A stretch of DNA of 64,000 nt, from contig NZ_CP107853.1 of the NCBI RefSeq assembly GCF_036013525.1, forward strand, positions 5,704,001-5,768,000, written 5' to 3'. The notes beneath the pieces were generated by a model. The model made no database searches. It was not told the DNA's origin and saw only the letters and a list, made by a program, of their open reading frames with translations. The translations under genes were made by a program, and so were the position numbers. The first letter of the stretch is position 1. Each line of letters opens with the position of its first letter. Below, piece by piece: positions 1 to 64,000 of this stretch. This DNA is from Nonomuraea sp. NBC_00507 (lineage in GTDB: Bacteria; Actinomycetota; Actinomycetes; Streptosporangiales; Streptosporangiaceae).

Positions 1-701
1 ACGCCCTGGCCGAAGAAGATGCCTGCCCACATGCGCTTGAACACGCCGCTCTCAGGCTGCCCCAGGCCGTTCGCTGGGGCACCGGCCGGGCTCTGGGCGG
101 AGGCCGCGCCGGAGGTGTCCTGGTCTGTGGCGGCGGGGGGCTGGACGGCTGCGTTGGGGAAGAGGGCGTCGGCCAGGTCGGACCAGGTGATCTGCGGCAC
201 GATCGCGTCGACCCGCTGGTCGTGGGCCGCCGTCATCAGGGCGATGGAGCCGCCGTACGAGCCGCCCACGATGCCCACGCGCGGGTCGCCCGAGGCGTCC
301 AGCAGGACCTCCGGACGCTTGGCGAGCCAGTCGATCAGCTGCTTGACGTCCTTGACCTCGTAGTCGGGGGAGTTGAGCGCGATCTCGCCGGTCGAGCGGC
401 CGAATCCGCGTGCCGACCAGGTCAGCACCGCGTAGCCGTCCTGGGCGACCCGCATCGCCTGCTGCCTGACGCTCTGCTTGCTTCCGCCGAAACCGTGGCC
501 GATCAGCACGGCAGGCGCCTTCCCGCCCCCCGGCGGCGGGAAGAACGTCGTATCGAGCTCCACCCGTTGGTCGTCGGCGGGTCCGTCGACGACGGTTATC
601 TTCTGGTCCTGGGCCCGCACCTCAGGAGCCGACGGCCACACCAGCCACGTCGTCACCCCGATGAGGGCGAGTGCCGCTACCAGCGCGGCCACACGCTTCA
701 T
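1..701 (-). CDS. Secreted alpha/beta hydrolase (S15/CocE-like), 3' end cut by window
   Basis: The first 233 codons are present; the C-terminus lies outside the window. The N-terminus is a signal peptide or membrane anchor (residues 1-30, hydrophobic from about 4 to 22). The core has the alpha/beta hydrolase features: an oxyanion-type HGFGG loop near residue 69, a WSARGFGRS strand near 95-103 and the nucleophile elbow GGSYGG with Ser148. This layout fits the S15 / CocE-NonD peptidase-esterase group, which acts on peptides or acyl esters outside the cell. Substrate cannot be told. It is divergent from the P450 gene with about 170 bp between them. ATG 699-701 is the only sensible start. Confidence 0.8.
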   Translation of the reverse strand, partial: MKRVAALVAALALIGVTTWLVWPSAPEVRAQDQKITVVDGPADDQRVELDTTFFPPPGGGKAPAVLIGHGFGGSKQSVRQQAMRVAQDGYAVLTWSARGFGRSTGEIALNSPDYEVKDVKQLIDWLAKRPEVLLDASGDPRVGIVGGSYGGSIALMTAAHDQRVDAIVPQITWSDLADALFPNAAVQPPAATDQDTSGAASAQSPAGAPANGLGQPESGVFKRMWAGIFFGQG

Positions 702-872
702 GACGAGGAGCTTACTTACGGCACCTGAGAGATCCCTGAGACGGGGCTCGCCGCCCTCGGGCCGCGCCGCCTGTGGATGACCCATGGGCGCTTGCCTGAG
801 AGCTACGGAAAGGTCAATATCGTACGCGGAGGACGCGATCTTGGCGTATGCCCGACGAGGTAAGGAGCTCAA

Positions 873-2156
873 GTGACGGTCCAGCCCGCAGTGGAGGCGT
901 TCCTGCCGTCCACCTACGCGAAAGCCGTGCCGTACGACTTGTTAGCCCACCTGAGGCGGGAGACTCCCGTCTGCTGGATCCCCGAGCCCGCCATCGGCCC
1001 CTGGCGTGAGGGTCCGGGTTACTGGGCCGTCTTCAGGCACGCCGACGTCAAGCAGGTCCTGCGCAGCACGGAAGACTTCTCCTCCCACCTCGGCGCCACC
1101 CAGCTCCGCGACTTCGACACCCCCGCTGACTTGGCCTTCGTTCAGAACATGATGGTCAACATGGACGCGCCCGGCCACGCCAGGCTGCGCAAGATCGTGG
1201 CGGCGGCCTTCACGCCGCGCGCCGTGCGAGCGCTGGAGCGGGCGATCGCTGAACGCGCGGCGGCGCTGTTCGCGGAGGGCGAGTGCGACTTCGTGGAGGT
1301 GACCGCCGACCTGCCCGTGTGGACGCTGGCCCACGTCATGGGCTTCCCGGAGCAGGACAGGCGACTGCTGTACGACTGGGCGTCGCGGGTCATCGGCTAT
1401 CAGGACGCCGACCACGCGGACCTCTCGACGGCCGAAGCGGAGTCCCTCACCCCGATGGGCCGCCGCGCCGTCGCGCTGCGTCCCCGGCTCGAGCCTGGGA
1501 CGAATCCGCGTTCCAAGGCGGCGCTGGCCGACGTGTTCGCCTATGCGCACGACCTGGCCGAGGCCCCCGTCGACGACGAATCCCTCATGGCCGCCATGAT
1601 GAAGGGCGGCCTGACCGTAGAGGAATTCGAGAACATGTTCTCCCTCTTCGCCGTCGCGGGCAACGAGACCGTCCGCAACGGCATCCCCGGCGGCCTCCTC
1701 ACGCTCCTCCAGCACCCGGCCGAGCTGGCCCGCCTGCGCGACGACCCCTCCCTGCTCGACTCCGCCATCGAGGAGATGCTCCGCTTCTGGCCGCCGGTCA
1801 TGCACTTCCGCCGTACGGCCACGCGCGACCTCACCCTCGGCGGCCGCGACATCCGCGCGGGTGACAAGGTGGTCGTCTACCACATCTCCGCGAACCGCGA
1901 CCCGTCCGTCTTCCCCGACCCCGACCGCTTCGACATCGCCCGCACCCCGAACGACCACGTCAGCTTCGGCTTCGGCCCGCACTTCTGCATCGGCGCCCAC
2001 CTGGCCCGCGCCCAGATGCGCTCGATCTTCAGGGAACTGCTCGCTTGGGATGTCGAGCTCGCGGGCAGCCCGCAAAGGCTCACGTCGAACTTCCAGAACG
2101 GCCTCAAGCACCTCCCCGTACGCCTCACCAGGCGCCCCTCACTGAGCCGCCTATAG
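873..2156 (+). CDS. Cytochrome P450
   Basis: Complete 427-residue P450. The I-helix oxygen-activation segment is AGNET (262-266), the K-helix ExxR is Glu301/Arg304, and the heme loop FGFGPHFCIG places the heme thiolate at Cys372. The AGNETVRN helix and the short N-terminus without a membrane anchor fit soluble actinobacterial P450s near the CYP124/125/142 steroid and isoprenoid oxidases, but the substrate is inference. GTG 873 follows an AAGGAG ribosome site. No ferredoxin or reductase gene is adjacent, so electrons must come from elsewhere. The methyltransferase 60 bp downstream has its own -10-like box. Confidence 0.9.
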   Translation: MTVQPAVEAFLPSTYAKAVPYDLLAHLRRETPVCWIPEPAIGPWREGPGYWAVFRHADVKQVLRSTEDFSSHLGATQLRDFDTPADLAFVQNMMVNMDAPGHARLRKIVAAAFTPRAVRALERAIAERAAALFAEGECDFVEVTADLPVWTLAHVMGFPEQDRRLLYDWASRVIGYQDADHADLSTAEAESLTPMGRRAVALRPRLEPGTNPRSKAALADVFAYAHDLAEAPVDDESLMAAMMKGGLTVEEFENMFSLFAVAGNETVRNGIPGGLLTLLQHPAELARLRDDPSLLDSAIEEMLRFWPPVMHFRRTATRDLTLGGRDIRAGDKVVVYHISANRDPSVFPDPDRFDIARTPNDHVSFGFGPHFCIGAHLARAQMRSIFRELLAWDVELAGSPQRLTSNFQNGLKHLPVRLTRRPSLSRL

Positions 2157-2215
2157 AACCTGCCGGCCGAAAAGCGAATGCGGCGCGATCAAGCCCGCCC
2201 CTAGGCTCGTGCGCC

Positions 2216-3010
2216 ATGGACTACTTGACGACGAACCGGGCCAACTGGAACGCACGCGTCCCGATCCACGTCGCCAGTGACTTCTACGACGTCGAGGGCT
2301 TCAAGGCGAGCGGCCGGAGCGTCCTGAGGCCGTTCGAGGTGGCGGAGGTGGGCGAGGTATCCGGCCGCCGCCTGGTGCATTTGCAGTGCCACCTCGGACT
2401 GGACACGCTCTCCTGGGCCAGGCTCGGCGCCGAGGTGACCGGGCTCGACTTCTCGTCCGACGCCATCGACCAGGCCAGGCGGATCGCGGCTGGATGCGGC
2501 ATCCGGGCGAGGTTCGTCACCGCCGACGTGTACGACGCGGCCGAGGCGCTCGGCGAGACCTACGACATCGTCTACACCGGCATCGGCGCCCTGGTGTGGC
2601 TGCCCGACCTCACCCGGTGGGCCGAAACGGTCGCCGCCCTGCTCAACCCGGACGGATTCCTCTATCTCGCCGAATTCCATCCATTCGCCGACATTCTTGA
2701 CGACGAGACCGGCACCAAAGTCACCCACGACTACTTCGCCAGCGGCCCGCACGTCTGGGACGAGCCATACACCTACACCGGTGGCGAACTGAGCGAGCAC
2801 CGGACCTCCGTGCAGTTCCAGCACGGCCTCGGCGAGGTCGTCAGCGCGGTGGCGGCGGCCGGCCTGCGCGTGGAGTTCGTGCACGAGCACGACCACACGC
2901 TCTTCCGCCGCTACGCCACGCTGTCGAACGACGGCACCGGCTACCGCCTGCCGGAAGGCGCTCCCAAGATCCCGCTGATGTACTCGTTGCGCGCCGCCGC
3001 CCCTGTCTGA
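2216..3010 (+). CDS. Class I SAM-dependent methyltransferase
   Basis: A 264-residue methyltransferase. Motif I is the variant LVHLQCHLGLDT (about 53-64) and the acidic end of strand 2 is GLDFS (76-80); motif IV-like IVYTGIGAL follows. The QCHxG form of motif I is common in a family of uncharacterised actinobacterial methyltransferases. I chose ATG 2216 over longer in-frame options because the upstream frame overlaps the P450 and because TAGGCT (2202-2207) lies 8 bases before the ATG, as expected for a leaderless transcript. Substrate unknown. Confidence 0.85.
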   Translation: MDYLTTNRANWNARVPIHVASDFYDVEGFKASGRSVLRPFEVAEVGEVSGRRLVHLQCHLGLDTLSWARLGAEVTGLDFSSDAIDQARRIAAGCGIRARFVTADVYDAAEALGETYDIVYTGIGALVWLPDLTRWAETVAALLNPDGFLYLAEFHPFADILDDETGTKVTHDYFASGPHVWDEPYTYTGGELSEHRTSVQFQHGLGEVVSAVAAAGLRVEFVHEHDHTLFRRYATLSNDGTGYRLPEGAPKIPLMYSLRAAAPV

Positions 3011-3058
3011 CGCGGGCCTCGCGATCCTGCCCCGCCGATGACCGTAAGATTCCTTCCC

Positions 3059-4237
3059 GTGAAGTCTCCAGCATCGTTCAAGAAGGCCGCAGAGTGGGCC
3101 TTGCCCTATTGGACCCGAGGCCAGGCGGGGCGCGAGACGCCGCAGGATCTGTTCAGGGTGCTCTACTTCGGCTGGCTGGCGGCGTTCACGCTCAAGGTGC
3201 TCGGCTCGGCCTGGGACGTCTCGTGGCACTTCAAGTGGCTGCGTGACGACCTCGCCCCGCCGCACCTGCTCAACTCCGCCGGCACGGCCCTCGCCCTCGC
3301 GCTGACGATCATCCACGGCTACACCGGCTACGGCGTGGACAAGGTGGCGCTCAGGACGATCCAGTGGGGCACCGGGATCTTCCTCGTCGCGGTCCCCCTC
3401 GACCTGATCAATCACCGTGTCAACGGGCTCGACATCACCTCGTGGAGCCCGTCGCACATCATGTTGTACCTTGGAACGTTCTTCATGATCGCCGGCGTGA
3501 TCCGCGGCTGGTTCATGGGGGCTCCTCCGGGCAGGGAACGCACGGTCGTGCTGGGGGCGTTCTTCGCGTTCTTCCTGGAAAACGTGCACTTCCCCGAGCA
3601 GCATCAGGAATACGGCATCCTGTCGATCGGCGCCTGGGACAACAAGGCCGTCTACGCCGAGCCGATCCTGCTCCAGTTCGCCGCCGACCAGATGGGGCGG
3701 CCGGTGGACCGGACGATGATGACCGGGTTCGCGCTGCCCGTGCCGGACTTCCTCTACCCGGTCTTCGCGGTGGTGGCCGGGCTGTCGGTGCTGGTGGTGG
3801 CGCGGTTACTCATCGGCAGATTCGGCGCGGCCACCCTCGTCGCCGCCGGCTACGTGGGCTTCAGGACGCTGATCTGGCCGCTCCTGACCTTCACCGGGTT
3901 CCCGCCGTCGGCGGTGCCGTTCTTCCTGGTCGTGGCCGGTCTCCTGGTGGACCTCGCCTTCCTGGTACGGGTGCCGGTGGCGCGCGCCGTGCTGGGGGCC
4001 GCCGGCGCGACCGCGGCCGCGTACGGCGCACTGGCGGCGCAGAGCGCGATCATGGGCCCGGTGTACGGCGCCATCAAGGGCCAGGACGGGCTGCTGGGCG
4101 CACCTCCCCTGGCCATGTCGTCCGCCGTCTGGGCCGGGCTCGGCCTGCTCGCCGCCTGGCTGGCGGTCGAGTGGATCGCCGGGAGACGTGGCCGTCAGGC
4201 GATGGAGGCCCGCGTGATCGCCACCGCCACCCCGTAA
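3059..4237 (+). CDS. His-rich polytopic membrane protein of unknown function
   Basis: A 392-residue protein with roughly nine hydrophobic segments. I do not recognise a named family. Histidines cluster in or beside predicted membrane segments: WDVSWH57, PPH69, IIH86, INH119, SPSH133 and VHFPEQH (177, 182), with acidic residues nearby (Glu174, Glu180). This looks like a metal site, and the convergent neighbours are copD and copC. GTG 3059 is chosen because TAAGAT (3045-3050) precedes it by 8 bases; ATG 3038 is the alternative. Its 3' end overlaps the copD 3' end by 43 bp. Confidence 0.7.
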   Translation: MKSPASFKKAAEWALPYWTRGQAGRETPQDLFRVLYFGWLAAFTLKVLGSAWDVSWHFKWLRDDLAPPHLLNSAGTALALALTIIHGYTGYGVDKVALRTIQWGTGIFLVAVPLDLINHRVNGLDITSWSPSHIMLYLGTFFMIAGVIRGWFMGAPPGRERTVVLGAFFAFFLENVHFPEQHQEYGILSIGAWDNKAVYAEPILLQFAADQMGRPVDRTMMTGFALPVPDFLYPVFAVVAGLSVLVVARLLIGRFGAATLVAAGYVGFRTLIWPLLTFTGFPPSAVPFFLVVAGLLVDLAFLVRVPVARAVLGAAGATAAAYGALAAQSAIMGPVYGAIKGQDGLLGAPPLAMSSAVWAGLGLLAAWLAVEWIAGRRGRQAMEARVIATATP

Positions 4238-5226
4238 GCCAGACCCATCACCGACACCTCGGCCGCCGCCCACCCCACCAGGGCGGTGGCCCTGCCGTGG
4301 CGTACGGCAGGCAGCAGCCGGAAGCGGATGTGCGCGGCCAGTGGCACCAGCGACGCCATCAGCAGCGTCTTGACCACGACCAGCACCCCGTACGGGCTGG
4401 TCACGATCGCGCCGGGCAACGTCACGCCCGGCGTCAGCGCCATCGTGCCCAGCCCGGTGATCAGACCCGACAGGCCGACCAGGAGCAGGCACACCGTCGC
4501 CATCCTGGAGAACTTCGGCAGCACCGCGGCGAGGAGCTCCTTGTGCGGCGCCACGAACACGGCCGTCGCCACCAGCCCGCCCGTCCACGCCGCCGCACCC
4601 ATCACGTGGATCTCCATCGAGACCATGAGGGGGTCGTGCCAGACCGAGTTCACGGCGTGTCCGGTGACCGGGATGGGCAGCAGCCCGAACAACGCCACGA
4701 TCACCCGCAGCTCGGCCGGCACCTTCTCGCCGAACCGCACCGCCATGAGCCCGATGCCCGCCGCCGCCAGGGCGCAGGCCGCGCTGAACAGCAGCCCCTG
4801 ACCTGTGCCGACATCGCCGACATATGCGGCGATCATCCCGAACGTCGGCACGCCGCCCGGATTGAGCTCGGCCGTCTGGAACACGATCGTGAGCAGTGCG
4901 CAGATCGCCCACGCCCAGGCGGCCATCACCGCCAGCGGCCGCACCCTGAGCAGCACCGGCTCCGTGCGCTCCGGGTCATCGAAGCCGAGCAGCTTGGGCA
5001 GCAGGCTCAACCCGACCACCGCCACGGCGGCCACATCGAGCAGGACCCGGACGATCGGCAGCCCGAAGGACACGATGGGACCTGGCAGCGGAATGCCGGG
5101 CACCGCCTCCTGACCCGTGAACGAGCTCGCCGCCACGGCCGCGACCACCGCGCACACCCCGAACCCGCCGGCAACCAGCCGACCGCCGACGCCTCGCCGG
5201 GCGAGCGGGGGAGCGCTGACCGTCAC
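4195..5226 (-). CDS. copD: CopD-family copper membrane protein
   Basis: A 343-residue protein with about eight membrane segments. CopD-domain features include TGHAVNS and the segment SVWHDPLMVSMEIHVMGAAAW, whose histidines are the usual candidates for copper contact. CopD proteins are thought to move copper across the membrane together with periplasmic CopC. GTG 5224-5226 overlaps the copC stop by 4 bp (GTGA), so the two are translationally coupled. Its 3' end runs 43 bp into the convergent membrane gene. Direction of copper movement cannot be read from sequence. Confidence 0.85.
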   Translation of the reverse strand: MTVSAPPLARRGVGGRLVAGGFGVCAVVAAVAASSFTGQEAVPGIPLPGPIVSFGLPIVRVLLDVAAVAVVGLSLLPKLLGFDDPERTEPVLLRVRPLAVMAAWAWAICALLTIVFQTAELNPGGVPTFGMIAAYVGDVGTGQGLLFSAACALAAAGIGLMAVRFGEKVPAELRVIVALFGLLPIPVTGHAVNSVWHDPLMVSMEIHVMGAAAWTGGLVATAVFVAPHKELLAAVLPKFSRMATVCLLLVGLSGLITGLGTMALTPGVTLPGAIVTSPYGVLVVVKTLLMASLVPLAAHIRFRLLPAVRHGRATALVGWAAAEVSVMGLAYGVAVAITRASIA

Positions 5227-5936
5227 GACCGCGCCCCTTCGTCCCCGGGCACGTGCACGACCTCGCTGCCAGACGCCTCGGCCGCCGGACGCTGCCCGGC
5301 CGTCGTCGCTCCGCGAGCGCTCACCGGGCCGGTGAGGGCTGAGGGGGCGCGGCGGAGGGCCACGGCCGTGCCTGCGGCCAGCACCAGCAGCGCGCCCACG
5401 ATCCACACCACGGCCATCCCGGCCCCGCCGTTCGCCGCCGCCTCGGCGGCGTCCGCGCTGGAGCCTGGGGCGCTCTCCTGGGCGGCGGCTCCGGGCGCGG
5501 TTGTGGCGCTGGAGGCTCGGGCCTGCTGACCGGCGGCGTCCGGGCTGGTGCTCTGGGCCGGCTGGCCGGCGGACTCCGCGGCCAGGTTGAAGGTGATCTT
5601 CCCGGTCACCGGATGCCCGTCGGCCGACAGGATCCGGTAGCCCACCACGTACGGCCCTCCGCTCGGCAACGGCTTGACCTTCACCGACACCCGCTCGGCG
5701 GCGACCACGGCCGCCCCGTCGGCCCACGCGGACCCGTCCGCCCCCGTCACACCGACCTGCGCGTACCCCTGCCGCACCGCCTGGTCGAACACCAGCGTCA
5801 CCCGCTCGGGCGAGGCCGTCAGCGTGGCCCCGTCCTTGGGATCGCTGCCGATCAGCACGTTGTGCGCCTGCGCCGCCGGCGGGAGGACCCCCACCGCGGC
5901 GAAGGCGAGCAGCAGGACCGTAAGTAGCCGCCTCAA
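5223..5936 (-). CDS. copC: CopC-domain copper-binding exported protein
   Basis: A 237-residue protein: signal peptide (1-24) cut at AQA before His25, so the mature protein begins HNVLIGSDP with an N-terminal histidine as in Cu(II)-binding CopC proteins. Asp106 and His108 in SADGHPVTG are the matching copper ligands. A Ser/Ala-rich linker and a C-terminal membrane helix (VVWIVGALLVLAAG) tether it to the membrane with basic residues inside. The only start in frame with a ribosome-site-like GGAAGG upstream is TTG 5936; no ATG or GTG fits. First gene of the copC-copD pair. Confidence 0.88.
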   Translation of the reverse strand: MRRLLTVLLLAFAAVGVLPPAAQAHNVLIGSDPKDGATLTASPERVTLVFDQAVRQGYAQVGVTGADGSAWADGAAVVAAERVSVKVKPLPSGGPYVVGYRILSADGHPVTGKITFNLAAESAGQPAQSTSPDAAGQQARASSATTAPGAAAQESAPGSSADAAEAAANGGAGMAVVWIVGALLVLAAGTAVALRRAPSALTGPVSARGATTAGQRPAAEASGSEVVHVPGDEGARS

Positions 5937-6019
5937 GAGCTTGAAGCCTTCCGTCGAACTTCCGAACCGAACGCGTCAAGGACATCGGACATGTCCCGAA
6001 CCCGTATATGGTGCCATCC

Positions 6020-6784
6020 ATGCCGGACCTGTTCGGCGGCGCGGCGCCGTACTACGCCAGATACCGGGCCGACTACGGCGAGGAGGCCATCAAGCACCTC
6101 GCCACCACGTTCGGCCGGGACAGCAGCGTGCTGGACCTCGGCTGCGGTCCAGGAACGGTGGCGATCCCGCTGGCCCGCCACGTCCGCGAGGTCACCGCCG
6201 TCGACCCGGACGAGGAGATGCTGGCGGAGGGCAGGCGCCTGGCCGCGAATATCCCCAACATCCGCTGGCTGCGCGGCGACTCGGCGATGCTGCGCGCGTT
6301 TCCGCCGTTCGACCACGTCGTCATGGGCAGGTCGTTCCACTGGATGGATCGCCGCACGGTGCTGGCCGAGCTGGACGAGCTGCTCCCGCCGGACGGCGTC
6401 GTGGCGCTCGTCGGCCCGACCCGCGACCCCGGCGAGGAGCCGTGGGAGCCTGTGGTGCGGCGGGTCCGCGAGGAGTTCGGCCTGGGCGCGATGACGGCCA
6501 CGAACTCCTGGGAGGCGACCGGCGAGCACCCCCATGACGTGCTGGCGACCTCGTCCTTCTCAGACCTGAGCTCGATCATGTACGAGCGCCGCCTCATCTA
6601 CGACCTGGACGCCGTGATCGGCCTGCAGCTGTCCTACTCCTACAGCGCCCCCGCCCGCCTCGGCGACCGGCTGGAGGCGTTCACCGACGCGGCGAGGGAG
6701 GCTCTGCTGGCGAGCAACCCCTCAGGCAGGTGGGAGTACGTGACGGAGACAGAGGTTCTCACCGCCAGGCGTGCCCCCGCCTGA
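6020..6784 (+). CDS. Class I SAM-dependent methyltransferase (UbiE/type 11-like)
   Basis: A 254-residue methyltransferase with a textbook motif I, VLDLGCGPG (37-45), and an acidic strand-2 end VDPDEEM. The GRSFHWMD segment is typical of the small-molecule methyltransferases that resemble trans-aconitate methyltransferase. ATG 6020 is preferred over ATG 6008: TATGGT (6007-6012) sits 7 bases upstream, so 6008 would lie inside the -10 box. Divergent from copC with 83 bp between starts. Substrate unknown. Confidence 0.87.
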   Translation: MPDLFGGAAPYYARYRADYGEEAIKHLATTFGRDSSVLDLGCGPGTVAIPLARHVREVTAVDPDEEMLAEGRRLAANIPNIRWLRGDSAMLRAFPPFDHVVMGRSFHWMDRRTVLAELDELLPPDGVVALVGPTRDPGEEPWEPVVRRVREEFGLGAMTATNSWEATGEHPHDVLATSSFSDLSSIMYERRLIYDLDAVIGLQLSYSYSAPARLGDRLEAFTDAAREALLASNPSGRWEYVTETEVLTARRAPA

Positions 6785-6790
6785 GGCCGG

Positions 6791-7765
6791 TCAGCGCGGG
6801 TCCGCCCAGATGCCCATGGCCCGCCAGATCCGCCGGGTGACGGCATTGACCAGCCCGAGCTCGGCGCACAGCTCCCGCGTCTTGCTGACCGAGTCGCGGA
6901 TCTCGTCCTTGGCGGCCGCGTTGCGCACGTAGACCTCGGACACCACGTTCGAGGGGATCCTGAAGTGCCTGATCATCGCCATCGGAGGCGACAGCATGAT
7001 GCGGGCCATCACCCCGAGGACGATCGGCGCGGCGATGCCGAGCATGAGACGCCGATAGGCGGGCATCCGGGGCACCCGGTTACGCAGGTAGTGCCGGGCG
7101 AACGAGATGTGCCTGGCCTCCTCCGCGATGTGGATGCGCATGATCGTCTCTTCGAGCGGGTGGTGCGCCCGCCCGTCCTTCAGGACCTTGCGCTGCACGT
7201 GGTCGATCGGGTCCTCGCCGCCGAGCACGAACACGAAGAACAGCTCGGTCGAGATCAGCGGGATCCATGGCGCGACCTGGGCGACCGCCGACAGCGGCCC
7301 GGGCATGCCGCGGATCGGCAGACCGGTACGGTTCACGAACTCCTGGAACATCATCCCGTGATGTCCCTCTTCGATGGTCTCGTGGTAGACGTACCGGAAC
7401 TCCGGCGACCCGTTCGGCAGCCGGTAGGCGTAGTTGAGCAGGCCGCGCTTGAGCAGGTTTTCGAACTGCAGCCCGACCTTCATGGCGGTGGCCACCCGCC
7501 ACAGTCCGATCGTGGCACGCACCTCGGGGGGACGGCTGCGATACCAGGGATGGCCGCCCAGCTTGTCCACCTCGGGCAGCTCCCACCGCGGGTCGGCGGG
7601 GTCCACCAGGAACTCCGGGTCGTCCCACGGGATGTCCCGGTACGGCTCCCAGTGTTTGTCGACCGACGCCTTCGAGAGGCGTTCGATGACCGCTTCGTAG
7701 GCGCTGCGGCTCGCGACCCGCTCGTCGCGCTCCCGCGCGGTGGTAGAGCTCGGTGCAGGTGTCAT
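6791..7765 (-). CDS. AurF-type diiron oxygenase (p-aminobenzoate N-oxygenase family)
   Basis: A 324-residue helical protein. Two carboxylate/histidine clusters of the AurF family are visible: YHETIEEGHHGMM in the middle and EETIMRIHIAEEARH later, giving the ExxH-type ligands for a diiron centre. AurF homologues oxidise amines or act as hydroxylases; the substrate here is unknown. ATG 7765 has an upstream GGAGAGGAG site. A 19-bp palindrome (7793-7811) lies 27 bp before the start and the next gene upstream on the same strand is a TetR regulator, so repression by that regulator is likely. Confidence 0.85.
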   Translation of the reverse strand: MTPAPSSTTARERDERVASRSAYEAVIERLSKASVDKHWEPYRDIPWDDPEFLVDPADPRWELPEVDKLGGHPWYRSRPPEVRATIGLWRVATAMKVGLQFENLLKRGLLNYAYRLPNGSPEFRYVYHETIEEGHHGMMFQEFVNRTGLPIRGMPGPLSAVAQVAPWIPLISTELFFVFVLGGEDPIDHVQRKVLKDGRAHHPLEETIMRIHIAEEARHISFARHYLRNRVPRMPAYRRLMLGIAAPIVLGVMARIMLSPPMAMIRHFRIPSNVVSEVYVRNAAAKDEIRDSVSKTRELCAELGLVNAVTRRIWRAMGIWADPR

Positions 7766-7792
7766 CACGCGCACTCCTCTCCTCGCCAAGTA

Positions 7793-7811
7793 ATTGTACG
7801 AAGCGTCCAAT
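7793..7811. promoter_or_regulatory. Probable TetR-type operator upstream of the AurF-like gene
   Basis: ATTGTACGAAGCGTCCAAT is a near-perfect inverted repeat (8-bp arms around AAG, one mismatched pair). Its length, its place between the tetR stop and the oxygenase start, and its overlap with the expected promoter make it the best operator candidate for the adjacent TetR protein. Confidence 0.6.
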
Positions 7812-7829
7812 AACTCGGGAAGAGTGGTG

Positions 7830-8429
7830 TCACAGCTTTTCCGGCGACACCCCCAGCTCGTTCGCCGCGGCCTCGCGGATGAGCACGTTGACCCGGCGCC
7901 GCGACAGCGCCTTGGGGTGCACGTGGGTCTGAATCGCGAACCCGTCGATGAGCGCGCAGATCCGCCACGCCGTCCCGTCGGGGTCCGCGCAGTCGAACTC
8001 GCCGCGCTCGACCCCGGCCTCGATGATCGCGCGCAGCAGCAGGCGGCCCCGCGTGTCGATGCGCCGCGAGATCTCCTCCAGTTCCGGGCTGCGCATCGCC
8101 TCCGCCCACGCGTCGATCCACAGTCGCCAGCCCTCCGTGGGGATGGCGGGGGAGCAGAGCCTGAGCAGGGAGACCAGCCGTTCGAGCGGGGTGCCCGTGG
8201 AGTGTTCGACATCGTCGAGCGCGTTCATGTGAAGGCGGGCCGCGTACGTGAAGGCCTGCGCGAACAGCCGTTCCTTGTTCTCGAAATGGTAGAAAAGCAA
8301 GGCCTGGCTGACGCCGGCGGCCCTGGCGATGTCGATGGTCCTGGTATGGCCGAACCCTTGCTCCGCGATCACCTCGCAGGCCGTCTTGAGAAGATCCTCA
8401 CGCCTTAATCGGCTGAAACCTGATGTCAC
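7830..8429 (-). CDS. TetR/AcrR-family transcriptional regulator
   Basis: A 199-residue repressor. The N-terminal helix-turn-helix reads IDIARAAGVSQALLFYHFENKERLF, the standard TetR DNA-binding signature; the remaining helices form the ligand pocket. The longest reading frame runs to 8564, but its first 45 codons look non-coding (Arg-rich, hydrophilic), so GTG 8427-8429 (TSGFSRLRREDLL) is chosen; no strong ribosome site decides this. It lies directly upstream of the AurF-like oxygenase on the same strand and probably controls it and itself. Confidence 0.83.
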   Translation of the reverse strand: MTSGFSRLRREDLLKTACEVIAEQGFGHTRTIDIARAAGVSQALLFYHFENKERLFAQAFTYAARLHMNALDDVEHSTGTPLERLVSLLRLCSPAIPTEGWRLWIDAWAEAMRSPELEEISRRIDTRGRLLLRAIIEAGVERGEFDCADPDGTAWRICALIDGFAIQTHVHPKALSRRRVNVLIREAAANELGVSPEKL

Positions 8430-8730
8430 TGCGAGTAACTCTTGCGTCTGATCATTGCTATTTGTGGGACAAACCGGGCGTCGAGCGCCTCTGTTGCGGC
8501 TGGTCCGCTCCTCCTTCTGGCTTTCACGGTGATCATGGTAGTGACACCATCGAAAACCTTTCATTACCCGTTCTGGGGCCCCGTCAGTCCTTTCTGGTCG
8601 GCATTCGCAGCACGAATCGGGCGTCGCGGTTGCGTGCGGCGTTCAGCCGGGTGAAGCGGACAGAACACTGCTCTATGCGTGTTGTGGTCGTCTGATTAGA
8701 GTAAGTGGACACTGATACCAAGGAGGCGAC
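8430..8730. other. Intergenic region between tetR and the fadE operon
   Basis: No credible gene. It contains a small inverted repeat TTTGT-GGG-ACAAA (8461-8473) close to the tetR start and, at its other end, the 18-bp element shared with the Baeyer-Villiger gene promoter (8701-8718). Confidence 0.5.
8701..8718 (+). promoter_or_regulatory. Shared 18-bp element (copy 1) before fadE operon
   Basis: GTAAGTGGACACTGATAC, ending 12 bases before the GTG at 8731. A copy differing at two positions lies at 19278-19295 on the minus strand, also exactly 12 bases before a start codon. It contains the half-sites AGTG/CACT. Likely a binding site overlapping the transcription start. Confidence 0.55.
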
Positions 8731-9897
8731 GTGGACCTTGCTGAGTATCGGCGCGCCGCCAGGGCCTGGCTCCAGGACAACACCCCGACGGACGAATCCG
8801 CTGAAGGGGACGGCATCGCGCGGGCCAAGCACTTCATGGCCAAGCTCTACGACGCCGGTTATTCGGGCATCACCTGGCCGAAACGCTGGGGCGGCCAGGG
8901 GCTGACGCAGGCGGAGGAGCGGGCGTTCGCCGTCGAGGCACGCGACTTCACCCTCCCCACGTACGTCTTCTCGATCGGCCTCGGCATGACCGGCCCGACG
9001 CTGGTGGACCGGGGCACCGACGCGCAACGCGAGCGTTTCCTCAGGCCACTGCTGCGCGGCGAGGAGATCTGGTGCCAGCTGTTCTCCGAACCGGGCGCGG
9101 GCAGCGACGTGGCCAGCCTGCAGACCAGGGCGGTCCGCGACGGAGACCAGTGGGTCGTCAACGGACAGAAGGTGTGGACCTCCGTCGCCCACCACGCCGA
9201 TCGGGGCCTGCTGCTCGCCCGCACCGACGTGGACGTGCCCAAGCACAAGGGGCTCACCATGTTCGTGGTGGACATGCACCACCCGGGCGTGACGGTCCGG
9301 CCGCTCAAGGACATGTCGGGCAGAGCCAATTTCAATGAAGTCTTCTTCGACAACGTCACGATCCCGGATGAAAATCGCGTGGGCGAGGTTGATGACGGCT
9401 GGAGTGTGGCCGTCACGACCCTGTTGCACGAGCGGCTGTCGATCTCGGCCGGCGTCGGCATGGGCGGGCAGAAGGACAACCCGGCCTCGCTCGAAGCGCT
9501 GCGCCAGGCCGTGGACACCAGCGATCCGCTGGTCCGCGACCAGCTCGTCGAGCTGCACATCCGTAGCCGCGCGCTCGCGCTGTTCAACCAGCGCCTGGCC
9601 CAGGAGACCGAGGCCGGGCTCTTCCCCGGCGCCCGCGGCAGCGCGGCCAAGCTGCTGCTGGCCGAGCTGACGCTGTTCCAGGCCGACCTCGCCACGCAAC
9701 TGGTCGGGCCCGAGTCGGTGCTGGCCGATCACCCGCTCGCCCAGGCGATCTCCCTCGCTCCGGGCATGGCCCTGGGCGGCGGCACCAACGAGATCATGCG
9801 CAACATCGTGGGCGACCGGGTGCTCGGCCTGCCGCCCGAGCCCCGCGTGGACAAGACCGTGCCGTTCAAGGACCTGAAGGTGGGGACGCAGGCGTGA
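8731..9897 (+). CDS. Acyl-CoA dehydrogenase, large subunit type
   Basis: A 388-residue FAD enzyme that introduces an alpha-beta double bond into an acyl-CoA. Visible family blocks: QLFSEPGAGSD (FAD contact), NGQKVWTS, and the C-terminal GTNEIMRNIVGDRVLGLP. GTG 8731 is preceded by AAGGAGG. It overlaps the next fadE gene by 4 bp (GTGA), and such adjacent unlike pairs form alpha2beta2 heterotetramers in actinobacterial steroid and branched-chain acid breakdown. An acyl-CoA ligase follows, so the operon activates and dehydrogenates one unknown carboxylic acid. Confidence 0.9.
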   Translation: MDLAEYRRAARAWLQDNTPTDESAEGDGIARAKHFMAKLYDAGYSGITWPKRWGGQGLTQAEERAFAVEARDFTLPTYVFSIGLGMTGPTLVDRGTDAQRERFLRPLLRGEEIWCQLFSEPGAGSDVASLQTRAVRDGDQWVVNGQKVWTSVAHHADRGLLLARTDVDVPKHKGLTMFVVDMHHPGVTVRPLKDMSGRANFNEVFFDNVTIPDENRVGEVDDGWSVAVTTLLHERLSISAGVGMGGQKDNPASLEALRQAVDTSDPLVRDQLVELHIRSRALALFNQRLAQETEAGLFPGARGSAAKLLLAELTLFQADLATQLVGPESVLADHPLAQAISLAPGMALGGGTNEIMRNIVGDRVLGLPPEPRVDKTVPFKDLKVGTQA

Positions 9898-10919
9898 AGC
9901 TCACACTCAGCCAGGAGCAGCAGCAGCTGCGCCAGTCCGTGCGGTCCTTCCTGCGCACGGCCTCGCCGCTGCCCAAGGTCCGCCAGGGCTACGATCCGCA
10001 GGTGTACTCCCGGCTCAACGGCGAGCTCGGCCTGTCGGGCCTGATCATTCCCGAGGAATACGGCGGCGCCGGCGCGGGCCTGATCGAGCTGGCCGTCGCG
10101 CTGGAGGAGACCGGCGCGGCCCTGCTGCCCGGACCGTTCCTCGCCACGACGTTCGCGGCGATCGCCCTGACCAGGGTGCCCGACAAAGAGCTGCTGACCG
10201 GCATCGCCGAGGGCCGGATCGCGGCCACGCTCTCCGGTGACGAGATCGCCTACGACGGCGTTGCCGTGCGCGGAAGGCTGACTCAGATCCTCAGCGGCAT
10301 GGAGGCCGACGTGCTGGTGGCGCCCGCGCGAAGCGCCGACGGCGCCGTGATGGTCGCCGTGGACCTGGCCGGGCCCGGCGTCACCAGGACCGCTCTGGAG
10401 ACGCTCGACATCACGCGCGGCCAGGCCGAGGTGGTCATGGACGGCGCGCCGTGCCGGGTGCTCGGGCCGCCGCCGGAGACCGGTATCGGCGACCGGCTGT
10501 GCGTGGCGCTGGCGGCCGAGCAGCTCGGTGTGATGCGGGCGGCGCTGGACGCCATCGTCGCGTACGCCAAGATCCGCGTCGCCTTCGGCCGCTATATCGG
10601 CTCTTATCAGGGCGTCAAGCACAAGCTCGCCGACATGCACTGCAAGCTCGAACAGGCCGAGTCCATCGTCAGGTACGCGGCCTGGGCAGCCGACGAGTCA
10701 CCCGCCGAGCTGCCCGGCGCCGCCGCGCTCGCCCAGGCGTACGTCGGCCGCGCCTGCTTCGAGGTGGCCCGCGACCACCTGCTGCTGCACGGCGGCATCG
10801 GCTTCACCTGGGAGCACGACGCGCACCTGTTCTACAAACGGGCCAAGGCCGACGAAGTGCTGATGGGCCCGCCCCGTATGCACCGCGCCCGTCTGGCCGA
10901 GCTGTTGGAGGTGCTGTGA
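9894..10919 (+). CDS. Acyl-CoA dehydrogenase, second subunit
   Basis: A 341-residue acyl-CoA dehydrogenase-fold protein. It keeps the N-terminal helical block (IIPEEYGGAGAGLIELAVALEETG) and the C-terminal HGGIGFTWEHDAHLF segment, but the middle domain is short and diverged, typical for the partner subunit of heteromeric FadE pairs. Start GTG 9894 overlaps the preceding stop by 4 bp, and its TGA overlaps the ATG of the ligase by 1 bp, so all three genes are translationally coupled. Confidence 0.87.
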   Translation: MKLTLSQEQQQLRQSVRSFLRTASPLPKVRQGYDPQVYSRLNGELGLSGLIIPEEYGGAGAGLIELAVALEETGAALLPGPFLATTFAAIALTRVPDKELLTGIAEGRIAATLSGDEIAYDGVAVRGRLTQILSGMEADVLVAPARSADGAVMVAVDLAGPGVTRTALETLDITRGQAEVVMDGAPCRVLGPPPETGIGDRLCVALAAEQLGVMRAALDAIVAYAKIRVAFGRYIGSYQGVKHKLADMHCKLEQAESIVRYAAWAADESPAELPGAAALAQAYVGRACFEVARDHLLLHGGIGFTWEHDAHLFYKRAKADEVLMGPPRMHRARLAELLEVL

Positions 10920-12463
10920 TGGATCCGCAGCGGAGCGAGGACATCCATCACAGCCCTCCGAGCGGAGCTCGGCAATCAGACGCTGACGAGACTCCGGGCT
11001 TCTACGCCATCGCCGCCGGCGACCCCGACCGCCTCGCCGTGATCGACGCCGACGGCACGCACACCACGTACGGGCAGCTGCTCGCCCGGGTCAACCAGGT
11101 CTCGCACGGCCTCAGGGCACGCGGGCTCGGCACCGGCGACGTGGTGGCGGGGGTGCTGCCCAACGGGATCGACGCGGTGGTCATGCTGATGGCGACCGGA
11201 CAGATCGGCCTCTACTACGTGCCGATCAACTGGCACCTGACACCGTCCGAGGTGACGTACATCCTTCAGGACTGCGACGCCAAGGTCGTCGTGACCGAGG
11301 AGACCGGCACGGCGGAGCTGGCCGAAGGGCAGCCCGAGGACGCCCCGGCGGACCGCACCTCCGGGGCGGTCATGTGGTACACCTCGGGCACCACCGGCTT
11401 CCCCAAGGGCGTGCAGCGGCCGCTGCCCGGCGCCCCGCCGGAGGCGATCGTGCCGCTGTACACGTGGTTCCTCGGCGAGGTCGTGGACCTCAAGCCGGGC
11501 CACGAGGTGCACCTGGTGACCTCGCCGATGTACCACTCCTCGCCGTGCGCGCACACCCAGTTCGCGCTGCACTTCGGGCACACCGTGGTGATCGCGCCGC
11601 GGTTCGACCCGGTGACCATTCTTGAGCTCATCGAGCGGCACCGGGTGTCCAACGCGATGATGGTGCCGACCATGTTCCACCGCATGCTGCAGCTGCCGGA
11701 GGACGTCCGGAGCAAGTACGACGTGTCCAGCCTGCGCCAGGTGATCCACACCGCCGCCGCCTGCCCGGTCGCGGTCAAGCAGCGGATCATGGACTGGTGG
11801 GGGCCGGTGCTCTACGAGTACTACGGCTCGACCGAGTCGACGATCGCGTTCGCCGTCAAGCCCCAGGAGTGGCTGGCCAAGCCGGGCACCGTGGGCCGTC
11901 CTGCGCCCACGTTCGAGGTCAGGATCCTCGACGAGTCGGGCGAGGAGCTCCCACCCGGTGAGCCCGGCATGATCTACGTCAAGTCCAGCCTGGGCACGTT
12001 CGAATACCGCAAGGACCCGGCGAAGACGGCCGCCAGCATGCGTGGGGAGTGGTACGCCCCAGGCGACATCGGCTACCTGGACGCGGACGGCTACCTGTTC
12101 CTGTGCGACCGGCGCACGGACCTGATCGTCTCCGGTGGGGTGAACATCTACCCCGCCGAGATCGAGGCGGCCCTGCTCGAGCACCCCGCGGTGGCCGACG
12201 TGGCCGTCATCGGGGTGCCCGACGAGGAGTGGGGCCACAACGTGGTCGCGCTCGTGCAGCCCGCCGAAGGCGTCGAGCCGGGGCCCGAGCTCACCGCCGA
12301 GCTGCTGGAGCACTGCGGGCCCCGCATCGCCAGGTTCAAGCACCCGAAGGTGGTCGAATACCGCCCGCGGCTGCCGCGCACTCCCACCGGCAAGCTGTCC
12401 CGCTCGAAGGTGCGTGCCGCCTACCTCGCGGAGAACAGCGGCCGCTGGCCGTCGCCCGGATAG
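10919..12463 (+). CDS. AMP-forming acyl-CoA synthetase (FadD-type)
   Basis: A 514-residue ANL-family ligase that turns a carboxylic acid into its CoA thioester with ATP. The phosphate loop YTSGTTGFPKG is at about 154-164, the adenine motif YEYYGSTEST follows, then the hinge GDIGYLDADGYLFLCDRRTDLI and the catalytic lysine Lys492 in TPTGKLSRSK. A longer in-frame start exists, but it lies inside the preceding fadE; ATG 10919 is the coupled start. Third gene of the operon. The specific acid is unknown. Confidence 0.9.
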   Translation: MDPQRSEDIHHSPPSGARQSDADETPGFYAIAAGDPDRLAVIDADGTHTTYGQLLARVNQVSHGLRARGLGTGDVVAGVLPNGIDAVVMLMATGQIGLYYVPINWHLTPSEVTYILQDCDAKVVVTEETGTAELAEGQPEDAPADRTSGAVMWYTSGTTGFPKGVQRPLPGAPPEAIVPLYTWFLGEVVDLKPGHEVHLVTSPMYHSSPCAHTQFALHFGHTVVIAPRFDPVTILELIERHRVSNAMMVPTMFHRMLQLPEDVRSKYDVSSLRQVIHTAAACPVAVKQRIMDWWGPVLYEYYGSTESTIAFAVKPQEWLAKPGTVGRPAPTFEVRILDESGEELPPGEPGMIYVKSSLGTFEYRKDPAKTAASMRGEWYAPGDIGYLDADGYLFLCDRRTDLIVSGGVNIYPAEIEAALLEHPAVADVAVIGVPDEEWGHNVVALVQPAEGVEPGPELTAELLEHCGPRIARFKHPKVVEYRPRLPRTPTGKLSRSKVRAAYLAENSGRWPSPG

Positions 12464-12480
12464 GAGCAGGTCGACAGGCC

Positions 12481-13437
12481 TTACCGGCCGCTGACCGCCC
12501 GCCTGTAGCGCTCCGACAGCCGCAGCACGTGCTCGGCCAGCTCCGGCGGGTCGAGCACCTCGAAGTCCACGCCGATGAACCCGATCCACACGGCCATGCC
12601 GTTCAGGTCGTCACCGCCCAGCTTGAGCAGGCAGGACGAGTCGTCGACCGGCTCCACCTCCAGCCCGAGCGGCAGCGCGGTGAGCTGGTCGGCCGGGGCG
12701 TGCACCAGCACGGTGCCGCGGTAACGCCACATGGCCGTGTTGACGCCTTTCTCCACGTACGCCGCCACGTCGCCGTTCTCCGGCAGCTCGCGGGGGATGA
12801 ACCGGGGCCCGCCCGGCGTGCGAAGGAACACCCGATCCACCCGGAACGTCCGCCAGTCCCGCCGCTCGACGTCGTATCCCACGAGATACCAGCGGCCGCG
12901 CCGGTGCACCAGGCGGTAGGGGTCGACGTTGCGCATGGCGGTCTCGCCGTCGTGGCCCGTGTAGTCGAAACGCAGCCGCTCGTGGTCGCGGGCCGCGTTC
13001 GCGATCGTGGTCAGCACCTCCGGGTTCACCGACGGGCCGCTGCGGGCGATCTGCACGGTGTAGGTGTTGAGCGCGTTCACCCGGCGGCGCAGCCGGTTCG
13101 GCAGCACCTGCTCCAGCTTGGCGAGGGCGCGGAGCGAGGTCTCCTCGATGCCCTCGACGCCGCCGCCCGCCGCCCTGCCGAGCCCGACCGCGACCGCCAC
13201 GGCCTCCTCGTCGTCGAGCAGCAGTGGCGGCAGCGCGGCCCCTGCGCCCAGCCGGTAGCCGCCCGCGACGCCCGGCGTGGCGTGCACCGGGTATCCCAGC
13301 GAGCGCAGCCGCTCGATGTCGTTGCGGATCGTCCTGGTCGAGACCCCGAGCTTGGCCGACAACGCGGGGCCGGACCACTCGCGGTGCGCTTGGAGGAGGG
13401 AGAGCAGTTTGAGCAGGCGGGCCGAGGTTTCCAGCAT
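12481..13437 (-). CDS. WYL-domain HTH transcriptional regulator (YafY/DeoR-like)
   Basis: A 318-residue regulator. Residues 1-60 form a winged HTH (LSAKLGVSTRTIRNDIERLRSLGYPV), and the central part has the WYL sensor core (RRGRWYLVGYDVERRDWRTFRVDRV), followed by a C-terminal WCX-type extension. WYL domains sense small molecules or single-stranded DNA. CAGACT lies 7 bases before ATG 13437, so the message may be leaderless. The VOC gene upstream ends 55 bp away on the same strand and may be its partner. Convergent with fadD. Confidence 0.88.
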   Translation of the reverse strand: MLETSARLLKLLSLLQAHREWSGPALSAKLGVSTRTIRNDIERLRSLGYPVHATPGVAGGYRLGAGAALPPLLLDDEEAVAVAVGLGRAAGGGVEGIEETSLRALAKLEQVLPNRLRRRVNALNTYTVQIARSGPSVNPEVLTTIANAARDHERLRFDYTGHDGETAMRNVDPYRLVHRRGRWYLVGYDVERRDWRTFRVDRVFLRTPGGPRFIPRELPENGDVAAYVEKGVNTAMWRYRGTVLVHAPADQLTALPLGLEVEPVDDSSCLLKLGGDDLNGMAVWIGFIGVDFEVLDPPELAEHVLRLSERYRRAVSGR

Positions 13438-13492
13438 GGCACCCAGTCTGCCTGCTCATGCGGAAAGATTCCTTCCGCATTCGTAGAGCTCG

Positions 13493-13846
13493 TCAGCTCA
13501 GGTCGTGGGCCGTCTGGTGGCGTGGCTCGTACAGCCCGAGCCGCCCGCCTCCGGGCAGCGTGATCGCCGTGAGCAGTCCCCACCCCTGGTCGCTGACCGG
13601 ATCGGCGAACTCCACCCCCTTGGCCCGGAGCTCCTCCATCGTGCGCTCCAGGTCGTCGCACATCAGGTAGAGCTCATGGGTCTCGGCCGTGTCCGTGGGA
13701 TGCACGGCGACCTCGGCGGGCGGCAGCTTGAAGATCAGCCAGCCGCCGCCCGCGTCGACGTTTGGATAGCCGAGCACGTCGCGGAGGAACGCGCGATCGG
13801 CATCCGCGTCCCGGCTGTACATGATCAGATGCGCTCCATTGATCAT
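13493..13846 (-). CDS. VOC-superfamily (glyoxalase/bleomycin-resistance fold) protein
   Basis: A 117-residue single vicinal-oxygen-chelate module: the GAHLIMYSRDADADRAFLRDVLG start and the GWGLLTAITLPGGGRLGLYEPRH end are typical. Such proteins bind a metal and act as glyoxalases, dioxygenases or drug-binding proteins; which applies is unknown. TATTGT sits 6 bases before ATG 13846, so the transcript is probably leaderless. Same strand as, and just upstream of, the WYL regulator. Confidence 0.83.
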   Translation of the reverse strand: MINGAHLIMYSRDADADRAFLRDVLGYPNVDAGGGWLIFKLPPAEVAVHPTDTAETHELYLMCDDLERTMEELRAKGVEFADPVSDQGWGLLTAITLPGGGRLGLYEPRHQTAHDLS

Positions 13847-13879
13847 CTGACCACAATACGCCCGCGGGTCAGCGAACCG

Positions 13880-15316
13880 TCACGACCCGCCGAACAACCG
13901 CTGCGCCTGCTGGATGACGACGATCACGGTCAGCGTGCCGAAGAAGGCCACCGACCAGATCAGCGCCCCCAGCCGGAACGAGCGCACCTTGATGGCGTCG
14001 GGCAGCGCCCGCCGGTTGAGGATGATCAGCAGGATCGAGTACACGAACATCATCACGGCCGCGAAGGACGCCGAGAACACCAGCAGGATCAGCGGCTGGT
14101 CGAAGCCCAGCAGCAGGATCCCGATGCCGATCAGCACCATCGCCCAGACGGTGTAGAAGTAGATCGTGTTCACGGACGCCGGCTTGTCGCGCAGGTAGAC
14201 CGTCTTGATCGTGTCGGAGGCCAGCCGCGAGGTGTAGTCGACGATGCCCATGGCCGAGGCGAACAGGGCCAGCGCCCCGATCAGCCAGAACAGCACCCCG
14301 AACCAGGGACCGACGAGGCTCTGCAGCGCCTCGCCCTCGACCTTCAGGAAGCCGATGCTGTTGGCCAGCCCTTCCTTGCCGAAGACGGTGGAGTAGGCCA
14401 GCATCGACATGAGCGCGATCGTCACGAACGACACCATCGCGAATGTCCAGGCCTGCTCGACGTTCGCGAAGCGCCACCACTGCCGCCACCGCGCCAGGTT
14501 CTCCTTGGTGGGCGCGAACTGGAACCCGGTCGACGCGGCCGCTTCCTCCTGCCCGGTCACGGGGCTGACCAGGCGCGGCACGTACGCGCCCATGCCGAAG
14601 CCCTTGTCACGGATCCAGTTGCTCTGGCACAGGTTCTGGCCGCCGCCCGCGCCGGCGTAGGCGATGGCGCCCATCAGCAGCGCGAAGTCCAGCGGCGGCA
14701 CCGGGAACCTGGCCCCGACGGTGAGCCCCTTGCCGAGCTCGACCCAGCTGTCGGCGTTGATCGCGAAAATGATCGCGACCACGATCAGCGTCGCGACCAG
14801 TCCGATCTTCACGAAGATCACCCGTTCCAGCGCCGTGTAGATCACCGGCGCCAGTGTCAGCCCGAGCGCGATCACGATGAGCATGCCGATGGCGATCCAC
14901 CGGACGCTGCTCGCGTTGGAGCCGGTCAGGTAGGTCACCATGGTCGCCGAGCTGGTCACCCATCCCGGCCACAGGTTGGAAGCGAGTGTCATCAGCACGA
15001 AGACGAGTCCCCAGTGCCGCCACATCCGGCTGAAACCGGTCAGCGCGGTCTCGCCGGTGGCCAGCGTGTAGCGCTCGATCTCCATGTTGAGGAACCACTG
15101 GGTGATGATGCCGATCGCGGCTCCCCAGACGAAGATGAGCCCGACCTGGGAGGCGATGTAAGGCCAGAGGATGAATTCGCCCGACGCCAGCCCCACCCCG
15201 GCGCCCACCAGACCGGGGCCGATGATGCGCCACTTCGAGGAGGGCGGGTCGGGCAGGTCGCGAAGGGTGACGGGGGGCAGGACACGCGCAGGAACAGTGG
15301 GGGTGAACTCCGCCAT
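13880..15316 (-). CDS. Nramp-related membrane transporter lacking canonical metal motifs
   Basis: A 478-residue protein with about eleven membrane helices, related to the Nramp carriers of divalent metals. In helix 1 the usual DPGN is replaced: the helix reads GPGLVGAGVGLASGEF (33-48). In helix 6 the usual MPH is replaced by an AGAGGGQN segment followed by LCQSNW. The ligands that select Mn2+/Fe2+ are therefore missing, so the substrate is uncertain. ATG 15316 has a strong AAGGAGAT site. It reads downstream of the GNAT gene, with 65 bp between them. Confidence 0.8.
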   Translation of the reverse strand: MAEFTPTVPARVLPPVTLRDLPDPPSSKWRIIGPGLVGAGVGLASGEFILWPYIASQVGLIFVWGAAIGIITQWFLNMEIERYTLATGETALTGFSRMWRHWGLVFVLMTLASNLWPGWVTSSATMVTYLTGSNASSVRWIAIGMLIVIALGLTLAPVIYTALERVIFVKIGLVATLIVVAIIFAINADSWVELGKGLTVGARFPVPPLDFALLMGAIAYAGAGGGQNLCQSNWIRDKGFGMGAYVPRLVSPVTGQEEAAASTGFQFAPTKENLARWRQWWRFANVEQAWTFAMVSFVTIALMSMLAYSTVFGKEGLANSIGFLKVEGEALQSLVGPWFGVLFWLIGALALFASAMGIVDYTSRLASDTIKTVYLRDKPASVNTIYFYTVWAMVLIGIGILLLGFDQPLILLVFSASFAAVMMFVYSILLIILNRRALPDAIKVRSFRLGALIWSVAFFGTLTVIVVIQQAQRLFGGS

Positions 15317-15381
15317 GCGGATCTCCTTGTTCGACTTACCTATCCGTCACATTACAGAGACCCGAAACACTGGTGGAATAG

Positions 15382-16164
15382 CTAGTTAACCACCACTATG
15401 TACTCTCCGCGGTCCGTGAATCCCACCACGCGTCCACCCCCGCCCATCAGGCCGCCGAGCACGGTTCGCACCGCCGTCCGCCACTCCCTCGCGGCCGCCG
15501 GATTCGCCCGCCGCAATGCCTCGATGTCGTGCGGCGTCCCCACCAGAACCACGTCTCCCTGCACCCCTCTCACGACGGGCCACTCACCCTCGCAGTCCAG
15601 CAGGACGGGCAAGGTCTCGGCCTGGAGGTCATCCGGGCCGTGATCGTCCTGGGCCACCTGCCACACCGCGAGCAGCCGGTCGGAGGCGTCACCCTCGTTG
15701 ATCGCATCCGCCATCGCCCCGTAGAAGTCCTCCAGGTACGTCTTCGGCATGGCGCCCAGCTTGACGAGGTTGAACCGGGCGTTTCTCCGCACGAGCGGGT
15801 CGAACGTCCATGTGATCTTCTTCAGCCCGTGCTCCAGGCACCAGTCCCGCTGGTGCAGCTTCAACGCGTAGCCGATGCCCCGGCCCATGAGGGCGCCGGT
15901 CACGTGCGAGTGCAACGCCTGCCCGGCGGCCAGGAACCCGACGGACGCACCGACGAGCGTGCTCCCGTCGAAGGCGCCGGCCACGTAGTTGCCTGTGTGC
16001 GCGAACCCGATCATCAGGTCCACGGGGGCGGGCGCGTTGTGCGGATCCGGATGCCAGATCTGGTCGAAGAGCCGGTAGGCCTCGCGGAACTCGTCGATCT
16101 CCCGCAACTCCCTGACGACCACGCCGGCCTTGGCCGCCGCTTCCTCGCTGCTCTGCCTGCTCAT
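15382..16164 (-). CDS. GNAT-superfamily acetyltransferase
   Basis: A 260-residue protein related to the large predicted GNATs (COG3375 type). Visible features: a VGASVGFLAA strand, the acetyl-CoA-binding region ALMGRGIGYALKLHQRDWCLEHGLKKITWTFDPL, and RRNARFNLVKLGA, characteristic of this subgroup. Acceptor unknown. I start it at ATG 16164 (MSRQSS) because CACAAT lies 7 bases before it; a more upstream ATG at 16173 would overlap that -10 box. Divergent from the SSI gene. Confidence 0.8.
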   Translation of the reverse strand: MSRQSSEEAAAKAGVVVRELREIDEFREAYRLFDQIWHPDPHNAPAPVDLMIGFAHTGNYVAGAFDGSTLVGASVGFLAAGQALHSHVTGALMGRGIGYALKLHQRDWCLEHGLKKITWTFDPLVRRNARFNLVKLGAMPKTYLEDFYGAMADAINEGDASDRLLAVWQVAQDDHGPDDLQAETLPVLLDCEGEWPVVRGVQGDVVLVGTPHDIEALRRANPAAAREWRTAVRTVLGGLMGGGGRVVGFTDRGEYIVVVN

Positions 16165-16235
16165 GCCCCCCATTGTGACCGTGTCGCCGCGAGAAGATGG
16201 CCATCCACGCTCAGTCGTGGTCCAATTACCCTCTG

Positions 16236-16241
16236 TAGTAT
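16236..16241 (+). promoter_or_regulatory. Putative -10 box of the SSI-like gene
   Basis: TAGTAT, 21 bases before the ATG at 16263 and upstream of a GGGAGG ribosome site. The -35 region is weak. Confidence 0.35.
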
Positions 16242-16262
16242 CCTGTTGACCAGGGAGGTCTC

Positions 16263-16664
16263 ATGAACGTTGGGCTCACTGCCGCCCGCAGGGCGGCCGC
16301 GTTCGGGATCTGCGTCGCCGCGATCCTGACCACGCCGTTCGGCACGCTGCCCGCCGGCGGCGCCGTCGCGGGCGCGAAGCTGCGCATCACCGTCACTCCC
16401 GACGCCGGCGGCGGCGCGTACGCGGTGCGGCTGATGTGCGACCCCGACCGAGGGGCCCACCCGCGTCCGACGGAGGTGTGTGACGCGTTGCGCGCGGTCG
16501 ACGGGCGCATCGAGGCCCTGGACCTCAATCCCGGCGCCTGCCCGATGGTCCACCTCCCGGTCGAGGTGGAGGTGGCCGGGGACTGGCGCGGCCGGCCGAT
16601 CGCGTATCGCAAGGTGTTCTCCAACACCTGTGTGATGAACAGGTCGCTCAGCCCGCTCGTCTAG
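16263..16664 (+). CDS. Secreted subtilisin inhibitor-like (SSI) protein
   Basis: A 133-residue precursor: signal peptide to about residue 36, then an SSI-family domain. Four cysteines (59, 73, 93, 123) match the two disulfides of Streptomyces subtilisin inhibitor. The reactive loop reads GACPMVHLP, so the P1 residue is Met95 with Val96 at P1', the same pair as in classic SSI. The family binds secreted subtilisins and some trypsin-like proteases and is confined to actinobacteria. GGGAGG precedes the ATG. A monocistronic gene. Confidence 0.88.
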   Translation: MNVGLTAARRAAAFGICVAAILTTPFGTLPAGGAVAGAKLRITVTPDAGGGAYAVRLMCDPDRGAHPRPTEVCDALRAVDGRIEALDLNPGACPMVHLPVEVEVAGDWRGRPIAYRKVFSNTCVMNRSLSPLV

Positions 16665-16720
16665 CCGCGTTCGCGTCCCGGCCTGGCCTGGCCTGGCCTG
16701 TTCGCAGGCTCCGCCGTCGA

Positions 16721-17749
16721 TCAGGCCAGACGCTCACCGAAGAACCGGTGCACGTTCCCACCGATGATCTTCATGACGTCCTTCTCCGGCAGGCCGCGGG
16801 CGAGCAGGCCCTCGGTGACCATGGGCAGGCCGGAGGGCCCCTCCAGGCCGGGCACCGCGGACTTCGGGTTCACCCCTCTGGAGAAGACGCCCTCGCAGCA
16901 CGGTGGCGTCAGGTCCTCCATGACCTCGCGGATGAAGTCCGGGCCGAGTCCCACGTGGTCGATGCCGGCCACGTCGGCGACGTGTTCGATGTGATCGAGC
17001 AGGCGGTCGAGCGTCATGTCCTCCTCCCGGTCGGCCAGAAAGGGGGCGAAGAAGTTGACGCAGACCACGCCTCCGGTGGCGGCCACCCCGCGCAGTTGCT
17101 CGTCGGTGAGGTTGCGGTGGTGGTCGCGCAGCGCGCGGGCGGCGGAATGGGTGGCCATCACCGGTTTGGCGGCCAGCTCCAGGACGTGGGCGACACCGGA
17201 AGCGCCCAGGTGGGAGACGTCGAAGACGATGCCGAGCCGCTCCATCTCGGCCAGGGCGGCGACGCCGTGCGAGGTCAGCCCGCTGCCCGTGGCGTCCTCG
17301 CCGCTGCCGTCGGCCAGCGGTGTGCGGCCGAAGTGCGCGATGGAGGCCACCCGCACGCCGAGGCGGTGCATGGTCGAGATCAGCTCGACGTTGGCGTCCA
17401 GGCCGGGCATGCTCTCCAGCGCCAGCAGCAGGGCGATCTTGCCGTCGGCGAGTGCTCTGTCGATGTCGCCGGCGTCGAGGCAGATGCGGACGTGGTCGGC
17501 GTTGGCCTCGGCGAGCACGTGCGCGCACTCGATCATCCGCAGCGTCTGCCGCAGCGCGCCCTCCGGCCGATATTGGTCGTCGATGAAGACGGGCAGGACC
17601 TGCAGATCGACCCCGCCCGCGAGGAGCTGGGGCAACCATTGCTCGCGGAAGAACGAAGCCCACTGCTGCGGCGGGCGGGCGGAGACGGCCATCAGCAGAT
17701 CGTTGTGAGTGTCGGCCACGACGGCACGCTGGTGCAGGGCAAGCGTCAT
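16721..17749 (-). CDS. Membrane-dipeptidase-type (M19) dipeptidase
   Basis: A 342-residue renal dipeptidase family enzyme, which hydrolyses dipeptides with a dinuclear zinc site. Ligand motifs are present: His15-x-Asp17 in ADTHNDLL, Glu112 in LLALESMPGL, His180 in DVSHLG and His201 in MATHSAA, plus GLGPDF near the C-terminus. No signal peptide, so it is cytoplasmic. TAACGT lies 6 bases before ATG 17749 (leaderless type). Separate unit from the monooxygenase gene upstream. Confidence 0.88.
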   Translation of the reverse strand: MTLALHQRAVVADTHNDLLMAVSARPPQQWASFFREQWLPQLLAGGVDLQVLPVFIDDQYRPEGALRQTLRMIECAHVLAEANADHVRICLDAGDIDRALADGKIALLLALESMPGLDANVELISTMHRLGVRVASIAHFGRTPLADGSGEDATGSGLTSHGVAALAEMERLGIVFDVSHLGASGVAHVLELAAKPVMATHSAARALRDHHRNLTDEQLRGVAATGGVVCVNFFAPFLADREEDMTLDRLLDHIEHVADVAGIDHVGLGPDFIREVMEDLTPPCCEGVFSRGVNPKSAVPGLEGPSGLPMVTEGLLARGLPEKDVMKIIGGNVHRFFGERLA

Positions 17750-17810
17750 GATTGGACGTTACCCCGGGCGCTCGGCCCGGTCATAGCCCGCGGCCTGAGC
17801 GCCTGATCAT

Positions 17811-19265
17811 CTAGCCCGCGGCGACCGGCTGATAGGCGGGCAGCGGCGGCTTGGCCGTCAGCCTGCGGTAGAGCGTCGTGGATCCGGGCCAGTTGTTCGT
17901 GACGCGGCCCTGCGGCGTCTTGTACCAGCTGTGACAGCCTCCGCCCCACACCATCCGGCTCATCGCCGCGTCGAGCTGCCTGCTCCACGCCGCCATCGCT
18001 GCCGGCCGCACCTCGATCGGGCCGTGCGCCGACACGTGCGGCAGGCACGACATGATGTGGCGCACCTGGCATTCGATCATGAAGATGATGGAGCTGTGCC
18101 CGAGGTTCGTGTTCGGGCCGTAGAGCAGGAACATGTTGGGGAAGTTCGGCACGGAGATGCCCAGGTACGCCTCCGCCCCGCCGGTCCACTGCTCCCGCAG
18201 CGACCGGCCGCCGCGCCCGGTGATCTCCATCGGGGCCAGGAACTCGGTGCTCTGGAAGCCGGTCGCGTACACGATCGTGTCGACTTCGCGCAGGCCCTCC
18301 GTGGTCTCGACGCCCTCCGGCGCGATCCGGACGATCTTGTCGGTGACCACGTCGACGTTGTCCCTCGTCAGCGCCGGATAGAAGGTGCTGTCGATGACGA
18401 CCCGCTTGCAGCCGGGCGGGTAGTCGGGCGTGAGCTTGGCCCGCAGGTCCGGGTCGGGCACCTGGTCGCGCAGGTGCCGCAGCGCCCGCTTCTTCAGCAG
18501 TCCGGCGCTCCAGCCCTGGGCGAGCGCGGGGTAGAGGGTGGCCTCGGCGTACCGGTAGATCCACTCGCGGTAGGCCCGCTGGAGGCCGGGGACGAAGCGG
18601 AACGCACGTGTGGCCAGAGGTCCGAAGGTGGCGTCCGGCTTGGGGATCACCCAGTTGGGGGTGCGCTGGAAGACGTGCAGCCGCTCGACCTGCTCGGCGA
18701 TCCGCGGGATGAACTGGGCCGCCGACGAGCCGTTCCCGATCACGGCGACGCGCCTGCCGGTGAGGTCGTGGTCGTGGTTCCAGCGGGCGGAGTGGAAGGA
18801 GACGCCCGCGAAGTCCGGCAATCCCGCAATGTCCGGCAGGCGGGGGCGGTTGAGCTGGCCGACGCCCATGACCATCACGTCGAACGCCTCCGTACGCTCC
18901 TCGCCGGCGCCATCGGCGGTGGTGAGCCACCACTGGGAGTCATGGAAGGCGGCCCGGCGGACCTCGGTCCCGAAGCGGATTTGTCGCCTGGTGTCGTACT
19001 TATCGGCGCAATGCTCTAGATATCCGAGAATTTCAGGCTGCGCCGGGTAGCGGCGGGTCCAGCTCGTGTACTTCTCGAACGAGTAGGAATACAAATGCGA
19101 GGGAATGTCGCAGCCTGCCCCCGGATAACTGTTGTCACGCCAGGTGCCGCCGAGGTCCCCTGCCTTCTCGAACACGGTGTAGGAGCGGATCCCGGCCCGT
19201 TCGAGCTGGATCGCCATGCACAGTCCGCCGAATCCCGCTCCGACGATCGCGACGTTTGGTGCCAT
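17811..19265 (-). CDS. FAD-dependent monooxygenase, Baeyer-Villiger type
   Basis: A 484-residue flavoprotein. FAD site GAGFGG (9-14), NADPH site GNGSSA (177-182), and between them the Baeyer-Villiger fingerprint FAGVSFHSARWN (Phe152, Gly154, His158, Trp162; Asn where P/D is usual). Such enzymes insert oxygen next to a ketone to give esters or lactones. ATG 19265 follows GGAGGA. The 18-bp element 12 bases before the start also precedes the fadE-fadE-fadD operon, hinting at one pathway for a ketone-derived acid. Substrate unknown. Confidence 0.87.
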   Translation of the reverse strand: MAPNVAIVGAGFGGLCMAIQLERAGIRSYTVFEKAGDLGGTWRDNSYPGAGCDIPSHLYSYSFEKYTSWTRRYPAQPEILGYLEHCADKYDTRRQIRFGTEVRRAAFHDSQWWLTTADGAGEERTEAFDVMVMGVGQLNRPRLPDIAGLPDFAGVSFHSARWNHDHDLTGRRVAVIGNGSSAAQFIPRIAEQVERLHVFQRTPNWVIPKPDATFGPLATRAFRFVPGLQRAYREWIYRYAEATLYPALAQGWSAGLLKKRALRHLRDQVPDPDLRAKLTPDYPPGCKRVVIDSTFYPALTRDNVDVVTDKIVRIAPEGVETTEGLREVDTIVYATGFQSTEFLAPMEITGRGGRSLREQWTGGAEAYLGISVPNFPNMFLLYGPNTNLGHSSIIFMIECQVRHIMSCLPHVSAHGPIEVRPAAMAAWSRQLDAAMSRMVWGGGCHSWYKTPQGRVTNNWPGSTTLYRRLTAKPPLPAYQPVAAG

Positions 19266-19277
19266 GCCGTCCTCCGC

Positions 19278-19295
19278 GTGTCAGTATCCACTTAC
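19278..19295 (-). promoter_or_regulatory. Shared 18-bp element (copy 2) before Baeyer-Villiger gene
   Basis: On the minus strand GTAAGTGGATACTGACAC, 12 bases before ATG 19265. It matches the element at 8701-8718 at 16 of 18 positions and has the same spacing to the start codon. Confidence 0.55.
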
Positions 19296-19372
19296 CGTAT
19301 GCCGAACCCCGTACCGGCGACACCCCCTGCAGAGCCCCACGAACCCCTCCCGCGTGCCGATAGTCTGCGCAG

Positions 19373-20182
19373 GTGGCTGCTGTGACGTTGACGGATGTGA
19401 TCGAGGTGCTCGAGGCGGCCTATCCGCCCGCCCGGGCCGAGTCGTGGGACGCGGTGGGGCCGGTCTGCGGGGATCCGGCCCAGCAGGTGCGGCGGGTGTT
19501 GTTCGCGGTCGATCCGGTCGCGGTCGTGGCCGAAGAGGCCCTGGAGTGGGGCGCCGACCTGATCGTCACCCACCATCCTCTCTACCTGCGCGGCACCACG
19601 AGCGTCGCCGCGACGACCCCCAAGGGCCGGCTCGTCCACACTCTGATCAAGAACGACGTCGCCCTCTACACCGCCCACACCAACGCCGACGTCGCCAACC
19701 CCGGCGTGTCGGACGCCTTGGCCAGGGCCGTCGGGCTGACCGGCGACCTGGTGCCGCTCCAGCCCTTTCCCGACGACCCGTGGCGCGGGCTGGGCCGCAT
19801 AGGGGAGCTGCCGGAGCCGGCGACGCTGGGGGAGTTCGCGGCCCAGGCCGCCAAGGGGCTGCCGCACACCTCGTGGGGGGTTCGCGCGGCCGGCGATCTG
19901 TCCAGGACGGTGCGGCGGGTGGCGGTCAGCGGCGGCGCGGGCGACTCGCTCCTCGGCACGGCCGCGGCCGCCGGAGTCGACGTCTTCCTCACGGCCGACC
20001 TGCGCCACCACCCGTCGAGCGAGTTCATCGAGGCGGGCGGGCCCGCGCTGATCGACGCCGCGCACTGGGCGACCGAGTGGCCGTGGCTCGACAGCGCGGC
20101 GTCCATCCTGCACGCCAGTGGCGTTAACGTTGAAACACGTGTCTCCGCCACGGTCACCGATGCTTGGACAAGAGGATATTGA
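19373..20182 (+). CDS. NIF3/DUF34-family dinuclear metal protein
   Basis: A 269-residue member of the universally distributed NIF3 (YbgI/YqfO) family, toroidal hexamers with a two-metal centre. Metal-binding segments are present: VTHHPLYLRG, AHTNAD, and the C-terminal ADLRHH and DAAHWATE. The biochemical role is still debated. GTG 19373 follows TAGTCT (19361-19366) by 6 bases, so the transcript is probably leaderless. It heads a unit with the zinc-ribbon and RNase H genes. Confidence 0.9.
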   Translation: MAAVTLTDVIEVLEAAYPPARAESWDAVGPVCGDPAQQVRRVLFAVDPVAVVAEEALEWGADLIVTHHPLYLRGTTSVAATTPKGRLVHTLIKNDVALYTAHTNADVANPGVSDALARAVGLTGDLVPLQPFPDDPWRGLGRIGELPEPATLGEFAAQAAKGLPHTSWGVRAAGDLSRTVRRVAVSGGAGDSLLGTAAAAGVDVFLTADLRHHPSSEFIEAGGPALIDAAHWATEWPWLDSAASILHASGVNVETRVSATVTDAWTRGY

Positions 20183-20184
20183 TC

Positions 20185-20925
20185 ATGAAAGCAGCCCCTG
20201 AAGCCCAGAAGAGACTGCTCGACCTGGCAGAGCTCGACTCCGTGATCGACCGGCTGGCCCACCGCCGCCGCACCCTTCCGGAGCTGGCCGAGATCGACGA
20301 GCGGTCGAAGCAATATGCCAGGCTCGCCACGCAGGTCATCGAGGCCCAGACCGAGGCCGGCGACCTGGCCCGCGAGCAGACCAAGGCGGAGAGTGACGTC
20401 GACGCCGTGCGCACGCGCGCCGACCGTGACCAGAAGCGCCTGGACTCCGGCGCCGTGACGTCCCCGCGTGACCTGGCGAGCCTCCAGTCCGAGATCGCCT
20501 CGCTGCAGAAGCGTCAGGGCGATCTGGAGGAGATCGTCTTGGAGATCATGGAGCGCCGCGAGGCCGCGGACACCAAGGCGACCGACCTGGTGGCGCAGCG
20601 CGACGAGGTGGCCGCCGCCGTGTCCGCCGCTGAGGGCCGGCGCGACGCCGCGCTCAAGGAGATCGACAAGGAGGCGGCCGAGGTCCAGGGCCGCCGCTCC
20701 GCCGTCGCCAGTGACATCCCCGCCGACCTGATGGCGCTCTACGTGAAGCTCAGGGACCAATACGGCGTGGGTGCCGCCATGCTGCGCGGCGGCCGGTGCC
20801 AGGGCTGCAAGGTGGCCCTGTCCATCGCCGAGATGAACCGCATCAAGGCCGCACCCCACGACGAGGTGCTGCGCTGCGACGAGTGCCGCCGCATTCTCGT
20901 ACGGACGGCAGAGTCCGGGTTGTGA
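20185..20925 (+). CDS. Coiled-coil C4 zinc-ribbon protein (COG1579)
   Basis: A 246-residue protein: a long heptad-rich coiled-coil (about 10-175) and a C-terminal zinc ribbon with CxxC pairs Cys205/Cys208 and Cys231/Cys234. The family is conserved in actinobacteria beside NIF3 and RNase H genes; a nucleic-acid role has been suggested but not settled. ATG 20185 begins 2 bases after the nif3 stop; an overlapping start at 20164 is possible. Its stop overlaps the RNase H start by 4 bp. Confidence 0.85.
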   Translation: MKAAPEAQKRLLDLAELDSVIDRLAHRRRTLPELAEIDERSKQYARLATQVIEAQTEAGDLAREQTKAESDVDAVRTRADRDQKRLDSGAVTSPRDLASLQSEIASLQKRQGDLEEIVLEIMERREAADTKATDLVAQRDEVAAAVSAAEGRRDAALKEIDKEAAEVQGRRSAVASDIPADLMALYVKLRDQYGVGAAMLRGGRCQGCKVALSIAEMNRIKAAPHDEVLRCDECRRILVRTAESGL

Positions 20926-22145
20926 CGCACTACGTCATCGAGGCCGACGGCGGCTCGCGCGGCAATCCCGGCCCCGCCGGCTACGGCGCGGTCGTCACGG
21001 ACGCCGCGGACGGCCAGGTGCTGACGGAGTCGGCCGAGGCCATCGGCGTCACCACCAACAACGTCGCCGAATACCGCGGGCTGATCGCCGGCCTCGAGGC
21101 CGTGCTCCGCCTGGGCGGCGAGGGCGCGCAGGTGGCCGTGCGGATGGACTCGAAGCTGGTCATCGAGCAGATGGCGGGCCGCTGGAAGATCAAGAACGAA
21201 GGGCTGCGCCCGCTCGCCATGGAGGCGGCGGCGCTGGCCCGGCGGCTGCGGGTCACGGAGTGGACCTGGATCCCGCGCGAACGCAACAAGCACGCCGACC
21301 GCCTGGCCAACGAGGCGATGGACGCCGCCGCCAAGGGCCTGACCTGGAAGGCGGGCGGCACCACCGACCTCCACGCGCAGGAGGGGGTGCGCACCCTGGC
21401 CACCCGCCGGACGGACCTCCTCGACGCCGGCGACATTTCCGAAATATCCGCTCCAGCCGCCTCCGTCGCCGCGGCCCAGCAGCGCGTCAAACCCGCCGGC
21501 ACCGGCACCGGCTGGGCTCCGCCCACCCGCGTGGCCACCTCGCTGCTCCTCCTCAGGCACGGCGAGACCGAGCTGTCCCTGGAACGCCGGTTCTCCGGCC
21601 TGGGCGACCCCGAGCTCACGCCCAACGGCCTCGCGCAGGCGTCGGCCGCCGCCGACCGGCTGTCGCGGGAGCCGTACCGGCCGGATGTGATCGTCACCTC
21701 CCCGCTCAAGCGCGCCCGCCAGACCGCGGCCGCCGTCGCCGGGCGGACCGGTGTCGACGTCGAGGTGGTCGAGGACCTCAGGGAGGCCGACTTCGGCGCC
21801 TGGGAGGGCCACACGTTCACCGAGGTCCAGCGGAAGTGGCCGGCCGAGCTCGCCGCCTGGCTCGCCGACCCGGCCACCGCCCCGCCCGGCGGGGAGAGCT
21901 TCGCCACGGCCGCACGCCGCGTCCAGGCGGCGGGGGAGCGGCTGGTGGAGCGATACGAGGGCAAGACCGTTCTGGCGGTCTCGCACGTGACCCCCATCAA
22001 GATGCTCCTGAGGCTCGCCCTCATGGCCCCGCTGGAGTCGATTTACCGGATGCACCTCGACCTGGCGTGCCTGTCGCTGATCGAGTACTACGCGGACGGC
22101 CCGGCCGTGGTGAAGTCGTTCAACGACACCTCGCACCTGCGCTGA
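20922..22145 (+). CDS. Bifunctional RNase HI / histidine-phosphatase fusion
   Basis: A 407-residue two-domain enzyme like mycobacterial Rv2228c. Residues 1-140 are RNase H type I (acidic residues in IEADGGSRGNPG, NNVAEYRGL, RMDSKLV and NKHADRLAN), which removes RNA from RNA-DNA hybrids. After a Pro/Ala linker, residues about 205-400 form a phosphoglycerate-mutase-like phosphatase with catalytic His213 in LRHGE, related to CobC alpha-ribazole phosphatase. GTG 20922 overlaps the preceding stop (GTGA). A strong hairpin follows the stop. Confidence 0.9.
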   Translation: MTHYVIEADGGSRGNPGPAGYGAVVTDAADGQVLTESAEAIGVTTNNVAEYRGLIAGLEAVLRLGGEGAQVAVRMDSKLVIEQMAGRWKIKNEGLRPLAMEAAALARRLRVTEWTWIPRERNKHADRLANEAMDAAAKGLTWKAGGTTDLHAQEGVRTLATRRTDLLDAGDISEISAPAASVAAAQQRVKPAGTGTGWAPPTRVATSLLLLRHGETELSLERRFSGLGDPELTPNGLAQASAAADRLSREPYRPDVIVTSPLKRARQTAAAVAGRTGVDVEVVEDLREADFGAWEGHTFTEVQRKWPAELAAWLADPATAPPGGESFATAARRVQAAGERLVERYEGKTVLAVSHVTPIKMLLRLALMAPLESIYRMHLDLACLSLIEYYADGPAVVKSFNDTSHLR

Positions 22146-22153
22146 GGTGTCGG

Positions 22154-22191
22154 GGCCGTGCCGGGTTCCGCCAGGATCACCCGGCACGGCC
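22154..22191 (+). terminator. Hairpin terminator after the RNase H/phosphatase gene
   Basis: A perfect 13-bp inverted repeat (22154-22166 with 22179-22191) around a 12-base loop, starting 8 bases after the stop. No T-tract, which is usual for actinobacterial terminators. Confidence 0.75.
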
Positions 22192-22256
22192 GCCGGCGCA
22201 TCGCCCCCCTCAGGCGATGACATGCCCCATTCCAGCGCTGCGATCTTGCGGCTGAG

Positions 22257-22284
22257 TTGGGAACCGCTTGGGACTTGATAGTGT
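22257..22284 (+). promoter_or_regulatory. Putative sigma-A promoter of rnpB
   Basis: TTGGGA (22257-22262), 16-base spacer, TAGTGT (22279-22284), ending 6 bases before the inferred RNA 5' end at 22291. Confidence 0.4.
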
Positions 22285-22290
22285 TCGATA

Positions 22291-22680
22291 GACGAGTCGG
22301 CCGGGCGACCGCGTCGAGCCCGCGAGGGCTCGCCGAGGAAGGTCCGGGCTCCACAGGGCAGGGTGGTCGGTAACGCCGACCCGGGGTGACCCGCGGGACA
22401 GTGCCACAGAAAGCAGACCGCCTTCCGGTCCACGGGAGGTAAGGGTGAAAGGGTGGTGTAAGAGACCACCAGCGCCCACGGTGACGTGGGCGGCTAGGTA
22501 AACCCCACCCGGAGCAAGGTCAAGAAGGGACGCTCTCCGGAGCGTTCTGCGCGCGACGTTCGAGGGCGGCCCGCCCGAGCCGCGCGGGTAGACCGCTTGA
22601 GGCCGCCGGCAACGGCGGTCCTAGATGGATGGTCGCCCCTTCGCACGAAGGACAAAACCCGGCCTACAGGCCGACTCGTC
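22291..22680 (+). ncRNA. rnpB: RNase P RNA (M1 RNA), bacterial type A
   Basis: About 390 nt. The ends pair as helix P1 (GACGAGTCGGCC at 22291 with GGCCGACTCGTC ending 22680). Conserved core blocks are present: GTCCGGGCTCCACAGGGCAG, GGTAAGGGTGAAA, GGTGTAAGAGACCACCAG, GGTAAACCCCACC and GGAGCAAGGTCAA (CR IV), and an AGATGGAT block near the 3' end. It is the ribozyme part of RNase P that matures tRNA 5' ends. Gene order (nif3, zinc ribbon, RNase H, rnpB) is the common actinobacterial one. Reading frames inside it are not genes. Confidence 0.95.
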
Positions 22681-22927
22681 ACTCTCCGCCTCTCTGACCT
22701 GGGGCGGAGCTGTGTCTTTTGATGGCCCTCCCGCACACTCCCACGCTCGCGGTTCGGCATTCGTTTCCACCATCAGGCCGAGTTCGCGCTATGGCGGGGT
22801 GGGACACGCAGCTCGCGGAGCGTTCCATGCCGTCTCGCGGATGCCATGGCAGAAGACTGAACCGCGCTGCTATTGCGGCGAAGGAGGGGCCTTCAGGCTG
22901 GCAGGTGCGAGGGGTATGGTGTGGGTT

Positions 22928-23338
22928 GTGACGACGTTTCGGATCAGCGAGGCCGCCGCGCTCCTGGGGGTGAGCTCCGACACCGTGCGCCGCTGGGTGG
23001 ATGCCGGACGGCTGACGGCCGAGCGGGACGAGCACGGTCATCGGCAGGTGAACGGCGCGGACCTGGCCGCGTTCGCCCGCACCCAGGTCGAGGCTCCCGA
23101 CGGCGGTCGTTCCTCGGCGCGCAACCGCTTTCGCGGGATCGTCACCGAGGTGATCCGCGATGCGGTGATGGCGCAGGTAGAGATCGCCGCGGGGCCGTTC
23201 CGGGTGGTGTCGCTGATGAGCCGCCAGGCTGCCGACGAGCTCGGCCTGGAGGCGGGGGTGGTGGCGGTCGCCGTGATCAAGTCCACCAACGTCGTCGTCG
23301 AGACTCCCGGTCAGGAACGCGTGGCCGGCAGCCCATGA
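22928..23338 (+). CDS. HTH-TOBE molybdate-binding regulator (MopI-like)
   Basis: A 136-residue protein: residues 1-55 are an excisionase/MerR-like HTH (RISEAAALLGVSSDTVRRWVDAGRL) and about 68-132 are a single TOBE/Mop domain (RNRFRGIVTEVIRDAVMAQVEI... VAVIKSTNVVVE) that binds molybdate. It likely senses molybdate for the modABC genes that follow; its stop overlaps the modA ATG (ATGA). GTG 22928 is chosen because TATGGT (22915-22920) precedes it by 7 bases; in-frame ATG 22916 would fall inside that box. Confidence 0.87.
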   Translation: MTTFRISEAAALLGVSSDTVRRWVDAGRLTAERDEHGHRQVNGADLAAFARTQVEAPDGGRSSARNRFRGIVTEVIRDAVMAQVEIAAGPFRVVSLMSRQAADELGLEAGVVAVAVIKSTNVVVETPGQERVAGSP

Positions 23339-24141
23339 AGGAGCTTTTGGTGTCCAGGCGTCTTTCCCGATGGGTTCTCGCCCTTCCCCTCGCGCTCGTG
23401 GTCGCGGGGCTGTCCGGCTGCGGCTCCGGCCGGCAGGCCGGCACGTCGGCGTCCTCTGCCGGGGGCGGGGCCAAGGAGGTGACGGTGTTCGCGGCGGCGT
23501 CGCTGACCGGCACCTTCACCGAGCTCGGCAAGGACTTCGAGGCCGCTCACCCGGGCACGACGGTGAGGTTCAACTTCGGCTCCAGCGCGACTCTGGCCCA
23601 GCAGATCACCCAGGGCGCGCCGGCCGACGTCTTCGCCGCCGCCAGCCCGGCCACCATGAAGACGGTGACCGACGCCGGGCTGGCGAGCTCGCCGACGACG
23701 TTCGTACGTAACAAGCTGCAGATCGCCGTGCCCGCGGACAACCCGGGCAAGGTGGACGAACTGAAGGATCTGGCCGATCCGAGGGTGAAGGTGGCGTTGT
23801 GCGCCGAGCAGGTGCCGTGCGGGGCCGCCGCGATCAAGGCGCTGGCCGCGGCCGGGCTCAAGGTCACCCCCGTCACCTTGGAGCAGGACGTCAAGGCCAC
23901 GCTGACCAAGGTCGAGCTGGGCGAGGTGGACGCGGCGCTGGTCTACAAGACCGACGTGATCGCCTCGGCGGGCAAGGTGAAGGGCATCGACTTCCCCGAA
24001 GCCGACCAGGCGATCAACGACTACCCGATCGCCGCGCTGACCAAGGCGCCCGCCGGTGATCTGGCACGGCAGTTCGTGGACCTGGTGCTGTCACAGCGGG
24101 GCAAGGACGTGCTGGTCAAGAGCGGCTTCGAGGCACCCTGA
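23335..24141 (+). CDS. modA: Molybdate ABC transporter substrate-binding lipoprotein
   Basis: A 268-residue lipoprotein: signal sequence with lipobox LSGC, then a ModA domain beginning EVTVFAAASLTGTFTELGKDFE, with the oxyanion-binding segments FAAASLT, GSSATLAQQI and YKTDVIASAGKV. It captures molybdate or tungstate outside the membrane. ATG 23335 overlaps the upstream stop by 4 bp; longer frames upstream belong to shadows of the regulator gene. Confidence 0.93.
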   Translation: MKELLVSRRLSRWVLALPLALVVAGLSGCGSGRQAGTSASSAGGGAKEVTVFAAASLTGTFTELGKDFEAAHPGTTVRFNFGSSATLAQQITQGAPADVFAAASPATMKTVTDAGLASSPTTFVRNKLQIAVPADNPGKVDELKDLADPRVKVALCAEQVPCGAAAIKALAAAGLKVTPVTLEQDVKATLTKVELGEVDAALVYKTDVIASAGKVKGIDFPEADQAINDYPIAALTKAPAGDLARQFVDLVLSQRGKDVLVKSGFEAP

Positions 24142-24146
24142 TCCGC

Positions 24147-24992
24147 ATGGTCACTCCTGAGCACGCCGATCCGGACAGGGCCGCCGGACGTTCGGCGGCC
24201 CCCCGTCAGAGGTCCGGCCGCCTGCCCTGGATGCTGGTGCTGCCCGCGCTGCTCGGGCTGGCGTTCCTGGTGCTGCCGCTGGCCGGGCTGCTGATCCGCG
24301 CTCCCTGGTCCACGCTGCCGCAGCGGCTGGCCGAGCCGCACGTGCTGGAGGCGCTGCGGCTGTCACTGGTGTGCGCCACCATCGCCACCGCGCTGTGCCT
24401 GCTGCTCGGCGTGCCGCTGGCCTGGCTGCTGGCGCGGGTCGACTTCCCCGGCCGGAGGGTGGTGCGGGCTCTGGTGACCGTCCCGCTGGTGCTGCCCCCG
24501 GTCGTCGGCGGTGTGGCGCTGCTGCTGGTGCTGGGGCGGCGCGGCCTGCTCGGGCAGTGGCTGGAGTCCACGTTCGGGGTCACGTTGCCCTTCACCACGG
24601 CGGGGGTCGTCGTGGCCGAGGCGTTCGTGGCGATGCCGTTCCTCGTGATCAGCGTCGAGGGCGCGTTGCGCGGCGCCGACCAGCGCTTCGAGGAGGCCGC
24701 CGCGACGCTCGGAGCCTCGCGCTGGGTCGTCTTCCGCCGCGTCACCCTGCCGCTCATCATGCCCGGGGTGATGGCGGGGGCGGTGCTGTGCTGGGCTCGG
24801 GCGCTGGGCGAGTTCGGCGCCACGATCACATTCGCGGGCAACTTCCCCGGCACGACGCGGACGATGCCGCTGGCGGTCTATCTGGCGCTGGAGACCGCCC
24901 CTGAGGCGGCGATCGTGCTCAGCCTCGTCCTGCTGGCCGTTTCGGTGATCATCCTGGCCAGCCTGCGCGACCGGTGGGTGAACAGCCCATGA
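24147..24992 (+). CDS. modB: Molybdate ABC transporter permease
   Basis: A 281-residue inner-membrane permease with about six helices. The EAA loop that docks to the ATPase reads EEAAATLGASRWVVFRRVTLP. Starts 5 bases after modA; its stop overlaps the modC ATG by 4 bp. Confidence 0.93.
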   Translation: MVTPEHADPDRAAGRSAAPRQRSGRLPWMLVLPALLGLAFLVLPLAGLLIRAPWSTLPQRLAEPHVLEALRLSLVCATIATALCLLLGVPLAWLLARVDFPGRRVVRALVTVPLVLPPVVGGVALLLVLGRRGLLGQWLESTFGVTLPFTTAGVVVAEAFVAMPFLVISVEGALRGADQRFEEAAATLGASRWVVFRRVTLPLIMPGVMAGAVLCWARALGEFGATITFAGNFPGTTRTMPLAVYLALETAPEAAIVLSLVLLAVSVIILASLRDRWVNSP

Positions 24993-26020
24993 CCCTCGAC
25001 GCTCACCTGGTGGTCACCCGACCCGCCTTCGCCCTCGACCTCGCCCTGCAGGTCGCCGCCGGGGAGGTGGTGGCGCTGCTCGGCCCCAATGGCGCGGGCA
25101 AGACCACCGCACTGCGCGCTCTGGCCGGCCTGACCGCCATGACCGGCGGACACGTGGTCCTGGACGGCGACTCCGTGCACAGCCTGGCCGCCGAGCAACG
25201 CCCGATCGGCATGGTCTTCCAGGACTACCTGCTCTTCCCGCACCTGTCCGCCCTGGACAACGTCGCCTTCGGGCCGCGCTGCCATGGCGCCTCCAAGAGC
25301 GAGTCCCGCCGCACCGCCGCCGCCCTGCTGGAGCACGTTGGCCTGTCGGCCCACGCCGCCGCCAAACCCCGGCACCTGTCCGGCGGCCAGGCCCAGCGCG
25401 TCGCCCTGGCCCGCGCGCTGGCCGTACGCCCACGCCTGCTGCTGCTGGACGAGCCGCTGGCCGCGCTGGACGCCCACACCCGGCTGGAGGTGCGCTCCCA
25501 GCTACGCCGCCATCTGGCGGACTTCGACGGCGCCACGGTCCTGGTCACCCACGACCCTCTCGATGCCATGGTGCTGGCCGACCGGCTGATCGTCATCGAG
25601 AACGGCGCCGTGGTGCAGGAAGGCGCCCCGGGCGAGATCTCCCGCCGGCCGCGTACCGACTATGTCGCCCGCCTGGTGGGACTCAATCTGTACCGAGGGA
25701 CGGCCGACGGGCCCCGGGTCAAGGTGGGCGACCTGTTGATCACCACGTCGGACCGCCTGAAGGGGCCGGTGTTCGTCGCGTTCCCTCCGGCGGCCGTGGC
25801 CCTTTACCGCACCCGGCCGGACGGCAGCCCCCGCAACGTCTGGCAGGCCCGCATCGACGGCATCGAACGCCACGGCGACAACGTCCGCGTGCACCTCGAC
25901 GGCCCGATCACCGCCTTCGCCGACATCACCCCCGCCGCCCTGGCCGACCTCGACCTGACGCCCGGCCAGCAGGTGTGGGCCTCCGTCAAGGCCACCGAGA
26001 CCCACACCTATCCCGCATGA
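24989..26020 (+). CDS. modC: Molybdate ABC transporter ATP-binding protein
   Basis: A 343-residue ATPase: Walker A GPNGAGKTT (32-40), signature LSGGQAQRVALARAL, Walker B LLLLDEPLAALD, and a C-terminal TOBE-like domain (about 275-340) that usually binds molybdate and gates transport. ATG 24989 (ATGA overlap with modB). Completes the mod operon, whose product is needed by the molybdoenzyme at 49893. Confidence 0.93.
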   Translation: MTLDAHLVVTRPAFALDLALQVAAGEVVALLGPNGAGKTTALRALAGLTAMTGGHVVLDGDSVHSLAAEQRPIGMVFQDYLLFPHLSALDNVAFGPRCHGASKSESRRTAAALLEHVGLSAHAAAKPRHLSGGQAQRVALARALAVRPRLLLLDEPLAALDAHTRLEVRSQLRRHLADFDGATVLVTHDPLDAMVLADRLIVIENGAVVQEGAPGEISRRPRTDYVARLVGLNLYRGTADGPRVKVGDLLITTSDRLKGPVFVAFPPAAVALYRTRPDGSPRNVWQARIDGIERHGDNVRVHLDGPITAFADITPAALADLDLTPGQQVWASVKATETHTYPA

Positions 26021-26035
26021 GGGCGGCCTCACCGC

Positions 26036-26914
26036 CTACGAAGCCGTCCGGGACATGGCCTTGGTGACGAGCCGGCTCACCCGCTCCACCGTCTTGACGC
26101 CGGCCCCCATCGAACCGTGCCGCTCCGAGATCACCGCGAGCAGGTACGTGTGCCCGCGATCCCGTACCCGCCCGATGCTGTTGACCGTCCACAGCCCTCC
26201 GTGCCGTGGGCGCGGCAGCCAGCCGTTCTTGAGCGCGACATCGGTGCCCTCGCGCCCGGACGCGCTGACGCCCCACGCCTGCTCGGCCGCCACATCGGCC
26301 ATCAGTCCGAGCACGTACCTGCGGTTCTTCGCCGACAGCGGGCTCTTGGGCGAGGTGAGCGCGGTCAGCAGGCGGACCTGGTCGGCGGCGCTGGTGGTGG
26401 TCGCTCCCCATGCCCCGCCCGGTCCGGGGCGCGTGTCGCGCAGGCCGAACTTCTTGTTCGCGGCGGCCAGCCCGGACGCGCCGCCGATGGCCGACCACAG
26501 CGCGGAGGCGGCGGTGTTGTCGCTGACCTTGATGGCCCGCGCGGCGGCACGCCGTTCCCAGGTGCTGAGGCCGCGGCGCTGGCGCTGGGCCCTGAGCAGC
26601 AGCGCCATCACGATGTCCACCTTGACGATGCTGGCCGTCGCCGTCCTGAGCCCGCGGTTGTAGGAGTAGGACCGCCCGGTGGACAGATCGTGAGCCGTCA
26701 CCGCGAACCGGCCTGGGAGGTCCCTCAAGGACCGGGTCAGGGCCTTCTTGTACGAGGACGACGGCTTCGGCTTCTGCTCCGCAGCGGGCGCCGGAGCCGG
26801 GGTCGTGAGCATGGCGACGGGGACGGAGATGAGGGGGACGGGATCGGGTAGCGGGGCGCTCGACGTGAGGAGGATCAGCGGCGCGAGCGCCGCCACGACG
26901 GGCAAGGGGTGCAT
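26036..26914 (-). CDS. Exported beta-lactamase-fold serine hydrolase
   Basis: A 292-residue exported protein with signal peptide and Pro-rich linker (to about 55). The SxxK motif is Ser95-IV-Lys98, the SDN triad is 131-133, and the KTG box is a variant Lys229-Asn-Gly. The class A catalytic Glu loop (ExxLN) is not seen, so carbapenem or penicillin hydrolysis is doubtful; a peptidase or esterase of the PBP-like superfamily is more likely. Convergent with modC, 15 bp apart. Confidence 0.78.
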   Translation of the reverse strand: MHPLPVVAALAPLILLTSSAPLPDPVPLISVPVAMLTTPAPAPAAEQKPKPSSSYKKALTRSLRDLPGRFAVTAHDLSTGRSYSYNRGLRTATASIVKVDIVMALLLRAQRQRRGLSTWERRAAARAIKVSDNTAASALWSAIGGASGLAAANKKFGLRDTRPGPGGAWGATTTSAADQVRLLTALTSPKSPLSAKNRRYVLGLMADVAAEQAWGVSASGREGTDVALKNGWLPRPRHGGLWTVNSIGRVRDRGHTYLLAVISERHGSMGAGVKTVERVSRLVTKAMSRTAS

Positions 26915-26998
26915 GGCAGGAGCATCCCGATGGAGCTGTTTCCGCCGCGTTAGCCATGCGTAACAGTGCTCAGCGAGCTTCCACCGAAGTGGGCGCCT

Positions 26999-29900
26999 CT
27001 AAGCGGGACAAACCTCCCGGTAAGCCAGATCGGCTCCCACGTGCTCGCGCCATTCCTCGCGAGTGAGCCGGCGGCCCGCCCGCTCGCACACGGCCCGGAC
27101 GGCCCGCCCGGGGTCGACCGGCAGGTCCTGGAACGCGCCGTCGTGCCCCACCACGTGCAGACTCGAGCCGTCGCGCGTGAAGGCGAGCGCGGGCATGGGG
27201 TCGTCGTCCGTCGGGTCGTACGCCCCGGTGGTCACGGTCCAGGCGGCGCCGAGCTGACGCCCCGCGACCGCGTCGAACAGCGTCACCCTGGTGTCGTGGG
27301 CCACCGCCAGGAGCCGTCCGTCAGGGGAGAACCTCGCCCCCACCACGTCTCCCGCCACCCTGAACACCTGACCCGTCGTACGCCAGGTGCGGGTGTCCCA
27401 CAGGACCACCGCCCTGCTCCCGTACGGTGAGACGGCCAGCGGGCCCTTCGGGGCGAGCGTCATCCACTTCTCCGCGAGCGTGCCGGGGCCTTGCGCATGG
27501 GGCAGCACCTTGCGGGAGACGAGGTCGATGACGTCGGCACCACCGAGGTCGGCGGTGACGAGGAACCTGCTGTCGGAGCTGAAGGACAGCGGGCCTCCCG
27601 CGACCGGGCTGAACCGCATCACCCGCTTGCGCTGCGCGAGATCGATGACGACGACGTCGCCCCCGCCGTAGTAGTCGCCGCCCAAGGCCTGGCTGATGGC
27701 GAGCAGCCGGCCATCGGGGCTGATCTGCATGTCCGCCCTGCTGTCCAACGAGCTCAAGGGCACGCTGCCCAGCTTGCGCCCGGACGCCGCGTCCCAGAAC
27801 GCAGGGCCCGCGGTGAGGTCCTCCGTGGAGATGGTGACGACCGTACGCCCGTCGGGGCTGACCCGCGTGATCGCCCCACCCTCCGTGGGCGCGCGCAGTC
27901 GCCCGGTCTGCGTGAAGCGGGGCACCGACCAGCTGCGCACGGTCTGGCCCGTCCGGGCGAACAGCAGGTCGCCCGACGCGGTGAACCGCGGCTGCAGGGC
28001 ATCGGCAGGCAGGACACGCCGGGGACCGGTCTGCCGGCTGATGTCGTAGGTGGTCACCTGCCCGGCGTCGTCCAGGATGCTCAGGGTGCGATTTCCGGGG
28101 CCGAACCGCGGTGATCCGACGATCCTGGAGGTGACGGTGAGCCGCAGGAGCGGGGCCGCGTCGTCCAGCCGCCACAGCGTGAGACGACCGCCCGCCCAGT
28201 TCCCGAAGGTGATCAGGTACCGGCCGTCGTCGCTGAAGACGGCGTCGGTGGCGTGCCCGGGGAAGACCCGCCGCTCCCGCCTGCCGGTGGACAGGCTCCA
28301 CAGGGTCGTTCTCTTCTCGTCTCCCACGGTGGCCAGCGCGCCGTCGGGGCTCAAGGAGAGGACCTGCCCCGGCAGGGTGCTGGGGAGCCGCTTGCCCGTA
28401 GGCGTTCCCCAGCCGGGGAAGGTCCGCAGCGCGGACTCGGTGCGGTCCTCGGTGATCTCGACGGCGCCGAAGCGGTCGCCGGGTCCGAGCCGCGCGTTGC
28501 TCAGCCACCCCTTCGGCTTGTCCAGCGCCCGCCGTGCCACGTTCCACAGCCCGACGTACGGCCCGCCCAGATTGTCGCGCACGACGATGTAGCCCCCGGC
28601 GGGGCTGAACTCCATGCTGTCCGGGCGGCCGTCGTTGCTGGTCGACTCGTCAGGCGTCCACTGGCCCTCGCCCAGCCGCTTGCCGCCGCGCAGGCTCCAC
28701 AGCTCCATCCTGCTGCCCCGCGCGAGCGCCAGCGTGTCACCGTCGGGGCCCACCGCCGCGGTGACGGGCGCCTCGCCGATACCGCCGAAGGTCCTCACCG
28801 GACGTCCCGTCGCCAGGTCGTAGGCGGTCACCCGGCCGGCCCCCGCGCTCACCAGCGTCCGCCCGTCGGGGCTCAGCGCCCGCCCCTCGTTGGCCGGGGC
28901 AGGGTCGGTGAAGACCGACTGCTCCTGCTGGGCGAGCGAGCCCAGCACCGCCGATCCCGCCTCGGGAACCGGTGCGATGCGGTAGGCCGCCACGCTGAGC
29001 AGCATCGCCTTCACCGGGTCGGTCCTGCGCAGCGCGTCCGCCTGCAGCGCCACCCGCCGGGCCGCGGCCTGTGCCCGCTCCTCGGCCAGGCGCCTGCCGG
29101 CCTCGTCACTCTTGAGCGACTGCTGCCAGGCGAGGGCGCCGGCGGTGAGCGAGGCGACGAGCAGCACCACCACGCCGGTGGTGACCAGGCGGCGCAGCCT
29201 GCCCTGACGGACCGATCCGGCCCGGCTCGCCTCGATGAACTCCCGCTCCGTGGTGTTCAGGGTCAGGGACGCGCCGTGAGTCCACTCCAGCGCCTGGCGC
29301 AGGGCGGCGCCGCGAAGGAGGTCCTCGGGGCGGCGGCCGTTCCGCGCCCACCGGCGGGCGGCCTCGCCCAGCTCACGGTGGCGGCCAAGCGCGTCGCGGT
29401 CGCCGGTCACCCACTCGTGCAGCCGAGGCCAGGCGTACAGCAGGGCGGCGCTGCCGATGGCGACCCCGTCTGCCTTGCGGCGGACCAGCGTGGCCTCCTC
29501 GAGCGCGGCGAGCACCCGCTCGGTGGCCTCGTGGCGTACGTCGAGGAGCTCGTCCACGCCGGCGGTGCGCGGCACCTCGTCGCCGTCGCGCACGTCCACC
29601 AGCCGCAGCAGCAGATCACGCGCTACCTGGCGCTCGGACGCCGGCAGCGCGGCGTAGAACCGCTCGGCCACCGTGCCGAGCGCAGGGTCGGCGGCCGGCT
29701 CACCGGGAGGCCGCACGCCGGCGGCGGCCTGGGCGCCCTCGGCCAGCATCGCGCGTCCCCCGCCGCCGAGCAGCGTCAGCAGCAGGCGCTGCGCGGAGGG
29801 ACGCGCGGCCGGGACCTTCGACAGCGCGGCGCGGACCAGCTCGCGCAGCCCCTCGGGCAGGACGTCGAGGTCGGGGTCGTGATTGAGCAGGCGGTTGATG

Positions 29901-30562
29901 ACCGCGATCGTCGTCGGGGCGGTGAAGGCGTCGCGTCCCGTCGCGGCGAACAAGACCACCGCACCCCAGGCGAACACGTCGGCCGCCGGCTCGGCGCGGC
30001 CCCCGGAGAACAACTCCGGCGCCATGTACATCGGGGTGCCGGCCAGCTCGCCCGTCGAGGTCATCGACAGCCCCGCGGCCCGGGCGATGCCGAAGTCGAT
30101 CACTCGAGGCCCGTCCGGCCCCAGCAGGACGTTCTCCGGCTTCAGATCGCGGTGCACCACGCCCGCCTGGTGGATGGCGGCCAGCGCGGTGGCCACGCCC
30201 ACGGCCAGCCGGTGCAGCGGGTCACCCGAGAGCGGAGCCCCCTCCGAGATCGCCGCACGCAGGCTCGGCCCGGGGACGAACTCGCTGACGATGTACGGGC
30301 GCTCGCCTTCGAGGTCGTGATCCAGGATGCGGGCCGTGCAGAACGAGGCCACCTGCTGCGCGGCGGTCACCTCGCTGGTGAAGCGGCGGCGCAGGGGAGA
30401 GTCGCCGGACAGGTAGGCGTGCAGGACCTTGACCGCCACGCGGTTGGCCGCCTCGTCGTAGCCCTCGTAGACGACGCCTTGGCCGCCGGAGCCGAGCCGG
30501 CTCGCCAACCGGTAGCGGCCCAGCCTCGACGGATCCCCCGGGCGCAGCCTGTCTGCTGTCAT
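26999..30562 (-). CDS. Ser/Thr kinase fused to nSTAND1-type C-terminal region and WD40-like propeller
   Basis: An 1187-residue protein. Residues 17-270 are an intact Hanks-type kinase: G-loop GSGGQG (24-29), Lys45, HRDLKPEN with Asp139, DFG (156-158) and GTPMYMAPE. Residues 295-450 match the helical/winged segment normally lying between the nSTAND1 NTPase and its WD40 part (RFYAALPASERQVARDLLLRLV, YAWPRLHEWV, ALEWTHG), yet no P-loop NTPase is present. A single membrane helix (about 457-479) follows, then a coiled-coil and 10-14 WD40-like blades (SPDGRTL repeats) to the end, probably outside the cell. It reads as a membrane receptor kinase. Ligand unknown. Confidence 0.88.
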   Translation of the reverse strand: MTADRLRPGDPSRLGRYRLASRLGSGGQGVVYEGYDEAANRVAVKVLHAYLSGDSPLRRRFTSEVTAAQQVASFCTARILDHDLEGERPYIVSEFVPGPSLRAAISEGAPLSGDPLHRLAVGVATALAAIHQAGVVHRDLKPENVLLGPDGPRVIDFGIARAAGLSMTSTGELAGTPMYMAPELFSGGRAEPAADVFAWGAVVLFAATGRDAFTAPTTIAVINRLLNHDPDLDVLPEGLRELVRAALSKVPAARPSAQRLLLTLLGGGGRAMLAEGAQAAAGVRPPGEPAADPALGTVAERFYAALPASERQVARDLLLRLVDVRDGDEVPRTAGVDELLDVRHEATERVLAALEEATLVRRKADGVAIGSAALLYAWPRLHEWVTGDRDALGRHRELGEAARRWARNGRRPEDLLRGAALRQALEWTHGASLTLNTTEREFIEASRAGSVRQGRLRRLVTTGVVVLLVASLTAGALAWQQSLKSDEAGRRLAEERAQAAARRVALQADALRRTDPVKAMLLSVAAYRIAPVPEAGSAVLGSLAQQEQSVFTDPAPANEGRALSPDGRTLVSAGAGRVTAYDLATGRPVRTFGGIGEAPVTAAVGPDGDTLALARGSRMELWSLRGGKRLGEGQWTPDESTSNDGRPDSMEFSPAGGYIVVRDNLGGPYVGLWNVARRALDKPKGWLSNARLGPGDRFGAVEITEDRTESALRTFPGWGTPTGKRLPSTLPGQVLSLSPDGALATVGDEKRTTLWSLSTGRRERRVFPGHATDAVFSDDGRYLITFGNWAGGRLTLWRLDDAAPLLRLTVTSRIVGSPRFGPGNRTLSILDDAGQVTTYDISRQTGPRRVLPADALQPRFTASGDLLFARTGQTVRSWSVPRFTQTGRLRAPTEGGAITRVSPDGRTVVTISTEDLTAGPAFWDAASGRKLGSVPLSSLDSRADMQISPDGRLLAISQALGGDYYGGGDVVVIDLAQRKRVMRFSPVAGGPLSFSSDSRFLVTADLGGADVIDLVSRKVLPHAQGPGTLAEKWMTLAPKGPLAVSPYGSRAVVLWDTRTWRTTGQVFRVAGDVVGARFSPDGRLLAVAHDTRVTLFDAVAGRQLGAAWTVTTGAYDPTDDDPMPALAFTRDGSSLHVVGHDGAFQDLPVDPGRAVRAVCERAGRRLTREEWREHVGADLAYREVCPA

Positions 30563-30607
30563 GGTTGCTTAGACAGTCGATCATCGGATCTGGTTCGGGC
30601 GGCGGGT

Positions 30608-31984
30608 CTAGCACTCGATGACGTTGACGGCGAGGCCGCCGCGCGAGGTCTCCTTGTACTTGTCCAGCATGTCCCGGCCGGTGTCGCGCATCGTCTTGAT
30701 GGCCTTGTCCAGCGAGACGAAGTGGCGGCCGTCGCCGCGCAGGGCGATCCTGGCCGCGGTGATCGCCTTGATCGAGGCGACCGCGTTGCGTTCGATGCAC
30801 GGGATCTGCACCAGGCCGCCGATCGGGTCGCAGGTCAGGCCCAGGTTGTGCTCGATGCCGATCTCGGCGGCGTTCTCCACCTGCTCGGGCGTGCCGCCGA
30901 GGACCTCGGTGAGCCCGGCGGCGGCCATGGCGCAGGCCGAGCCGACCTCGCCCTGGCAGCCGACCTCCGCGCCGGAGATCGAGGCGTTCTCCTTGATCAG
31001 CACGCCGATCGCCGCCGCCGTCAGCAGGAAGCGGACCACGCCCTCGTCGTCGGCGCGGGGGATGTATCTCGTGTAGTAGGTCAGGACGGCGGGGATGATG
31101 CCAGCCGCGCCGTTCGTCGGCGCGGTCACGATGCGGCCCCCGGCGGCGTTCTCCTCGTTGACCGCCAGCGCGAACAGCGACACCCAGTCCATGGCCTGCA
31201 ACGGGTCCTTCTCCGGCGACTCGCTGCGCAGGCGCCGGTGCAGGCCGTGCGCGCGGCGCTTGACGCGCAGGCCGCCGGGGAGCACCCCCTCCCGTGAGAT
31301 CCCGCGTTGGACGCACTCCGACATGACCCAGCACAGGTTGAGGATCCCCGCGCGGATCTCCGCCTCGGTGCGGCCGAAGGCCTTCTCGTTCTCCAGCATC
31401 AGCCCGGAGATCGACAAGCCCGTGTTCGAGCAGTGTTTGAGGAGCTCTTCCCCGGTGGTGAAGGGGTAGGGGAGCACGGTGTCGTCGGGCTTGATGCGGT
31501 CGGCGCCGGTGGCGTTCTCGTCCACGACGAAGCCGCCGCCGACCGAGAAGTAGACCTTTTCCCGCAGCGTGTCGCCTTCCGCGGTGCAGGCGGTGAAGCG
31601 CATGCCGTTCGGGTGCTCGGGGAGGGAGATCTTGCGTTCGAAGATCAGGTCCTCGCCGACGACGAAGGGGATTTCGTGGGTGCCGTAGAGGTTGACGGTG
31701 CCGGAGGCGCGCATCGCGGTCAGGCGGTCGTCGATGGTGTCCACGTCCACGAGTTCGGGCTTCTCGCCCGACAGGCCCAGTAGGACGGCCTTGTCGCTGC
31801 CGTGGCCCTTGCCGGTGAGGCCGAGTGAGCCGTACAGGATGGCCTGGACGCGCGCCACGCGCGGCAGCAGGCCGTCCTCGTGCAGGCCGCGGGCGAACTT
31901 GTGCGCGGCCGCCATCGGCCCGCCGGTGTGGGAGCTCGACGGGCCGATACCGATCTTGAACAGGTCGAAGACGCCGATGCTCAT
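30608..31984 (-). CDS. sdaA: L-serine ammonia-lyase (iron-sulfur)
   Basis: A 458-residue single-chain L-serine dehydratase: serine to pyruvate and ammonia. The N-terminal beta domain carries [17 protein letters not shown]; the alpha domain has cysteines for the 4Fe-4S cluster in [14 protein letters not shown] and [11 protein letters not shown] 31984 overlaps the soxG stop by 4 bp, making it the last gene of the dimethylglycine oxidase operon, where it ends betaine breakdown by feeding pyruvate to central metabolism. Confidence 0.92.
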
Positions 31985-32544
31985 GTCACATATTCCGTCG
32001 CCGCGTCCAGCAGCCACTCGGCCAGATAGGCCGCGAACGACGAGCGTACGAGCACCAGGAACCCGTCCTGCTGGGGGAGCAGCACGACCTGGGCGCGCGC
32101 CAGCATGGTCTGCGCGCACGCGCCCGGGCCGAACACCGAAGGGTGCAGGTCGAGGGCGCAGCCATGGGCCAGCAGGTCGCGTGCCCGAGGGCCGCCGACC
32201 AGGAGGGTGGTGCGTTGCGCCGACACGTCCACCACGGATCCGTGCCGGTCGCCGAGGGCCGCGCGCAGCGGCTCGGCGTCATACCCGTCGGGCCCGATCA
32301 CCAGCCACTCGTCGGGCCCGAGCCAGGCCACGGTCACCTCGCCGGAACGCACGGCGGTGCCCGGCGAGACCGGCAGCGCGACGCCGAGCGCCCGCCCGAG
32401 GCCGGCGGCCGCCGGGCTCTCCGGGTCCACCCGTACGTTGATCTGGCGGAGAAAGGGGATCTCCGCCAGCGTCAGCGCCTCGCTCTTGGACGCGGTCGCG
32501 AACCGGTCGGCGAAGGCCGCGGCCGGACTCCTGCGCTCAGCCAT
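31981..32544 (-). CDS. soxG: Sarcosine oxidase gamma subunit
   Basis: A 187-residue small subunit of heterotetrameric sarcosine oxidase. It resembles a GcvT C-terminal half ([41 protein letters not shown]) without cofactors; it packs against SoxA. Overlaps soxA by 8 bp and sdaA by 4 bp. Confidence 0.9.
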
Positions 32545-35311
32545 CGCGGCGTGCTCCTTCCGGGTCGTACAGGACGTGAGAGGTCACGGTGACGGGCACC
32601 AGGGTGTCGCCGACCGGTGCGTAGAGCCGTTCGCCGACCCGTCCCTGCCCGCCGCTGACCAGCGCCAACGCGAACGTACGGCCCAGCGCGGCGCTGCGGT
32701 AGCTCGAGGTCACGTGCCCGAGCATCGGCACGGGCGGCTCGGGCAGGCCGGCGAACTCCACCACGTGCGTCCCCTCGGGCAGCAGCAGAGCGGGGTCCTC
32801 GGGGAGCAGCCCGACGAGCTGTTTGCGGTCCGCGCGGACCGTGTCGGCCCGGGCGAACGAGCGCTTGCCGATGAAGTCGGCCTTCTTCTTCGACACCACC
32901 CACGACATGCCCAGGTCCTGCGGCGTGACCGTGCCGTCGGTGTCCTGCCCGACGATCGGGTAACCCTTCTCGGCCCGCAGCACGTGCATGGTCTCGGTCC
33001 CGTACGGCGTGACGACCCCGGTGTCCATGATGGCCTCCCACAGGGCCAGACCCTCCCACGAGGTCACGTTGATCTCGTAGGCCAGCTCGCCCGAGAAGCT
33101 GATCCGGCACACCCGCGCGGCCATCCCCGCGACCTCCGCCTCCCGCCAGGTCATGAACGGGAACTCGGCCGCGCCGACGGCCAGAGCGGGGGCGAGCCCG
33201 GCCAGCACCTCGCGCGAGCCGGGACCGACCAGCGCCACGGTGGCCCATTGCTCGGTGACCGAGGTGAGGTGCACCCGCAGCCACGGCCACTCGGTCTGCA
33301 GCCACTCCTCCATCCAGTCCAGGACGGCCGCGGCGTTGCCCGTGGTGGTGGTGACGAGGAAGTGGTCCTCGGCGAGCCTGATGACGGTGCCGTCGTCGAA
33401 GACCATGCCGTCGGCCCGGCACATCACGCCGTACCTGATGGCGCCGACGGCCAGCGTGCTCATCAGGTTCGTGTACAGCCGGTCGAGGAACTCCGCCGCG
33501 TCGGGCCCGATCACGTCGATCTTGCCGAGCGTGGAGGCGTCCATCGCCGCCACACCCTCCCGCGCCGCCCGGCACTCGCGCAGGACCGCGGCCTCCATGT
33601 CCTCGCCGGGACGGGGGTAGTACCACGGCCGCTTCCACTGGCCGACGTTCTCGAACAGCGCGCCGTGCGTGACGTGCCACTCGTGCAGCGCGGTGACCCG
33701 GACCGGATCGTGCAGCGCGCCGCGGTCGCGCCCGGCCAGCGCCGCGAAGCTCACCGGCGTGTACGGTGCCCGGAACGTCGTGCTGCCCAGCTCGCCCACC
33801 GGAACGCCCAGCGCGTGCGCCATGACGGCCGTCGTCAGCAGGCCGGAGGTCTTGCCCTGGTCATGAGCCGTGCCCGCGGTGGTGTACCGCTTGACGTGCT
33901 CGACCGAGCGCAGCCCCGCGCCGGTCGCCCGCAGCACGTCCGCCACGGTCACGTCCCGCTGCAGGTCGACGAAGTGGGTGCCGTAGTCGGTGGCGGGCAC
34001 CAGCCAGTACGGCTCGCCCGCGGCGGAGGCCCGGCCGCCACCGCCGCCCGCGCCGTCCTCCAGGCATCCGGCCAGCGTGAACACGCCCCTGGCCGCGCCT
34101 GCCACCTCCACCGCCTGCCGGGACGCGCCAGGCACCAGCGTGCCCAGCGCCTCGTCGTAGCAGAGCGTCCCGCCCGACTGGCTGAACAGGTGCACCACCG
34201 GGTTCCAGCCCCCGGAGACCAGCAGCAGGTCGGCGTCGAACGACCGCTCGCCCGCGGCAGCCGCGCCGTTGCCCGGACGCCGCCCCACCAGGACCGAGGA
34301 GACCTGCCCGTCCCCGGCGGCGGCCGTCACCACGTGCCCGGTCAGCACCTCGATGCCGGCCTCGCGCGCCCGCTCGGCCCAGCCCGCGCCGGGCGCCGGC
34401 CGCACGTCCGCGATGGCCAGCACGTCCACGCCCGCGCCGGCGAGGTCCAACGCGGCCGCGTAGGCGCTGTCGCCGGTCGTGAACACCACCGCCCGGCTCC
34501 CCGGCAGCACGCCGTACCGGTTGACGTACGTCCGCGCCGCGCCCGCCAGCATCACGCCGGGCAGGTCGTTGCCCGCGAAGGCGATCGGCCGTTCGTGCGC
34601 GCCGGTGGCCAGCACGACCCGCCGCGCCCTGATGCGCCACACGCGCTCCCTGGCCACGTGCGCGGGAGCCGCCCCACCGAGGTGGTTGGTGCGCCGTTCG
34701 ACGGCGATCAGGTAGTTGTCGTCGTAATAGCCGAAGACCGTAGTACGTGGCAGCACCGTGACCTCGGGCAGGCCCGCCAGCTCCGCCGCGACGGCCCCGG
34801 CCCATTCGGCGGCCGGCAGGCCCGCCAGCTGCTCGGCCGTGCCGAGCAGGCTGCCGCCGGGCTCGGGCTGCTCGTCGGCGAGGATCACACGGGCGCCGGT
34901 GCGCGCGGCCGCCCGGGCCGCGGACAGCCCGGCGGGGCCCGCGCCCACCACCAGCACGTCGCAGTGCGCGTGGATGGCGTCGTAGCGGGCCGGGTCGGGC
35001 TCGGCGGCCAGGCGGCCCTGGCCGGGCAGCCCGCTCGCGACCAGGCCGTCATACAGCTCGACGGTGGTCGCCGTCAGCATGGGCTCGGGGAACGGCTCCT
35101 CGATCTGCACCAGCGCGCTGGGCTCCTCGCTGCCCGCGGCGACGATCCCGCGCGGGCGGCCGAGCTTGACGCTCGTCCCGACCTGGCGCACACCATTGGC
35201 CAGCAGCGCCGAGGCGAGCGTGTCGCCGGGGTGTCCCGTGTAGTCGCGGCCGTCGAAGCGGAAGCGGAGCGTGCGGGTGCGGTCGACGCGCCCGCCGGTC
35301 GCGCGCCTCAC
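32537..35311 (-). CDS. soxA: Sarcosine oxidase alpha subunit
   Basis: A 924-residue subunit. The N-terminus has a ferredoxin-like fold segment (GHPGDTLASALLANG), then an NAD-binding Rossmann core GAGPAGLSAA (from 123) and a C-terminal GcvT-type folate domain (from about 560; DASTLGKIDVIGPDAAEFLDRLYTN) where the methylene group from sarcosine is passed to tetrahydrofolate. The frame extends to 35419, but GTG 35311 is chosen since it overlaps the soxD stop as GTGA. A 1,079-codon frame on the plus strand here is antisense shadow. Confidence 0.92.
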   Translation of the reverse strand: MRRATGGRVDRTRTLRFRFDGRDYTGHPGDTLASALLANGVRQVGTSVKLGRPRGIVAAGSEEPSALVQIEEPFPEPMLTATTVELYDGLVASGLPGQGRLAAEPDPARYDAIHAHCDVLVVGAGPAGLSAARAAARTGARVILADEQPEPGGSLLGTAEQLAGLPAAEWAGAVAAELAGLPEVTVLPRTTVFGYYDDNYLIAVERRTNHLGGAAPAHVARERVWRIRARRVVLATGAHERPIAFAGNDLPGVMLAGAARTYVNRYGVLPGSRAVVFTTGDSAYAAALDLAGAGVDVLAIADVRPAPGAGWAERAREAGIEVLTGHVVTAAAGDGQVSSVLVGRRPGNGAAAAGERSFDADLLLVSGGWNPVVHLFSQSGGTLCYDEALGTLVPGASRQAVEVAGAARGVFTLAGCLEDGAGGGGGRASAAGEPYWLVPATDYGTHFVDLQRDVTVADVLRATGAGLRSVEHVKRYTTAGTAHDQGKTSGLLTTAVMAHALGVPVGELGSTTFRAPYTPVSFAALAGRDRGALHDPVRVTALHEWHVTHGALFENVGQWKRPWYYPRPGEDMEAAVLRECRAAREGVAAMDASTLGKIDVIGPDAAEFLDRLYTNLMSTLAVGAIRYGVMCRADGMVFDDGTVIRLAEDHFLVTTTTGNAAAVLDWMEEWLQTEWPWLRVHLTSVTEQWATVALVGPGSREVLAGLAPALAVGAAEFPFMTWREAEVAGMAARVCRISFSGELAYEINVTSWEGLALWEAIMDTGVVTPYGTETMHVLRAEKGYPIVGQDTDGTVTPQDLGMSWVVSKKKADFIGKRSFARADTVRADRKQLVGLLPEDPALLLPEGTHVVEFAGLPEPPVPMLGHVTSSYRSAALGRTFALALVSGGQGRVGERLYAPVGDTLVPVTVTSHVLYDPEGARRDG

Positions 35312-35586
35312 GGCGTCACCGGTCGGCGCTCGCCCACGCGGTAGACGGCGTGGATCTCGTTCGTGGCGGTGTCGCGTACGGCGTTGAACCAGCGGCGGCA
35401 GCCCGCGGAATGGCTCCACCGCTCGGCGAACGACCCCTTGGGGTTGTCACGGAAGAACAGGTAGCGGGCCCACTCCTCGTCGGAGAGCGCACCCGGATTC
35501 TCCGGGTAGGCGACGTGGGCCTGGCCGCCGTAGTGGAACTCGGCCTCGTCTCGAGGGCCGCACCAGGGACAGGGGATCAGCAGCAT
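35308..35586 (-). CDS. soxD: Sarcosine oxidase delta subunit
   Basis: A 92-residue zinc-binding subunit. Starts MLLIPCPWCG with the zinc cysteine pair Cys6/Cys9; the family segment DEEWARYLFFRDNPKG and the C-terminal GCRRWFN are present. It stabilises the SoxA-SoxB assembly. Lies between soxB and soxA in the usual BDAG order. Confidence 0.93.
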   Translation of the reverse strand: MLLIPCPWCGPRDEAEFHYGGQAHVAYPENPGALSDEEWARYLFFRDNPKGSFAERWSHSAGCRRWFNAVRDTATNEIHAVYRVGERRPVTP

Positions 35587-35597
35587 CGTGGCGTTCC

Positions 35598-36830
35598 TCA
35601 GTGCGCGACCGCGGCGGCGCCGTGCTCGTCGACGAGCGCCCCGGTGACGAATCGGTCAAGGGAGAAGGGAGCGTTGAGGGGGTGCGGCTCGTCGTTGGCC
35701 ACGGTGTGGGCGAAACACCAGCCCACGCCCGGTGTCGCCTTGAAGCCGCCGGTGCCCCAGCCACAGTTGAGGTAGAGGCCCTCGACCGGGGTCAGGCCCA
35801 TGATCGGCGAGGCGTCCGGTGAGACGTCCACCACGCCGCCCCAGGTACGCAGCACGTGCGCCCGGGCGAAGACGGGGAACAGCTCCAGGGCCGCGGCCAT
35901 CTGCTGTTCGATGATGTGGAAGGCGCCGCGCTGGCGGTAGGAGTTGGCCGCGTCGATGCCCGCCCCCATGACCAGCTCGCCCTTGTGCGCCTGGCTGACG
36001 TACACGTGCACGGCGTTGGACATGACGACGGTGGGGTGCACGGGCTCCAGCAGCTCGGAGACCAGCGCCTGGAGGGGGTGGCTCTGCAGCGGCAGGTCGA
36101 TCCCCGCCGTGGCGGCCACGACCGAGGTGTGACCGGCGGCGCACAGCGCCACCCGGCCCGCCGCGATCGTGCCGCGGGTGGTCTCCACGCCGGTCACCCG
36201 GCCCTCGCGCACCTGCAGCCCGGTGACCTCGCAGTGCTCGATGAACTCGACGCCGAGCGCCGCGGCCGCCCTGGCCAGGCCCCAGGCGACGTGGTCGTGC
36301 TTGGCGATCCCGGCCCTGGGCTGGAAGGTGCCGCCGAGCACCGGGTAGCGGACGTCGGGGGAGACGTTGACGATCGGGCAGACCTCCTTGACCTGCTGGG
36401 GGTCCAGCCATTCCGCGTCCACGCCGTTGAGCCTGTTGGCCTCGACCCGCCGTACGCTGTCGCGCACATCCTGGAGGCTGTGCGCGAGGTTGAGCACGCC
36501 GCGCTGGCTGAACAGCAACGGGTAGTCCAGCTCCTCCTCCAGCCCCTCCCAGAGCTTCAGCGCGTGCTCGTAGATGCCGGCGCTCTCGTCCCACAGGTAG
36601 TTGGAGCGGATGATGGTGGTGTTGCGGGCCATGTTGCCGCCGGCGAGCCAGCCGCGCTCCAGCACGGCGACGTTCGTGATGCCGTGGTTCTTGGCCAGGT
36701 AGTAGGCGGTGGCCAGGCCGTGCCCGCCGGCTCCGACGATCACCACGTCGTAGGACGCCTTGGGCTCGGCCGCGCTCCACAGCCGGTCGGGGTGCTCGGG
36801 CAGATCGGCGCCCGGAGTGCGGGGGCTCAT
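35598..36830 (-). CDS. soxB: Sarcosine oxidase beta subunit
   Basis: A 410-residue flavin subunit that oxidises sarcosine to glycine. FAD site [14 protein letters not shown] (from 33); the segment [13 protein letters not shown] carries His178/His180, one of which should bear the covalent FMN found in this subunit. C-terminal [16 protein letters not shown] and [13 protein letters not shown] are typical. ATG 36830 overlaps the glyA stop (ATGA); longer frames run through glyA and are spurious. Confidence 0.93.
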
Positions 36831-38083
36831 CGGACCTGCCCGTAGAGCGGGTGCTTGCCGGCCAGGGTCTCGACCCTGCCGCGCAGGAAGGCCAGGTCGG
36901 CGTCCGGCGTGAGTGCGGTCGCGATGATGTCGCTCACCTCGCTGAAGTCGTCGGGACCGAACCCGCGCGTGGCCAGCGCCGGCGTGCCGATCCGCAGGCC
37001 GGAGGTGACCATCGGCGGGCGCGGGTCGAACGGCACCGCGTTCCTGTTCACCGTGATCCCGGCGGTGTGCAGCCGGTCCTCGGCCTGCTTTCCGTCCAGC
37101 TCCGAGTCGCGCAGGTCGACCAGGACGAGGTGCACGTCGGTGCCGCCGGTCAGCACCTTCACCCCGGCCGCGGCGGCGTCGGGCCCGAGCAGCCGGTCGG
37201 CGAGGATCCCGGCGCCCTCCAGCGTGCGCCACTGGCGGTCCCGGAACCCGTCCCCGGCAGCGATCTTGAACGCGACCGCCTTGGCGGCGATGACGTGCTC
37301 CAGCGGTCCGCCCTGCTGGCCGGGGAAGACCGACGAGTTGATCTTCTTGATGAGGTCGTCCGTCGTCAGGATCACGCCGCCGCGCGGGCCGCCGAGGGTC
37401 TTGTGCGTGGTGGTGGTGACGATGTGGGCGTGCGGCACGGGGGAGGGGTGCAGGCCCGCGGCCACCAGGCCGGCGAAGTGCGCCATGTCCACCAGCAGGT
37501 ACGCGCCCACCTCGTCGGCGATCCGCCGGAACGCCGCGAAGTCCAGCTGGCGGGGGTACGCCGACCAGCCGGCGATGATCAGCTTGGGCCGGTGCTCGCG
37601 GGCCAGCCGCTCGACCTCCTCCATGTCCACCAGGTGGTCGCTCTGGCGCACGTGGTAGGCGACCACGTTGTACAGGCGGCCGGAGAAGTTGATCCGCATG
37701 CCGTGCGTGAGATGGCCGCCGTGGGCCAGGTCGAGCCCGAGGATGGTGTCGCCGGGTTCGAGCAGCGCGGCCATGGCCGCGGCGTTGGCCTGGGCGCCGG
37801 AGTGGGGCTGCACGTTGGCCGCCTCGGCGCCGAAGAGCGCCTTCACCCGGTCGATGGCGATCTGCTCGATCACGTCCACGTGCTCGCACCCGCCGTAGTA
37901 CCGCCGGCCCGGGTAGCCCTCGGCGTACTTGTTGGTGAGCACCGAGCCCTGCGCCGCCATGACGGCGACGGGCGCGAAGTTCTCCGAGGCGATCATCTCC
38001 AGCGTCGAGCGCTGGCGGGCCAGCTCGTCGCCGATGGCCGCGTGGACCTCGGGGTCCACGACGTCCAGCGGGGTGTCGATCAT
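36827..38083 (-). CDS. glyA: Serine hydroxymethyltransferase
   Basis: A 418-residue PLP enzyme: glycine plus methylene-tetrahydrofolate to serine. The PLP lysine is Lys228 in [20 protein letters not shown] and [15 protein letters not shown] are standard. Being in the DMG/sarcosine operon, it uses both products of sarcosine oxidation (glycine and methylene-THF) to make serine for SdaA. This copy is probably dedicated, with a housekeeping glyA elsewhere (inference). AAAGGA precedes the ATG. Confidence 0.94.
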
Positions 38084-38095
38084 GTGCGTCCTTTC

Positions 38096-40501
38096 CTAAC
38101 CGCGCAGCCGCTGCATCGTGGGGTCGAAAAGCGGTTCCTCGGCGACGACGGCGCGTACGTACCGGTCGAAGTAGCCGATGGTCACCTCCTGGCCGGGGGC
38201 GGCCAGGTCGGCGGGCAGCCAGGCGTAGGCGATGCCGCTGCCGATCGTGTATCCGTAGGCGGCGCTGGTGACGTAGCCGGCCGGGCCGCCGTCGCGGTCG
38301 TAGACGGGCTCCTTGCCCATGACGACCTCGTCGGTGAGCAGGCAGGTGAGCCGGCGGCGCACCGACTCCTTGCGCTCCAGCAGCGCCGCCCGGCCGACGA
38401 AGTCACCCTTGTCCAGCTTGACGGCGAAGCCGAGCCCGGCCTCGTACGGGTCGTGCTCGAAGGTCATGTCCGTGCCGAAGGAGCGGTAGCCCTTCTCCAG
38501 GCGCAGGCTCGTGAACGCGCCGCGGCCGCCGGCGATGACGCCGTGCCGCTGCCCGGCCTCCCAGAGCGTGTCCCAGAGCTTGAGTCCCATGTCGGCGGTG
38601 GTGTAGATCTCCCAGCCCAGCTCGCCGACGTACGACAGGCGCAGCATGGTGACCGGGACGTTGCCGATGTAGCCGCGGGCGCCGCGGAAGTAGCGCAGCG
38701 CGGTCAGGTCGATGCCGGTCAGCGGCTGGACGAGGTCGCGGGCACGCGGGCCCCACACGCCCACGCAGCAGGTGCCCGCGGTGATGTCCCGGATGTGGAC
38801 CGCGCGCGGTCGCCGCCGGTCCAGCCAGTCGAGGTCGAGGTTGCCGTTGGCGCCCACCTGGAACAGCTCGGGCCCGAGGCGCGCGACCGTGACGTCGCTG
38901 CGGATGCCGCCGTCGGTGTCCAGGAGCAGGCAGTACGTCACGGAGCCGACGGACTTGTCGATGTCGCCGGTCACGAGGGACTGCAGGAAGCCGACCGCGC
39001 CGGGGCCGCTGATCTCCAGGCGCTTGAGCGCGGTCATGTCGTACATCGCGACGGACTCCCGGGTGGCCTGCGCCTCCGCGCCCACGATGGGCGACCAGTA
39101 CTGCGCGGCCCAGTCGCCGGGCGCCGGGATGTCGCGGCCCTGCAGCAGCGGGGCGTTGGCGCCGTACCACTGCGGCCGCTCCCAGCCGGAGGCCTCCAGG
39201 AAGATCGCGCCGAGCTCCTGCTGGCGGGCGTGGAACGGACTGGTCCGCATCGGGCGCGGGCTTTCCATGGGCTGCAGCGGATGAATGATGTCGTAGACCT
39301 CGACGTAGTTCTGGCAGCCGCGCTCCCGCACGTAATCAGGGGCGATCTGGTGCTGCTCGAACCGGTTGACGTCGCATTCGTGCAGGTCGAAGGAGGAGCA
39401 GTGGCCGTCGACCAGCCACTCGGCCATGGCCTTGCCGACGCCGGCGGAGTGGGTGACCCAGACGGCCTCCGCCACCCAGAAGCCCTCCACGTCCCGCGAC
39501 TGGCCCATCAGCGGCATGTGGTCGGTCGTGAACGAGAACAGGCCGTTGATGCCCTCCTCCACCTTGGCCGACCGCGTCCCGGGGAGCAGGCTCTGGGTCT
39601 CGGTCCAGGCGTCGGCGAAGTCGTCGGGCGTGAAGGTCAGCACGGAAGGCATGACCTCGGCCGCGTCCACCGAGAGGATGTCGTCGGGGCTGACCGGCAT
39701 GGGCCGGTGGCCGTAGTAGCCGATGCCCAGCGTGTCGTACCGCTCCCGGTAGTACAGGTCGGCGTCCTGGTGGCGCAGGATGGGCCGGGTCGCCTCCTCG
39801 CTCTGCCCGGCCAGGTCGGGGACCTGTCCCGTCCAGGCCAGCTGGTGGGCCAGCGGCGTGAGCGGCAGCTCCATCCCGGCCATCCTGGCCACGCGCGGCC
39901 CCCAGATGCCGGCGCAGCAGACCACCACGTCGGCGGGGATCTCGCCGTGGTCGGTGACCACCGCGCTGACCCGGCCGCCCTCGGCCCTGATGTCCAGCAC
40001 CTCGTGCCTGGCCAGGACCTGCACGCCGCGCTCCATCGCCCTGGTGAGCTGCGCCTGGACCGCCTTGACCGCCTTGGCCAGGCCGTCGGTGGGGATGAAC
40101 AGGCCGCCGAGCACCTTGCCGGGGTCCAGGAGCGAGTGCTTGGCCACGCACTCGGCGGGGGAGAGCAGCTGGGCCTCCAGGCCCCACGCGGCCGCCCAGC
40201 CGTGGCGGCGGTGCAGCTCGGCGAGGCGCTCGGGGGTGGTGGCCACCTCGAGGCCGCCCACCTGGAGAAAGCTGTCCAGTTCGACGAACTTCTCCACGGT
40301 GTAGCGGGCCATCTCGGTCATGGTCTTGGACCCGTTGGTCTGGAACACCAGACCGGGCGCGTGCGAGGAGGAGCCGCCGGTGGCGGGCACGTCTCCCTGG
40401 TCGACCACCGTGACGTCGGTCCAGCCGCGGGCCGACAGCTCGTCGGCGAGTGCCGCGCCGACCACGCCGGCCCCGATGACAACGACTCTCGGGCCCGTCA
40501 T
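38096..40501 (-). CDS. Dimethylglycine oxidase
   Basis: An 801-residue enzyme closely patterned on Arthrobacter dimethylglycine oxidase. N-terminal FAD domain with GAGVVG (10-15) and [15 protein letters not shown], where His47 corresponds to the residue that links FAD covalently in this family; then a C-terminal GcvT-type folate domain (from about 430) that captures the methyl carbon as methylene-THF. Product is sarcosine for SoxBDAG. ATG 40501 follows GGAGGTGG; the frame upstream is non-coding and holds the operator. First gene of a seven-gene operon (to sdaA). Confidence 0.92.
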
Positions 40502-40515
40502 AGCCACCTCCGTTG

Positions 40516-40580
40516 TTGCGGAATATGCAACCCAAAGCGCTTTCCGCAACAAGCGTCGCTCGCCGGATTGCGGGTGTCAA
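40516..40580 (-). promoter_or_regulatory. Promoter/operator of the dimethylglycine oxidase operon
   Basis: On the minus strand: TTGACA (40580-40575), 17 bases, GACGCT (40557-40552), then two 15-bp sites 19 bp apart: TTGCGGAAAGCGCTT (40549-40535) and the palindrome TTGCATATTCCGCAA (40530-40516), which ends 14 bases before the ATG. The TTGAC box starts 50 bases before the proximal palindrome, as at purU and betB. Confidence 0.65.
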
Positions 40581-40623
40581 GGGGCGATCTGTCTAATTTC
40601 AGGCGGTGTCGCTGGACATGCGA

Positions 40624-40658
40624 ACCCGGCCCGACCGCGAAGCGCGATCGGGCCGGGT
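40624..40658 (-). terminator. Terminator after proX
   Basis: Perfect 11-bp inverted repeat (40624-40634 with 40648-40658) 12 bases beyond the proX stop. Separates the betB-proVWX unit from the dimethylglycine oxidase promoter. Confidence 0.75.
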
Positions 40659-40670
40659 CCGGCCGTGCCG

Positions 40671-41654
40671 TCAGCTCTTGGGGAGCCAGGCCTTGACCTT
40701 GTCCGCGTTGTCGGCCACCCACTTGGCGGCCGCCTCCTCGGCGGTCATCTTGTCCTCGGTGATGTACTTCGCCACGAGGTTCTGGTCGTCGTTGCCCCAG
40801 GTGAAGTTCTTGACCAGCTCGTAGGCAGGGCTGCCGGAGTCGGCGAACTTCTTGCTCACGATCTTGTCGAGCTCGTACGGCGGGTAGTCACAGGCCACCC
40901 TGGCGGCGTCGGCGTCGCAGCCGGCCGTGTAGGCGGGCAGGTTGACCTTGACCAGCTTGAGCTCCGACAGGAACCACTGCGGCTCATAGAAGTAACCGAT
41001 GAGCGGCGTCTGCTGCTTCTGCGACTGGCGGAAGGCCGTGATCAACGCGGTCTCGCTGCCCGCGTAGACGACCTTGAAGTCCAGCTTGAGGTTCTTGACC
41101 AGGGCCTCGTCGTTGGTGACGAAGGAGGGGTCACCGTCGAGGAGCTGGCCCTTGCCGCCGGACTCGGAGGTCTTGAACAGGGAGGCGTACTTGTTGAGGT
41201 TCTTCCAGTCGGTGATGTCCGGGTACTTCTCGGCCATCCACGGCGCCACGTACCAGCCGATGACGCCCTTGTTGCCCGTCGGCCCCGCGGAGACGGCGGT
41301 CTTCTGCTCGTCGATGTACTTCTTCTTCAGGTCGTCGTGGCCCCAGTTCTCCACGACCGCGTCGACCTCGCCGGTGCCGAAGCCCTGCCAGGCCACCTCC
41401 TCCTTGAGGTCCTTCTTCACGACCTTGCAGCCGAGGTTCTTCTCGGCCACATAGCCGATCACGGCGGCGTTGGCCTCGTACCCCACCCATGGGTTGATCG
41501 CGAGGCTCAGGGTCCCGCACGCCTTGGCGCTGCCGCTGCCGGCGGCGGGCGCGGCCGTCTCGCCGACCTTCGCACCCGCGCAGGCGTTCACCAGGAGGCC
41601 CATGCCGGCTACGAGCACGAGTGCCCTGATTCTTCTGCTTCTCGAATTCGTCAC
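40671..41654 (-). CDS. proX: Glycine betaine ABC transporter substrate-binding lipoprotein
   Basis: A 327-residue lipoprotein (lipobox VNAC, Cys25) of the OpuAC/ProX family. Aromatic residues of the quaternary-amine cage are visible in AINPWVGYEAN, VVENWGH, YFYEPQWFLSEL. It delivers betaine, choline or a similar compound to the fused permease upstream in the operon. GTG 41654 has AGGAGG ahead. Last gene of betB-proV-proW-proX. Confidence 0.9.
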   Translation of the reverse strand: MTNSRSRRIRALVLVAGMGLLVNACAGAKVGETAAPAAGSGSAKACGTLSLAINPWVGYEANAAVIGYVAEKNLGCKVVKKDLKEEVAWQGFGTGEVDAVVENWGHDDLKKKYIDEQKTAVSAGPTGNKGVIGWYVAPWMAEKYPDITDWKNLNKYASLFKTSESGGKGQLLDGDPSFVTNDEALVKNLKLDFKVVYAGSETALITAFRQSQKQQTPLIGYFYEPQWFLSELKLVKVNLPAYTAGCDADAARVACDYPPYELDKIVSKKFADSGSPAYELVKNFTWGNDDQNLVAKYITEDKMTAEEAAAKWVADNADKVKAWLPKS

Positions 41655-41700
41655 CTAGGTCCTCCTAGTGGTTCCCGGGCCGAGAGGGCCCGTCATCTGG

Positions 41701-43701
41701 CTATTGGTGCGGTTGCCCCCCGTGAGCGGCCGCGTCGGCGCGCTGCGTGGCAGCGCGCATGACACGGTCGAGCACGATGCCGAGCACGACGATCGCGAGC
41801 CCGGCGGCCAGCCCCTTCCCCCGGAGCTGGTGCTGCGAGAACCCGGCCACGACGTCGTAGCCGAGCGCTCCCGCTCCCACGAGGCCGCCCACGACGACCA
41901 TCGAGAGCACGTAGATGAGTCCCTGGCTCGCCGCGAGTGTCACGCCGCTGCGGGCCATCGGGAGCTGGACCTTGGAGATGAGCTGCCAGGCGTTCGCCCC
42001 CACCGAGGTGGCCGCCTCGACCGTGGTGGGGGAGACCCGCCTGATGCCCTCGGCGACCAGCTTGATCGCGACCGGCGCCGCGAAGACCACGGCGGCGATG
42101 ATCGCGGTGAACCGCGTCGGGCCGAACAGGCCGAGGATCGGCACCAGATAGACGAAGGCGGGCATGGTCTGCCCGGCGTCGAGCACGGGGCGCAGCACGG
42201 TGTCGGCCCGGTCGCTGCGGCCCATCCACACGCCCACCACCACGCCGAGCATCATGACGAGGATCGTGGCGACCAGGGTGGAGGCCAGCGTGACCATGCT
42301 GTCCTGCCAGAGCCCGAGCAGGACCAGCAGCGCCAGGCCGACCGCGGTCGCCAGGGCCGCGCGCGCGTTGCCCACCAGCAGCGCCACGGCCACGGCCACG
42401 GCGAACACCAGCCACCACGGAGACCCTGTCAGCAGCGACTCGAACGGGTTGAGCAGCCCGTTGGTGAGCAGGTTCTTGATCGCGTTGGTGAAGCCGACCA
42501 GGCTGTCCTGCACCCAGACGCTCGCCGCGTCGGCGGCGCGGCGCACGATGGGGCCGAGGTTGGCCTGCGCGGGGAACTCCGCCGCCCACACGTAGGTGTA
42601 CGACAGATAGCCGAGCACCGCCGTGACGCCGAGCACGCCCGCCACCTGCAGCCGCCGCCGTCCGGGAGTGAGCAGCCGGCCGGCCCTGCGCTCGGCCTCG
42701 ACCCGGCGGCTGGCCGCCGAGGTCACCCGGTCCAGCACCACCGCCATGATGACGATGGCCAGGCCCGCGTTGAACGCGGTGCCCACGTCCAGGGTCTGCA
42801 GCGCCTTCAACACCGTCTTGCCCAGGCCCGGCGCGTCGATGAGGGCCGCGATGGTGGCCATGGACAGGGCGGCCATGATGGTCTGGTTCACCCCGACGAT
42901 GATCGTCTGCTTGGCCATCGGCAGCCGCACGTGCCGCAGCGACTGAGCGGTGGTGGCGCCCAGCGAGGCGCCGGCTTCGAGGGTGTCCGGCGAGACCTGG
43001 CGGATGCCGTGCGCGGTGATGCGGATGGCCGGCGGGATCGCGTAGATCATCGTGGCGACCGTCGCGCTGGCCGGCCCGATGAGGAAGAAGAGCGTGAGCG
43101 GCGCCAGGTAGACGAACGTCGGCATCGTCTGCATGAAGTCCAGCACCGGGGTGACCAGCCGGTGGAAGCGGTCGCTCATCCCCGCCAGCACCCCGAGCGG
43201 GATGCCCACGGCCAGCGACAGCACCACCGCGGTGAGCGTGAGGGCGAGCGTGTCCATGCTCTCCTGCCACAGCCCGAGCAGCCCGAAGGAGATCAGGCCC
43301 GCCGCCGCGAGCAGCGCCGCCTTCCTGTTGGCATACAGGTACGTGACCGCGGTCGCCACGGCCGTCACGCCCAGCCAGCCCAGCACGGGGACCGGGCGGC
43401 CGAAGGACGGCTGGCTGATCAGCGCCTGGACGAACGTCACGGCCTCGTCGAGGAAGAGCCGGATGTAGTTGATGAAGTAGAGGAAGAACGGGTTGGTGTT
43501 CCTGCTGTCGTCGATGGCGTCCATGCCCTCGCTGAACGAGGTGTGCAGCGGCGTCAGCTCGGCCCCGCCGAGTGCCAGCGTGTCGCGCCCGTTCAGCAGC
43601 GCCCACCCCAGCACCCAGACCGCCAGCACCGCCACGATCAGGAGCCTGCGGCCGCGCAGCCGCGTGGCCACCGCCGTGACCGCGGCCGTCACCGGAGCCA
43701 T
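41701..43701 (-). CDS. proW: Fused tandem permease of a glycine betaine/choline ABC transporter
   Basis: A 666-residue membrane protein that contains two complete ProW/OpuAB-type permease domains. Each half has its own ATPase-docking loop, EAGASLGATTAQSLRHVRLP and EAATSVGANAWQLISKVQLP, and its own SMATIAALIDAPGLG / SMVVVGGLVGAGALG block. Normal ProW is a single domain working as a homodimer; here the dimer is one chain. ATG overlaps the proV stop by 1 bp (TGATG). Confidence 0.88.
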   Translation of the reverse strand: MAPVTAAVTAVATRLRGRRLLIVAVLAVWVLGWALLNGRDTLALGGAELTPLHTSFSEGMDAIDDSRNTNPFFLYFINYIRLFLDEAVTFVQALISQPSFGRPVPVLGWLGVTAVATAVTYLYANRKAALLAAAGLISFGLLGLWQESMDTLALTLTAVVLSLAVGIPLGVLAGMSDRFHRLVTPVLDFMQTMPTFVYLAPLTLFFLIGPASATVATMIYAIPPAIRITAHGIRQVSPDTLEAGASLGATTAQSLRHVRLPMAKQTIIVGVNQTIMAALSMATIAALIDAPGLGKTVLKALQTLDVGTAFNAGLAIVIMAVVLDRVTSAASRRVEAERRAGRLLTPGRRRLQVAGVLGVTAVLGYLSYTYVWAAEFPAQANLGPIVRRAADAASVWVQDSLVGFTNAIKNLLTNGLLNPFESLLTGSPWWLVFAVAVAVALLVGNARAALATAVGLALLVLLGLWQDSMVTLASTLVATILVMMLGVVVGVWMGRSDRADTVLRPVLDAGQTMPAFVYLVPILGLFGPTRFTAIIAAVVFAAPVAIKLVAEGIRRVSPTTVEAATSVGANAWQLISKVQLPMARSGVTLAASQGLIYVLSMVVVGGLVGAGALGYDVVAGFSQHQLRGKGLAAGLAIVVLGIVLDRVMRAATQRADAAAHGGQPHQ

Positions 43702-44759
43702 CAGGACTGCCCTCCCGCGATGACCTCGAGGATCTCGGCGCTGGTGACCACGCCCAGCAGGGCGCCGTCCCTGGTCACGCGGACCGGCCGGTCGGCCGAC
43801 ATCACGCTGTGCACCGCGTCCCGGATGACCACGTCGGGGCCCAGCTCGGGGCCGTCCAGGGGCTCGCCGGGCAGCGGGTCGCGCATGATCCAGCGCAGCG
43901 TCAGCACGTGGGAGCGCGCCACGTCGCTGACGAAGTCCCGTACGTAGTCGTCGGCCGGCGCGCCCACGACCTCGTCGGGCGTGCCCATCTGGACCAGCTC
44001 GCCGTCGCGCATGATGAGGATGCGGTCGCCCAGCTTGAGCGCCTCGCTCAAGTCGTGGGTGATGAAGATCATGGTCTTGCCGACCTCGTGGTGCAGGCGG
44101 ATGACCTCGTTCTGCATCTCGCGCCTGATCAGCGGGTCGAGCGCGGAGAACGGCTCGTCGAACAGCAGGACCTCGGGATCGGCGGCCAGCGCGCGGGCCA
44201 GGCCGACGCGCTGCTGCATGCCTCCGGAGAGCTGGTCGGGATAGGAGTTCTCGAAGCCGGTCAGGCCGACCAGCCCGACGACCTCGCGGGCCCTGACGTA
44301 GCGGTCCTGCTTGGGCACGCCGCGGATCTCCAGCCCGAAGACGACGTTGTCCAGCACGCACCGGTGCGGCAGCAGCCCGAAGTGCTGGAAGACCATGGCC
44401 ATGCGGTGCCTGCGCAGCTCCCGCAGCCGTTTCTCGTCGGCCTTGCGGACGTCGTCGCCGTCGAGCAGGATCTCGCCGGCCGTGGGCTCGATCAGCCTGG
44501 TGAGGCAGCGGACCAAGGTGGACTTGCCCGAGCCGGACAGGCCCATGACCACGAACACCTCGCCCCGGCGTACCGAGAAGGACACGTCGCGGACGGCGGC
44601 GACGCAGCCGGTCTGTTCCTTCAGTTCCGTGCGGCTGAGCGTGCTGCCGACGACGCGGTCGGCCTTGGGCCCGAACACCTTCCAGAGCCCCCTCACCTCG
44701 AGGATGGGGGGTGTCTCGGTGCCGAGCGGCGTGCGTTCGGTCAGTGACGGTACGGTCAT
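43701..44759 (-). CDS. proV: Glycine betaine/proline-type ABC transporter ATP-binding protein
   Basis: A 352-residue ATPase: Walker [10 protein letters not shown] (73-81), signature [15 protein letters not shown], Walker [13 protein letters not shown]. The FGPKADRV... N-terminal extension is typical of ProV/OpuAA, and the C-terminus (about 290-350) keeps CBS-like sequence ([26 protein letters not shown]) used for osmotic or ligand control. ATG 44759 with AAGAGGTGG ahead. Lies 23 bp after betB. Confidence 0.92.
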
Positions 44760-44782
44760 GACCACCTCTTGGTCGTCAGGCG

Positions 44783-46243
44783 TCAGTTCGCTGGGAACCA
44801 CCGCTGGGGGCGTGGGCGGATGTTCTGCCAGACATGCTTGATCTCGCGGTACTCGTCGAGACCGGTGGGCCCGAGCTCACGGCCGATGCCTGACTGCTTG
44901 AAGCCACCCCACTCGGCCTGCGGCACGTAGGGGTGGTAGTCGTTGATCCACACCGTGCCGTGCCGCAGCCGGCCCGCGACCCGCTGCGCCTTGCCGGCGT
45001 CCTGGGTCCAGACGGCGCCGGCCAGGCCGTACTCGGTGTCGTTGGCGAGGCGCACGGCCTCGTCCTCGGTGGTGAAGCGCTCCACGGTCAGCACGGGGCC
45101 GAAGGACTCCTCGCGCACCACGCGCATGCCCTGCTTGCACTCGTCGAGCACGGTGGGGCGGTAGAAGAAGCCGAGGCCCTCCCCGCGGCGGCCGCCGCAG
45201 CGCAGGACCGCGCCTTCGGCCAGGCCCGCCGCCACGTACTCCTCGACCTTGGCGAGGTGCGCGGCGGAGATCAGCGGGCCGGTGTGCGCGTCCGGGTCGA
45301 AGGGGCCGCCCAGGCGGATCAGCTCCGCGCGCCGGACGACCTCGTCCACGAAGGCGTCGTGCAGGGAGTCCTCCACGAGGAGGCGGGCGCCGGCCGAGCA
45401 GACCTGGCCCGAGTGCAGGAACACCGCGGTGAGCGCGAAGTCGATCGCGGTCTCGACGTCGGCGTCGGCGAAGACGATGTTGGGGTTCTTGCCGCCCAGT
45501 TCGAGCGCCACGCGTTTGACGGTGGGTGCGGCGGCCGCCATGATCCGGCGTCCCGTGGCCACGCCGCCGGTGAACGACACCAGGTCCACGGCCGGGTGCT
45601 CGGCCAGCGGCGCGCCCGCCTCGGGGCCCGCGCCGAGCACCAGGTTGGCGACGCCCGCAGGCAGGCCCGCCTCCTCCAGCGCACGCATCAGCAGGATCGA
45701 GGTGCTGGGTGTGAGCTCGCTGGGCTTCAGCACGAAGGTGTTGCCGGCGGCGAGCGCGGGGGCGACCTTCCACGTCGCCTGCAGCAGCGGATAGTTCCAC
45801 GGCGTGATCAGGGCGCAGACGCCGACGGGTTCGTGGACGATGCGGCTGATGGCGTCGTCCCGGCCGGTGTCGATCACCCGCCCGGCGTCGGTGCCCGCCA
45901 CCCCGGCGAAGTACCGCAGGGAGGCGATGGAGTCGTCGACGTCGTACTCGCTCTCCACGAGCCGTTTGCCGGTGTCGCCTGACTCGGCCTTCGCGAAGCT
46001 GTCGCGGTCGCGTTCCAGCAGGTCAGCTACCCTGTTCAGGAGTGCGCCCCGCTCGCGGGCGGGAGTCTGCGGCCAGGGGCCCGCGTCGAAGGCGTGCCGG
46101 GCGGCCTCGATCGCCCGCCCGGTGTCGGCCGCCGTGGCCTCCGCCACCGTGGCCACCAGACCACCGTCGGCGGGCGAGTGGATGTGCCGCAGGCCACCGG
46201 CGATCGGCCTCGTCCACGTTCCACCGATGTAGAGGTCGGTCAT
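44783..46243 (-). CDS. betB: Betaine-aldehyde dehydrogenase
   Basis: A 486-residue NAD(P)+ aldehyde dehydrogenase: catalytic Cys282 in SGQVCSAG and Glu248 in LELGGKNP. Very close to the BetB/GbsA pattern ([26 protein letters not shown]). Converts betaine aldehyde, made by the GMC enzyme at 47383, to glycine betaine. First gene of the unit betB-proVWX. ATG 46243 is chosen over an in-frame start at 46276, because that extension covers the operator. Confidence 0.9.
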
Positions 46244-46261
46244 CGGGCACATCCCTGATCG

Positions 46262-46326
46262 TTGCGCATGGCGCAAGCTTGTGCTTAATGGGGAACAGGA
46301 TTGACCGGCTGCTGGGGGTTCGTCAA
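46262..46326 (-). promoter_or_regulatory. Promoter/operator of betB-proVWX
   Basis: On the minus strand TTGACG (46326-46321) and, 50 bases on, the palindrome TTGCGCCATGCGCAA (46276-46262), 18 bases before the ATG. The distal companion site is weak here (TTCCCCATTAAGCAC, 46295-46281). Confidence 0.6.
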
Positions 46327-46400
46327 GGCCTTGAGGGAATCACTGACCGAAACTATGTGTTGTGATGGGTTTTGCCCGGCGTTGGATCACATTTCACCTC

Positions 46401-46465
46401 TTGACGGACGTGCTGCTCTGCGTTCACGCTGTTGCGTATAACTAACTCATTTGCGTAATACGCAA
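46401..46465 (+). promoter_or_regulatory. Promoter/operator of purU
   Basis: TTGACG (46401-46406), 18 bases, CACGCT (46425-46430), then TTGCGTATAACTAAC (46432-46446) and the perfect palindrome TTGCGTAATACGCAA (46451-46465), 14 bases before the ATG. The 17-mer TCACGCTGTTGCGTATA (46424-46440) is identical to one in the Rieske operon promoter at 56548-56564. Confidence 0.68.
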
Positions 46466-46479
46466 CACAAGGAGGAGCG

Positions 46480-47331
46480 ATGGCTCCTGGGCGCGAGTTC
46501 ATCCTCACCGTCTCCTGCGCCGACAAGCCGGGCATCGTCTACGCCGTGAGCAGCTTCCTCATCCAGCACGGCGGGAACATGCTGCAGAGCAAGCAGTTCA
46601 ACGACCGCAAGGGCGGCGGCTTCTTCATGCGCGTGCACTTCACCTCCCAGGACGCCCTGGAGGAGCTGCGCGAGGGGTTCGCCTACGTCGCGGCGTCCTG
46701 CCAGATGACCTGGCAGCTCAAGGACGCGGCCACCCCGACCCGTACGCTGATCATGGTGTCGAAGTTCGGTCACTGCATGAACGACCTGCTCTTCCGCCGC
46801 CAGGTCGGCGGCCTGAACATCGAGATCCCCGCGGTGGTCTCCAACCACCCGGACCTCGAGCCGCTGGCCGCCTCCTACGGCGTGCCCTTCCACCACGTCC
46901 CGGTGACGTCGGAGGGCAGGGCGGAGGCGGAGGCCAGGGTGCTGGAGCTGGTCGCCGAGTACGACGCGGACCTGGTGGTGCTCGCCCGCTACATGCAGAT
47001 CCTGTCGGACGACCTGTGCAAGCGGCTGGAGGGGCGGGCGATCAACATCCACCACTCCTTCCTGCCGGGGTTCAAGGGCGCCAAGCCGTACCACCAGGCG
47101 CACGAGCGCGGCGTGAAGCTCATCGGGGCGACCGCGCACTACGTGACGGCGGACCTGGACGAGGGGCCGATCATCGAGCAGGACGTCGCCAGGGTGGACC
47201 ACGAGCTGGACCCCGACGACCTGGTCGCCGTCGGCCGGGACGTCGAGGCCCAGGTGCTCGCCAGGGCGGTGAAGTGGCACAGCGAGCAGCGGGTGCTGCT
47301 CAACGGCGACCGCACGGTCGTCTTCCGCTGA
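46480..47331 (+). CDS. purU: Formyltetrahydrofolate deformylase
   Basis: A 283-residue enzyme: N-terminal ACT domain (SCADKPGIVYAVSSFL, 12-27) and C-terminal formyltransferase-fold domain with the catalytic Asn189 and His191 (INIHHSFLPGFKGAKPYHQA) and an Asp near 225-227. It hydrolyses 10-formyl-THF to THF and formate, freeing THF loaded with carbon from dimethylglycine and sarcosine oxidation. AAGGAGGAG precedes the ATG. Single gene, divergent from betB, with its own operator of the regulon. Confidence 0.92.
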   Translation: MAPGREFILTVSCADKPGIVYAVSSFLIQHGGNMLQSKQFNDRKGGGFFMRVHFTSQDALEELREGFAYVAASCQMTWQLKDAATPTRTLIMVSKFGHCMNDLLFRRQVGGLNIEIPAVVSNHPDLEPLAASYGVPFHHVPVTSEGRAEAEARVLELVAEYDADLVVLARYMQILSDDLCKRLEGRAINIHHSFLPGFKGAKPYHQAHERGVKLIGATAHYVTADLDEGPIIEQDVARVDHELDPDDLVAVGRDVEAQVLARAVKWHSEQRVLLNGDRTVVFR

Positions 47332-47346
47332 CATCGCCGGAGACGT

Positions 47347-47373
47347 GAGGCGGTGGGGATCCCCCACCGCCTC
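47347..47373. terminator. Bidirectional terminator between purU and betA
   Basis: Perfect 12-bp stem (47347-47358 with 47362-47373) with a 3-base loop, between two convergent stops. Confidence 0.8.
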
Positions 47374-47382
47374 TGTCGTCGT

Positions 47383-49020
47383 CTAGGAGCGGTGCCGGTA
47401 GAACTCGGCCGGCTCCGGCGGCAGCGGGGTGTTGCCGAGGATCAGGTCGGCCGCCTTCTCCGCCAGCATCATGACCGGCGCGTAGATGTTGCCGTTCGTG
47501 ACGTACGGCATGGCCGAGGCGTCCACCACCCGCAGCCCGTCCACGCCGTGCACGCGCATGCTCTCGGGGTCGAGCACGGACATCTCGTCCACGCCCATCC
47601 GGGCCGTGCAGGAGGGGTGCAGCGCCGTCTCGCCGTCCTTGGCCACCCAGTCCAGGATCTCCTCGTCGGTCTCGACAGAGGGCCCGGGGGACAGCTCGCC
47701 GGTGCTGTACGCGGCCAGCGCGGGCTGACCGAGGATGCTCCTGGCCACCCTGACGGCCTCCACCCACTCGCGCCGGTCCTGGTCGGTGGACAGGTAGTTG
47801 AACCGCAGGGCGGGATGCCGCCGCGGGTCGCCGCTCTTGATCTTCACGGAGCCGCGGGCGTCGGAGTACATGGGGCCGACGTGCACCTGGTAGCCGTGTC
47901 CGCCCGAGGGCGCGGAGCCGTCGTAGCGCACCGCGATCGGCAGGAAGTGGAACATGAGGTTCGGGTAGTCGACGTCGGCGTTGCTGCGCACGAAGCCGCC
48001 GGCCTCGAAGTGGTTGGTCGCGCCCGGCCCCTTGCGCAGGAACAGCCACTGGGCGCCGATCCAGGGGTGGCGCCACTTCTGCAGGTTCGGCTGCATCGAG
48101 ACGGGCTCGCCGCACCCGTGCTGGATGTAGACCTCCAGATGGTCCTGCAGGTTCTCGCCCACTCCCGGCAGGTGGTGCACAACGTCGACGCCGAGGGCGC
48201 GCAGCTCGTCGGCGTTGCCGACCCCGGACAGCTGGAGGAGTTGCGGCGAGTTGATCGCGCCGCCGCACAGGATGACCTCTCCCGCGCGCACCGTCCCGCC
48301 GTCGTACTCGACGCCGACGGCCCGCTTGCCCTCGAAGAGGATGCGCGTCACGAACGCCCGCGTCTTCACGGTGAGGTTCGGCCTCTTCATGACCGGGTGC
48401 AGGTACGCCCTGGCCGCGCTGAGCCTGCGGCCCCGCCGGATGTTGCGGTCGAAGCGGGCGAAGCCCTCCTGACGGTAGCCGTTGACGTCGTCGGTGAGCG
48501 GGTAGCCGGCCTGCTGCACGGCCTCGAAGAAGGCCGGGTAGAGCGGCGTGCTCGCCGGCCCCCGCTCCAGCGCCAGCGGGCCCTCGTGACCGCGCCAGGG
48601 GGTGCCGGGGTCGGCCAGGCAGTTCTCCATGCGCTTGAAGTAGGGCAGGCAGTGCGCGTAGTCCCAGGTCTTCATCCCGGGATCGGCGCCCCAGCGCTCG
48701 TAGTCGAGCGGGTTGCCGCGCTGGAAGATCATGCCATTGATGCTGCTCGAACCGCCCAGCACCTTCCCGCGCGCGTGGTAGATCCGTCGGCCCCGCATGT
48801 GCGGCTCAGGCTCGGACTCGTACCGCCAGTCGTAGAAGCGGTTGCCGATCGGGAAGGGGAGCGCCGCCGGCATGTGAATGAAGACGTCCCAGGGGTAGTC
48901 CGGCCGGCCCGCCTCCAGCACCAGCACGCGGGTGGCAGGGTCCGCGGAGAGCCGGTTGGCCAGGGCGCAGCCGGCCGAGCCGCCTCCGACGATGACGAAG
49001 TCGTACTGCTGTGACGTCAT
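47383..49020 (-). CDS. betA: Choline dehydrogenase (GMC oxidoreductase)
   Basis: A 545-residue FAD-dependent GMC enzyme. FAD site [16 protein letters not shown] near the start, GGSSSINGM signature, and the C-terminal block with the active-site His in HPSCTARMG and [12 protein letters not shown]. Oxidises choline to betaine aldehyde. ATG 49020 ([13 protein letters not shown]) is preferred; the frame extends to 49068 without a good site. Own transcription unit, divergent from the IclR gene across a 127-bp region that holds an operator. Confidence 0.88.
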
Positions 49021-49072
49021 GGTGCCTCGTCTCTCGCGCATTTCCGCGAATCGTAGCGTCATGTGCATTTCG

Positions 49073-49106
49073 TTGCACTACTCGCAACAGGAGATCTTTT
49101 CCGCAC
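49073..49106. promoter_or_regulatory. Operator in the betA/iclR divergent region
   Basis: GTTGC-ACTACTC-GCAAC (core 49073-49087), with a weaker companion 19 bp away (minus strand GTGCGGAAAAGATCT, 49106-49092). The TTGAC box seen at the other four units is absent; it lies between betA and iclR and could control both. Confidence 0.55.
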
Positions 49107-49147
49107 TTCAGCTCGCGTGAGTTCCTCACAGCACTTACAGTTTCGCT

Positions 49148-49921
49148 ATGAGCAACGACTCGGGTAGTGGGGGCGTGCAGTCGGTCGATCGGGCGATCAG
49201 CGTGCTCGAGATCCTCTCCCGCCGGGGCGAGGCCGGCGTCAGTGAGGTCGCCGCCGAGATCGACGTGCACAAGTCGACCGCGTTCCGGCTGCTCGGCGCC
49301 CTGGAAGCGCGCGGACTGGTCGAGCAGGCCGAGGACCGGGGCAAATACCGTCTCGGTTTCGGCATCATCCGCCTGGCCGGCGGCGTCAACACGCAGATGG
49401 ACCTCGGCCGGCGCAGCCATCCCGTCTGCCAGCGGCTGGCCGAGGAGATCGGTGAGACCGTGAACATCGCCGTCCTCCGCTCCTCCTACGCGGTCAACCT
49501 GGACCAGGTGCGCGGGCCGTCCGCCGTCACCGCCTACAACTGGGTCGGCCAGCTCACCCCCCTCCACGCGACCTCCAGCGGCAAGGTGCTCCTGGCTCAC
49601 CTGGAGGACAGGCAGCGGGCGAAGCTGCTGTCCGAGGGGCCGCTGGAGGCCCTGACCGGCCGGACCATCACCGACGTGGCCGAGCTGGAGAAGCAGCTCG
49701 CCGAGATCAGGAAGACGGGCTACGCCTACTGTCTGGAGGAGCTGGAGGACGGGCTCAACACCATTGCCGCGCCCATCCGCTCCTACCACGGGGACGTCGT
49801 GGCCGCGGTCAGCGCCTCCGGCCCCGCTTACCGCTTCCCCGCCGAGCGCATGCACGAGCTCGCCTCCGTCCTCATCACAGGGGCCGATGAGATCAGCGGG
49901 CGGCTCGGCTACGCGGGCTAG
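49148..49921 (+). CDS. IclR-family transcriptional regulator
   Basis: A 257-residue regulator: N-terminal winged HTH (SEVAAEIDVHKSTAFRLLGALEARGLV) and C-terminal IclR effector domain (TPLHATSSGKVLLAHL, GYAYCLEELEDGLNTIAAPI, AAVSASGP). It is the only regulator gene inside the betaine region and so the best candidate to bind the TTGC-N7-GCAA palindromes; IclR proteins bind short palindromes, often as paired dimers. TACAGT (49136-49141) precedes the ATG by 6 bases (leaderless type). Its 3' end overlaps the molybdoenzyme gene by 29 bp tail to tail. Confidence 0.88.
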   Translation: MSNDSGSGGVQSVDRAISVLEILSRRGEAGVSEVAAEIDVHKSTAFRLLGALEARGLVEQAEDRGKYRLGFGIIRLAGGVNTQMDLGRRSHPVCQRLAEEIGETVNIAVLRSSYAVNLDQVRGPSAVTAYNWVGQLTPLHATSSGKVLLAHLEDRQRAKLLSEGPLEALTGRTITDVAELEKQLAEIRKTGYAYCLEELEDGLNTIAAPIRSYHGDVVAAVSASGPAYRFPAERMHELASVLITGADEISGRLGYAG

Positions 49922-52136
49922 ACCGCGCCAGCCGCACCACCACGCTCTTCGACGTCGGGGTGTTGGACGTCTCGGCCACCGAGTCCAGCGGCACCAGCAC
50001 GTTGGTCTCGGGGAAGTAGGCCGCGCAGCAGCCGCGCGCCGTCGGATAGGCGATCACCCTGAAGCCCTTCGCCTTGCGCTCGCCGTCCGGCCACTCGCTG
50101 ATCAGGTCCACCACGTCGCCGTCGGCCAGGTCGCGCTCCGCCAGGTCGTCGGGGTGCACGAAGAGCACGCGGCGGCCCGCCTTGACCCCGCGGTAGCGGT
50201 CGTCCAGGCCGTAGATCGTGGTGTTGTACTGGTCGTGGCTGCGGACCGTCTGCAGCAGCAGCCGTCCCGGCGGCACCCGCAGCACCTCCAGCCGGTTGAC
50301 GGTGAAGTTCGCCCTGCCGGTCGCGGTGGGGAAGCGGCGTTCGTCCCTGGGGGCGTTGGGCAGCGCGAAGCCGGCCTCGGCCCGCGCGTTGAAGTCCGCG
50401 AACCCGGGGATCACCCGGGCGATGCGGTCCCTGACCGCGCCGTAGTCGCGCTCGAACTCGGCCCACGGCACGTGCGGGTCGTCGCCGAACAGCTCGCGGG
50501 CCAGCCCGCACACGATGGCCGTCTCCGACAGCAGGCCGGGCGCGGCGGGCCCGAGCCTGCCCCTCGAGGCGTGGACCAGGCCCATCGAGTCCTCCACCGT
50601 CACGTATCCCGCGGCATCGCGCTCGGTGCGGCCCAGCGCGGGCAGGATGAGCGCCCGCTCGCCGCACACGGCGTGCGAGCGGTTGAGCTTGGTGGACACC
50701 TGCACGGTCAGCCGGGTACGGCGCAGCGCCGCCTCGGTGACCTCGCTGTCGGGCGTCGCCCTGACGAAGTTGCCGCCCATCCCGAAGAACACCTTGACCG
50801 CGCCGTCGCGCATCGCGCGGATGGCCTCCACGGTGTCCAGCCCGTGCCGGCGCGGCGGGGCGAAGCCGAACTCCGCCTCCAGCGCGTCCAGGAAGTCCGC
50901 AGGCGGCTTCTCGTAGATCCCCATGGTGCGGTCGCCCTGCACGTTGGAGTGGCCGCGCACCGGGCAGACGCCCGCCCCCGGCCGGCCGACGTTGCCGCGC
51001 AGCAGCAGGAAGTTGACCACCTCCCTGATCGTCGCCACGGAGTTGCGGTGCTGGGTCAGGCCCATGGCCCAGCACACGACGACCGAACGCGCGCCGCGGA
51101 CCTCCCCGGCGGTCTCCTCCAGCTCGGCCCTGGACAGCCCGGTCGCCTCCAGCACCTCCGCCCAGTCGAGGGCGGCCAGGTGCCGCTCCCACTCCGCGAA
51201 GCCGTGCGTGTGCTCCTCGATGAACTCCCTGTCGGCCGAGTCGAGCAGGAGCAGCGACAGCGCCTGGAAGAGCGCCATGTCGCCGTTGAGGCGGATCTGC
51301 AGGAAGCGGTCGGCGAGCGCGGTGCCCGAGGCTAGCCCCGAGGGCCGTTGCGGGTTCTTGAACCGCAGCAGCCCGGCCTCCGGCAGCGGGTTGACCGCGA
51401 TGATCCGCGCCCCGCCGCGCTTGGCCCGCTCCAGGGCGCTCAGCATGCGCGGGTGGTTGGTGCCGGGGTTCTGCCCCACGACGAAGATCAGCTCGGCGCG
51501 GTGCAGATCCTCCAGCGTGACGGTGCCCTTGCCGATGCCCAGCGTCTCGGTGAGCGCCGAGCCGCTGGACTCGTGGCACATGTTGGAGCAGTCGGGCAGG
51601 TTGTTGGTGCCGAAGCGGCGCACGAGAAGCTGGTAGGCGAAGGCCGCCTCGTTGGAGGTGCGGCCGGAGGTGTAGAACACGGCCTCGTCAGGGCCTTCGA
51701 GGGCACGTAGCTCCTCGGCGACGATCCGGAACGCCTCCGCCCAGCCGATGGGCCGGTAGCGGTCCGAGCCCGCGTCCTTGTACAGGGGCTCGGTGAGCCT
51801 GCCCTGCTGCCCCAGCCAGTAGTCGCTCATCGTCGCCAGCTCGCCGACCGGGTGGTCGGCGAAGAAGCCGGCGCTCAGCCGCCGCGTCGTGGCCTCCTCG
51901 GCGACCGCCTTGGCGCCGTTCTCACAGAACTCCGCCGGGCTGCGGTGCTCGCCTTCCGGCCAGGCGCAGCCCGGGCAGTCGAATCCGCTCTTCTGGTTGA
52001 CCCGCAGCAGGGTGAGGACGGTGCGGCGGGCGCCCATCTGCTCGTACGCCATCCGCATGGCGTGTCCCACCGCGGGCAGCCCGCCCGCCCAGTCCTTGGG
52101 CGGGCCGACCCGGAGTCCCTCGTCCTCGTCCGCCAT
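49893..52136 (-). CDS. FdhF/YdeP-family molybdopterin oxidoreductase (formate dehydrogenase alpha-like)
   Basis: A 747-residue molybdoenzyme. Cys54, Cys57 and Cys71 (FDCPGCAWPEG ... FCENG) are near the N-terminus; DCSNMCHESSG, GMGGNFVRATPD and the C-terminal QYNTTIYGLDDRYRG are hallmarks of the YdeP/FdhF subgroup. In this operon, which releases formaldehyde, formate oxidation to CO2 is the likely job, although the family's substrate is not firmly established. No FdhD-type maturation gene is in the window. Last gene of the Rieske operon, 3 bp after the oxygenase gene. Confidence 0.83.
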   Translation of the reverse strand: MADEDEGLRVGPPKDWAGGLPAVGHAMRMAYEQMGARRTVLTLLRVNQKSGFDCPGCAWPEGEHRSPAEFCENGAKAVAEEATTRRLSAGFFADHPVGELATMSDYWLGQQGRLTEPLYKDAGSDRYRPIGWAEAFRIVAEELRALEGPDEAVFYTSGRTSNEAAFAYQLLVRRFGTNNLPDCSNMCHESSGSALTETLGIGKGTVTLEDLHRAELIFVVGQNPGTNHPRMLSALERAKRGGARIIAVNPLPEAGLLRFKNPQRPSGLASGTALADRFLQIRLNGDMALFQALSLLLLDSADREFIEEHTHGFAEWERHLAALDWAEVLEATGLSRAELEETAGEVRGARSVVVCWAMGLTQHRNSVATIREVVNFLLLRGNVGRPGAGVCPVRGHSNVQGDRTMGIYEKPPADFLDALEAEFGFAPPRRHGLDTVEAIRAMRDGAVKVFFGMGGNFVRATPDSEVTEAALRRTRLTVQVSTKLNRSHAVCGERALILPALGRTERDAAGYVTVEDSMGLVHASRGRLGPAAPGLLSETAIVCGLARELFGDDPHVPWAEFERDYGAVRDRIARVIPGFADFNARAEAGFALPNAPRDERRFPTATGRANFTVNRLEVLRVPPGRLLLQTVRSHDQYNTTIYGLDDRYRGVKAGRRVLFVHPDDLAERDLADGDVVDLISEWPDGERKAKGFRVIAYPTARGCCAAYFPETNVLVPLDSVAETSNTPTSKSVVVRLARSSPRSRAAR

Positions 52137-52139
52137 CGC

Positions 52140-53246
52140 TCAGCCGATCCGTTCCTGAACCCACTCATGGAAGGCGCCGATGTGGTGCTCACTCGGTACC
52201 AGCACGCCGCCCTTGGCGTAGGTGCGCGAGCTCATACGCGGCTGGGTGCGCTCGCACGCCTCGAAGTCCTGCTCGTTGACGCGGTGGAAGAGCTCGACCG
52301 ACTTGTCCAGGTCCTTGCCGCTCGCCACCACGCCGGGCAGGTAGAGCCAGTCGCACTCGACCACCGTGCGGTCGACGGCCATAGGGAACATCCGGTGCAC
52401 GATCACGTGGTCGGGCACCAGGTTCACGAAGACCTGCGGTTTGATGGTGATCGCGTAGTAGCGCCTGTCCTGGTCGTCGTTCACCCCGGGGATGCGGTCG
52501 AGCCCGGCGGACCCGTCGATGGTGAAGCCCTTGATCTCCTCGCCGAACTCTGCGCCGTGGCCGACGAAGTATTGCGCCGCGTAGCCGTCGGCGAACTCGG
52601 GCAGCACCTCGGTCAGCTCAGGGTGGATGGTCGCGCAGTGGTAGCACTCCATGAAGTTCTCGATGATGAGCTTCCAGTTGGCCTGGACGTCGTACACGAT
52701 GCGCCGCCCGACCTCGAGGTTCGGCACGTCGTAGTTGTCGATCAGCTCCAGCGCTCCGAGTCGCTCGGTGACCGCGCCCAGCACGTCGGCCTCGAAGGAG
52801 GGCGGATCGTCGGCCAGGCAGACCCACACGTAGCCGAGCCACTCGCGCACGTGCACCTTGACCAGGCCATACTCGACCCGGTCCAGGTCGGCCATCTTGG
52901 TCAGGTTGGGTGCGGCGATGAGCTTGCCGTCCAGGTCGTACGTCCACGCGTGGTAGGGGCACTGGAACGCCCGCTTGACCTCGCCGGACTCCTCGGTGCG
53001 GATGGTGGCGCCGCGATGGCGGCAGACGTTGTAGAACGCGCGCACCGACCCGTTCCTCGCCCTGGTGACGAGGATGCTCTCGGTGCCGACCTGCACGGTC
53101 TTGAAGGCTCCCGGCTTGCCCAGATCGGACGAGCGCACCACGCAGAACCACATCGACTCGAAGATGTTCTTCTGCTCAAGGGCGAAGATCTCGGGGTCGA
53201 CGTAGTAGCGGCCGGGGAGGGTGGGGATCACGCTTGACGTGGTCAC
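52140..53246 (-). CDS. gbcA: Rieske-type glycine betaine monooxygenase, oxygenase component
   Basis: A 368-residue Rieske non-heme iron oxygenase. The 2Fe-2S ligands are Cys75, His77, Cys96 and His99 (CRHRGAT ... CPYHAWTY); the mononuclear iron site lies in ENFMECYHCATIHPEL with His203 and His208. N-demethylates glycine betaine to dimethylglycine plus formaldehyde by context, since the downstream pathway from dimethylglycine is all present; stachydrine or carnitine-type amines are alternatives. GTG 53246 with ACAGGAGT ahead. Confidence 0.85.
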   Translation of the reverse strand: MTTSSVIPTLPGRYYVDPEIFALEQKNIFESMWFCVVRSSDLGKPGAFKTVQVGTESILVTRARNGSVRAFYNVCRHRGATIRTEESGEVKRAFQCPYHAWTYDLDGKLIAAPNLTKMADLDRVEYGLVKVHVREWLGYVWVCLADDPPSFEADVLGAVTERLGALELIDNYDVPNLEVGRRIVYDVQANWKLIIENFMECYHCATIHPELTEVLPEFADGYAAQYFVGHGAEFGEEIKGFTIDGSAGLDRIPGVNDDQDRRYYAITIKPQVFVNLVPDHVIVHRMFPMAVDRTVVECDWLYLPGVVASGKDLDKSVELFHRVNEQDFEACERTQPRMSSRTYAKGGVLVPSEHHIGAFHEWVQERIG

Positions 53247-53273
53247 GTGAGTACTCCTGTGGGGTGGGCCGGG

Positions 53274-53897
53274 TCAGTGTCCTCGGCGGATCCAGTCCTC
53301 GAGCTGCGGAGCCTCGGCTCCGATGGTGGTGTCGTCACCGTGCCCGGTGTGCACCACCGTCTCACCGGGCAGGGTGAGGAGCGTCGTGCTGATCGACTTG
53401 ATGATCGTCGGAAAGTCGCTGTACGACCTGCCGGTGGCGCCGGGGCCGCCGTGGAAGAGGGTGTCCCCGGAGAACAGCACCCCCAGCTCGGGCACGTAGA
53501 GGCAGACCGCGCCGGGGGCGTGCCCCGGAGTGTGCAGCACGTGCACGGCCGAGCCGCCGACGCGCAGGATCTGCCCGCCCGCCAGCGCCCGGTCCGGCGT
53601 GGCCGCAGGGTGCGTCAGCTTCCACAGCACCTCGTCGTCGGGGTGCAGCAGGACGGGCGCGCCGGTACGGGCGGCCAGGTCGGGTGCGGCGTTCACGTGG
53701 TCGTCGTGCGCGTGCGTGCACACGATCCCCGCGACCCGGCGGTCGCCGATCGCCTCGGCGACGGCGGCGGCGTCGTGGGCGGGGTCGATCACCAGCACCT
53801 GGTCGCCGTCGCCCAGCAGCCAGACGTTGTTGTCGACCTCCCAGGTGCCCCCGTCCAGGCTGAACGTGCCCGAGGTGACCAGATGCTCGACGCGCAT
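53274..53897 (-). CDS. MBL-fold hydrolase, probable S-formylmycothiol-related thioesterase
   Basis: A 207-residue metallo-beta-lactamase-fold protein with THAHDDH (His62, His64, Asp66, His67) and later GHAPG and GDTLF metal motifs, like glyoxalase II. It overlaps the start region of the adjacent mycothiol-dependent formaldehyde dehydrogenase, an arrangement also known for Rv2259-Rv2260 in Mycobacterium tuberculosis. Hydrolysis of S-formylmycothiol to formate is the inferred role. Confidence 0.82.
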   Translation of the reverse strand: MRVEHLVTSGTFSLDGGTWEVDNNVWLLGDGDQVLVIDPAHDAAAVAEAIGDRRVAGIVCTHAHDDHVNAAPDLAARTGAPVLLHPDDEVLWKLTHPAATPDRALAGGQILRVGGSAVHVLHTPGHAPGAVCLYVPELGVLFSGDTLFHGGPGATGRSYSDFPTIIKSISTTLLTLPGETVVHTGHGDDTTIGAEAPQLEDWIRRGH

Positions 53898-54982
53898 TAG
53901 AGCACCACCACCGAGCGCAGCACGTCGCCGTGGTGCATCTTGGCGAAGGCCTCCTCGACGCCGTCCAGGCCGATGGTCTCGGTGACGAAGGCGTCCAGGT
54001 CGAAGCGGCCCTGCAGGTAGAGGGAGATCAGCAGGGGGAAGTCGCGGCTGGGCAGGCAGTCGCCATACCAGCTGGACTTGAGCGCCCCGCCGCGGCCGAA
54101 CACGTCCAGGAGCGGCAGCTCAAGGGTCATTTCCGGAGTGGGCACGCCCACGAGCACCGCGGTGCCCGCCAGGTCGCGCGCGTAGAACGCCTGCTTGAAC
54201 GTCTCGGGCCGGCCCACGGCGTCGATCACCACGTCGGCGCCGTTCCCGCCGGTGAGCTCCCTGATCGCCTCGACCGGGTCGGCCTCCTTGGCGTTCACCG
54301 TGTGCGTGGCGCCGAAGCCGCGCGCCCACTCCAGCTTCCTGCCGTCCACGTCCACCGCGATGATCGTGGTGGCGCCGACCAGCCGCGCTCCGGCGATCGC
54401 CGCGTTGCCGACGCCGCCGCAGCCGATGACCGCGACCGAGTCGCCGCGGCTGACCGCGCCGGTGTTGACCGCCGCGCCGAGCCCCGCCATCACACCGCAG
54501 CCGAGCAGGCCGGCCGCCGCGGGGGAGGCGGCCGGATCGACCTTGGTGCACTGGCCCGCGGCCACCAGCGTCTTCTCGGCGAACGCGCCGATGCCGAGCG
54601 CCGGGCTCAGCGGGGTGCCGTCGGCCAGCGTCATCTTCTGCGTGGCGTTGTGCGTGTTGAAGCAGTATTGCGGCCGCCCGCGCAGGCACGACCGGCACGA
54701 CCCGCACACCGCGCGCCAGTTGAGGATGACGAAGTCGCCGGGCGCGACGTCGGTGACGCCGTCGCCGACGGACTCCACCACGCCGGACGCCTCGTGGCCG
54801 AGCAGGAACGGGAAGTCGTCGCTGATGCCGCCCTCACGGTAGTGCAGGTCCGTGTGGCAGACGCCGCAGGCGAGCACCTTCACCAGCGCTTCGCCGGGGC
54901 CAGGGTCGGGGACGAGGATCGTCTCCAGGCCGACCGGCTTGCCCTTGCCCGTCGCGACCACGCCGCGTACTTCATGAGCCAT
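53897..54982 (-). CDS. mscR: S-(hydroxymethyl)mycothiol dehydrogenase
   Basis: A 361-residue zinc alcohol dehydrogenase whose length and sequence fit the mycothiol-dependent formaldehyde dehydrogenase MscR. Catalytic zinc ligands Cys39 and His63 (GHEASG); structural zinc cysteines in [18 protein letters not shown] site [10 protein letters not shown]. It oxidises the formaldehyde-mycothiol adduct. In the Rieske operon its substrate would be formaldehyde set free by betaine demethylation. Shares 1 bp with the MBL gene. Confidence 0.88.
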
Positions 54983-54997
54983 TGATTCACTCCTGTT

Positions 54998-56158
54998 TCA
55001 GACCGCGGTCTCCAACTGGCGGCGCCAGCGGGAGAAGAGGCGGACCTGGTTGACACCCAGCACGGCCACCGGCCGCTCACCCTGCCGGTAGACGGCGAGG
55101 AAGCTGTGATCGGCCGGGTCGCCCTCCTCCACCACGACCGTGTCGGCGTGGCGGGCGTGCCCGACGAACTGGATCTTCACATCGAACTGGTCGGACCAGA
55201 TGTAGGCCGGCCGTGGCCGCGCGGGCCGGGCGGCGCCGCCCGACAGCAGCGTCTCCGCCGCCACCGCGGCCCGCAGGCGCGCGCCGGTCCAGTGCTCGCA
55301 CCGCTCGTGCCTGCCGAGCGCCGGATCGAACCAGGCCGCGCAGTCGCCGACCGCGACGATGCCCGGCATCAGGGTGCCGCCACCCGCGTCGCAGATCACT
55401 CCGTCGCCCAGTCGCAGGCCGCTGTTCTCGAGCCAGGCGATGTTGGGCACCGCGCCGATCCCGACGACGACCACGTCCGCGGGCAGCAGGGTGCCGTCGG
55501 CCAGTCGTACCCCGTCGACCCGGGTCACGCCCGTCAGCGCCGTCACCCTCGCGCCGCGCAGCAGCCGGACGCCGCGCCGCTCGTGGAGAGCGGCGATGGC
55601 CTCGGCCATCTGGACTCCGACCACGCCGGCCAGCGGGATCTTCCCCGCCTCCACGAGCGTGACCTCCAGGCCCAGGGCACAGGCCGTCGCGGCGACCTCG
55701 GTGCCGATGAAACCGCCGCCGATGACGACGACCCGCTTCGCGCTCGCCAGGTCGTGGCGCAGCGCGCGGGCGTCGTCCAACGTCCGCAGGGTGTGCACCC
55801 CCGCCAGGCTCTCCGTGCCGGGAAGCCGGCGGGCCGAGGCTCCGGTGGCGATGACGATGCCGTCCGCCTCGACGTGCGTGCCGTCGCTCAGCGTGACGCG
55901 ACGGGCGGCGGCGTCCAGGCCGGTGGCGGCCACACCGAGCCGCCACTCGGCCGCCAGCTCCTCGCCGTCGGCTTCCAGGGCCAGGTCCGACTCGTCCAGG
56001 ACGCCTTTGAGGAAGTCCTTGGACAGAGGGGGACGGTCGTAGGGGCGGTGGAGCTCCTCGCCGACGAGGACCAGGCGGCCGTCGTAGCCCTGGGCGCGCA
56101 GCGCGCGGGCGGTCAGCAGCCCGGCGAGCGAGGCGCCGACGACGCAGACGCTTCTCAC
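54998..56158 (-). CDS. FAD-dependent ferredoxin reductase of the Rieske system
   Basis: A 386-residue reductase of the glutathione-reductase-like type used by three-component oxygenases. FAD site VVGASLAGLLTARAL (from 5), PYDRPPLSK, NAD(P)H site VVIGGGFIGTE, and second FAD motif GIVAVGDCA. It passes electrons from NAD(P)H to the ferredoxin encoded just upstream, whose stop overlaps its GTG start (GTGA at 56155-56158). The longer frame to 56329 runs through the ferredoxin gene. Confidence 0.88.
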   Translation of the reverse strand: MRSVCVVGASLAGLLTARALRAQGYDGRLVLVGEELHRPYDRPPLSKDFLKGVLDESDLALEADGEELAAEWRLGVAATGLDAAARRVTLSDGTHVEADGIVIATGASARRLPGTESLAGVHTLRTLDDARALRHDLASAKRVVVIGGGFIGTEVAATACALGLEVTLVEAGKIPLAGVVGVQMAEAIAALHERRGVRLLRGARVTALTGVTRVDGVRLADGTLLPADVVVVGIGAVPNIAWLENSGLRLGDGVICDAGGGTLMPGIVAVGDCAAWFDPALGRHERCEHWTGARLRAAVAAETLLSGGAARPARPRPAYIWSDQFDVKIQFVGHARHADTVVVEEGDPADHSFLAVYRQGERPVAVLGVNQVRLFSRWRRQLETAV

Positions 56159-56505
56159 GCCTGCCCCTTCAAGGCGACGCCGGGAGGCAGGTTGGGCGGC
56201 GCGTCGGACGGCACGACGTAGACGACGTCGTCCTCGACCACCACGCGGTGTGTGCGGACGGGGCGCTTGGCAGGCGGCGCGTCGACCTTGCCGGTCCTGA
56301 GGTCGAAGCGTGAGGCGTGCAGGGGGCACTCGATCTCGCAGCCCTCCAGCCAGCCGTCGGCCAGCGAGGCGTCCTGGTGGGTGCAGGTGTCGTCGATGGC
56401 GTAGATCTCGCCGTCCTCGGTGTGGAACACCGCGATGGGCGGATCGGCCTCGACCCGCAAGGCCTCACCTCGCGGCAGTGACGCCAGAGGGCACGCTGGA
56501 ATCAT
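56155..56505 (-). CDS. Rieske-type 2Fe-2S ferredoxin
   Basis: A 116-residue ferredoxin with Rieske ligands Cys41, His43, Cys60 and His63 (CTHQDASL ... CPLHASRFD). It carries electrons from the FAD reductase to the oxygenase GbcA. First gene of the six-gene operon ferredoxin-reductase-mscR-MBL-gbcA-fdhF. ATG 56505 is chosen; the frame upstream to 56541 overlaps the operator. Confidence 0.9.
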   Translation of the reverse strand: MIPACPLASLPRGEALRVEADPPIAVFHTEDGEIYAIDDTCTHQDASLADGWLEGCEIECPLHASRFDLRTGKVDAPPAKRPVRTHRVVVEDDVVYVVPSDAPPNLPPGVALKGQA

Positions 56506-56520
56506 CGAGTCACACCCCGG

Positions 56521-56584
56521 TTTCGCAAAGAGAAACGTCAAGCGCTATACGCAACAGCGTGAGGGTGCGGAATTCAGATGTCAA
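56521..56584 (-). promoter_or_regulatory. Promoter/operator of the Rieske betaine monooxygenase operon
   Basis: On the minus strand: TTGACA (56584-56579), 17 bases, CACGCT (56561-56556), then TTGCGTATAGCGCTT (56554-56540) and, 19 bp on, TTTCTCTTTGCGAAA (56535-56521), 15 bases before the ATG. The proximal site is a palindrome with TTTC/GAAA arms in place of TTGC/GCAA. Confidence 0.62.
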
Positions 56585-56716
56585 GCCTGATTTGTAGTGC
56601 TTCGTGGTGGTGCCGGTAGGTACGTCACGCCTCCCCATCGTCTACCCGACGAGGAGTGGTCTGCGCCAGAGGGCCGCTCGCGGCCTTTCGCCACCGGGAC
56701 CGACCGGCAGACGTGG

Positions 56717-56753
56717 TGAGGGGCGGAAGTGCAACAAAGGCACCTCCGCCCCT
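56717..56753 (-). terminator. Second terminator after the SDR gene
   Basis: 15-bp arms (56717-56731 with 56739-56753) with one mismatch and a 7-base loop. Confidence 0.75.
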
Positions 56754-56780
56754 CCGGCCCCTGGGAGTCAGGACCGGTGT

Positions 56781-56807
56781 GGCGAGGTGTGCCATCGGCA
56801 CCTCGCC
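56781..56807 (-). terminator. First terminator after the SDR gene
   Basis: Perfect 9-bp stem (56781-56789 with 56799-56807), about 48 bp past the SDR stop. Confidence 0.65.
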
Positions 56808-56854
56808 GGCACCGCCGACACTAACCCCGGCCACGCCCACCGGTCTGCGGAGAA

Positions 56855-57871
56855 CTACTCAGAACGGGCCGCCCACGCGGTGAGAATCGCGGCCTCCTTC
56901 TCCGGCGCGATCCCATGCGTGCTGTTGTTGCCGAAATTGCGGCGCTTCTCGGGGATCTCCCGCAACCATTCCCACGTGTCGCGTACGGTCTCCGCGACGG
57001 GACGGATGCGCAGCCCGGCCGCCTGCGCCTTGGTCGTGGGGACGTTCCAGAACGTCTCGAGCTCCGCAGACGGCGGGCCGCCCCACAGCGGCAGCTCCAC
57101 GAACGTCCCCGCGCCCTGCTCGGCCAGGAAGGCGCTGTCCACCCACACGAGCTCCGCGTCGGACCCGGTCGCCTCCTTGCACGACTCCAGCCACTCCCCG
57201 AACGTGGTCTGGCCGACCGGACCCGTCACCAGGAACCGGCCGGCCGTGCCGCGCTCGGCCTGGTCGAGCGTGAAGATCCCCAGGTCGCGCGCGTCGACGA
57301 ACTGCATCGGCGCGTCCGGCTCGCCCGGCGCCAGCACCTGCCCGCCCTGCGCGATCCTGGTCAGCCACCACGGCAGCCTGGCCACGTCCTCGCGCGGACC
57401 CAGGATGATCCCGGGCTGGACGATCAGCACGGTGCCGTCGAACCCCTGCTCGACCGCTCGCTCACAGCCTGCCTTCAGCACGCCGTAGTTGCCGTCGTCG
57501 GGCCCCGCGTCGGGCTCGCACGGCCAGATCTCCGCGTCGTCCGCCGCCGGCTTGCCGGGGAAACCGGCGAGCGCGGAGATGGTGGAGACGAACGCGTACG
57601 CGCCCGCATGCCCGGACAGCGCCCGCGCCGACGCCCCCACCACCCGCGGCACGTAACCGGACGTGTCCACCACGAAGTCCCATGAACGCCCGTCGACCAG
57701 CCGCTCGAGGTCGCCCGGTGTCTCACGGTCGCCGCGCACCACTTCTGCCCCGGGCACGTCCACGCCGCTGCGCCCTCTGTTGAATGTCGTGACCTCGTGC
57801 CCCCGGGCCAGCGCCTCCTCCACGATGGCGCGGCCCAGGAACCCAGAACCACCGATGACAAGAACCCTCAT
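56855..57871 (-). CDS. NAD-dependent epimerase/dehydratase (atypical/extended SDR)
   Basis: A 338-residue Rossmann protein: GGSGFLG (8-14) NAD site, acidic-poor strand end FNRGRSG that suggests NADP(H), and VSTISALAGFPG followed by NYGVLKAGCE, a modified YxxxK (Tyr-Gly-Val-Leu-Lys). Similar proteins are annotated as RNA-binding-like or sugar-nucleotide epimerases; the substrate is unknown. Its ATG lies 6 bp after the SulP stop, so the two are one unit. Confidence 0.83.
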   Translation of the reverse strand: MRVLVIGGSGFLGRAIVEEALARGHEVTTFNRGRSGVDVPGAEVVRGDRETPGDLERLVDGRSWDFVVDTSGYVPRVVGASARALSGHAGAYAFVSTISALAGFPGKPAADDAEIWPCEPDAGPDDGNYGVLKAGCERAVEQGFDGTVLIVQPGIILGPREDVARLPWWLTRIAQGGQVLAPGEPDAPMQFVDARDLGIFTLDQAERGTAGRFLVTGPVGQTTFGEWLESCKEATGSDAELVWVDSAFLAEQGAGTFVELPLWGGPPSAELETFWNVPTTKAQAAGLRIRPVAETVRDTWEWLREIPEKRRNFGNNSTHGIAPEKEAAILTAWAARSE

Positions 57872-57877
57872 AAGGGT

Positions 57878-60121
57878 TCATTCTTCGCCTGCGAGAACCC
57901 TTCGATCATGTGTCTTCACCGAGGGCGTAGCGCGCAGCGGCGGCACGAGGTGCACCCTGGCCGTCGCGATGTCGAAGAACAACCCCACGAGCTGCAGCTT
58001 CCCGGCTCTGACCTGCTCGTCCACCTTCCGGTACGTCCGCAGGTTCTCCAGCTGCTGCTGCACGTTGACCCGGCACAACACATCCAGGGCCCCGCTGTGC
58101 AGCCGATCGCCTTCGGTCTCGATGAACGTGGCCAGGCTGTGGTGGCCGTGCCGCAGCCACCGTCGCAGCCCCGGCAGGCTGCCCGCCTGCACGCCCGCGC
58201 TCAGCAGCCCCGCCATGGCTCCGCACCCGGAATGGCCGCACACCGTGATCGTGTGCACGCCCAGCACCTGCGTCGCGTACTCGATCGCCGCCACCACCGA
58301 GTCGTCGTGCGGCTCCGACCCCCTGCGCGGCACCAGATTGCCGATGTTGCGCACCGTGAACAGGTCGCCGGGCCCGCTGGCGGTGATCAGGCTCGGCACG
58401 ATCCTGGAGTCCGCGCACGTGATGAACAGATGCGACGGCTGCTGCTTGCGGGCCAGCTCGGTGAAGATGGGCTTCACCAGCGGCGCCGTACGCCGGTGGT
58501 ATTCGCGCGCACCGCGGGTCAGCTGGCACTCCACCTGCGTGACCCCGCCGTGGGACGACGGGGTGCGGCCGCCGAGGCGGCGGTGGCGGTGCGTCCACGG
58601 CAGCCACCACCGGTCCGGCGCCACCGGCGGCGACTTCACCGGGAACATGCGCACCCCACTGGCCGCCAGCGTGTACCACTCCTCGTGCAGCTCGTCGATG
58701 TCGACCGTGCCGCCCATCCGCTCGTGGTGCAGCCGCCAGGAGTGAATGGCCTCGAAGGCGGCGTTGTCCATGAAGTCGATGTTCAGGTCCAGGTCCACGG
58801 GCGTGCCCGCGGGCAGCGCCCGGAGCTCGTGCGTCAGCCGCGGCACGCCCAGAAACGTCAGCGACCCGGAGATCGTCACGCGCATCCGGCCGTCCCTGTC
58901 CTCGTGCTTCAGCACGGTGACCCAGGTCAGGCGGCGCAGCGCGAGCAGCGCGGCCAGCGCCAGCCCGGCCAGCACGCCCTCGGCCAGCCCGAGCAGGATC
59001 ACGGCGACCAGCGTCACCACGTAGACCGGCACCTCGCCGTGGCCGTGCACCTTCTTGACGTGGCCCAGGTTCACCATCTGCACGCCGATGAACACCAGCA
59101 GCGCCGCCAGCGCCTCCATCGGGATCAGCGTGATCGTCCAGCCGAACCCGAGCGCGAACACCAGCACCCACACCCCGTGCAAGATCGTCGAGCCGCGTGT
59201 GCGCGCTCCGGCGTGCACGTTCGCGGTGCTCCGCACGATCACCCCGGCGACCGGCAGGCCGCCCAGCGCGCCGGTGACCATGTTGGCCACACCCTGGCCG
59301 GTCAGCTCCTGGTCGAGGTCCGCACGGCGACCGCCGTGCAGGCCGTCGACCGCCACGCAGCACAGCAGCGACTCGCACCCCGCCAGCAGCGCCACCAGCA
59401 TCACCGCCGCCACGACCAGGTGCCAGTCGCCCTGCGGAAGCACCGGGAAGGCCCACTCGGTGAGACTGTCGGACAGGTCGACCCGGGTGACGTCCCAGCC
59501 GAAGGCCCATGCCGTGACCGCCGCCACCAGCAACGCGGCCAGCGGCGCGGGGATCACCTTGGCCTTCTGGGGCAGTCGCGTCCACGCCGCCAGCACCGTG
59601 ATCGTGAGCAGGCCGACCGCGACCTTGTGCCCGTGCAGGTCGGCGATCTGCCCGGGCAGCTCCATCAGGTTCGCCACGGCCGAACGTTGCGAGCTGCCGC
59701 CCAGCACCACGTGGAGCTGGGACAGCGCGATGATCACACCGACCGCCGCCAGCATGCCGTGGATGACGGCCGGCGACACCGCGAGCGCCGCCCTGGCCGC
59801 CTTGAAGACCCCCAGCACGAGCTGCACGGCTCCTGCCAGCAAGGTGATCATGCAGGTGGCCCGCCACCCGTACGTGTGCACCAGATCCACGACCACCAGG
59901 GACAACCCGGCGGCGGGCCCGCTGACCTGCACGGCCGAGCCGCCGAGCGCGCCCGCCACGATCCCGCCGACCACGGCGGCGATCAGCCCGGCGGCGAGCG
60001 GCGCCCCCGAGGCCATCGCGATGCCCAGCGAAAGGGGCACCGCGACGAGGAAAACCACGAGCGAGGCTGGCACGTCATGCCGGAGGGTGCCCAGCCAGCT
60101 ACTCTTCGTGTCGCGGAACAT
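57878..60121 (-). CDS. SulP transporter - STAS - beta-carbonic anhydrase fusion
   Basis: A 747-residue fusion. Residues about 10-410 are a SulP anion carrier with ten or more helices; about 420-520 is a STAS-like domain (DLDLNIDFMDNAAFEAIHSW); about 550-730 is a beta-class carbonic anhydrase with zinc motifs CADSRI and CGHSGCGAM. This joins bicarbonate (or sulfate) transport to CO2/bicarbonate conversion. ATG 60121 is preferred to the frame start at 60166, because TAGGGT lies 7 bases ahead on the minus strand. Confidence 0.9.
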   Translation of the reverse strand: MFRDTKSSWLGTLRHDVPASLVVFLVAVPLSLGIAMASGAPLAAGLIAAVVGGIVAGALGGSAVQVSGPAAGLSLVVVDLVHTYGWRATCMITLLAGAVQLVLGVFKAARAALAVSPAVIHGMLAAVGVIIALSQLHVVLGGSSQRSAVANLMELPGQIADLHGHKVAVGLLTITVLAAWTRLPQKAKVIPAPLAALLVAAVTAWAFGWDVTRVDLSDSLTEWAFPVLPQGDWHLVVAAVMLVALLAGCESLLCCVAVDGLHGGRRADLDQELTGQGVANMVTGALGGLPVAGVIVRSTANVHAGARTRGSTILHGVWVLVFALGFGWTITLIPMEALAALLVFIGVQMVNLGHVKKVHGHGEVPVYVVTLVAVILLGLAEGVLAGLALAALLALRRLTWVTVLKHEDRDGRMRVTISGSLTFLGVPRLTHELRALPAGTPVDLDLNIDFMDNAAFEAIHSWRLHHERMGGTVDIDELHEEWYTLAASGVRMFPVKSPPVAPDRWWLPWTHRHRRLGGRTPSSHGGVTQVECQLTRGAREYHRRTAPLVKPIFTELARKQQPSHLFITCADSRIVPSLITASGPGDLFTVRNIGNLVPRRGSEPHDDSVVAAIEYATQVLGVHTITVCGHSGCGAMAGLLSAGVQAGSLPGLRRWLRHGHHSLATFIETEGDRLHSGALDVLCRVNVQQQLENLRTYRKVDEQVRAGKLQLVGLFFDIATARVHLVPPLRATPSVKTHDRRVLAGEE

Positions 60122-60196
60122 GGAGCAAACCCTAACGCTCCACCCTCCGCGCTTTAGCTGCGTCACATGGGTTTTACGTATTCATGGCGCCGATGA

Positions 60197-61657
60197 TCAG
60201 CGGTAGTAGTCGTGCGGATAGTCCGGGTCCGAGGGGCGCCGGTGACCGCCGCCGTTGCCGTTGCCGGGGGAGGCCTGCGACTGGTTGCCGAACATGTCGC
60301 CGCCGTATCCCGGCCAGGTGGACTGGGCGCCGTTCTGCGCCGGCGGCTCGGGCCACGCGGCGCCGGGGGTGGTGGTGATGTCGCCCGTCTCGTACGCGGG
60401 GTACGAGGGCAGGGGCGTCGGCGCCGACAACATGTCGTCGTGGTTGGCCGAGACCGCCCTGCGGGGGGTGGTCGGGGCGCCGGTGTCGGGGGTCGGGCCG
60501 GTCAGCGGGTCGGAGTCGTCGGCCACCGCCCAGCCGGGGCGCACCTCGTAGGAGGTGGGGTAGGACGAGCGGCTAGCGGGCTGCTCGAACGCCGGCCAGG
60601 AGGTCCCCAAGTCGTAGGAGGGGGCCGCCGCCGGGGCGGGGTCGTCCAGGATGTCCGGCGAGGGGCTGGCGGGCCAGGAACCCGACGGGGTGGGCGTCGG
60701 CGGGGTGGTCCAGGTGGTCTCGAGCGGGTCGGCCGCACCGTTGTAGGCGGGGAACGGGTCGCTCGTCGGGGCGCCGTGGATGGGCGCGGGCTGCGCGATC
60801 GGGAACGAGCCGCTGGATGTCGGGCCCGCGGCGGGGAACGAGCCGCTGGATGTCCGGCTCGCGGCGGGGAACGAGCCGCTGGATGTCGGGCTCGCGGCAG
60901 GGAAGGACCCGCTGCCGTTCGCCGGGGAGGCGGGGCGGGAGGCCGGGACGACCGGCTGGGCGCCCAAGCCGAGGATGCTCATCACGTCGGCCGTCGGGGC
61001 CGCGAAGGTCACGGTGCGCTGATCGGCCAGGTCGGCCTGCGAGGGAGTGGCGCGCTTGGCGGGCTCGACCAGGTCGGCGAGGTTCGACGCCGCGGCGGCC
61101 GCGGGAACCTGGCGCTGCGGCAGCGGGGCTTGGACGGTGGTCGCGTCGGGGTCCACGGCGGCCACGGGCTGCGGCGCGGCCTTGCGCTCGCTGCGCCGCT
61201 CAGGGCGGCTCGGGGGTTCGGCGGCGCGCTGCGGCTCTCGCTGCCGGTCGTCGGGACGGGCCGCGGCCTTTCTGGCCGCCACGGTGCCGCCGGCGCCGAA
61301 GTTGCCCTGCTCCGCGTCGCTGCGGATGTTGGCCCAAAACTCCTCGTCCTCGTCGTCCGAGGTCGGGTTGCCCCACTCGTCGACGCCACGCCTGCCACGC
61401 TGGCCGGTCCGCACCGGTTTCGGCGCTTTGGGCGCGTCAATGGGGCTGAAGTCAGGACTGAAATTGTTCATCCGCGGCTCGTGCGCGGCGAACTCGTCCG
61501 TCGAGCGCGCGTGGGTCTGCTCCTCCTTCTCGGCCATCTCCTTCAGCCGTTCCGGAGGCAAGGAGCTCTCCCGCCTGTTCATCGAACGCATGCCCAGTGC
61601 CACGACGACGAGCACGAGGAGCACGACGGCGACCAAACTTACGATAACCGCAGTCAT
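60197..61657 (-). CDS. Single-pass membrane protein with long low-complexity tail
   Basis: A 486-residue protein with an N-terminal membrane helix (about 4-24) followed by a basic and acidic charged stretch (SSLPPERLKEMAEKEEQTHARS) and a roughly 400-residue Ala/Pro/Ser-rich disordered tail, presumably cytoplasmic. The tail holds four copies of an 11-residue unit, SGSFPAA(S/G)xTS, encoded by a 33-bp repeat. I recognise no domain and propose no function. A start at 61693 is possible, but GAGGGTGG fits ATG 61657. Confidence 0.75.
   Translation of the reverse strand: MTAVIVSLVAVVLLVLVVVALGMRSMNRRESSLPPERLKEMAEKEEQTHARSTDEFAAHEPRMNNFSPDFSPIDAPKAPKPVRTGQRGRRGVDEWGNPTSDDEDEEFWANIRSDAEQGNFGAGGTVAARKAAARPDDRQREPQRAAEPPSRPERRSERKAAPQPVAAVDPDATTVQAPLPQRQVPAAAAASNLADLVEPAKRATPSQADLADQRTVTFAAPTADVMSILGLGAQPVVPASRPASPANGSGSFPAASPTSSGSFPAASRTSSGSFPAAGPTSSGSFPIAQPAPIHGAPTSDPFPAYNGAADPLETTWTTPPTPTPSGSWPASPSPDILDDPAPAAAPSYDLGTSWPAFEQPASRSSYPTSYEVRPGWAVADDSDPLTGPTPDTGAPTTPRRAVSANHDDMLSAPTPLPSYPAYETGDITTTPGAAWPEPPAQNGAQSTWPGYGGDMFGNQSQASPGNGNGGGHRRPSDPDYPHDYYR
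60801..60920. repeat. 33-bp tandem repeat inside the low-complexity membrane protein gene
   Basis: Units begin at 60801, 60834, 60867 and 60900 (the last partial and more diverged). The period is 33 bp, so copy-number changes keep the reading frame. Confidence 0.8.
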
Positions 61658-61811
61658 TGCACCACCCTCAAAGCCATGGCCTCCCTCTGGCATCGGTGAG
61701 ATCGCGCGGCCATCGACGCGACCTGCCCCCTTTGATCACCAATGCCTAACAATTGGATCTGATTGTGTCGGACCACTATGAGCGTTGTCACACCCTACGT
61801 GAAGAATTGGT

Positions 61812-61832
61812 ACACCGTATTACCTGCGGTGT
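61812..61832 (-). terminator. Weak hairpin after the PEBP-like gene
   Basis: ACACCG (61812-61817) with CGGTGT (61827-61832), 9-base loop, just past the stop at 61841. Confidence 0.3.
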
Positions 61833-61840
61833 TCGGTCTC

Positions 61841-62410
61841 TCACTCGATGTCAACGGCTGTGAGTCGGCCGCGGGCTATGGTCTGGTCCGCGATCTGCTT
61901 CAAGATCGTGGGGAGCGGGTCGCCCTCCTGGACGTCGACCTTGCCGTTCAACGTGTAGACCGTGAAGCGGTAGCTTCCCGGGTCGCATGGAGGGTCATAA
62001 CCCACTTTTCCGTTGGTCGACCTCGCCTGCTTGATCCCGTCGTCCGGGGGGTCCTCGGAGGCACCGGGGCCCAGCTCGGTCGTGGTCGCCGGGATGTTGT
62101 AGACCACCCAGTTCACGGTCGCCTTCGACGACGCTCGCGAGTCGACCACGATGGCGATGGACTTGGCCTCGGACAGCGGCTGGCTCGACCAGCGCAGCGG
62201 CGGGCTGACCTGGCCGCCCTGGCAGGAGTATTGACGCGGCAGCGGCTTGCCGTCGCGCAACTCCGGGCTCGAGACGTTGATCTCTGCGATCTCCTGGGCC
62301 TGGGATCTGCCGATGAAACTGCCGCAACCTGACAGCGCGAACGCCGCGACCACCGTCGTCACACTGACGGCGATGCGTCGCACGAGTGATGCCGTGTTAC
62401 ACAGCCCCAT
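61841..62410 (-). CDS. YbhB/YbcL-family (PEBP-like) lipoprotein
   Basis: A 189-residue lipoprotein (lipobox LSGC) of the phosphatidylethanolamine-binding/Raf-kinase-inhibitor fold. Family blocks: PPLRWSS, AIVVDSRAS, VNWVVYNIPA, GYDPPCDPGSYRFTVYTL. The usual DPD of the ligand site is VDS here. Bacterial members have no settled function; an anion-binding or protease-inhibitor role has been proposed. ATG 62410 follows TAGCAT by 8 bases; the frame upstream is not coding-like. Confidence 0.83.
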   Translation of the reverse strand: MGLCNTASLVRRIAVSVTTVVAAFALSGCGSFIGRSQAQEIAEINVSSPELRDGKPLPRQYSCQGGQVSPPLRWSSQPLSEAKSIAIVVDSRASSKATVNWVVYNIPATTTELGPGASEDPPDDGIKQARSTNGKVGYDPPCDPGSYRFTVYTLNGKVDVQEGDPLPTILKQIADQTIARGRLTAVDIE

Positions 62411-62943
62411 GCCGGACGATGCTACGCGGATCTCGGCGGTGCACAGACCGTTTCTCGATGGTCCGTGCTCGGTAAAGGATCCGAAATCAGCCAGAATGGA
62501 GGCATCTGGAGAGTGAGCTTGACCACACCTGTGTCCTGCGCCCCACCCGTCGCGTCGAATCGGGGCGGGCCGGGGGACCCTCCCTGGCCTGCTGCGTCGC
62601 GGGGACGGAACGGCGGGCGAGATGTCGCACAGCGACCCGACAAAACGGACACTCGTTTCGGTCGTGATCCTCGGCAAAAACCAGGTGCGCCAGCTGTGCG
62701 GACGGCGGCTGCCACGTTACGTGAGGCGCTCGCGCTGCGGTGCGGTCCCGCGCTTGCCCCGGGCCTGGATGGCACGAACGTGGCGCCGCCGACGCGGCCT
62801 TGCTCGACAGCCTGCGGCCGGCCGCCACCGAGCATGGCACCAGGCCCTCGGCCCCGGCGGGCAGACACGCCGCCGCGCTCGCCGGATCTTTACCGCCCCC
62901 GCGGGCCGATCACTTCGCTGGAACGGCGGCCTAAGCTGGCCTT
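62411..62943. other. Intergenic region without a supported gene
   Basis: About 530 bp. Open frames exist on both strands because of the GC content, but they are rich in Pro, Arg and Gly, lack ribosome sites and match no family I know. I see no clear tRNA, repeat or hairpin. The 3' end carries TAAGCT (62933-62938), the likely -10 box of the PH-domain operon. Confidence 0.5.
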
Positions 62944-63465
62944 GTGACGTCAACAGGCCCGCTACGCGATCCGGCGAACCGCGTCTCGCCCAAGGCCGTG
63001 CGCCTGTGGCTGCTCGAGGCGCTGGTCGCCTTCGTGTTCTTCCTGGGCGGCTCGCTGCTGGTGTCGCGGTGGGTCGGCGGCAGCGGGTGGTCGTGGGTGC
63101 CGGACTGGTTCGCCGCGAACTCCTGGCTGCTGCCTTTGGCCGTAGTCGTGGTGACCCTGCCGTTCCTGGTGGCCGAGCCGTTCGTCCGCTACGCCGTGCA
63201 TCGCTGGGAGCTCTCAGGCGACGTCGTCTACGCCAGGTCGGGGTTCCTGACCAGGGAGTGGGTCTTCGTGCCCGTGAGCCGCATCCAGACGGTCGACAAG
63301 GGGCAAGGGTGGTTCGAGCGGATGCTCGGGCTGGCCACGCTGGAGATCCGCACCGCGTCCCATGCCGGCTCATCGACGATCAAGGGCCTGGACTACCAGG
63401 TGGCGGCGGGCCTGGCCGAGCAGCTGGCGCACCGGGCCGAGGCGCTCAGGGATGACGCCACATGA
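62944..63465 (+). CDS. Bacterial PH-domain (bPH2/YdbS-like) membrane protein
   Basis: A 173-residue protein: two membrane helices (about 24-42 and 60-80), then one bPH2 domain (YAVHRWELSGDVVYARSGFLTREWVFVPVSRIQTVDKGQGWFERMLGLATLEIRT, described by its conserved RIQTVD-x-GLATL core). GTG 62944 lies 5 bases after TAAGCT. The YdbS-YdbT pair is common in Gram-positive bacteria; function is not well known. Its stop overlaps the next ATG (ATGA). Confidence 0.87.
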   Translation: MTSTGPLRDPANRVSPKAVRLWLLEALVAFVFFLGGSLLVSRWVGGSGWSWVPDWFAANSWLLPLAVVVVTLPFLVAEPFVRYAVHRWELSGDVVYARSGFLTREWVFVPVSRIQTVDKGQGWFERMLGLATLEIRTASHAGSSTIKGLDYQVAAGLAEQLAHRAEALRDDAT

Positions 63466-64000
63466 CCGACCCCGGACCGCCCCGCGGCGACTCCGCGCCC
63501 GGCGACGGGACGGGCGACACGTCGCGGGCGGCAGGCGACGGGCAGCCGGCGCCTCCTCCTCTCCCCGTCCGGGCGCCGTTGCGGCTGAGCCCGAAGGTGC
63601 TGCTCATCGATCCGGTCCGCATGTTGCCCTCGCTGCTCCTGCCCCTCCTCGGCGTGCTGTTCGTGGGCGGCTTCTCGGCCAGGTCGTACGGCTGGGCCAT
63701 GCTCGGCATCGTCGGCACCGTGGTGTTCGCGATTGTCCGGTGGGTCACCTTCACCTACGAGATCGCCGGGGACCGCCTGGAGACGAAACGGTCGCTGATC
63801 AGCCGCTCGGTCCGTACCATCCCGCTGGAGCGCATCCGCGGCGTCGACGTGTCCACGCCTCCCATGCACCGCCTGCTCGGCCTGGCCGTACTCAAGATCG
63901 ACACGGGTGCGAGCGGAGGTGACGAGGAGGCCGAGCTCGACGGGGTCACGCGGCAGGAGGCCGACCGGCTCAAGGCGCTGCTGCTGCGGCGCGCGGCCCG
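63462..64000 (+). CDS. PH-domain (YdbT-like) membrane protein, cut by window end
   Basis: The first 179 codons are present. A Pro/Gly-rich cytoplasmic start (about 1-40), two membrane helices (about 50-90), and a first bPH2 domain (YEIAGDRLETKRSLISRS ... IPLERIRGVDVS ... LLGLAVLKIDTGA). Members of this family usually have two or three such domains, so most of the protein lies beyond the window. Translationally coupled to the preceding gene. Confidence 0.85.
   Translation, partial: MTDPGPPRGDSAPGDGTGDTSRAAGDGQPAPPPLPVRAPLRLSPKVLLIDPVRMLPSLLLPLLGVLFVGGFSARSYGWAMLGIVGTVVFAIVRWVTFTYEIAGDRLETKRSLISRSVRTIPLERIRGVDVSTPPMHRLLGLAVLKIDTGASGGDEEAELDGVTRQEADRLKALLLRRAA

Follow-up and report, generated by a model that had tools for sequence, protein, structure and literature searches.

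Tandem palindromes at the betaine genes of Nonomuraea sp. NBC_00507 as predicted operators of a neighbouring IclR-type regulator

The promoter regions of five betaine operons in Nonomuraea sp. NBC_00507 each contain two 17-bp sites of the type GTTGCG-N5-CGCAAC, spaced 19 bp centre to centre; in many cases one of the two is degenerate. These palindrome pairs very probably serve as binding sites for the IclR-type regulator encoded beside them (iclR, 49148–49921, plus strand, 257 aa), a prediction that we make because the same pairs recur in relatives. The complete explanation, in which the predicted IclR protein (49148–49921) would repress the five operons from tandem operators and be released by a metabolite, is in our judgement highly likely, arguing from sequence. 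Sites, spacing and conservation can be read from the compared genomes themselves, as can the coupling of the sites to the regulator.

Betaine genes and their paired palindromes

We analysed a window of 64,000 nt (NZ_CP107853.1, forward strand, 5,704,001–5,768,000); all positions below refer to it. Nonomuraea is a soil actinomycete, and betaine and choline are abundant soil osmolytes that serve as carbon and nitrogen sources. The demethylation operon, on the minus strand, begins with a dimethylglycine oxidase-like gene (dmgO, 38096–40501; Pfam DAO, FAO_M, GCV_T and GCV_T_C) and glyA for serine hydroxymethyltransferase (36827–38083; Pfam SHMT). Downstream lie soxB, soxA, soxG and an L-serine ammonia-lyase gene (30611–36755, minus strand; TIGR01373, TIGR01372 and TIGR00720 above cut-off, TIGR01375 just below it), which, judged by gene order, are probably co-transcribed with dmgO-glyA. 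The minus strand also carries betB, whose best match was the betaine-aldehyde dehydrogenase model TIGR01804 (44783–46243; 594.7 bits, below the cut-off of 668.6), and, downstream of it and presumably on the same transcript, genes for the ATPase, permease and binding protein of a choline/betaine ABC transporter (40671–44801; TIGR01186 and TIGR03416 above cut-off, Pfam OpuAC). Formyltetrahydrofolate deformylase is encoded by purU on the plus strand (46480–47331; TIGR00655 above cut-off) and choline dehydrogenase by betA on the minus strand (47383–49020; TIGR01810 above cut-off). The Rieske operon, on the minus strand, starts with a Rieske-type ferredoxin gene (56155–56505; NF007422 above cut-off) and continues (49893–56150; TIGR03451 and TIGR01701 above cut-off) with genes for a reductase, a mycothiol-dependent formaldehyde dehydrogenase, an MBL hydrolase, a GbcA-like Rieske oxygenase (gbmO) and an FdhF-like oxidoreductase; the GbcA model NF058607 was the best model for gbmO but scored far under its cut-off (222.8 vs 670). 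No RNA families were found at 36–58 kb of the window.

A 15-bp palindrome near the first start of each betaine unit, the core of the original prediction, was confirmed: exact TTGC-N7-GCAA occurs at 40516, 46262, 46451 and 49073, the only four matches in the window (0.34 expected; none of 100 shuffles reached four), and the Rieske operon carries TTTCGCAAAGAGAAA at 56521–56535. The looser form TTKC-N7-GMAA was found seven times in the window against 0.63 expected, one match (478) lying far outside the cluster. All four exact palindromes fall within 8,572 bases (8.6 kb; Poisson P ~1e-8, for a region picked post hoc). Across the whole genome (12,893,232 bases) the exact motif is not over-represented, with 36 occurrences vs 71 for a backwards control pattern; it is merely clustered in the betaine region, and since the bare palindrome is no commoner than the control, the signal lies in its placement. 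Although that genome-wide count is what one would expect if the repeats were an artefact of chance or composition, we give this reading a negligible probability, as it is opposed by the local clustering, by conservation across syntenic genomes, by recurrence at unlinked orthologs and by a 19-bp spacing so sharp that control offsets are empty; we take the conservation and spacing data to refute it already. Outside the cluster the genome holds 32 exact palindromes, and 28 of these were inspected with their flanks: numerous copies fall within predicted genes. Judged only by the opening residues of the reading frames around them, none of the 28 has a recognised betaine-related gene alongside.

At dmgO, the putative proximal operator GTTGCATATTCCGCAAC (40515–40531, minus strand) was the best site in 19/19 cluster genomes (the window's own genome and 18 relatives), and the putative distal operator GTTGCGGAAAGCGCTTT lies 19 bp upstream (40534–40550, minus strand; column conservation 90%). 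Putative proximal and distal operators are likewise found on the minus strand at betB (CTTGCGCCATGCGCAAC, 46261–46277, and the degenerate GTTCCCCATTAAGCACA, 46280–46296, the latter with a top offset of -19 in the 11 of 19 sequences that were usable) and at the Rieske operon (GTTTCTCTTTGCGAAAC, 56520–56536, and GTTGCGTATAGCGCTTG, 56539–56555), and on the plus strand at purU (distal GTTGCGTATAACTAACT, 46431–46447; proximal TTTGCGTAATACGCAAC, 46450–46466). In the betA-iclR divergent region, the strong putative betA operator GTTGCGAGTAGTGCAAC (49072–49088, minus strand) has its putative partner AATGCACATGACGCTAC 19 bp downstream (49053–49069, minus strand; top offset +19), and in several relatives this partner is nearer to consensus (AATGCGTATAACGCTAC). 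The second site had thus been correctly placed upstream at purU, dmgO and the Rieske operon, but the original prediction missed the betB partner, and the betA partner lies downstream of the strong site. As a stand-alone signal the distal-site consensus was rejected, its frequency in the window being that of chance (two found vs 1.65 expected); the evidence for the distal site is its fixed position and its conservation, by which we consider it real.

At four units, TTGAC(A/G) had been expected to start 49–50 bases ahead of the proximal palindrome; the putative -35 element TTGAC does stand 50 bases before it at dmgO (40576–40580, minus strand), betB (46322–46326, minus strand) and purU (46401–46405, plus strand) and 49 bases before it at the Rieske operon (56580–56584, minus strand), with these distances kept in relatives. 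The broader idea of one fixed promoter layout holds for four of six units but not for betA and iclR, which are without TTGAC. A 17-mer said to be identical at purU and the Rieske operon was read by eye as TCACGCTGTTGCGTATA, comprising the putative -10 element and the distal operator's first half.

The iclR gene carries a probable single autoregulatory site, GTTTCGCTATGAGCAAC, centred on its start codon (49140–49156, plus strand; TTKC-N7-GMAA core at 49141–49155; five of eight symmetric pairs), for which no partner at 19 bp was seen by inspection. Within the window's own clade this site has 4–5 of 8 symmetric pairs, and at least five are reached by 6% of random 17-mers. In diverged Nonomuraea orthologs, an exact palindrome spans the regulator's start codon in 33/34 cases, with the M-S/G-N coding sequence constraining part of its right half, while outside Nonomuraea a start-codon palindrome with at least six pairs was found at just 6 of 65 loci.

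Recurrence within Nonomuraea and across actinomycetes

The TTGAC distance of 49–50 bases is found in all 19 cluster genomes at dmgO (50 bases in each), betB and purU, and the Rieske operon distance, measured from the distal site, is likewise kept in 19/19; the genomes compared are related, so neither these counts nor those that follow are independent. Across the 18 cluster relatives, operator columns at dmgO, purU and betB are 88–94% conserved vs 45–60% in the 55 bases upstream, and the betB distal operator reaches 88% per column vs 55% for the spacer; the dmgO promoter spacer is itself 87% conserved. An offset of 19 bp was the top secondary offset at each of the five operons, and it was also the best for unlinked gbmO, unlinked dmgO and seven of eight non-Nonomuraea gene sets, the eighth (fdr) having no sites (the betA and iclR sets cover one and the same divergent region). 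The combination of TTGAC and palindrome, predicted to mark betaine genes and not unrelated ones, gave 70 matches in 54 genomes, 54 of them in the betaine cluster, against a total of nine control matches, and the tandem-pattern search returned 60 places, including 19 at purU and 28 at gbmO.

A diverged IclR protein (58–64% identical) is encoded in 34 further Nonomuraea genomes, where its gene lies outside the betaine cluster, mostly near glycolate/glyoxylate genes; no operator above the score cut was found at aceB, glcD or glcF in these genomes. Scored with a matrix trained on the cluster palindromes, unlinked gbmO and dmgO carry 19-bp pairs in 35/35 cases each, with a distal half scoring 0 or less in 3/35 gbmO and 6/35 dmgO regions. 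Gene neighbourhood would therefore mislead here, with a regulator of the same type mostly beside glycolate genes in 34 genomes and the pairs at unlinked betaine genes. In the promoters of related genomes, the 19-bp pairs and TTGAC distances of the original prediction recur.

Some matches fell outside these gene sets. A phosphocholine-specific phospholipase C gene carries a site in one genome, and the enzyme is present at E <= 1e-100 in just 2/54 genomes; the second of these (G024) has two copies, with no site within 300 bases upstream of either, so that this target rests on one genome, and phospholipase C was rejected as a general target. An MHS transporter match (L100 in G044) has its own IclR gene adjoining, and ALDH matches in two genomes (L101 in G028, L102 in G049) were set aside, their core being different.

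Among 246 actinomycete genomes, a regulator match was found in 30/30 with gbmO vs 13/216 without it, although some of these class-wide matches are only 43–52% identical and may be non-orthologs. An exact palindrome lay within ~1.5 kb at only 8 of 29 gbmO loci of the class-wide sample. Twenty stretches from 18 more distant genomes held 23 pairs at 19 bp, distributed over 14 stretches, while the eight control offsets (15–18 and 20–23) gave no pairs in the same stretches; six of the 20 (L333, L338–L341 and L349) had no 19-bp pair. In 114 kb of other stretches from the window's own genome, one pair at 19 bp was found.

The regulator and its predicted mode of action

By domain content the iclR product belongs to the IclR family (HTH_IclR 54.7 bits, cut-off 22; IclR_C 148.3 bits, cut-off 24), with PDB entry 1mkm as a relative (E 1.5e-30). 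Its recognition helix, VHKSTAFRLL, is the same in both Nonomuraea clades except for A45V in one of 82 rows and F46S in five of 34. The own genome yields 93 first-look IclR-like candidates, though a single full match at E <= 1e-60, and it is conceivable that a different, unlinked regulator binds the palindromes, with IclR a mere neighbour. We consider this very improbable in view of the conserved recognition helix, the palindrome that covers the start codon of the diverged regulators, the strict co-occurrence of gbmO and regulator, and a motif and spacing of IclR type. One IclR-controlled betaine regulon with IclR as best candidate binder and paired dimers, as originally proposed, is supported by comparative genomics well outside the window.

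As to mechanism, we infer binding, tetramer formation, repression and an inducer. In four operons the distal site directly follows the putative -10 hexamer and would thus cover the transcription start, and the proximal site lies just ahead of the ribosome-binding site. An IclR dimer would occupy each site, the two probably being joined into a tetramer, and bound IclR would block initiation at dmgO-glyA-sox, betB-transporter, purU, betA and the ferredoxin-Rieske operon, while the single start-codon site would let IclR control its own gene. A metabolite of the choline/betaine pathway may release it. That IclR instead binds these sites mainly to activate, or as a dual regulator needing a betaine metabolite in the manner of BhcR, seems unlikely to us: BhcR is described as activating in vivo though glyoxylate weakens its in vitro binding (PMC11323563), and activation is conceivable at betA, whose pair seems to overlap the promoter core or to sit upstream of it. 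Recognisable TTGAC and -10-like elements, however, precede the sites at dmgO, betB, purU, the Rieske operon and unlinked gbmO, an arrangement suited to repression.

Taken together, tandem repression by IclR would extend to a wider picture, which we offer tentatively, as plausible but short of probable. The protein may be a general repressor of choline/glycine-betaine catabolism in actinomycetes, from Nonomuraea to Streptomyces and beyond, with two mutually exclusive lineages in Nonomuraea, one in the betaine cluster and one elsewhere, mostly at a malate synthase/glycolate oxidase locus, that would control dispersed betaine genes in trans. In this picture the regulator moved and diverged in sequence without any change in tandem operator geometry, the regulon could recruit new targets (phosphocholine-specific phospholipase C, in one genome), and the ligand of the regulator's pocket, which has an invariant tryptophan, may be a methylated ammonium compound and not glyoxylate. 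The operator set yields a directly testable prediction in easily grown Streptomyces. A full-text literature search, judged by title and abstract, returned no description of a regulator of choline/betaine breakdown in actinomycetes.

Comparison with known regulators

In Pseudomonas, betaine catabolism is activated by GbdR, an AraC-family protein with the same metabolic role that is unrelated to the IclR regulator; no AraC-type HTH domain is among the Pfam matches of the latter. The best NCBIfam match of the window regulator was BhcR (NF045644), with a score of 190.8 bits, far below the equivalog cut-off of 350. It shares its domain layout with the glyoxylate-responsive BhcR, IclR and AllR (PMC11323563), but three of five oxygen-binding pocket residues are changed (G160S, A161S, D212C), and its predicted targets are betaine genes. 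The E. coli pocket residues G160, A161, D212, S239 and S241 correspond to S143, S144, C195, S222 and S224, and the first three positions hold S, S and T/C/S/A across 83 + 34 rows; the window regulator does not have the full residue set of the glyoxylate-binding IclR/AllR type, and an effector role for glyoxylate, considered on the model of BhcR/IclR, finds no support in these residues.

The sites agree in spacing and start-codon position, and largely in motif type, with the IclR-family rules set out by Suvorova and Gelfand (2021; PMC8222616), a paper whose main text does not contain the word betaine. Both our sites and those of group 1, GTT-11-AAC subgroup, are 17-bp palindromes; the 19 nt at five operons fall within the group-1 tandem rule of 18–22 nt centre to centre; and group-1 sites peak around position -22 and over the start codon (-3 to +1), likewise as here. 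Set by eye against the group-1 consensus GKTYCRYW3-4RYGRAMC given there, our matrix consensus GTTGCGTAATACGCAAC matches throughout except at two symmetric Y/R positions, which are G/C; the half-site GTTGCG accordingly has G at position 4, unlike the published Y. The site of the terephthalate regulator TphR of Comamonas, TTTTTGCGCATAGCGCAAAAA in the same source, contains TTGCG-N5-CGCAA as do the sites described here; TphR belongs to another pathway and phylum than the window regulator, and the comparison made here is between sites.

Palindromes and paired sites in the betaine region

By profile matches, the gene set of the region makes up a near-complete route from choline to serine/pyruvate: a choline/betaine ABC transporter, betA, betB, purU and a ferredoxin-reductase-Rieske oxygenase set whose best model, GbcA, scored far below its cut-off, together with mycothiol-dependent formaldehyde dehydrogenase, an FdhF-like oxidoreductase, dmgO, glyA, soxB, soxA, soxG and L-serine ammonia-lyase. 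The IclR-family gene proposed to encode the regulator (49148..49921, + strand) has betA on one side and the end of the Rieske operon on the other. Near the cluster, the product of 57878-60166 matches SulP-type transporter and carbonic anhydrase-like models, both below curated cut-offs. In the open full-text literature, mostly judged by listing, we found no description of this regulon; an earlier description elsewhere is possible.

The original prediction took TTGC-N7-GCAA as the mark of the regulon. A pattern scan found four exact copies in the window, every one inside the betaine region, and their occurrence within 8.6 kb is unusual (Poisson P ~1e-8 for a region picked after the fact), but across the 12.9-Mb genome the bare motif is not enriched, since a backwards control pattern is commoner (71 vs 36 exact matches). 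The relaxed form TTKC-N7-GMAA gave seven sites in the window vs 0.63 expected, among them the Rieske site, a site at 478 outside the cluster, and a previously overlooked one at 49141-49155 that overlaps the iclR start codon and shows no visible partner site.

As predicted, TTGAC precedes the palindrome by 50 bases at dmgO, betB and purU and by 49 at the Rieske operon, and comparison of the same promoters in the 19 genomes carrying the regulator inside the cluster (own included) showed that a distance of 49-50 bases to the proximal site is kept in 19/19 at dmgO, betB and purU. For second sites, we used a matrix trained solely on exact palindromes and allowed offsets between -45 and +45 relative to the best site in the window's own sequence and 18 syntenic relatives. 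The top secondary offset was -19 at dmgO, betB (11 of 19 stretches usable, purU's palindrome being the best site in the other eight) and purU. It was +19 at betA and at the ferredoxin gene (16/19 above the score cut, the window's own sequence not among them), two places where the upstream member of the pair scores better; the betA and iclR sets cover one and the same divergent region. Because the best offset is 19 bp at all five operons, each has a site pair. The second site claimed at this distance is thus real, although the claim undercounted the pairs by leaving out betB.

Among the 18 relatives, column conservation at dmgO, purU and betB was 92-94% in the proximal site and 88-90% in the distal site. 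Over the 55 bases upstream it was 45-60%, and in the promoter spacer it was 87%, 52% and 55%, respectively. At these three operons a weak -10-like hexamer (e.g., CACGCT, GACGCT, CAATCC) lies 17-18 bp past the -35 element with the distal site immediately 3' of it, so the distal site should, judging from this arrangement, cover the transcription start.

Unlinked genes across the genus

Exactly one regulator match (E <= 1e-60) was present in 53/54 genomes of Nonomuraea in the GTDB sense. Identity to the window's regulator is 81-100% in the 19 cluster genomes. Another 34 genomes have a version of 58-64% identity located elsewhere, with aceB and glcD as neighbours in 30/34 and glcF in 33/34. These displaced genes mostly follow the malate synthase gene, glcD, glcF and another IclR gene, at none of which we found an operator above the score cut; the neighbours are probably not informative of function. 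An exact palindrome is centred on the displaced regulator's start codon in 33/34 loci, with one mismatch in the 34th, and is partly fixed by coding, because its right half falls in the M-S/G-N codons.

Thirty-five genomes lack the cluster (these 34 and an incomplete one); in them gbmO, the GbcA-like oxygenase gene, is unlinked, and the best 19-bp pair lies directly before its start in 35/35 (distal half-score zero or less in 3/35). Unlinked dmgO likewise has its best pair directly before the start in 35/35, with the distal half below zero in six and TTGTT- or TTGTC-like elements in place of TTGAC. The free-offset search again placed -19 top for both sets. The tandem pattern had 60 matches across the genus (19 purU, 28 gbmO and 13 scattered) vs 38 for the backwards control. 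Scanning for the palindrome with TTGAC upstream, as had been proposed, gave 70 matches, 54 of them within the betaine cluster of the 19 genomes, vs nine for the control; one of the 16 outside is the gbmO of genome G025.

One TTGAC-palindrome match in genome G039 (TTGCGCTATACGCAA, L099:4333-4347 on contig C3) stands immediately ahead of a gene for phosphocholine-specific phospholipase C (TIGR03396 above cut-off), itself adjoining a 2-aminoethylphosphonate aminotransferase-like gene, which suggests that a choline-releasing enzyme may have been recruited into the regulon in this one genome; the two copies of the phospholipase gene in G024 have no such palindrome. Separately, a tandem-like site (L100:4308-4322, contig C12 of G044) precedes an MHS-family transporter gene with its own IclR gene nearby.

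Comparison with other actinomycetes

Among the best 80 named regulator loci of the matches listed, betA or gbmO lies beside the regulator in 78 and at least one site scores above 15 in 77, spanning Streptosporangiaceae and Streptomyces. Outside Nonomuraea the 19-bp offset was again top for dmgO, betB, purU, betA, ferredoxin, gbmO (17/59 sequences above the score cut) and iclR, and the free-offset search found zero sites in the fdr set. In a class sample of 246 genomes, the regulator (E <= 1e-60) was matched in 30/30 genomes with gbmO (E <= 1e-110) vs 13/216 without it (Fisher 1e-28, with genomes not independent and some matches just 43-52% identical). Exact palindromes occur at 8/29 gbmO loci, own locus excluded, vs 0.7 expected. 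Twenty further stretches from 18 class genomes held 23 pairs at 19 bp, spread over 14 stretches, and zero at offsets 15-18 and 20-23.

The regulator tree separates the 34 displaced genes from the betaine-linked ones as a single group whose branch is weakly supported (86/87); across 200 bootstrap trees the grouping took one change in 100%, with the program warning of long branches meeting there. Start-codon palindromes were found at 6/65 loci outside Nonomuraea and are not general.

Putative mechanism and likeness to known regulators

Repression is the natural reading, since the putative operators fall at the transcription start and downstream of it: the IclR protein, probably as a tetramer, would bind the palindrome pairs and repress, and an inducer would release it. 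At 49130-49150, TACAGT occupies -12 to -7 of iclR, and the start codon has no recognisable ribosome-binding site in front of it; the iclR mRNA appears leaderless. Many diverged-clade regulators have a TANNNT-like stretch at a similar place before the start.

Tryptophan at residue 132 of the window's IclR is identical in 117/117 rows compared, own included, and the glyoxylate pocket described for IclR/AllR/BhcR in PMC11323563 is changed at 3/5 oxygen-binding positions. PMC8222616 describes IclR-family sites as 17-bp palindromes in tandem at a spacing of 18-22 nt, explained by tetramers, with site positions peaking at -22 and at the start codon; by these rules, the sites here fit in palindrome length, tandem spacing and start-codon position.
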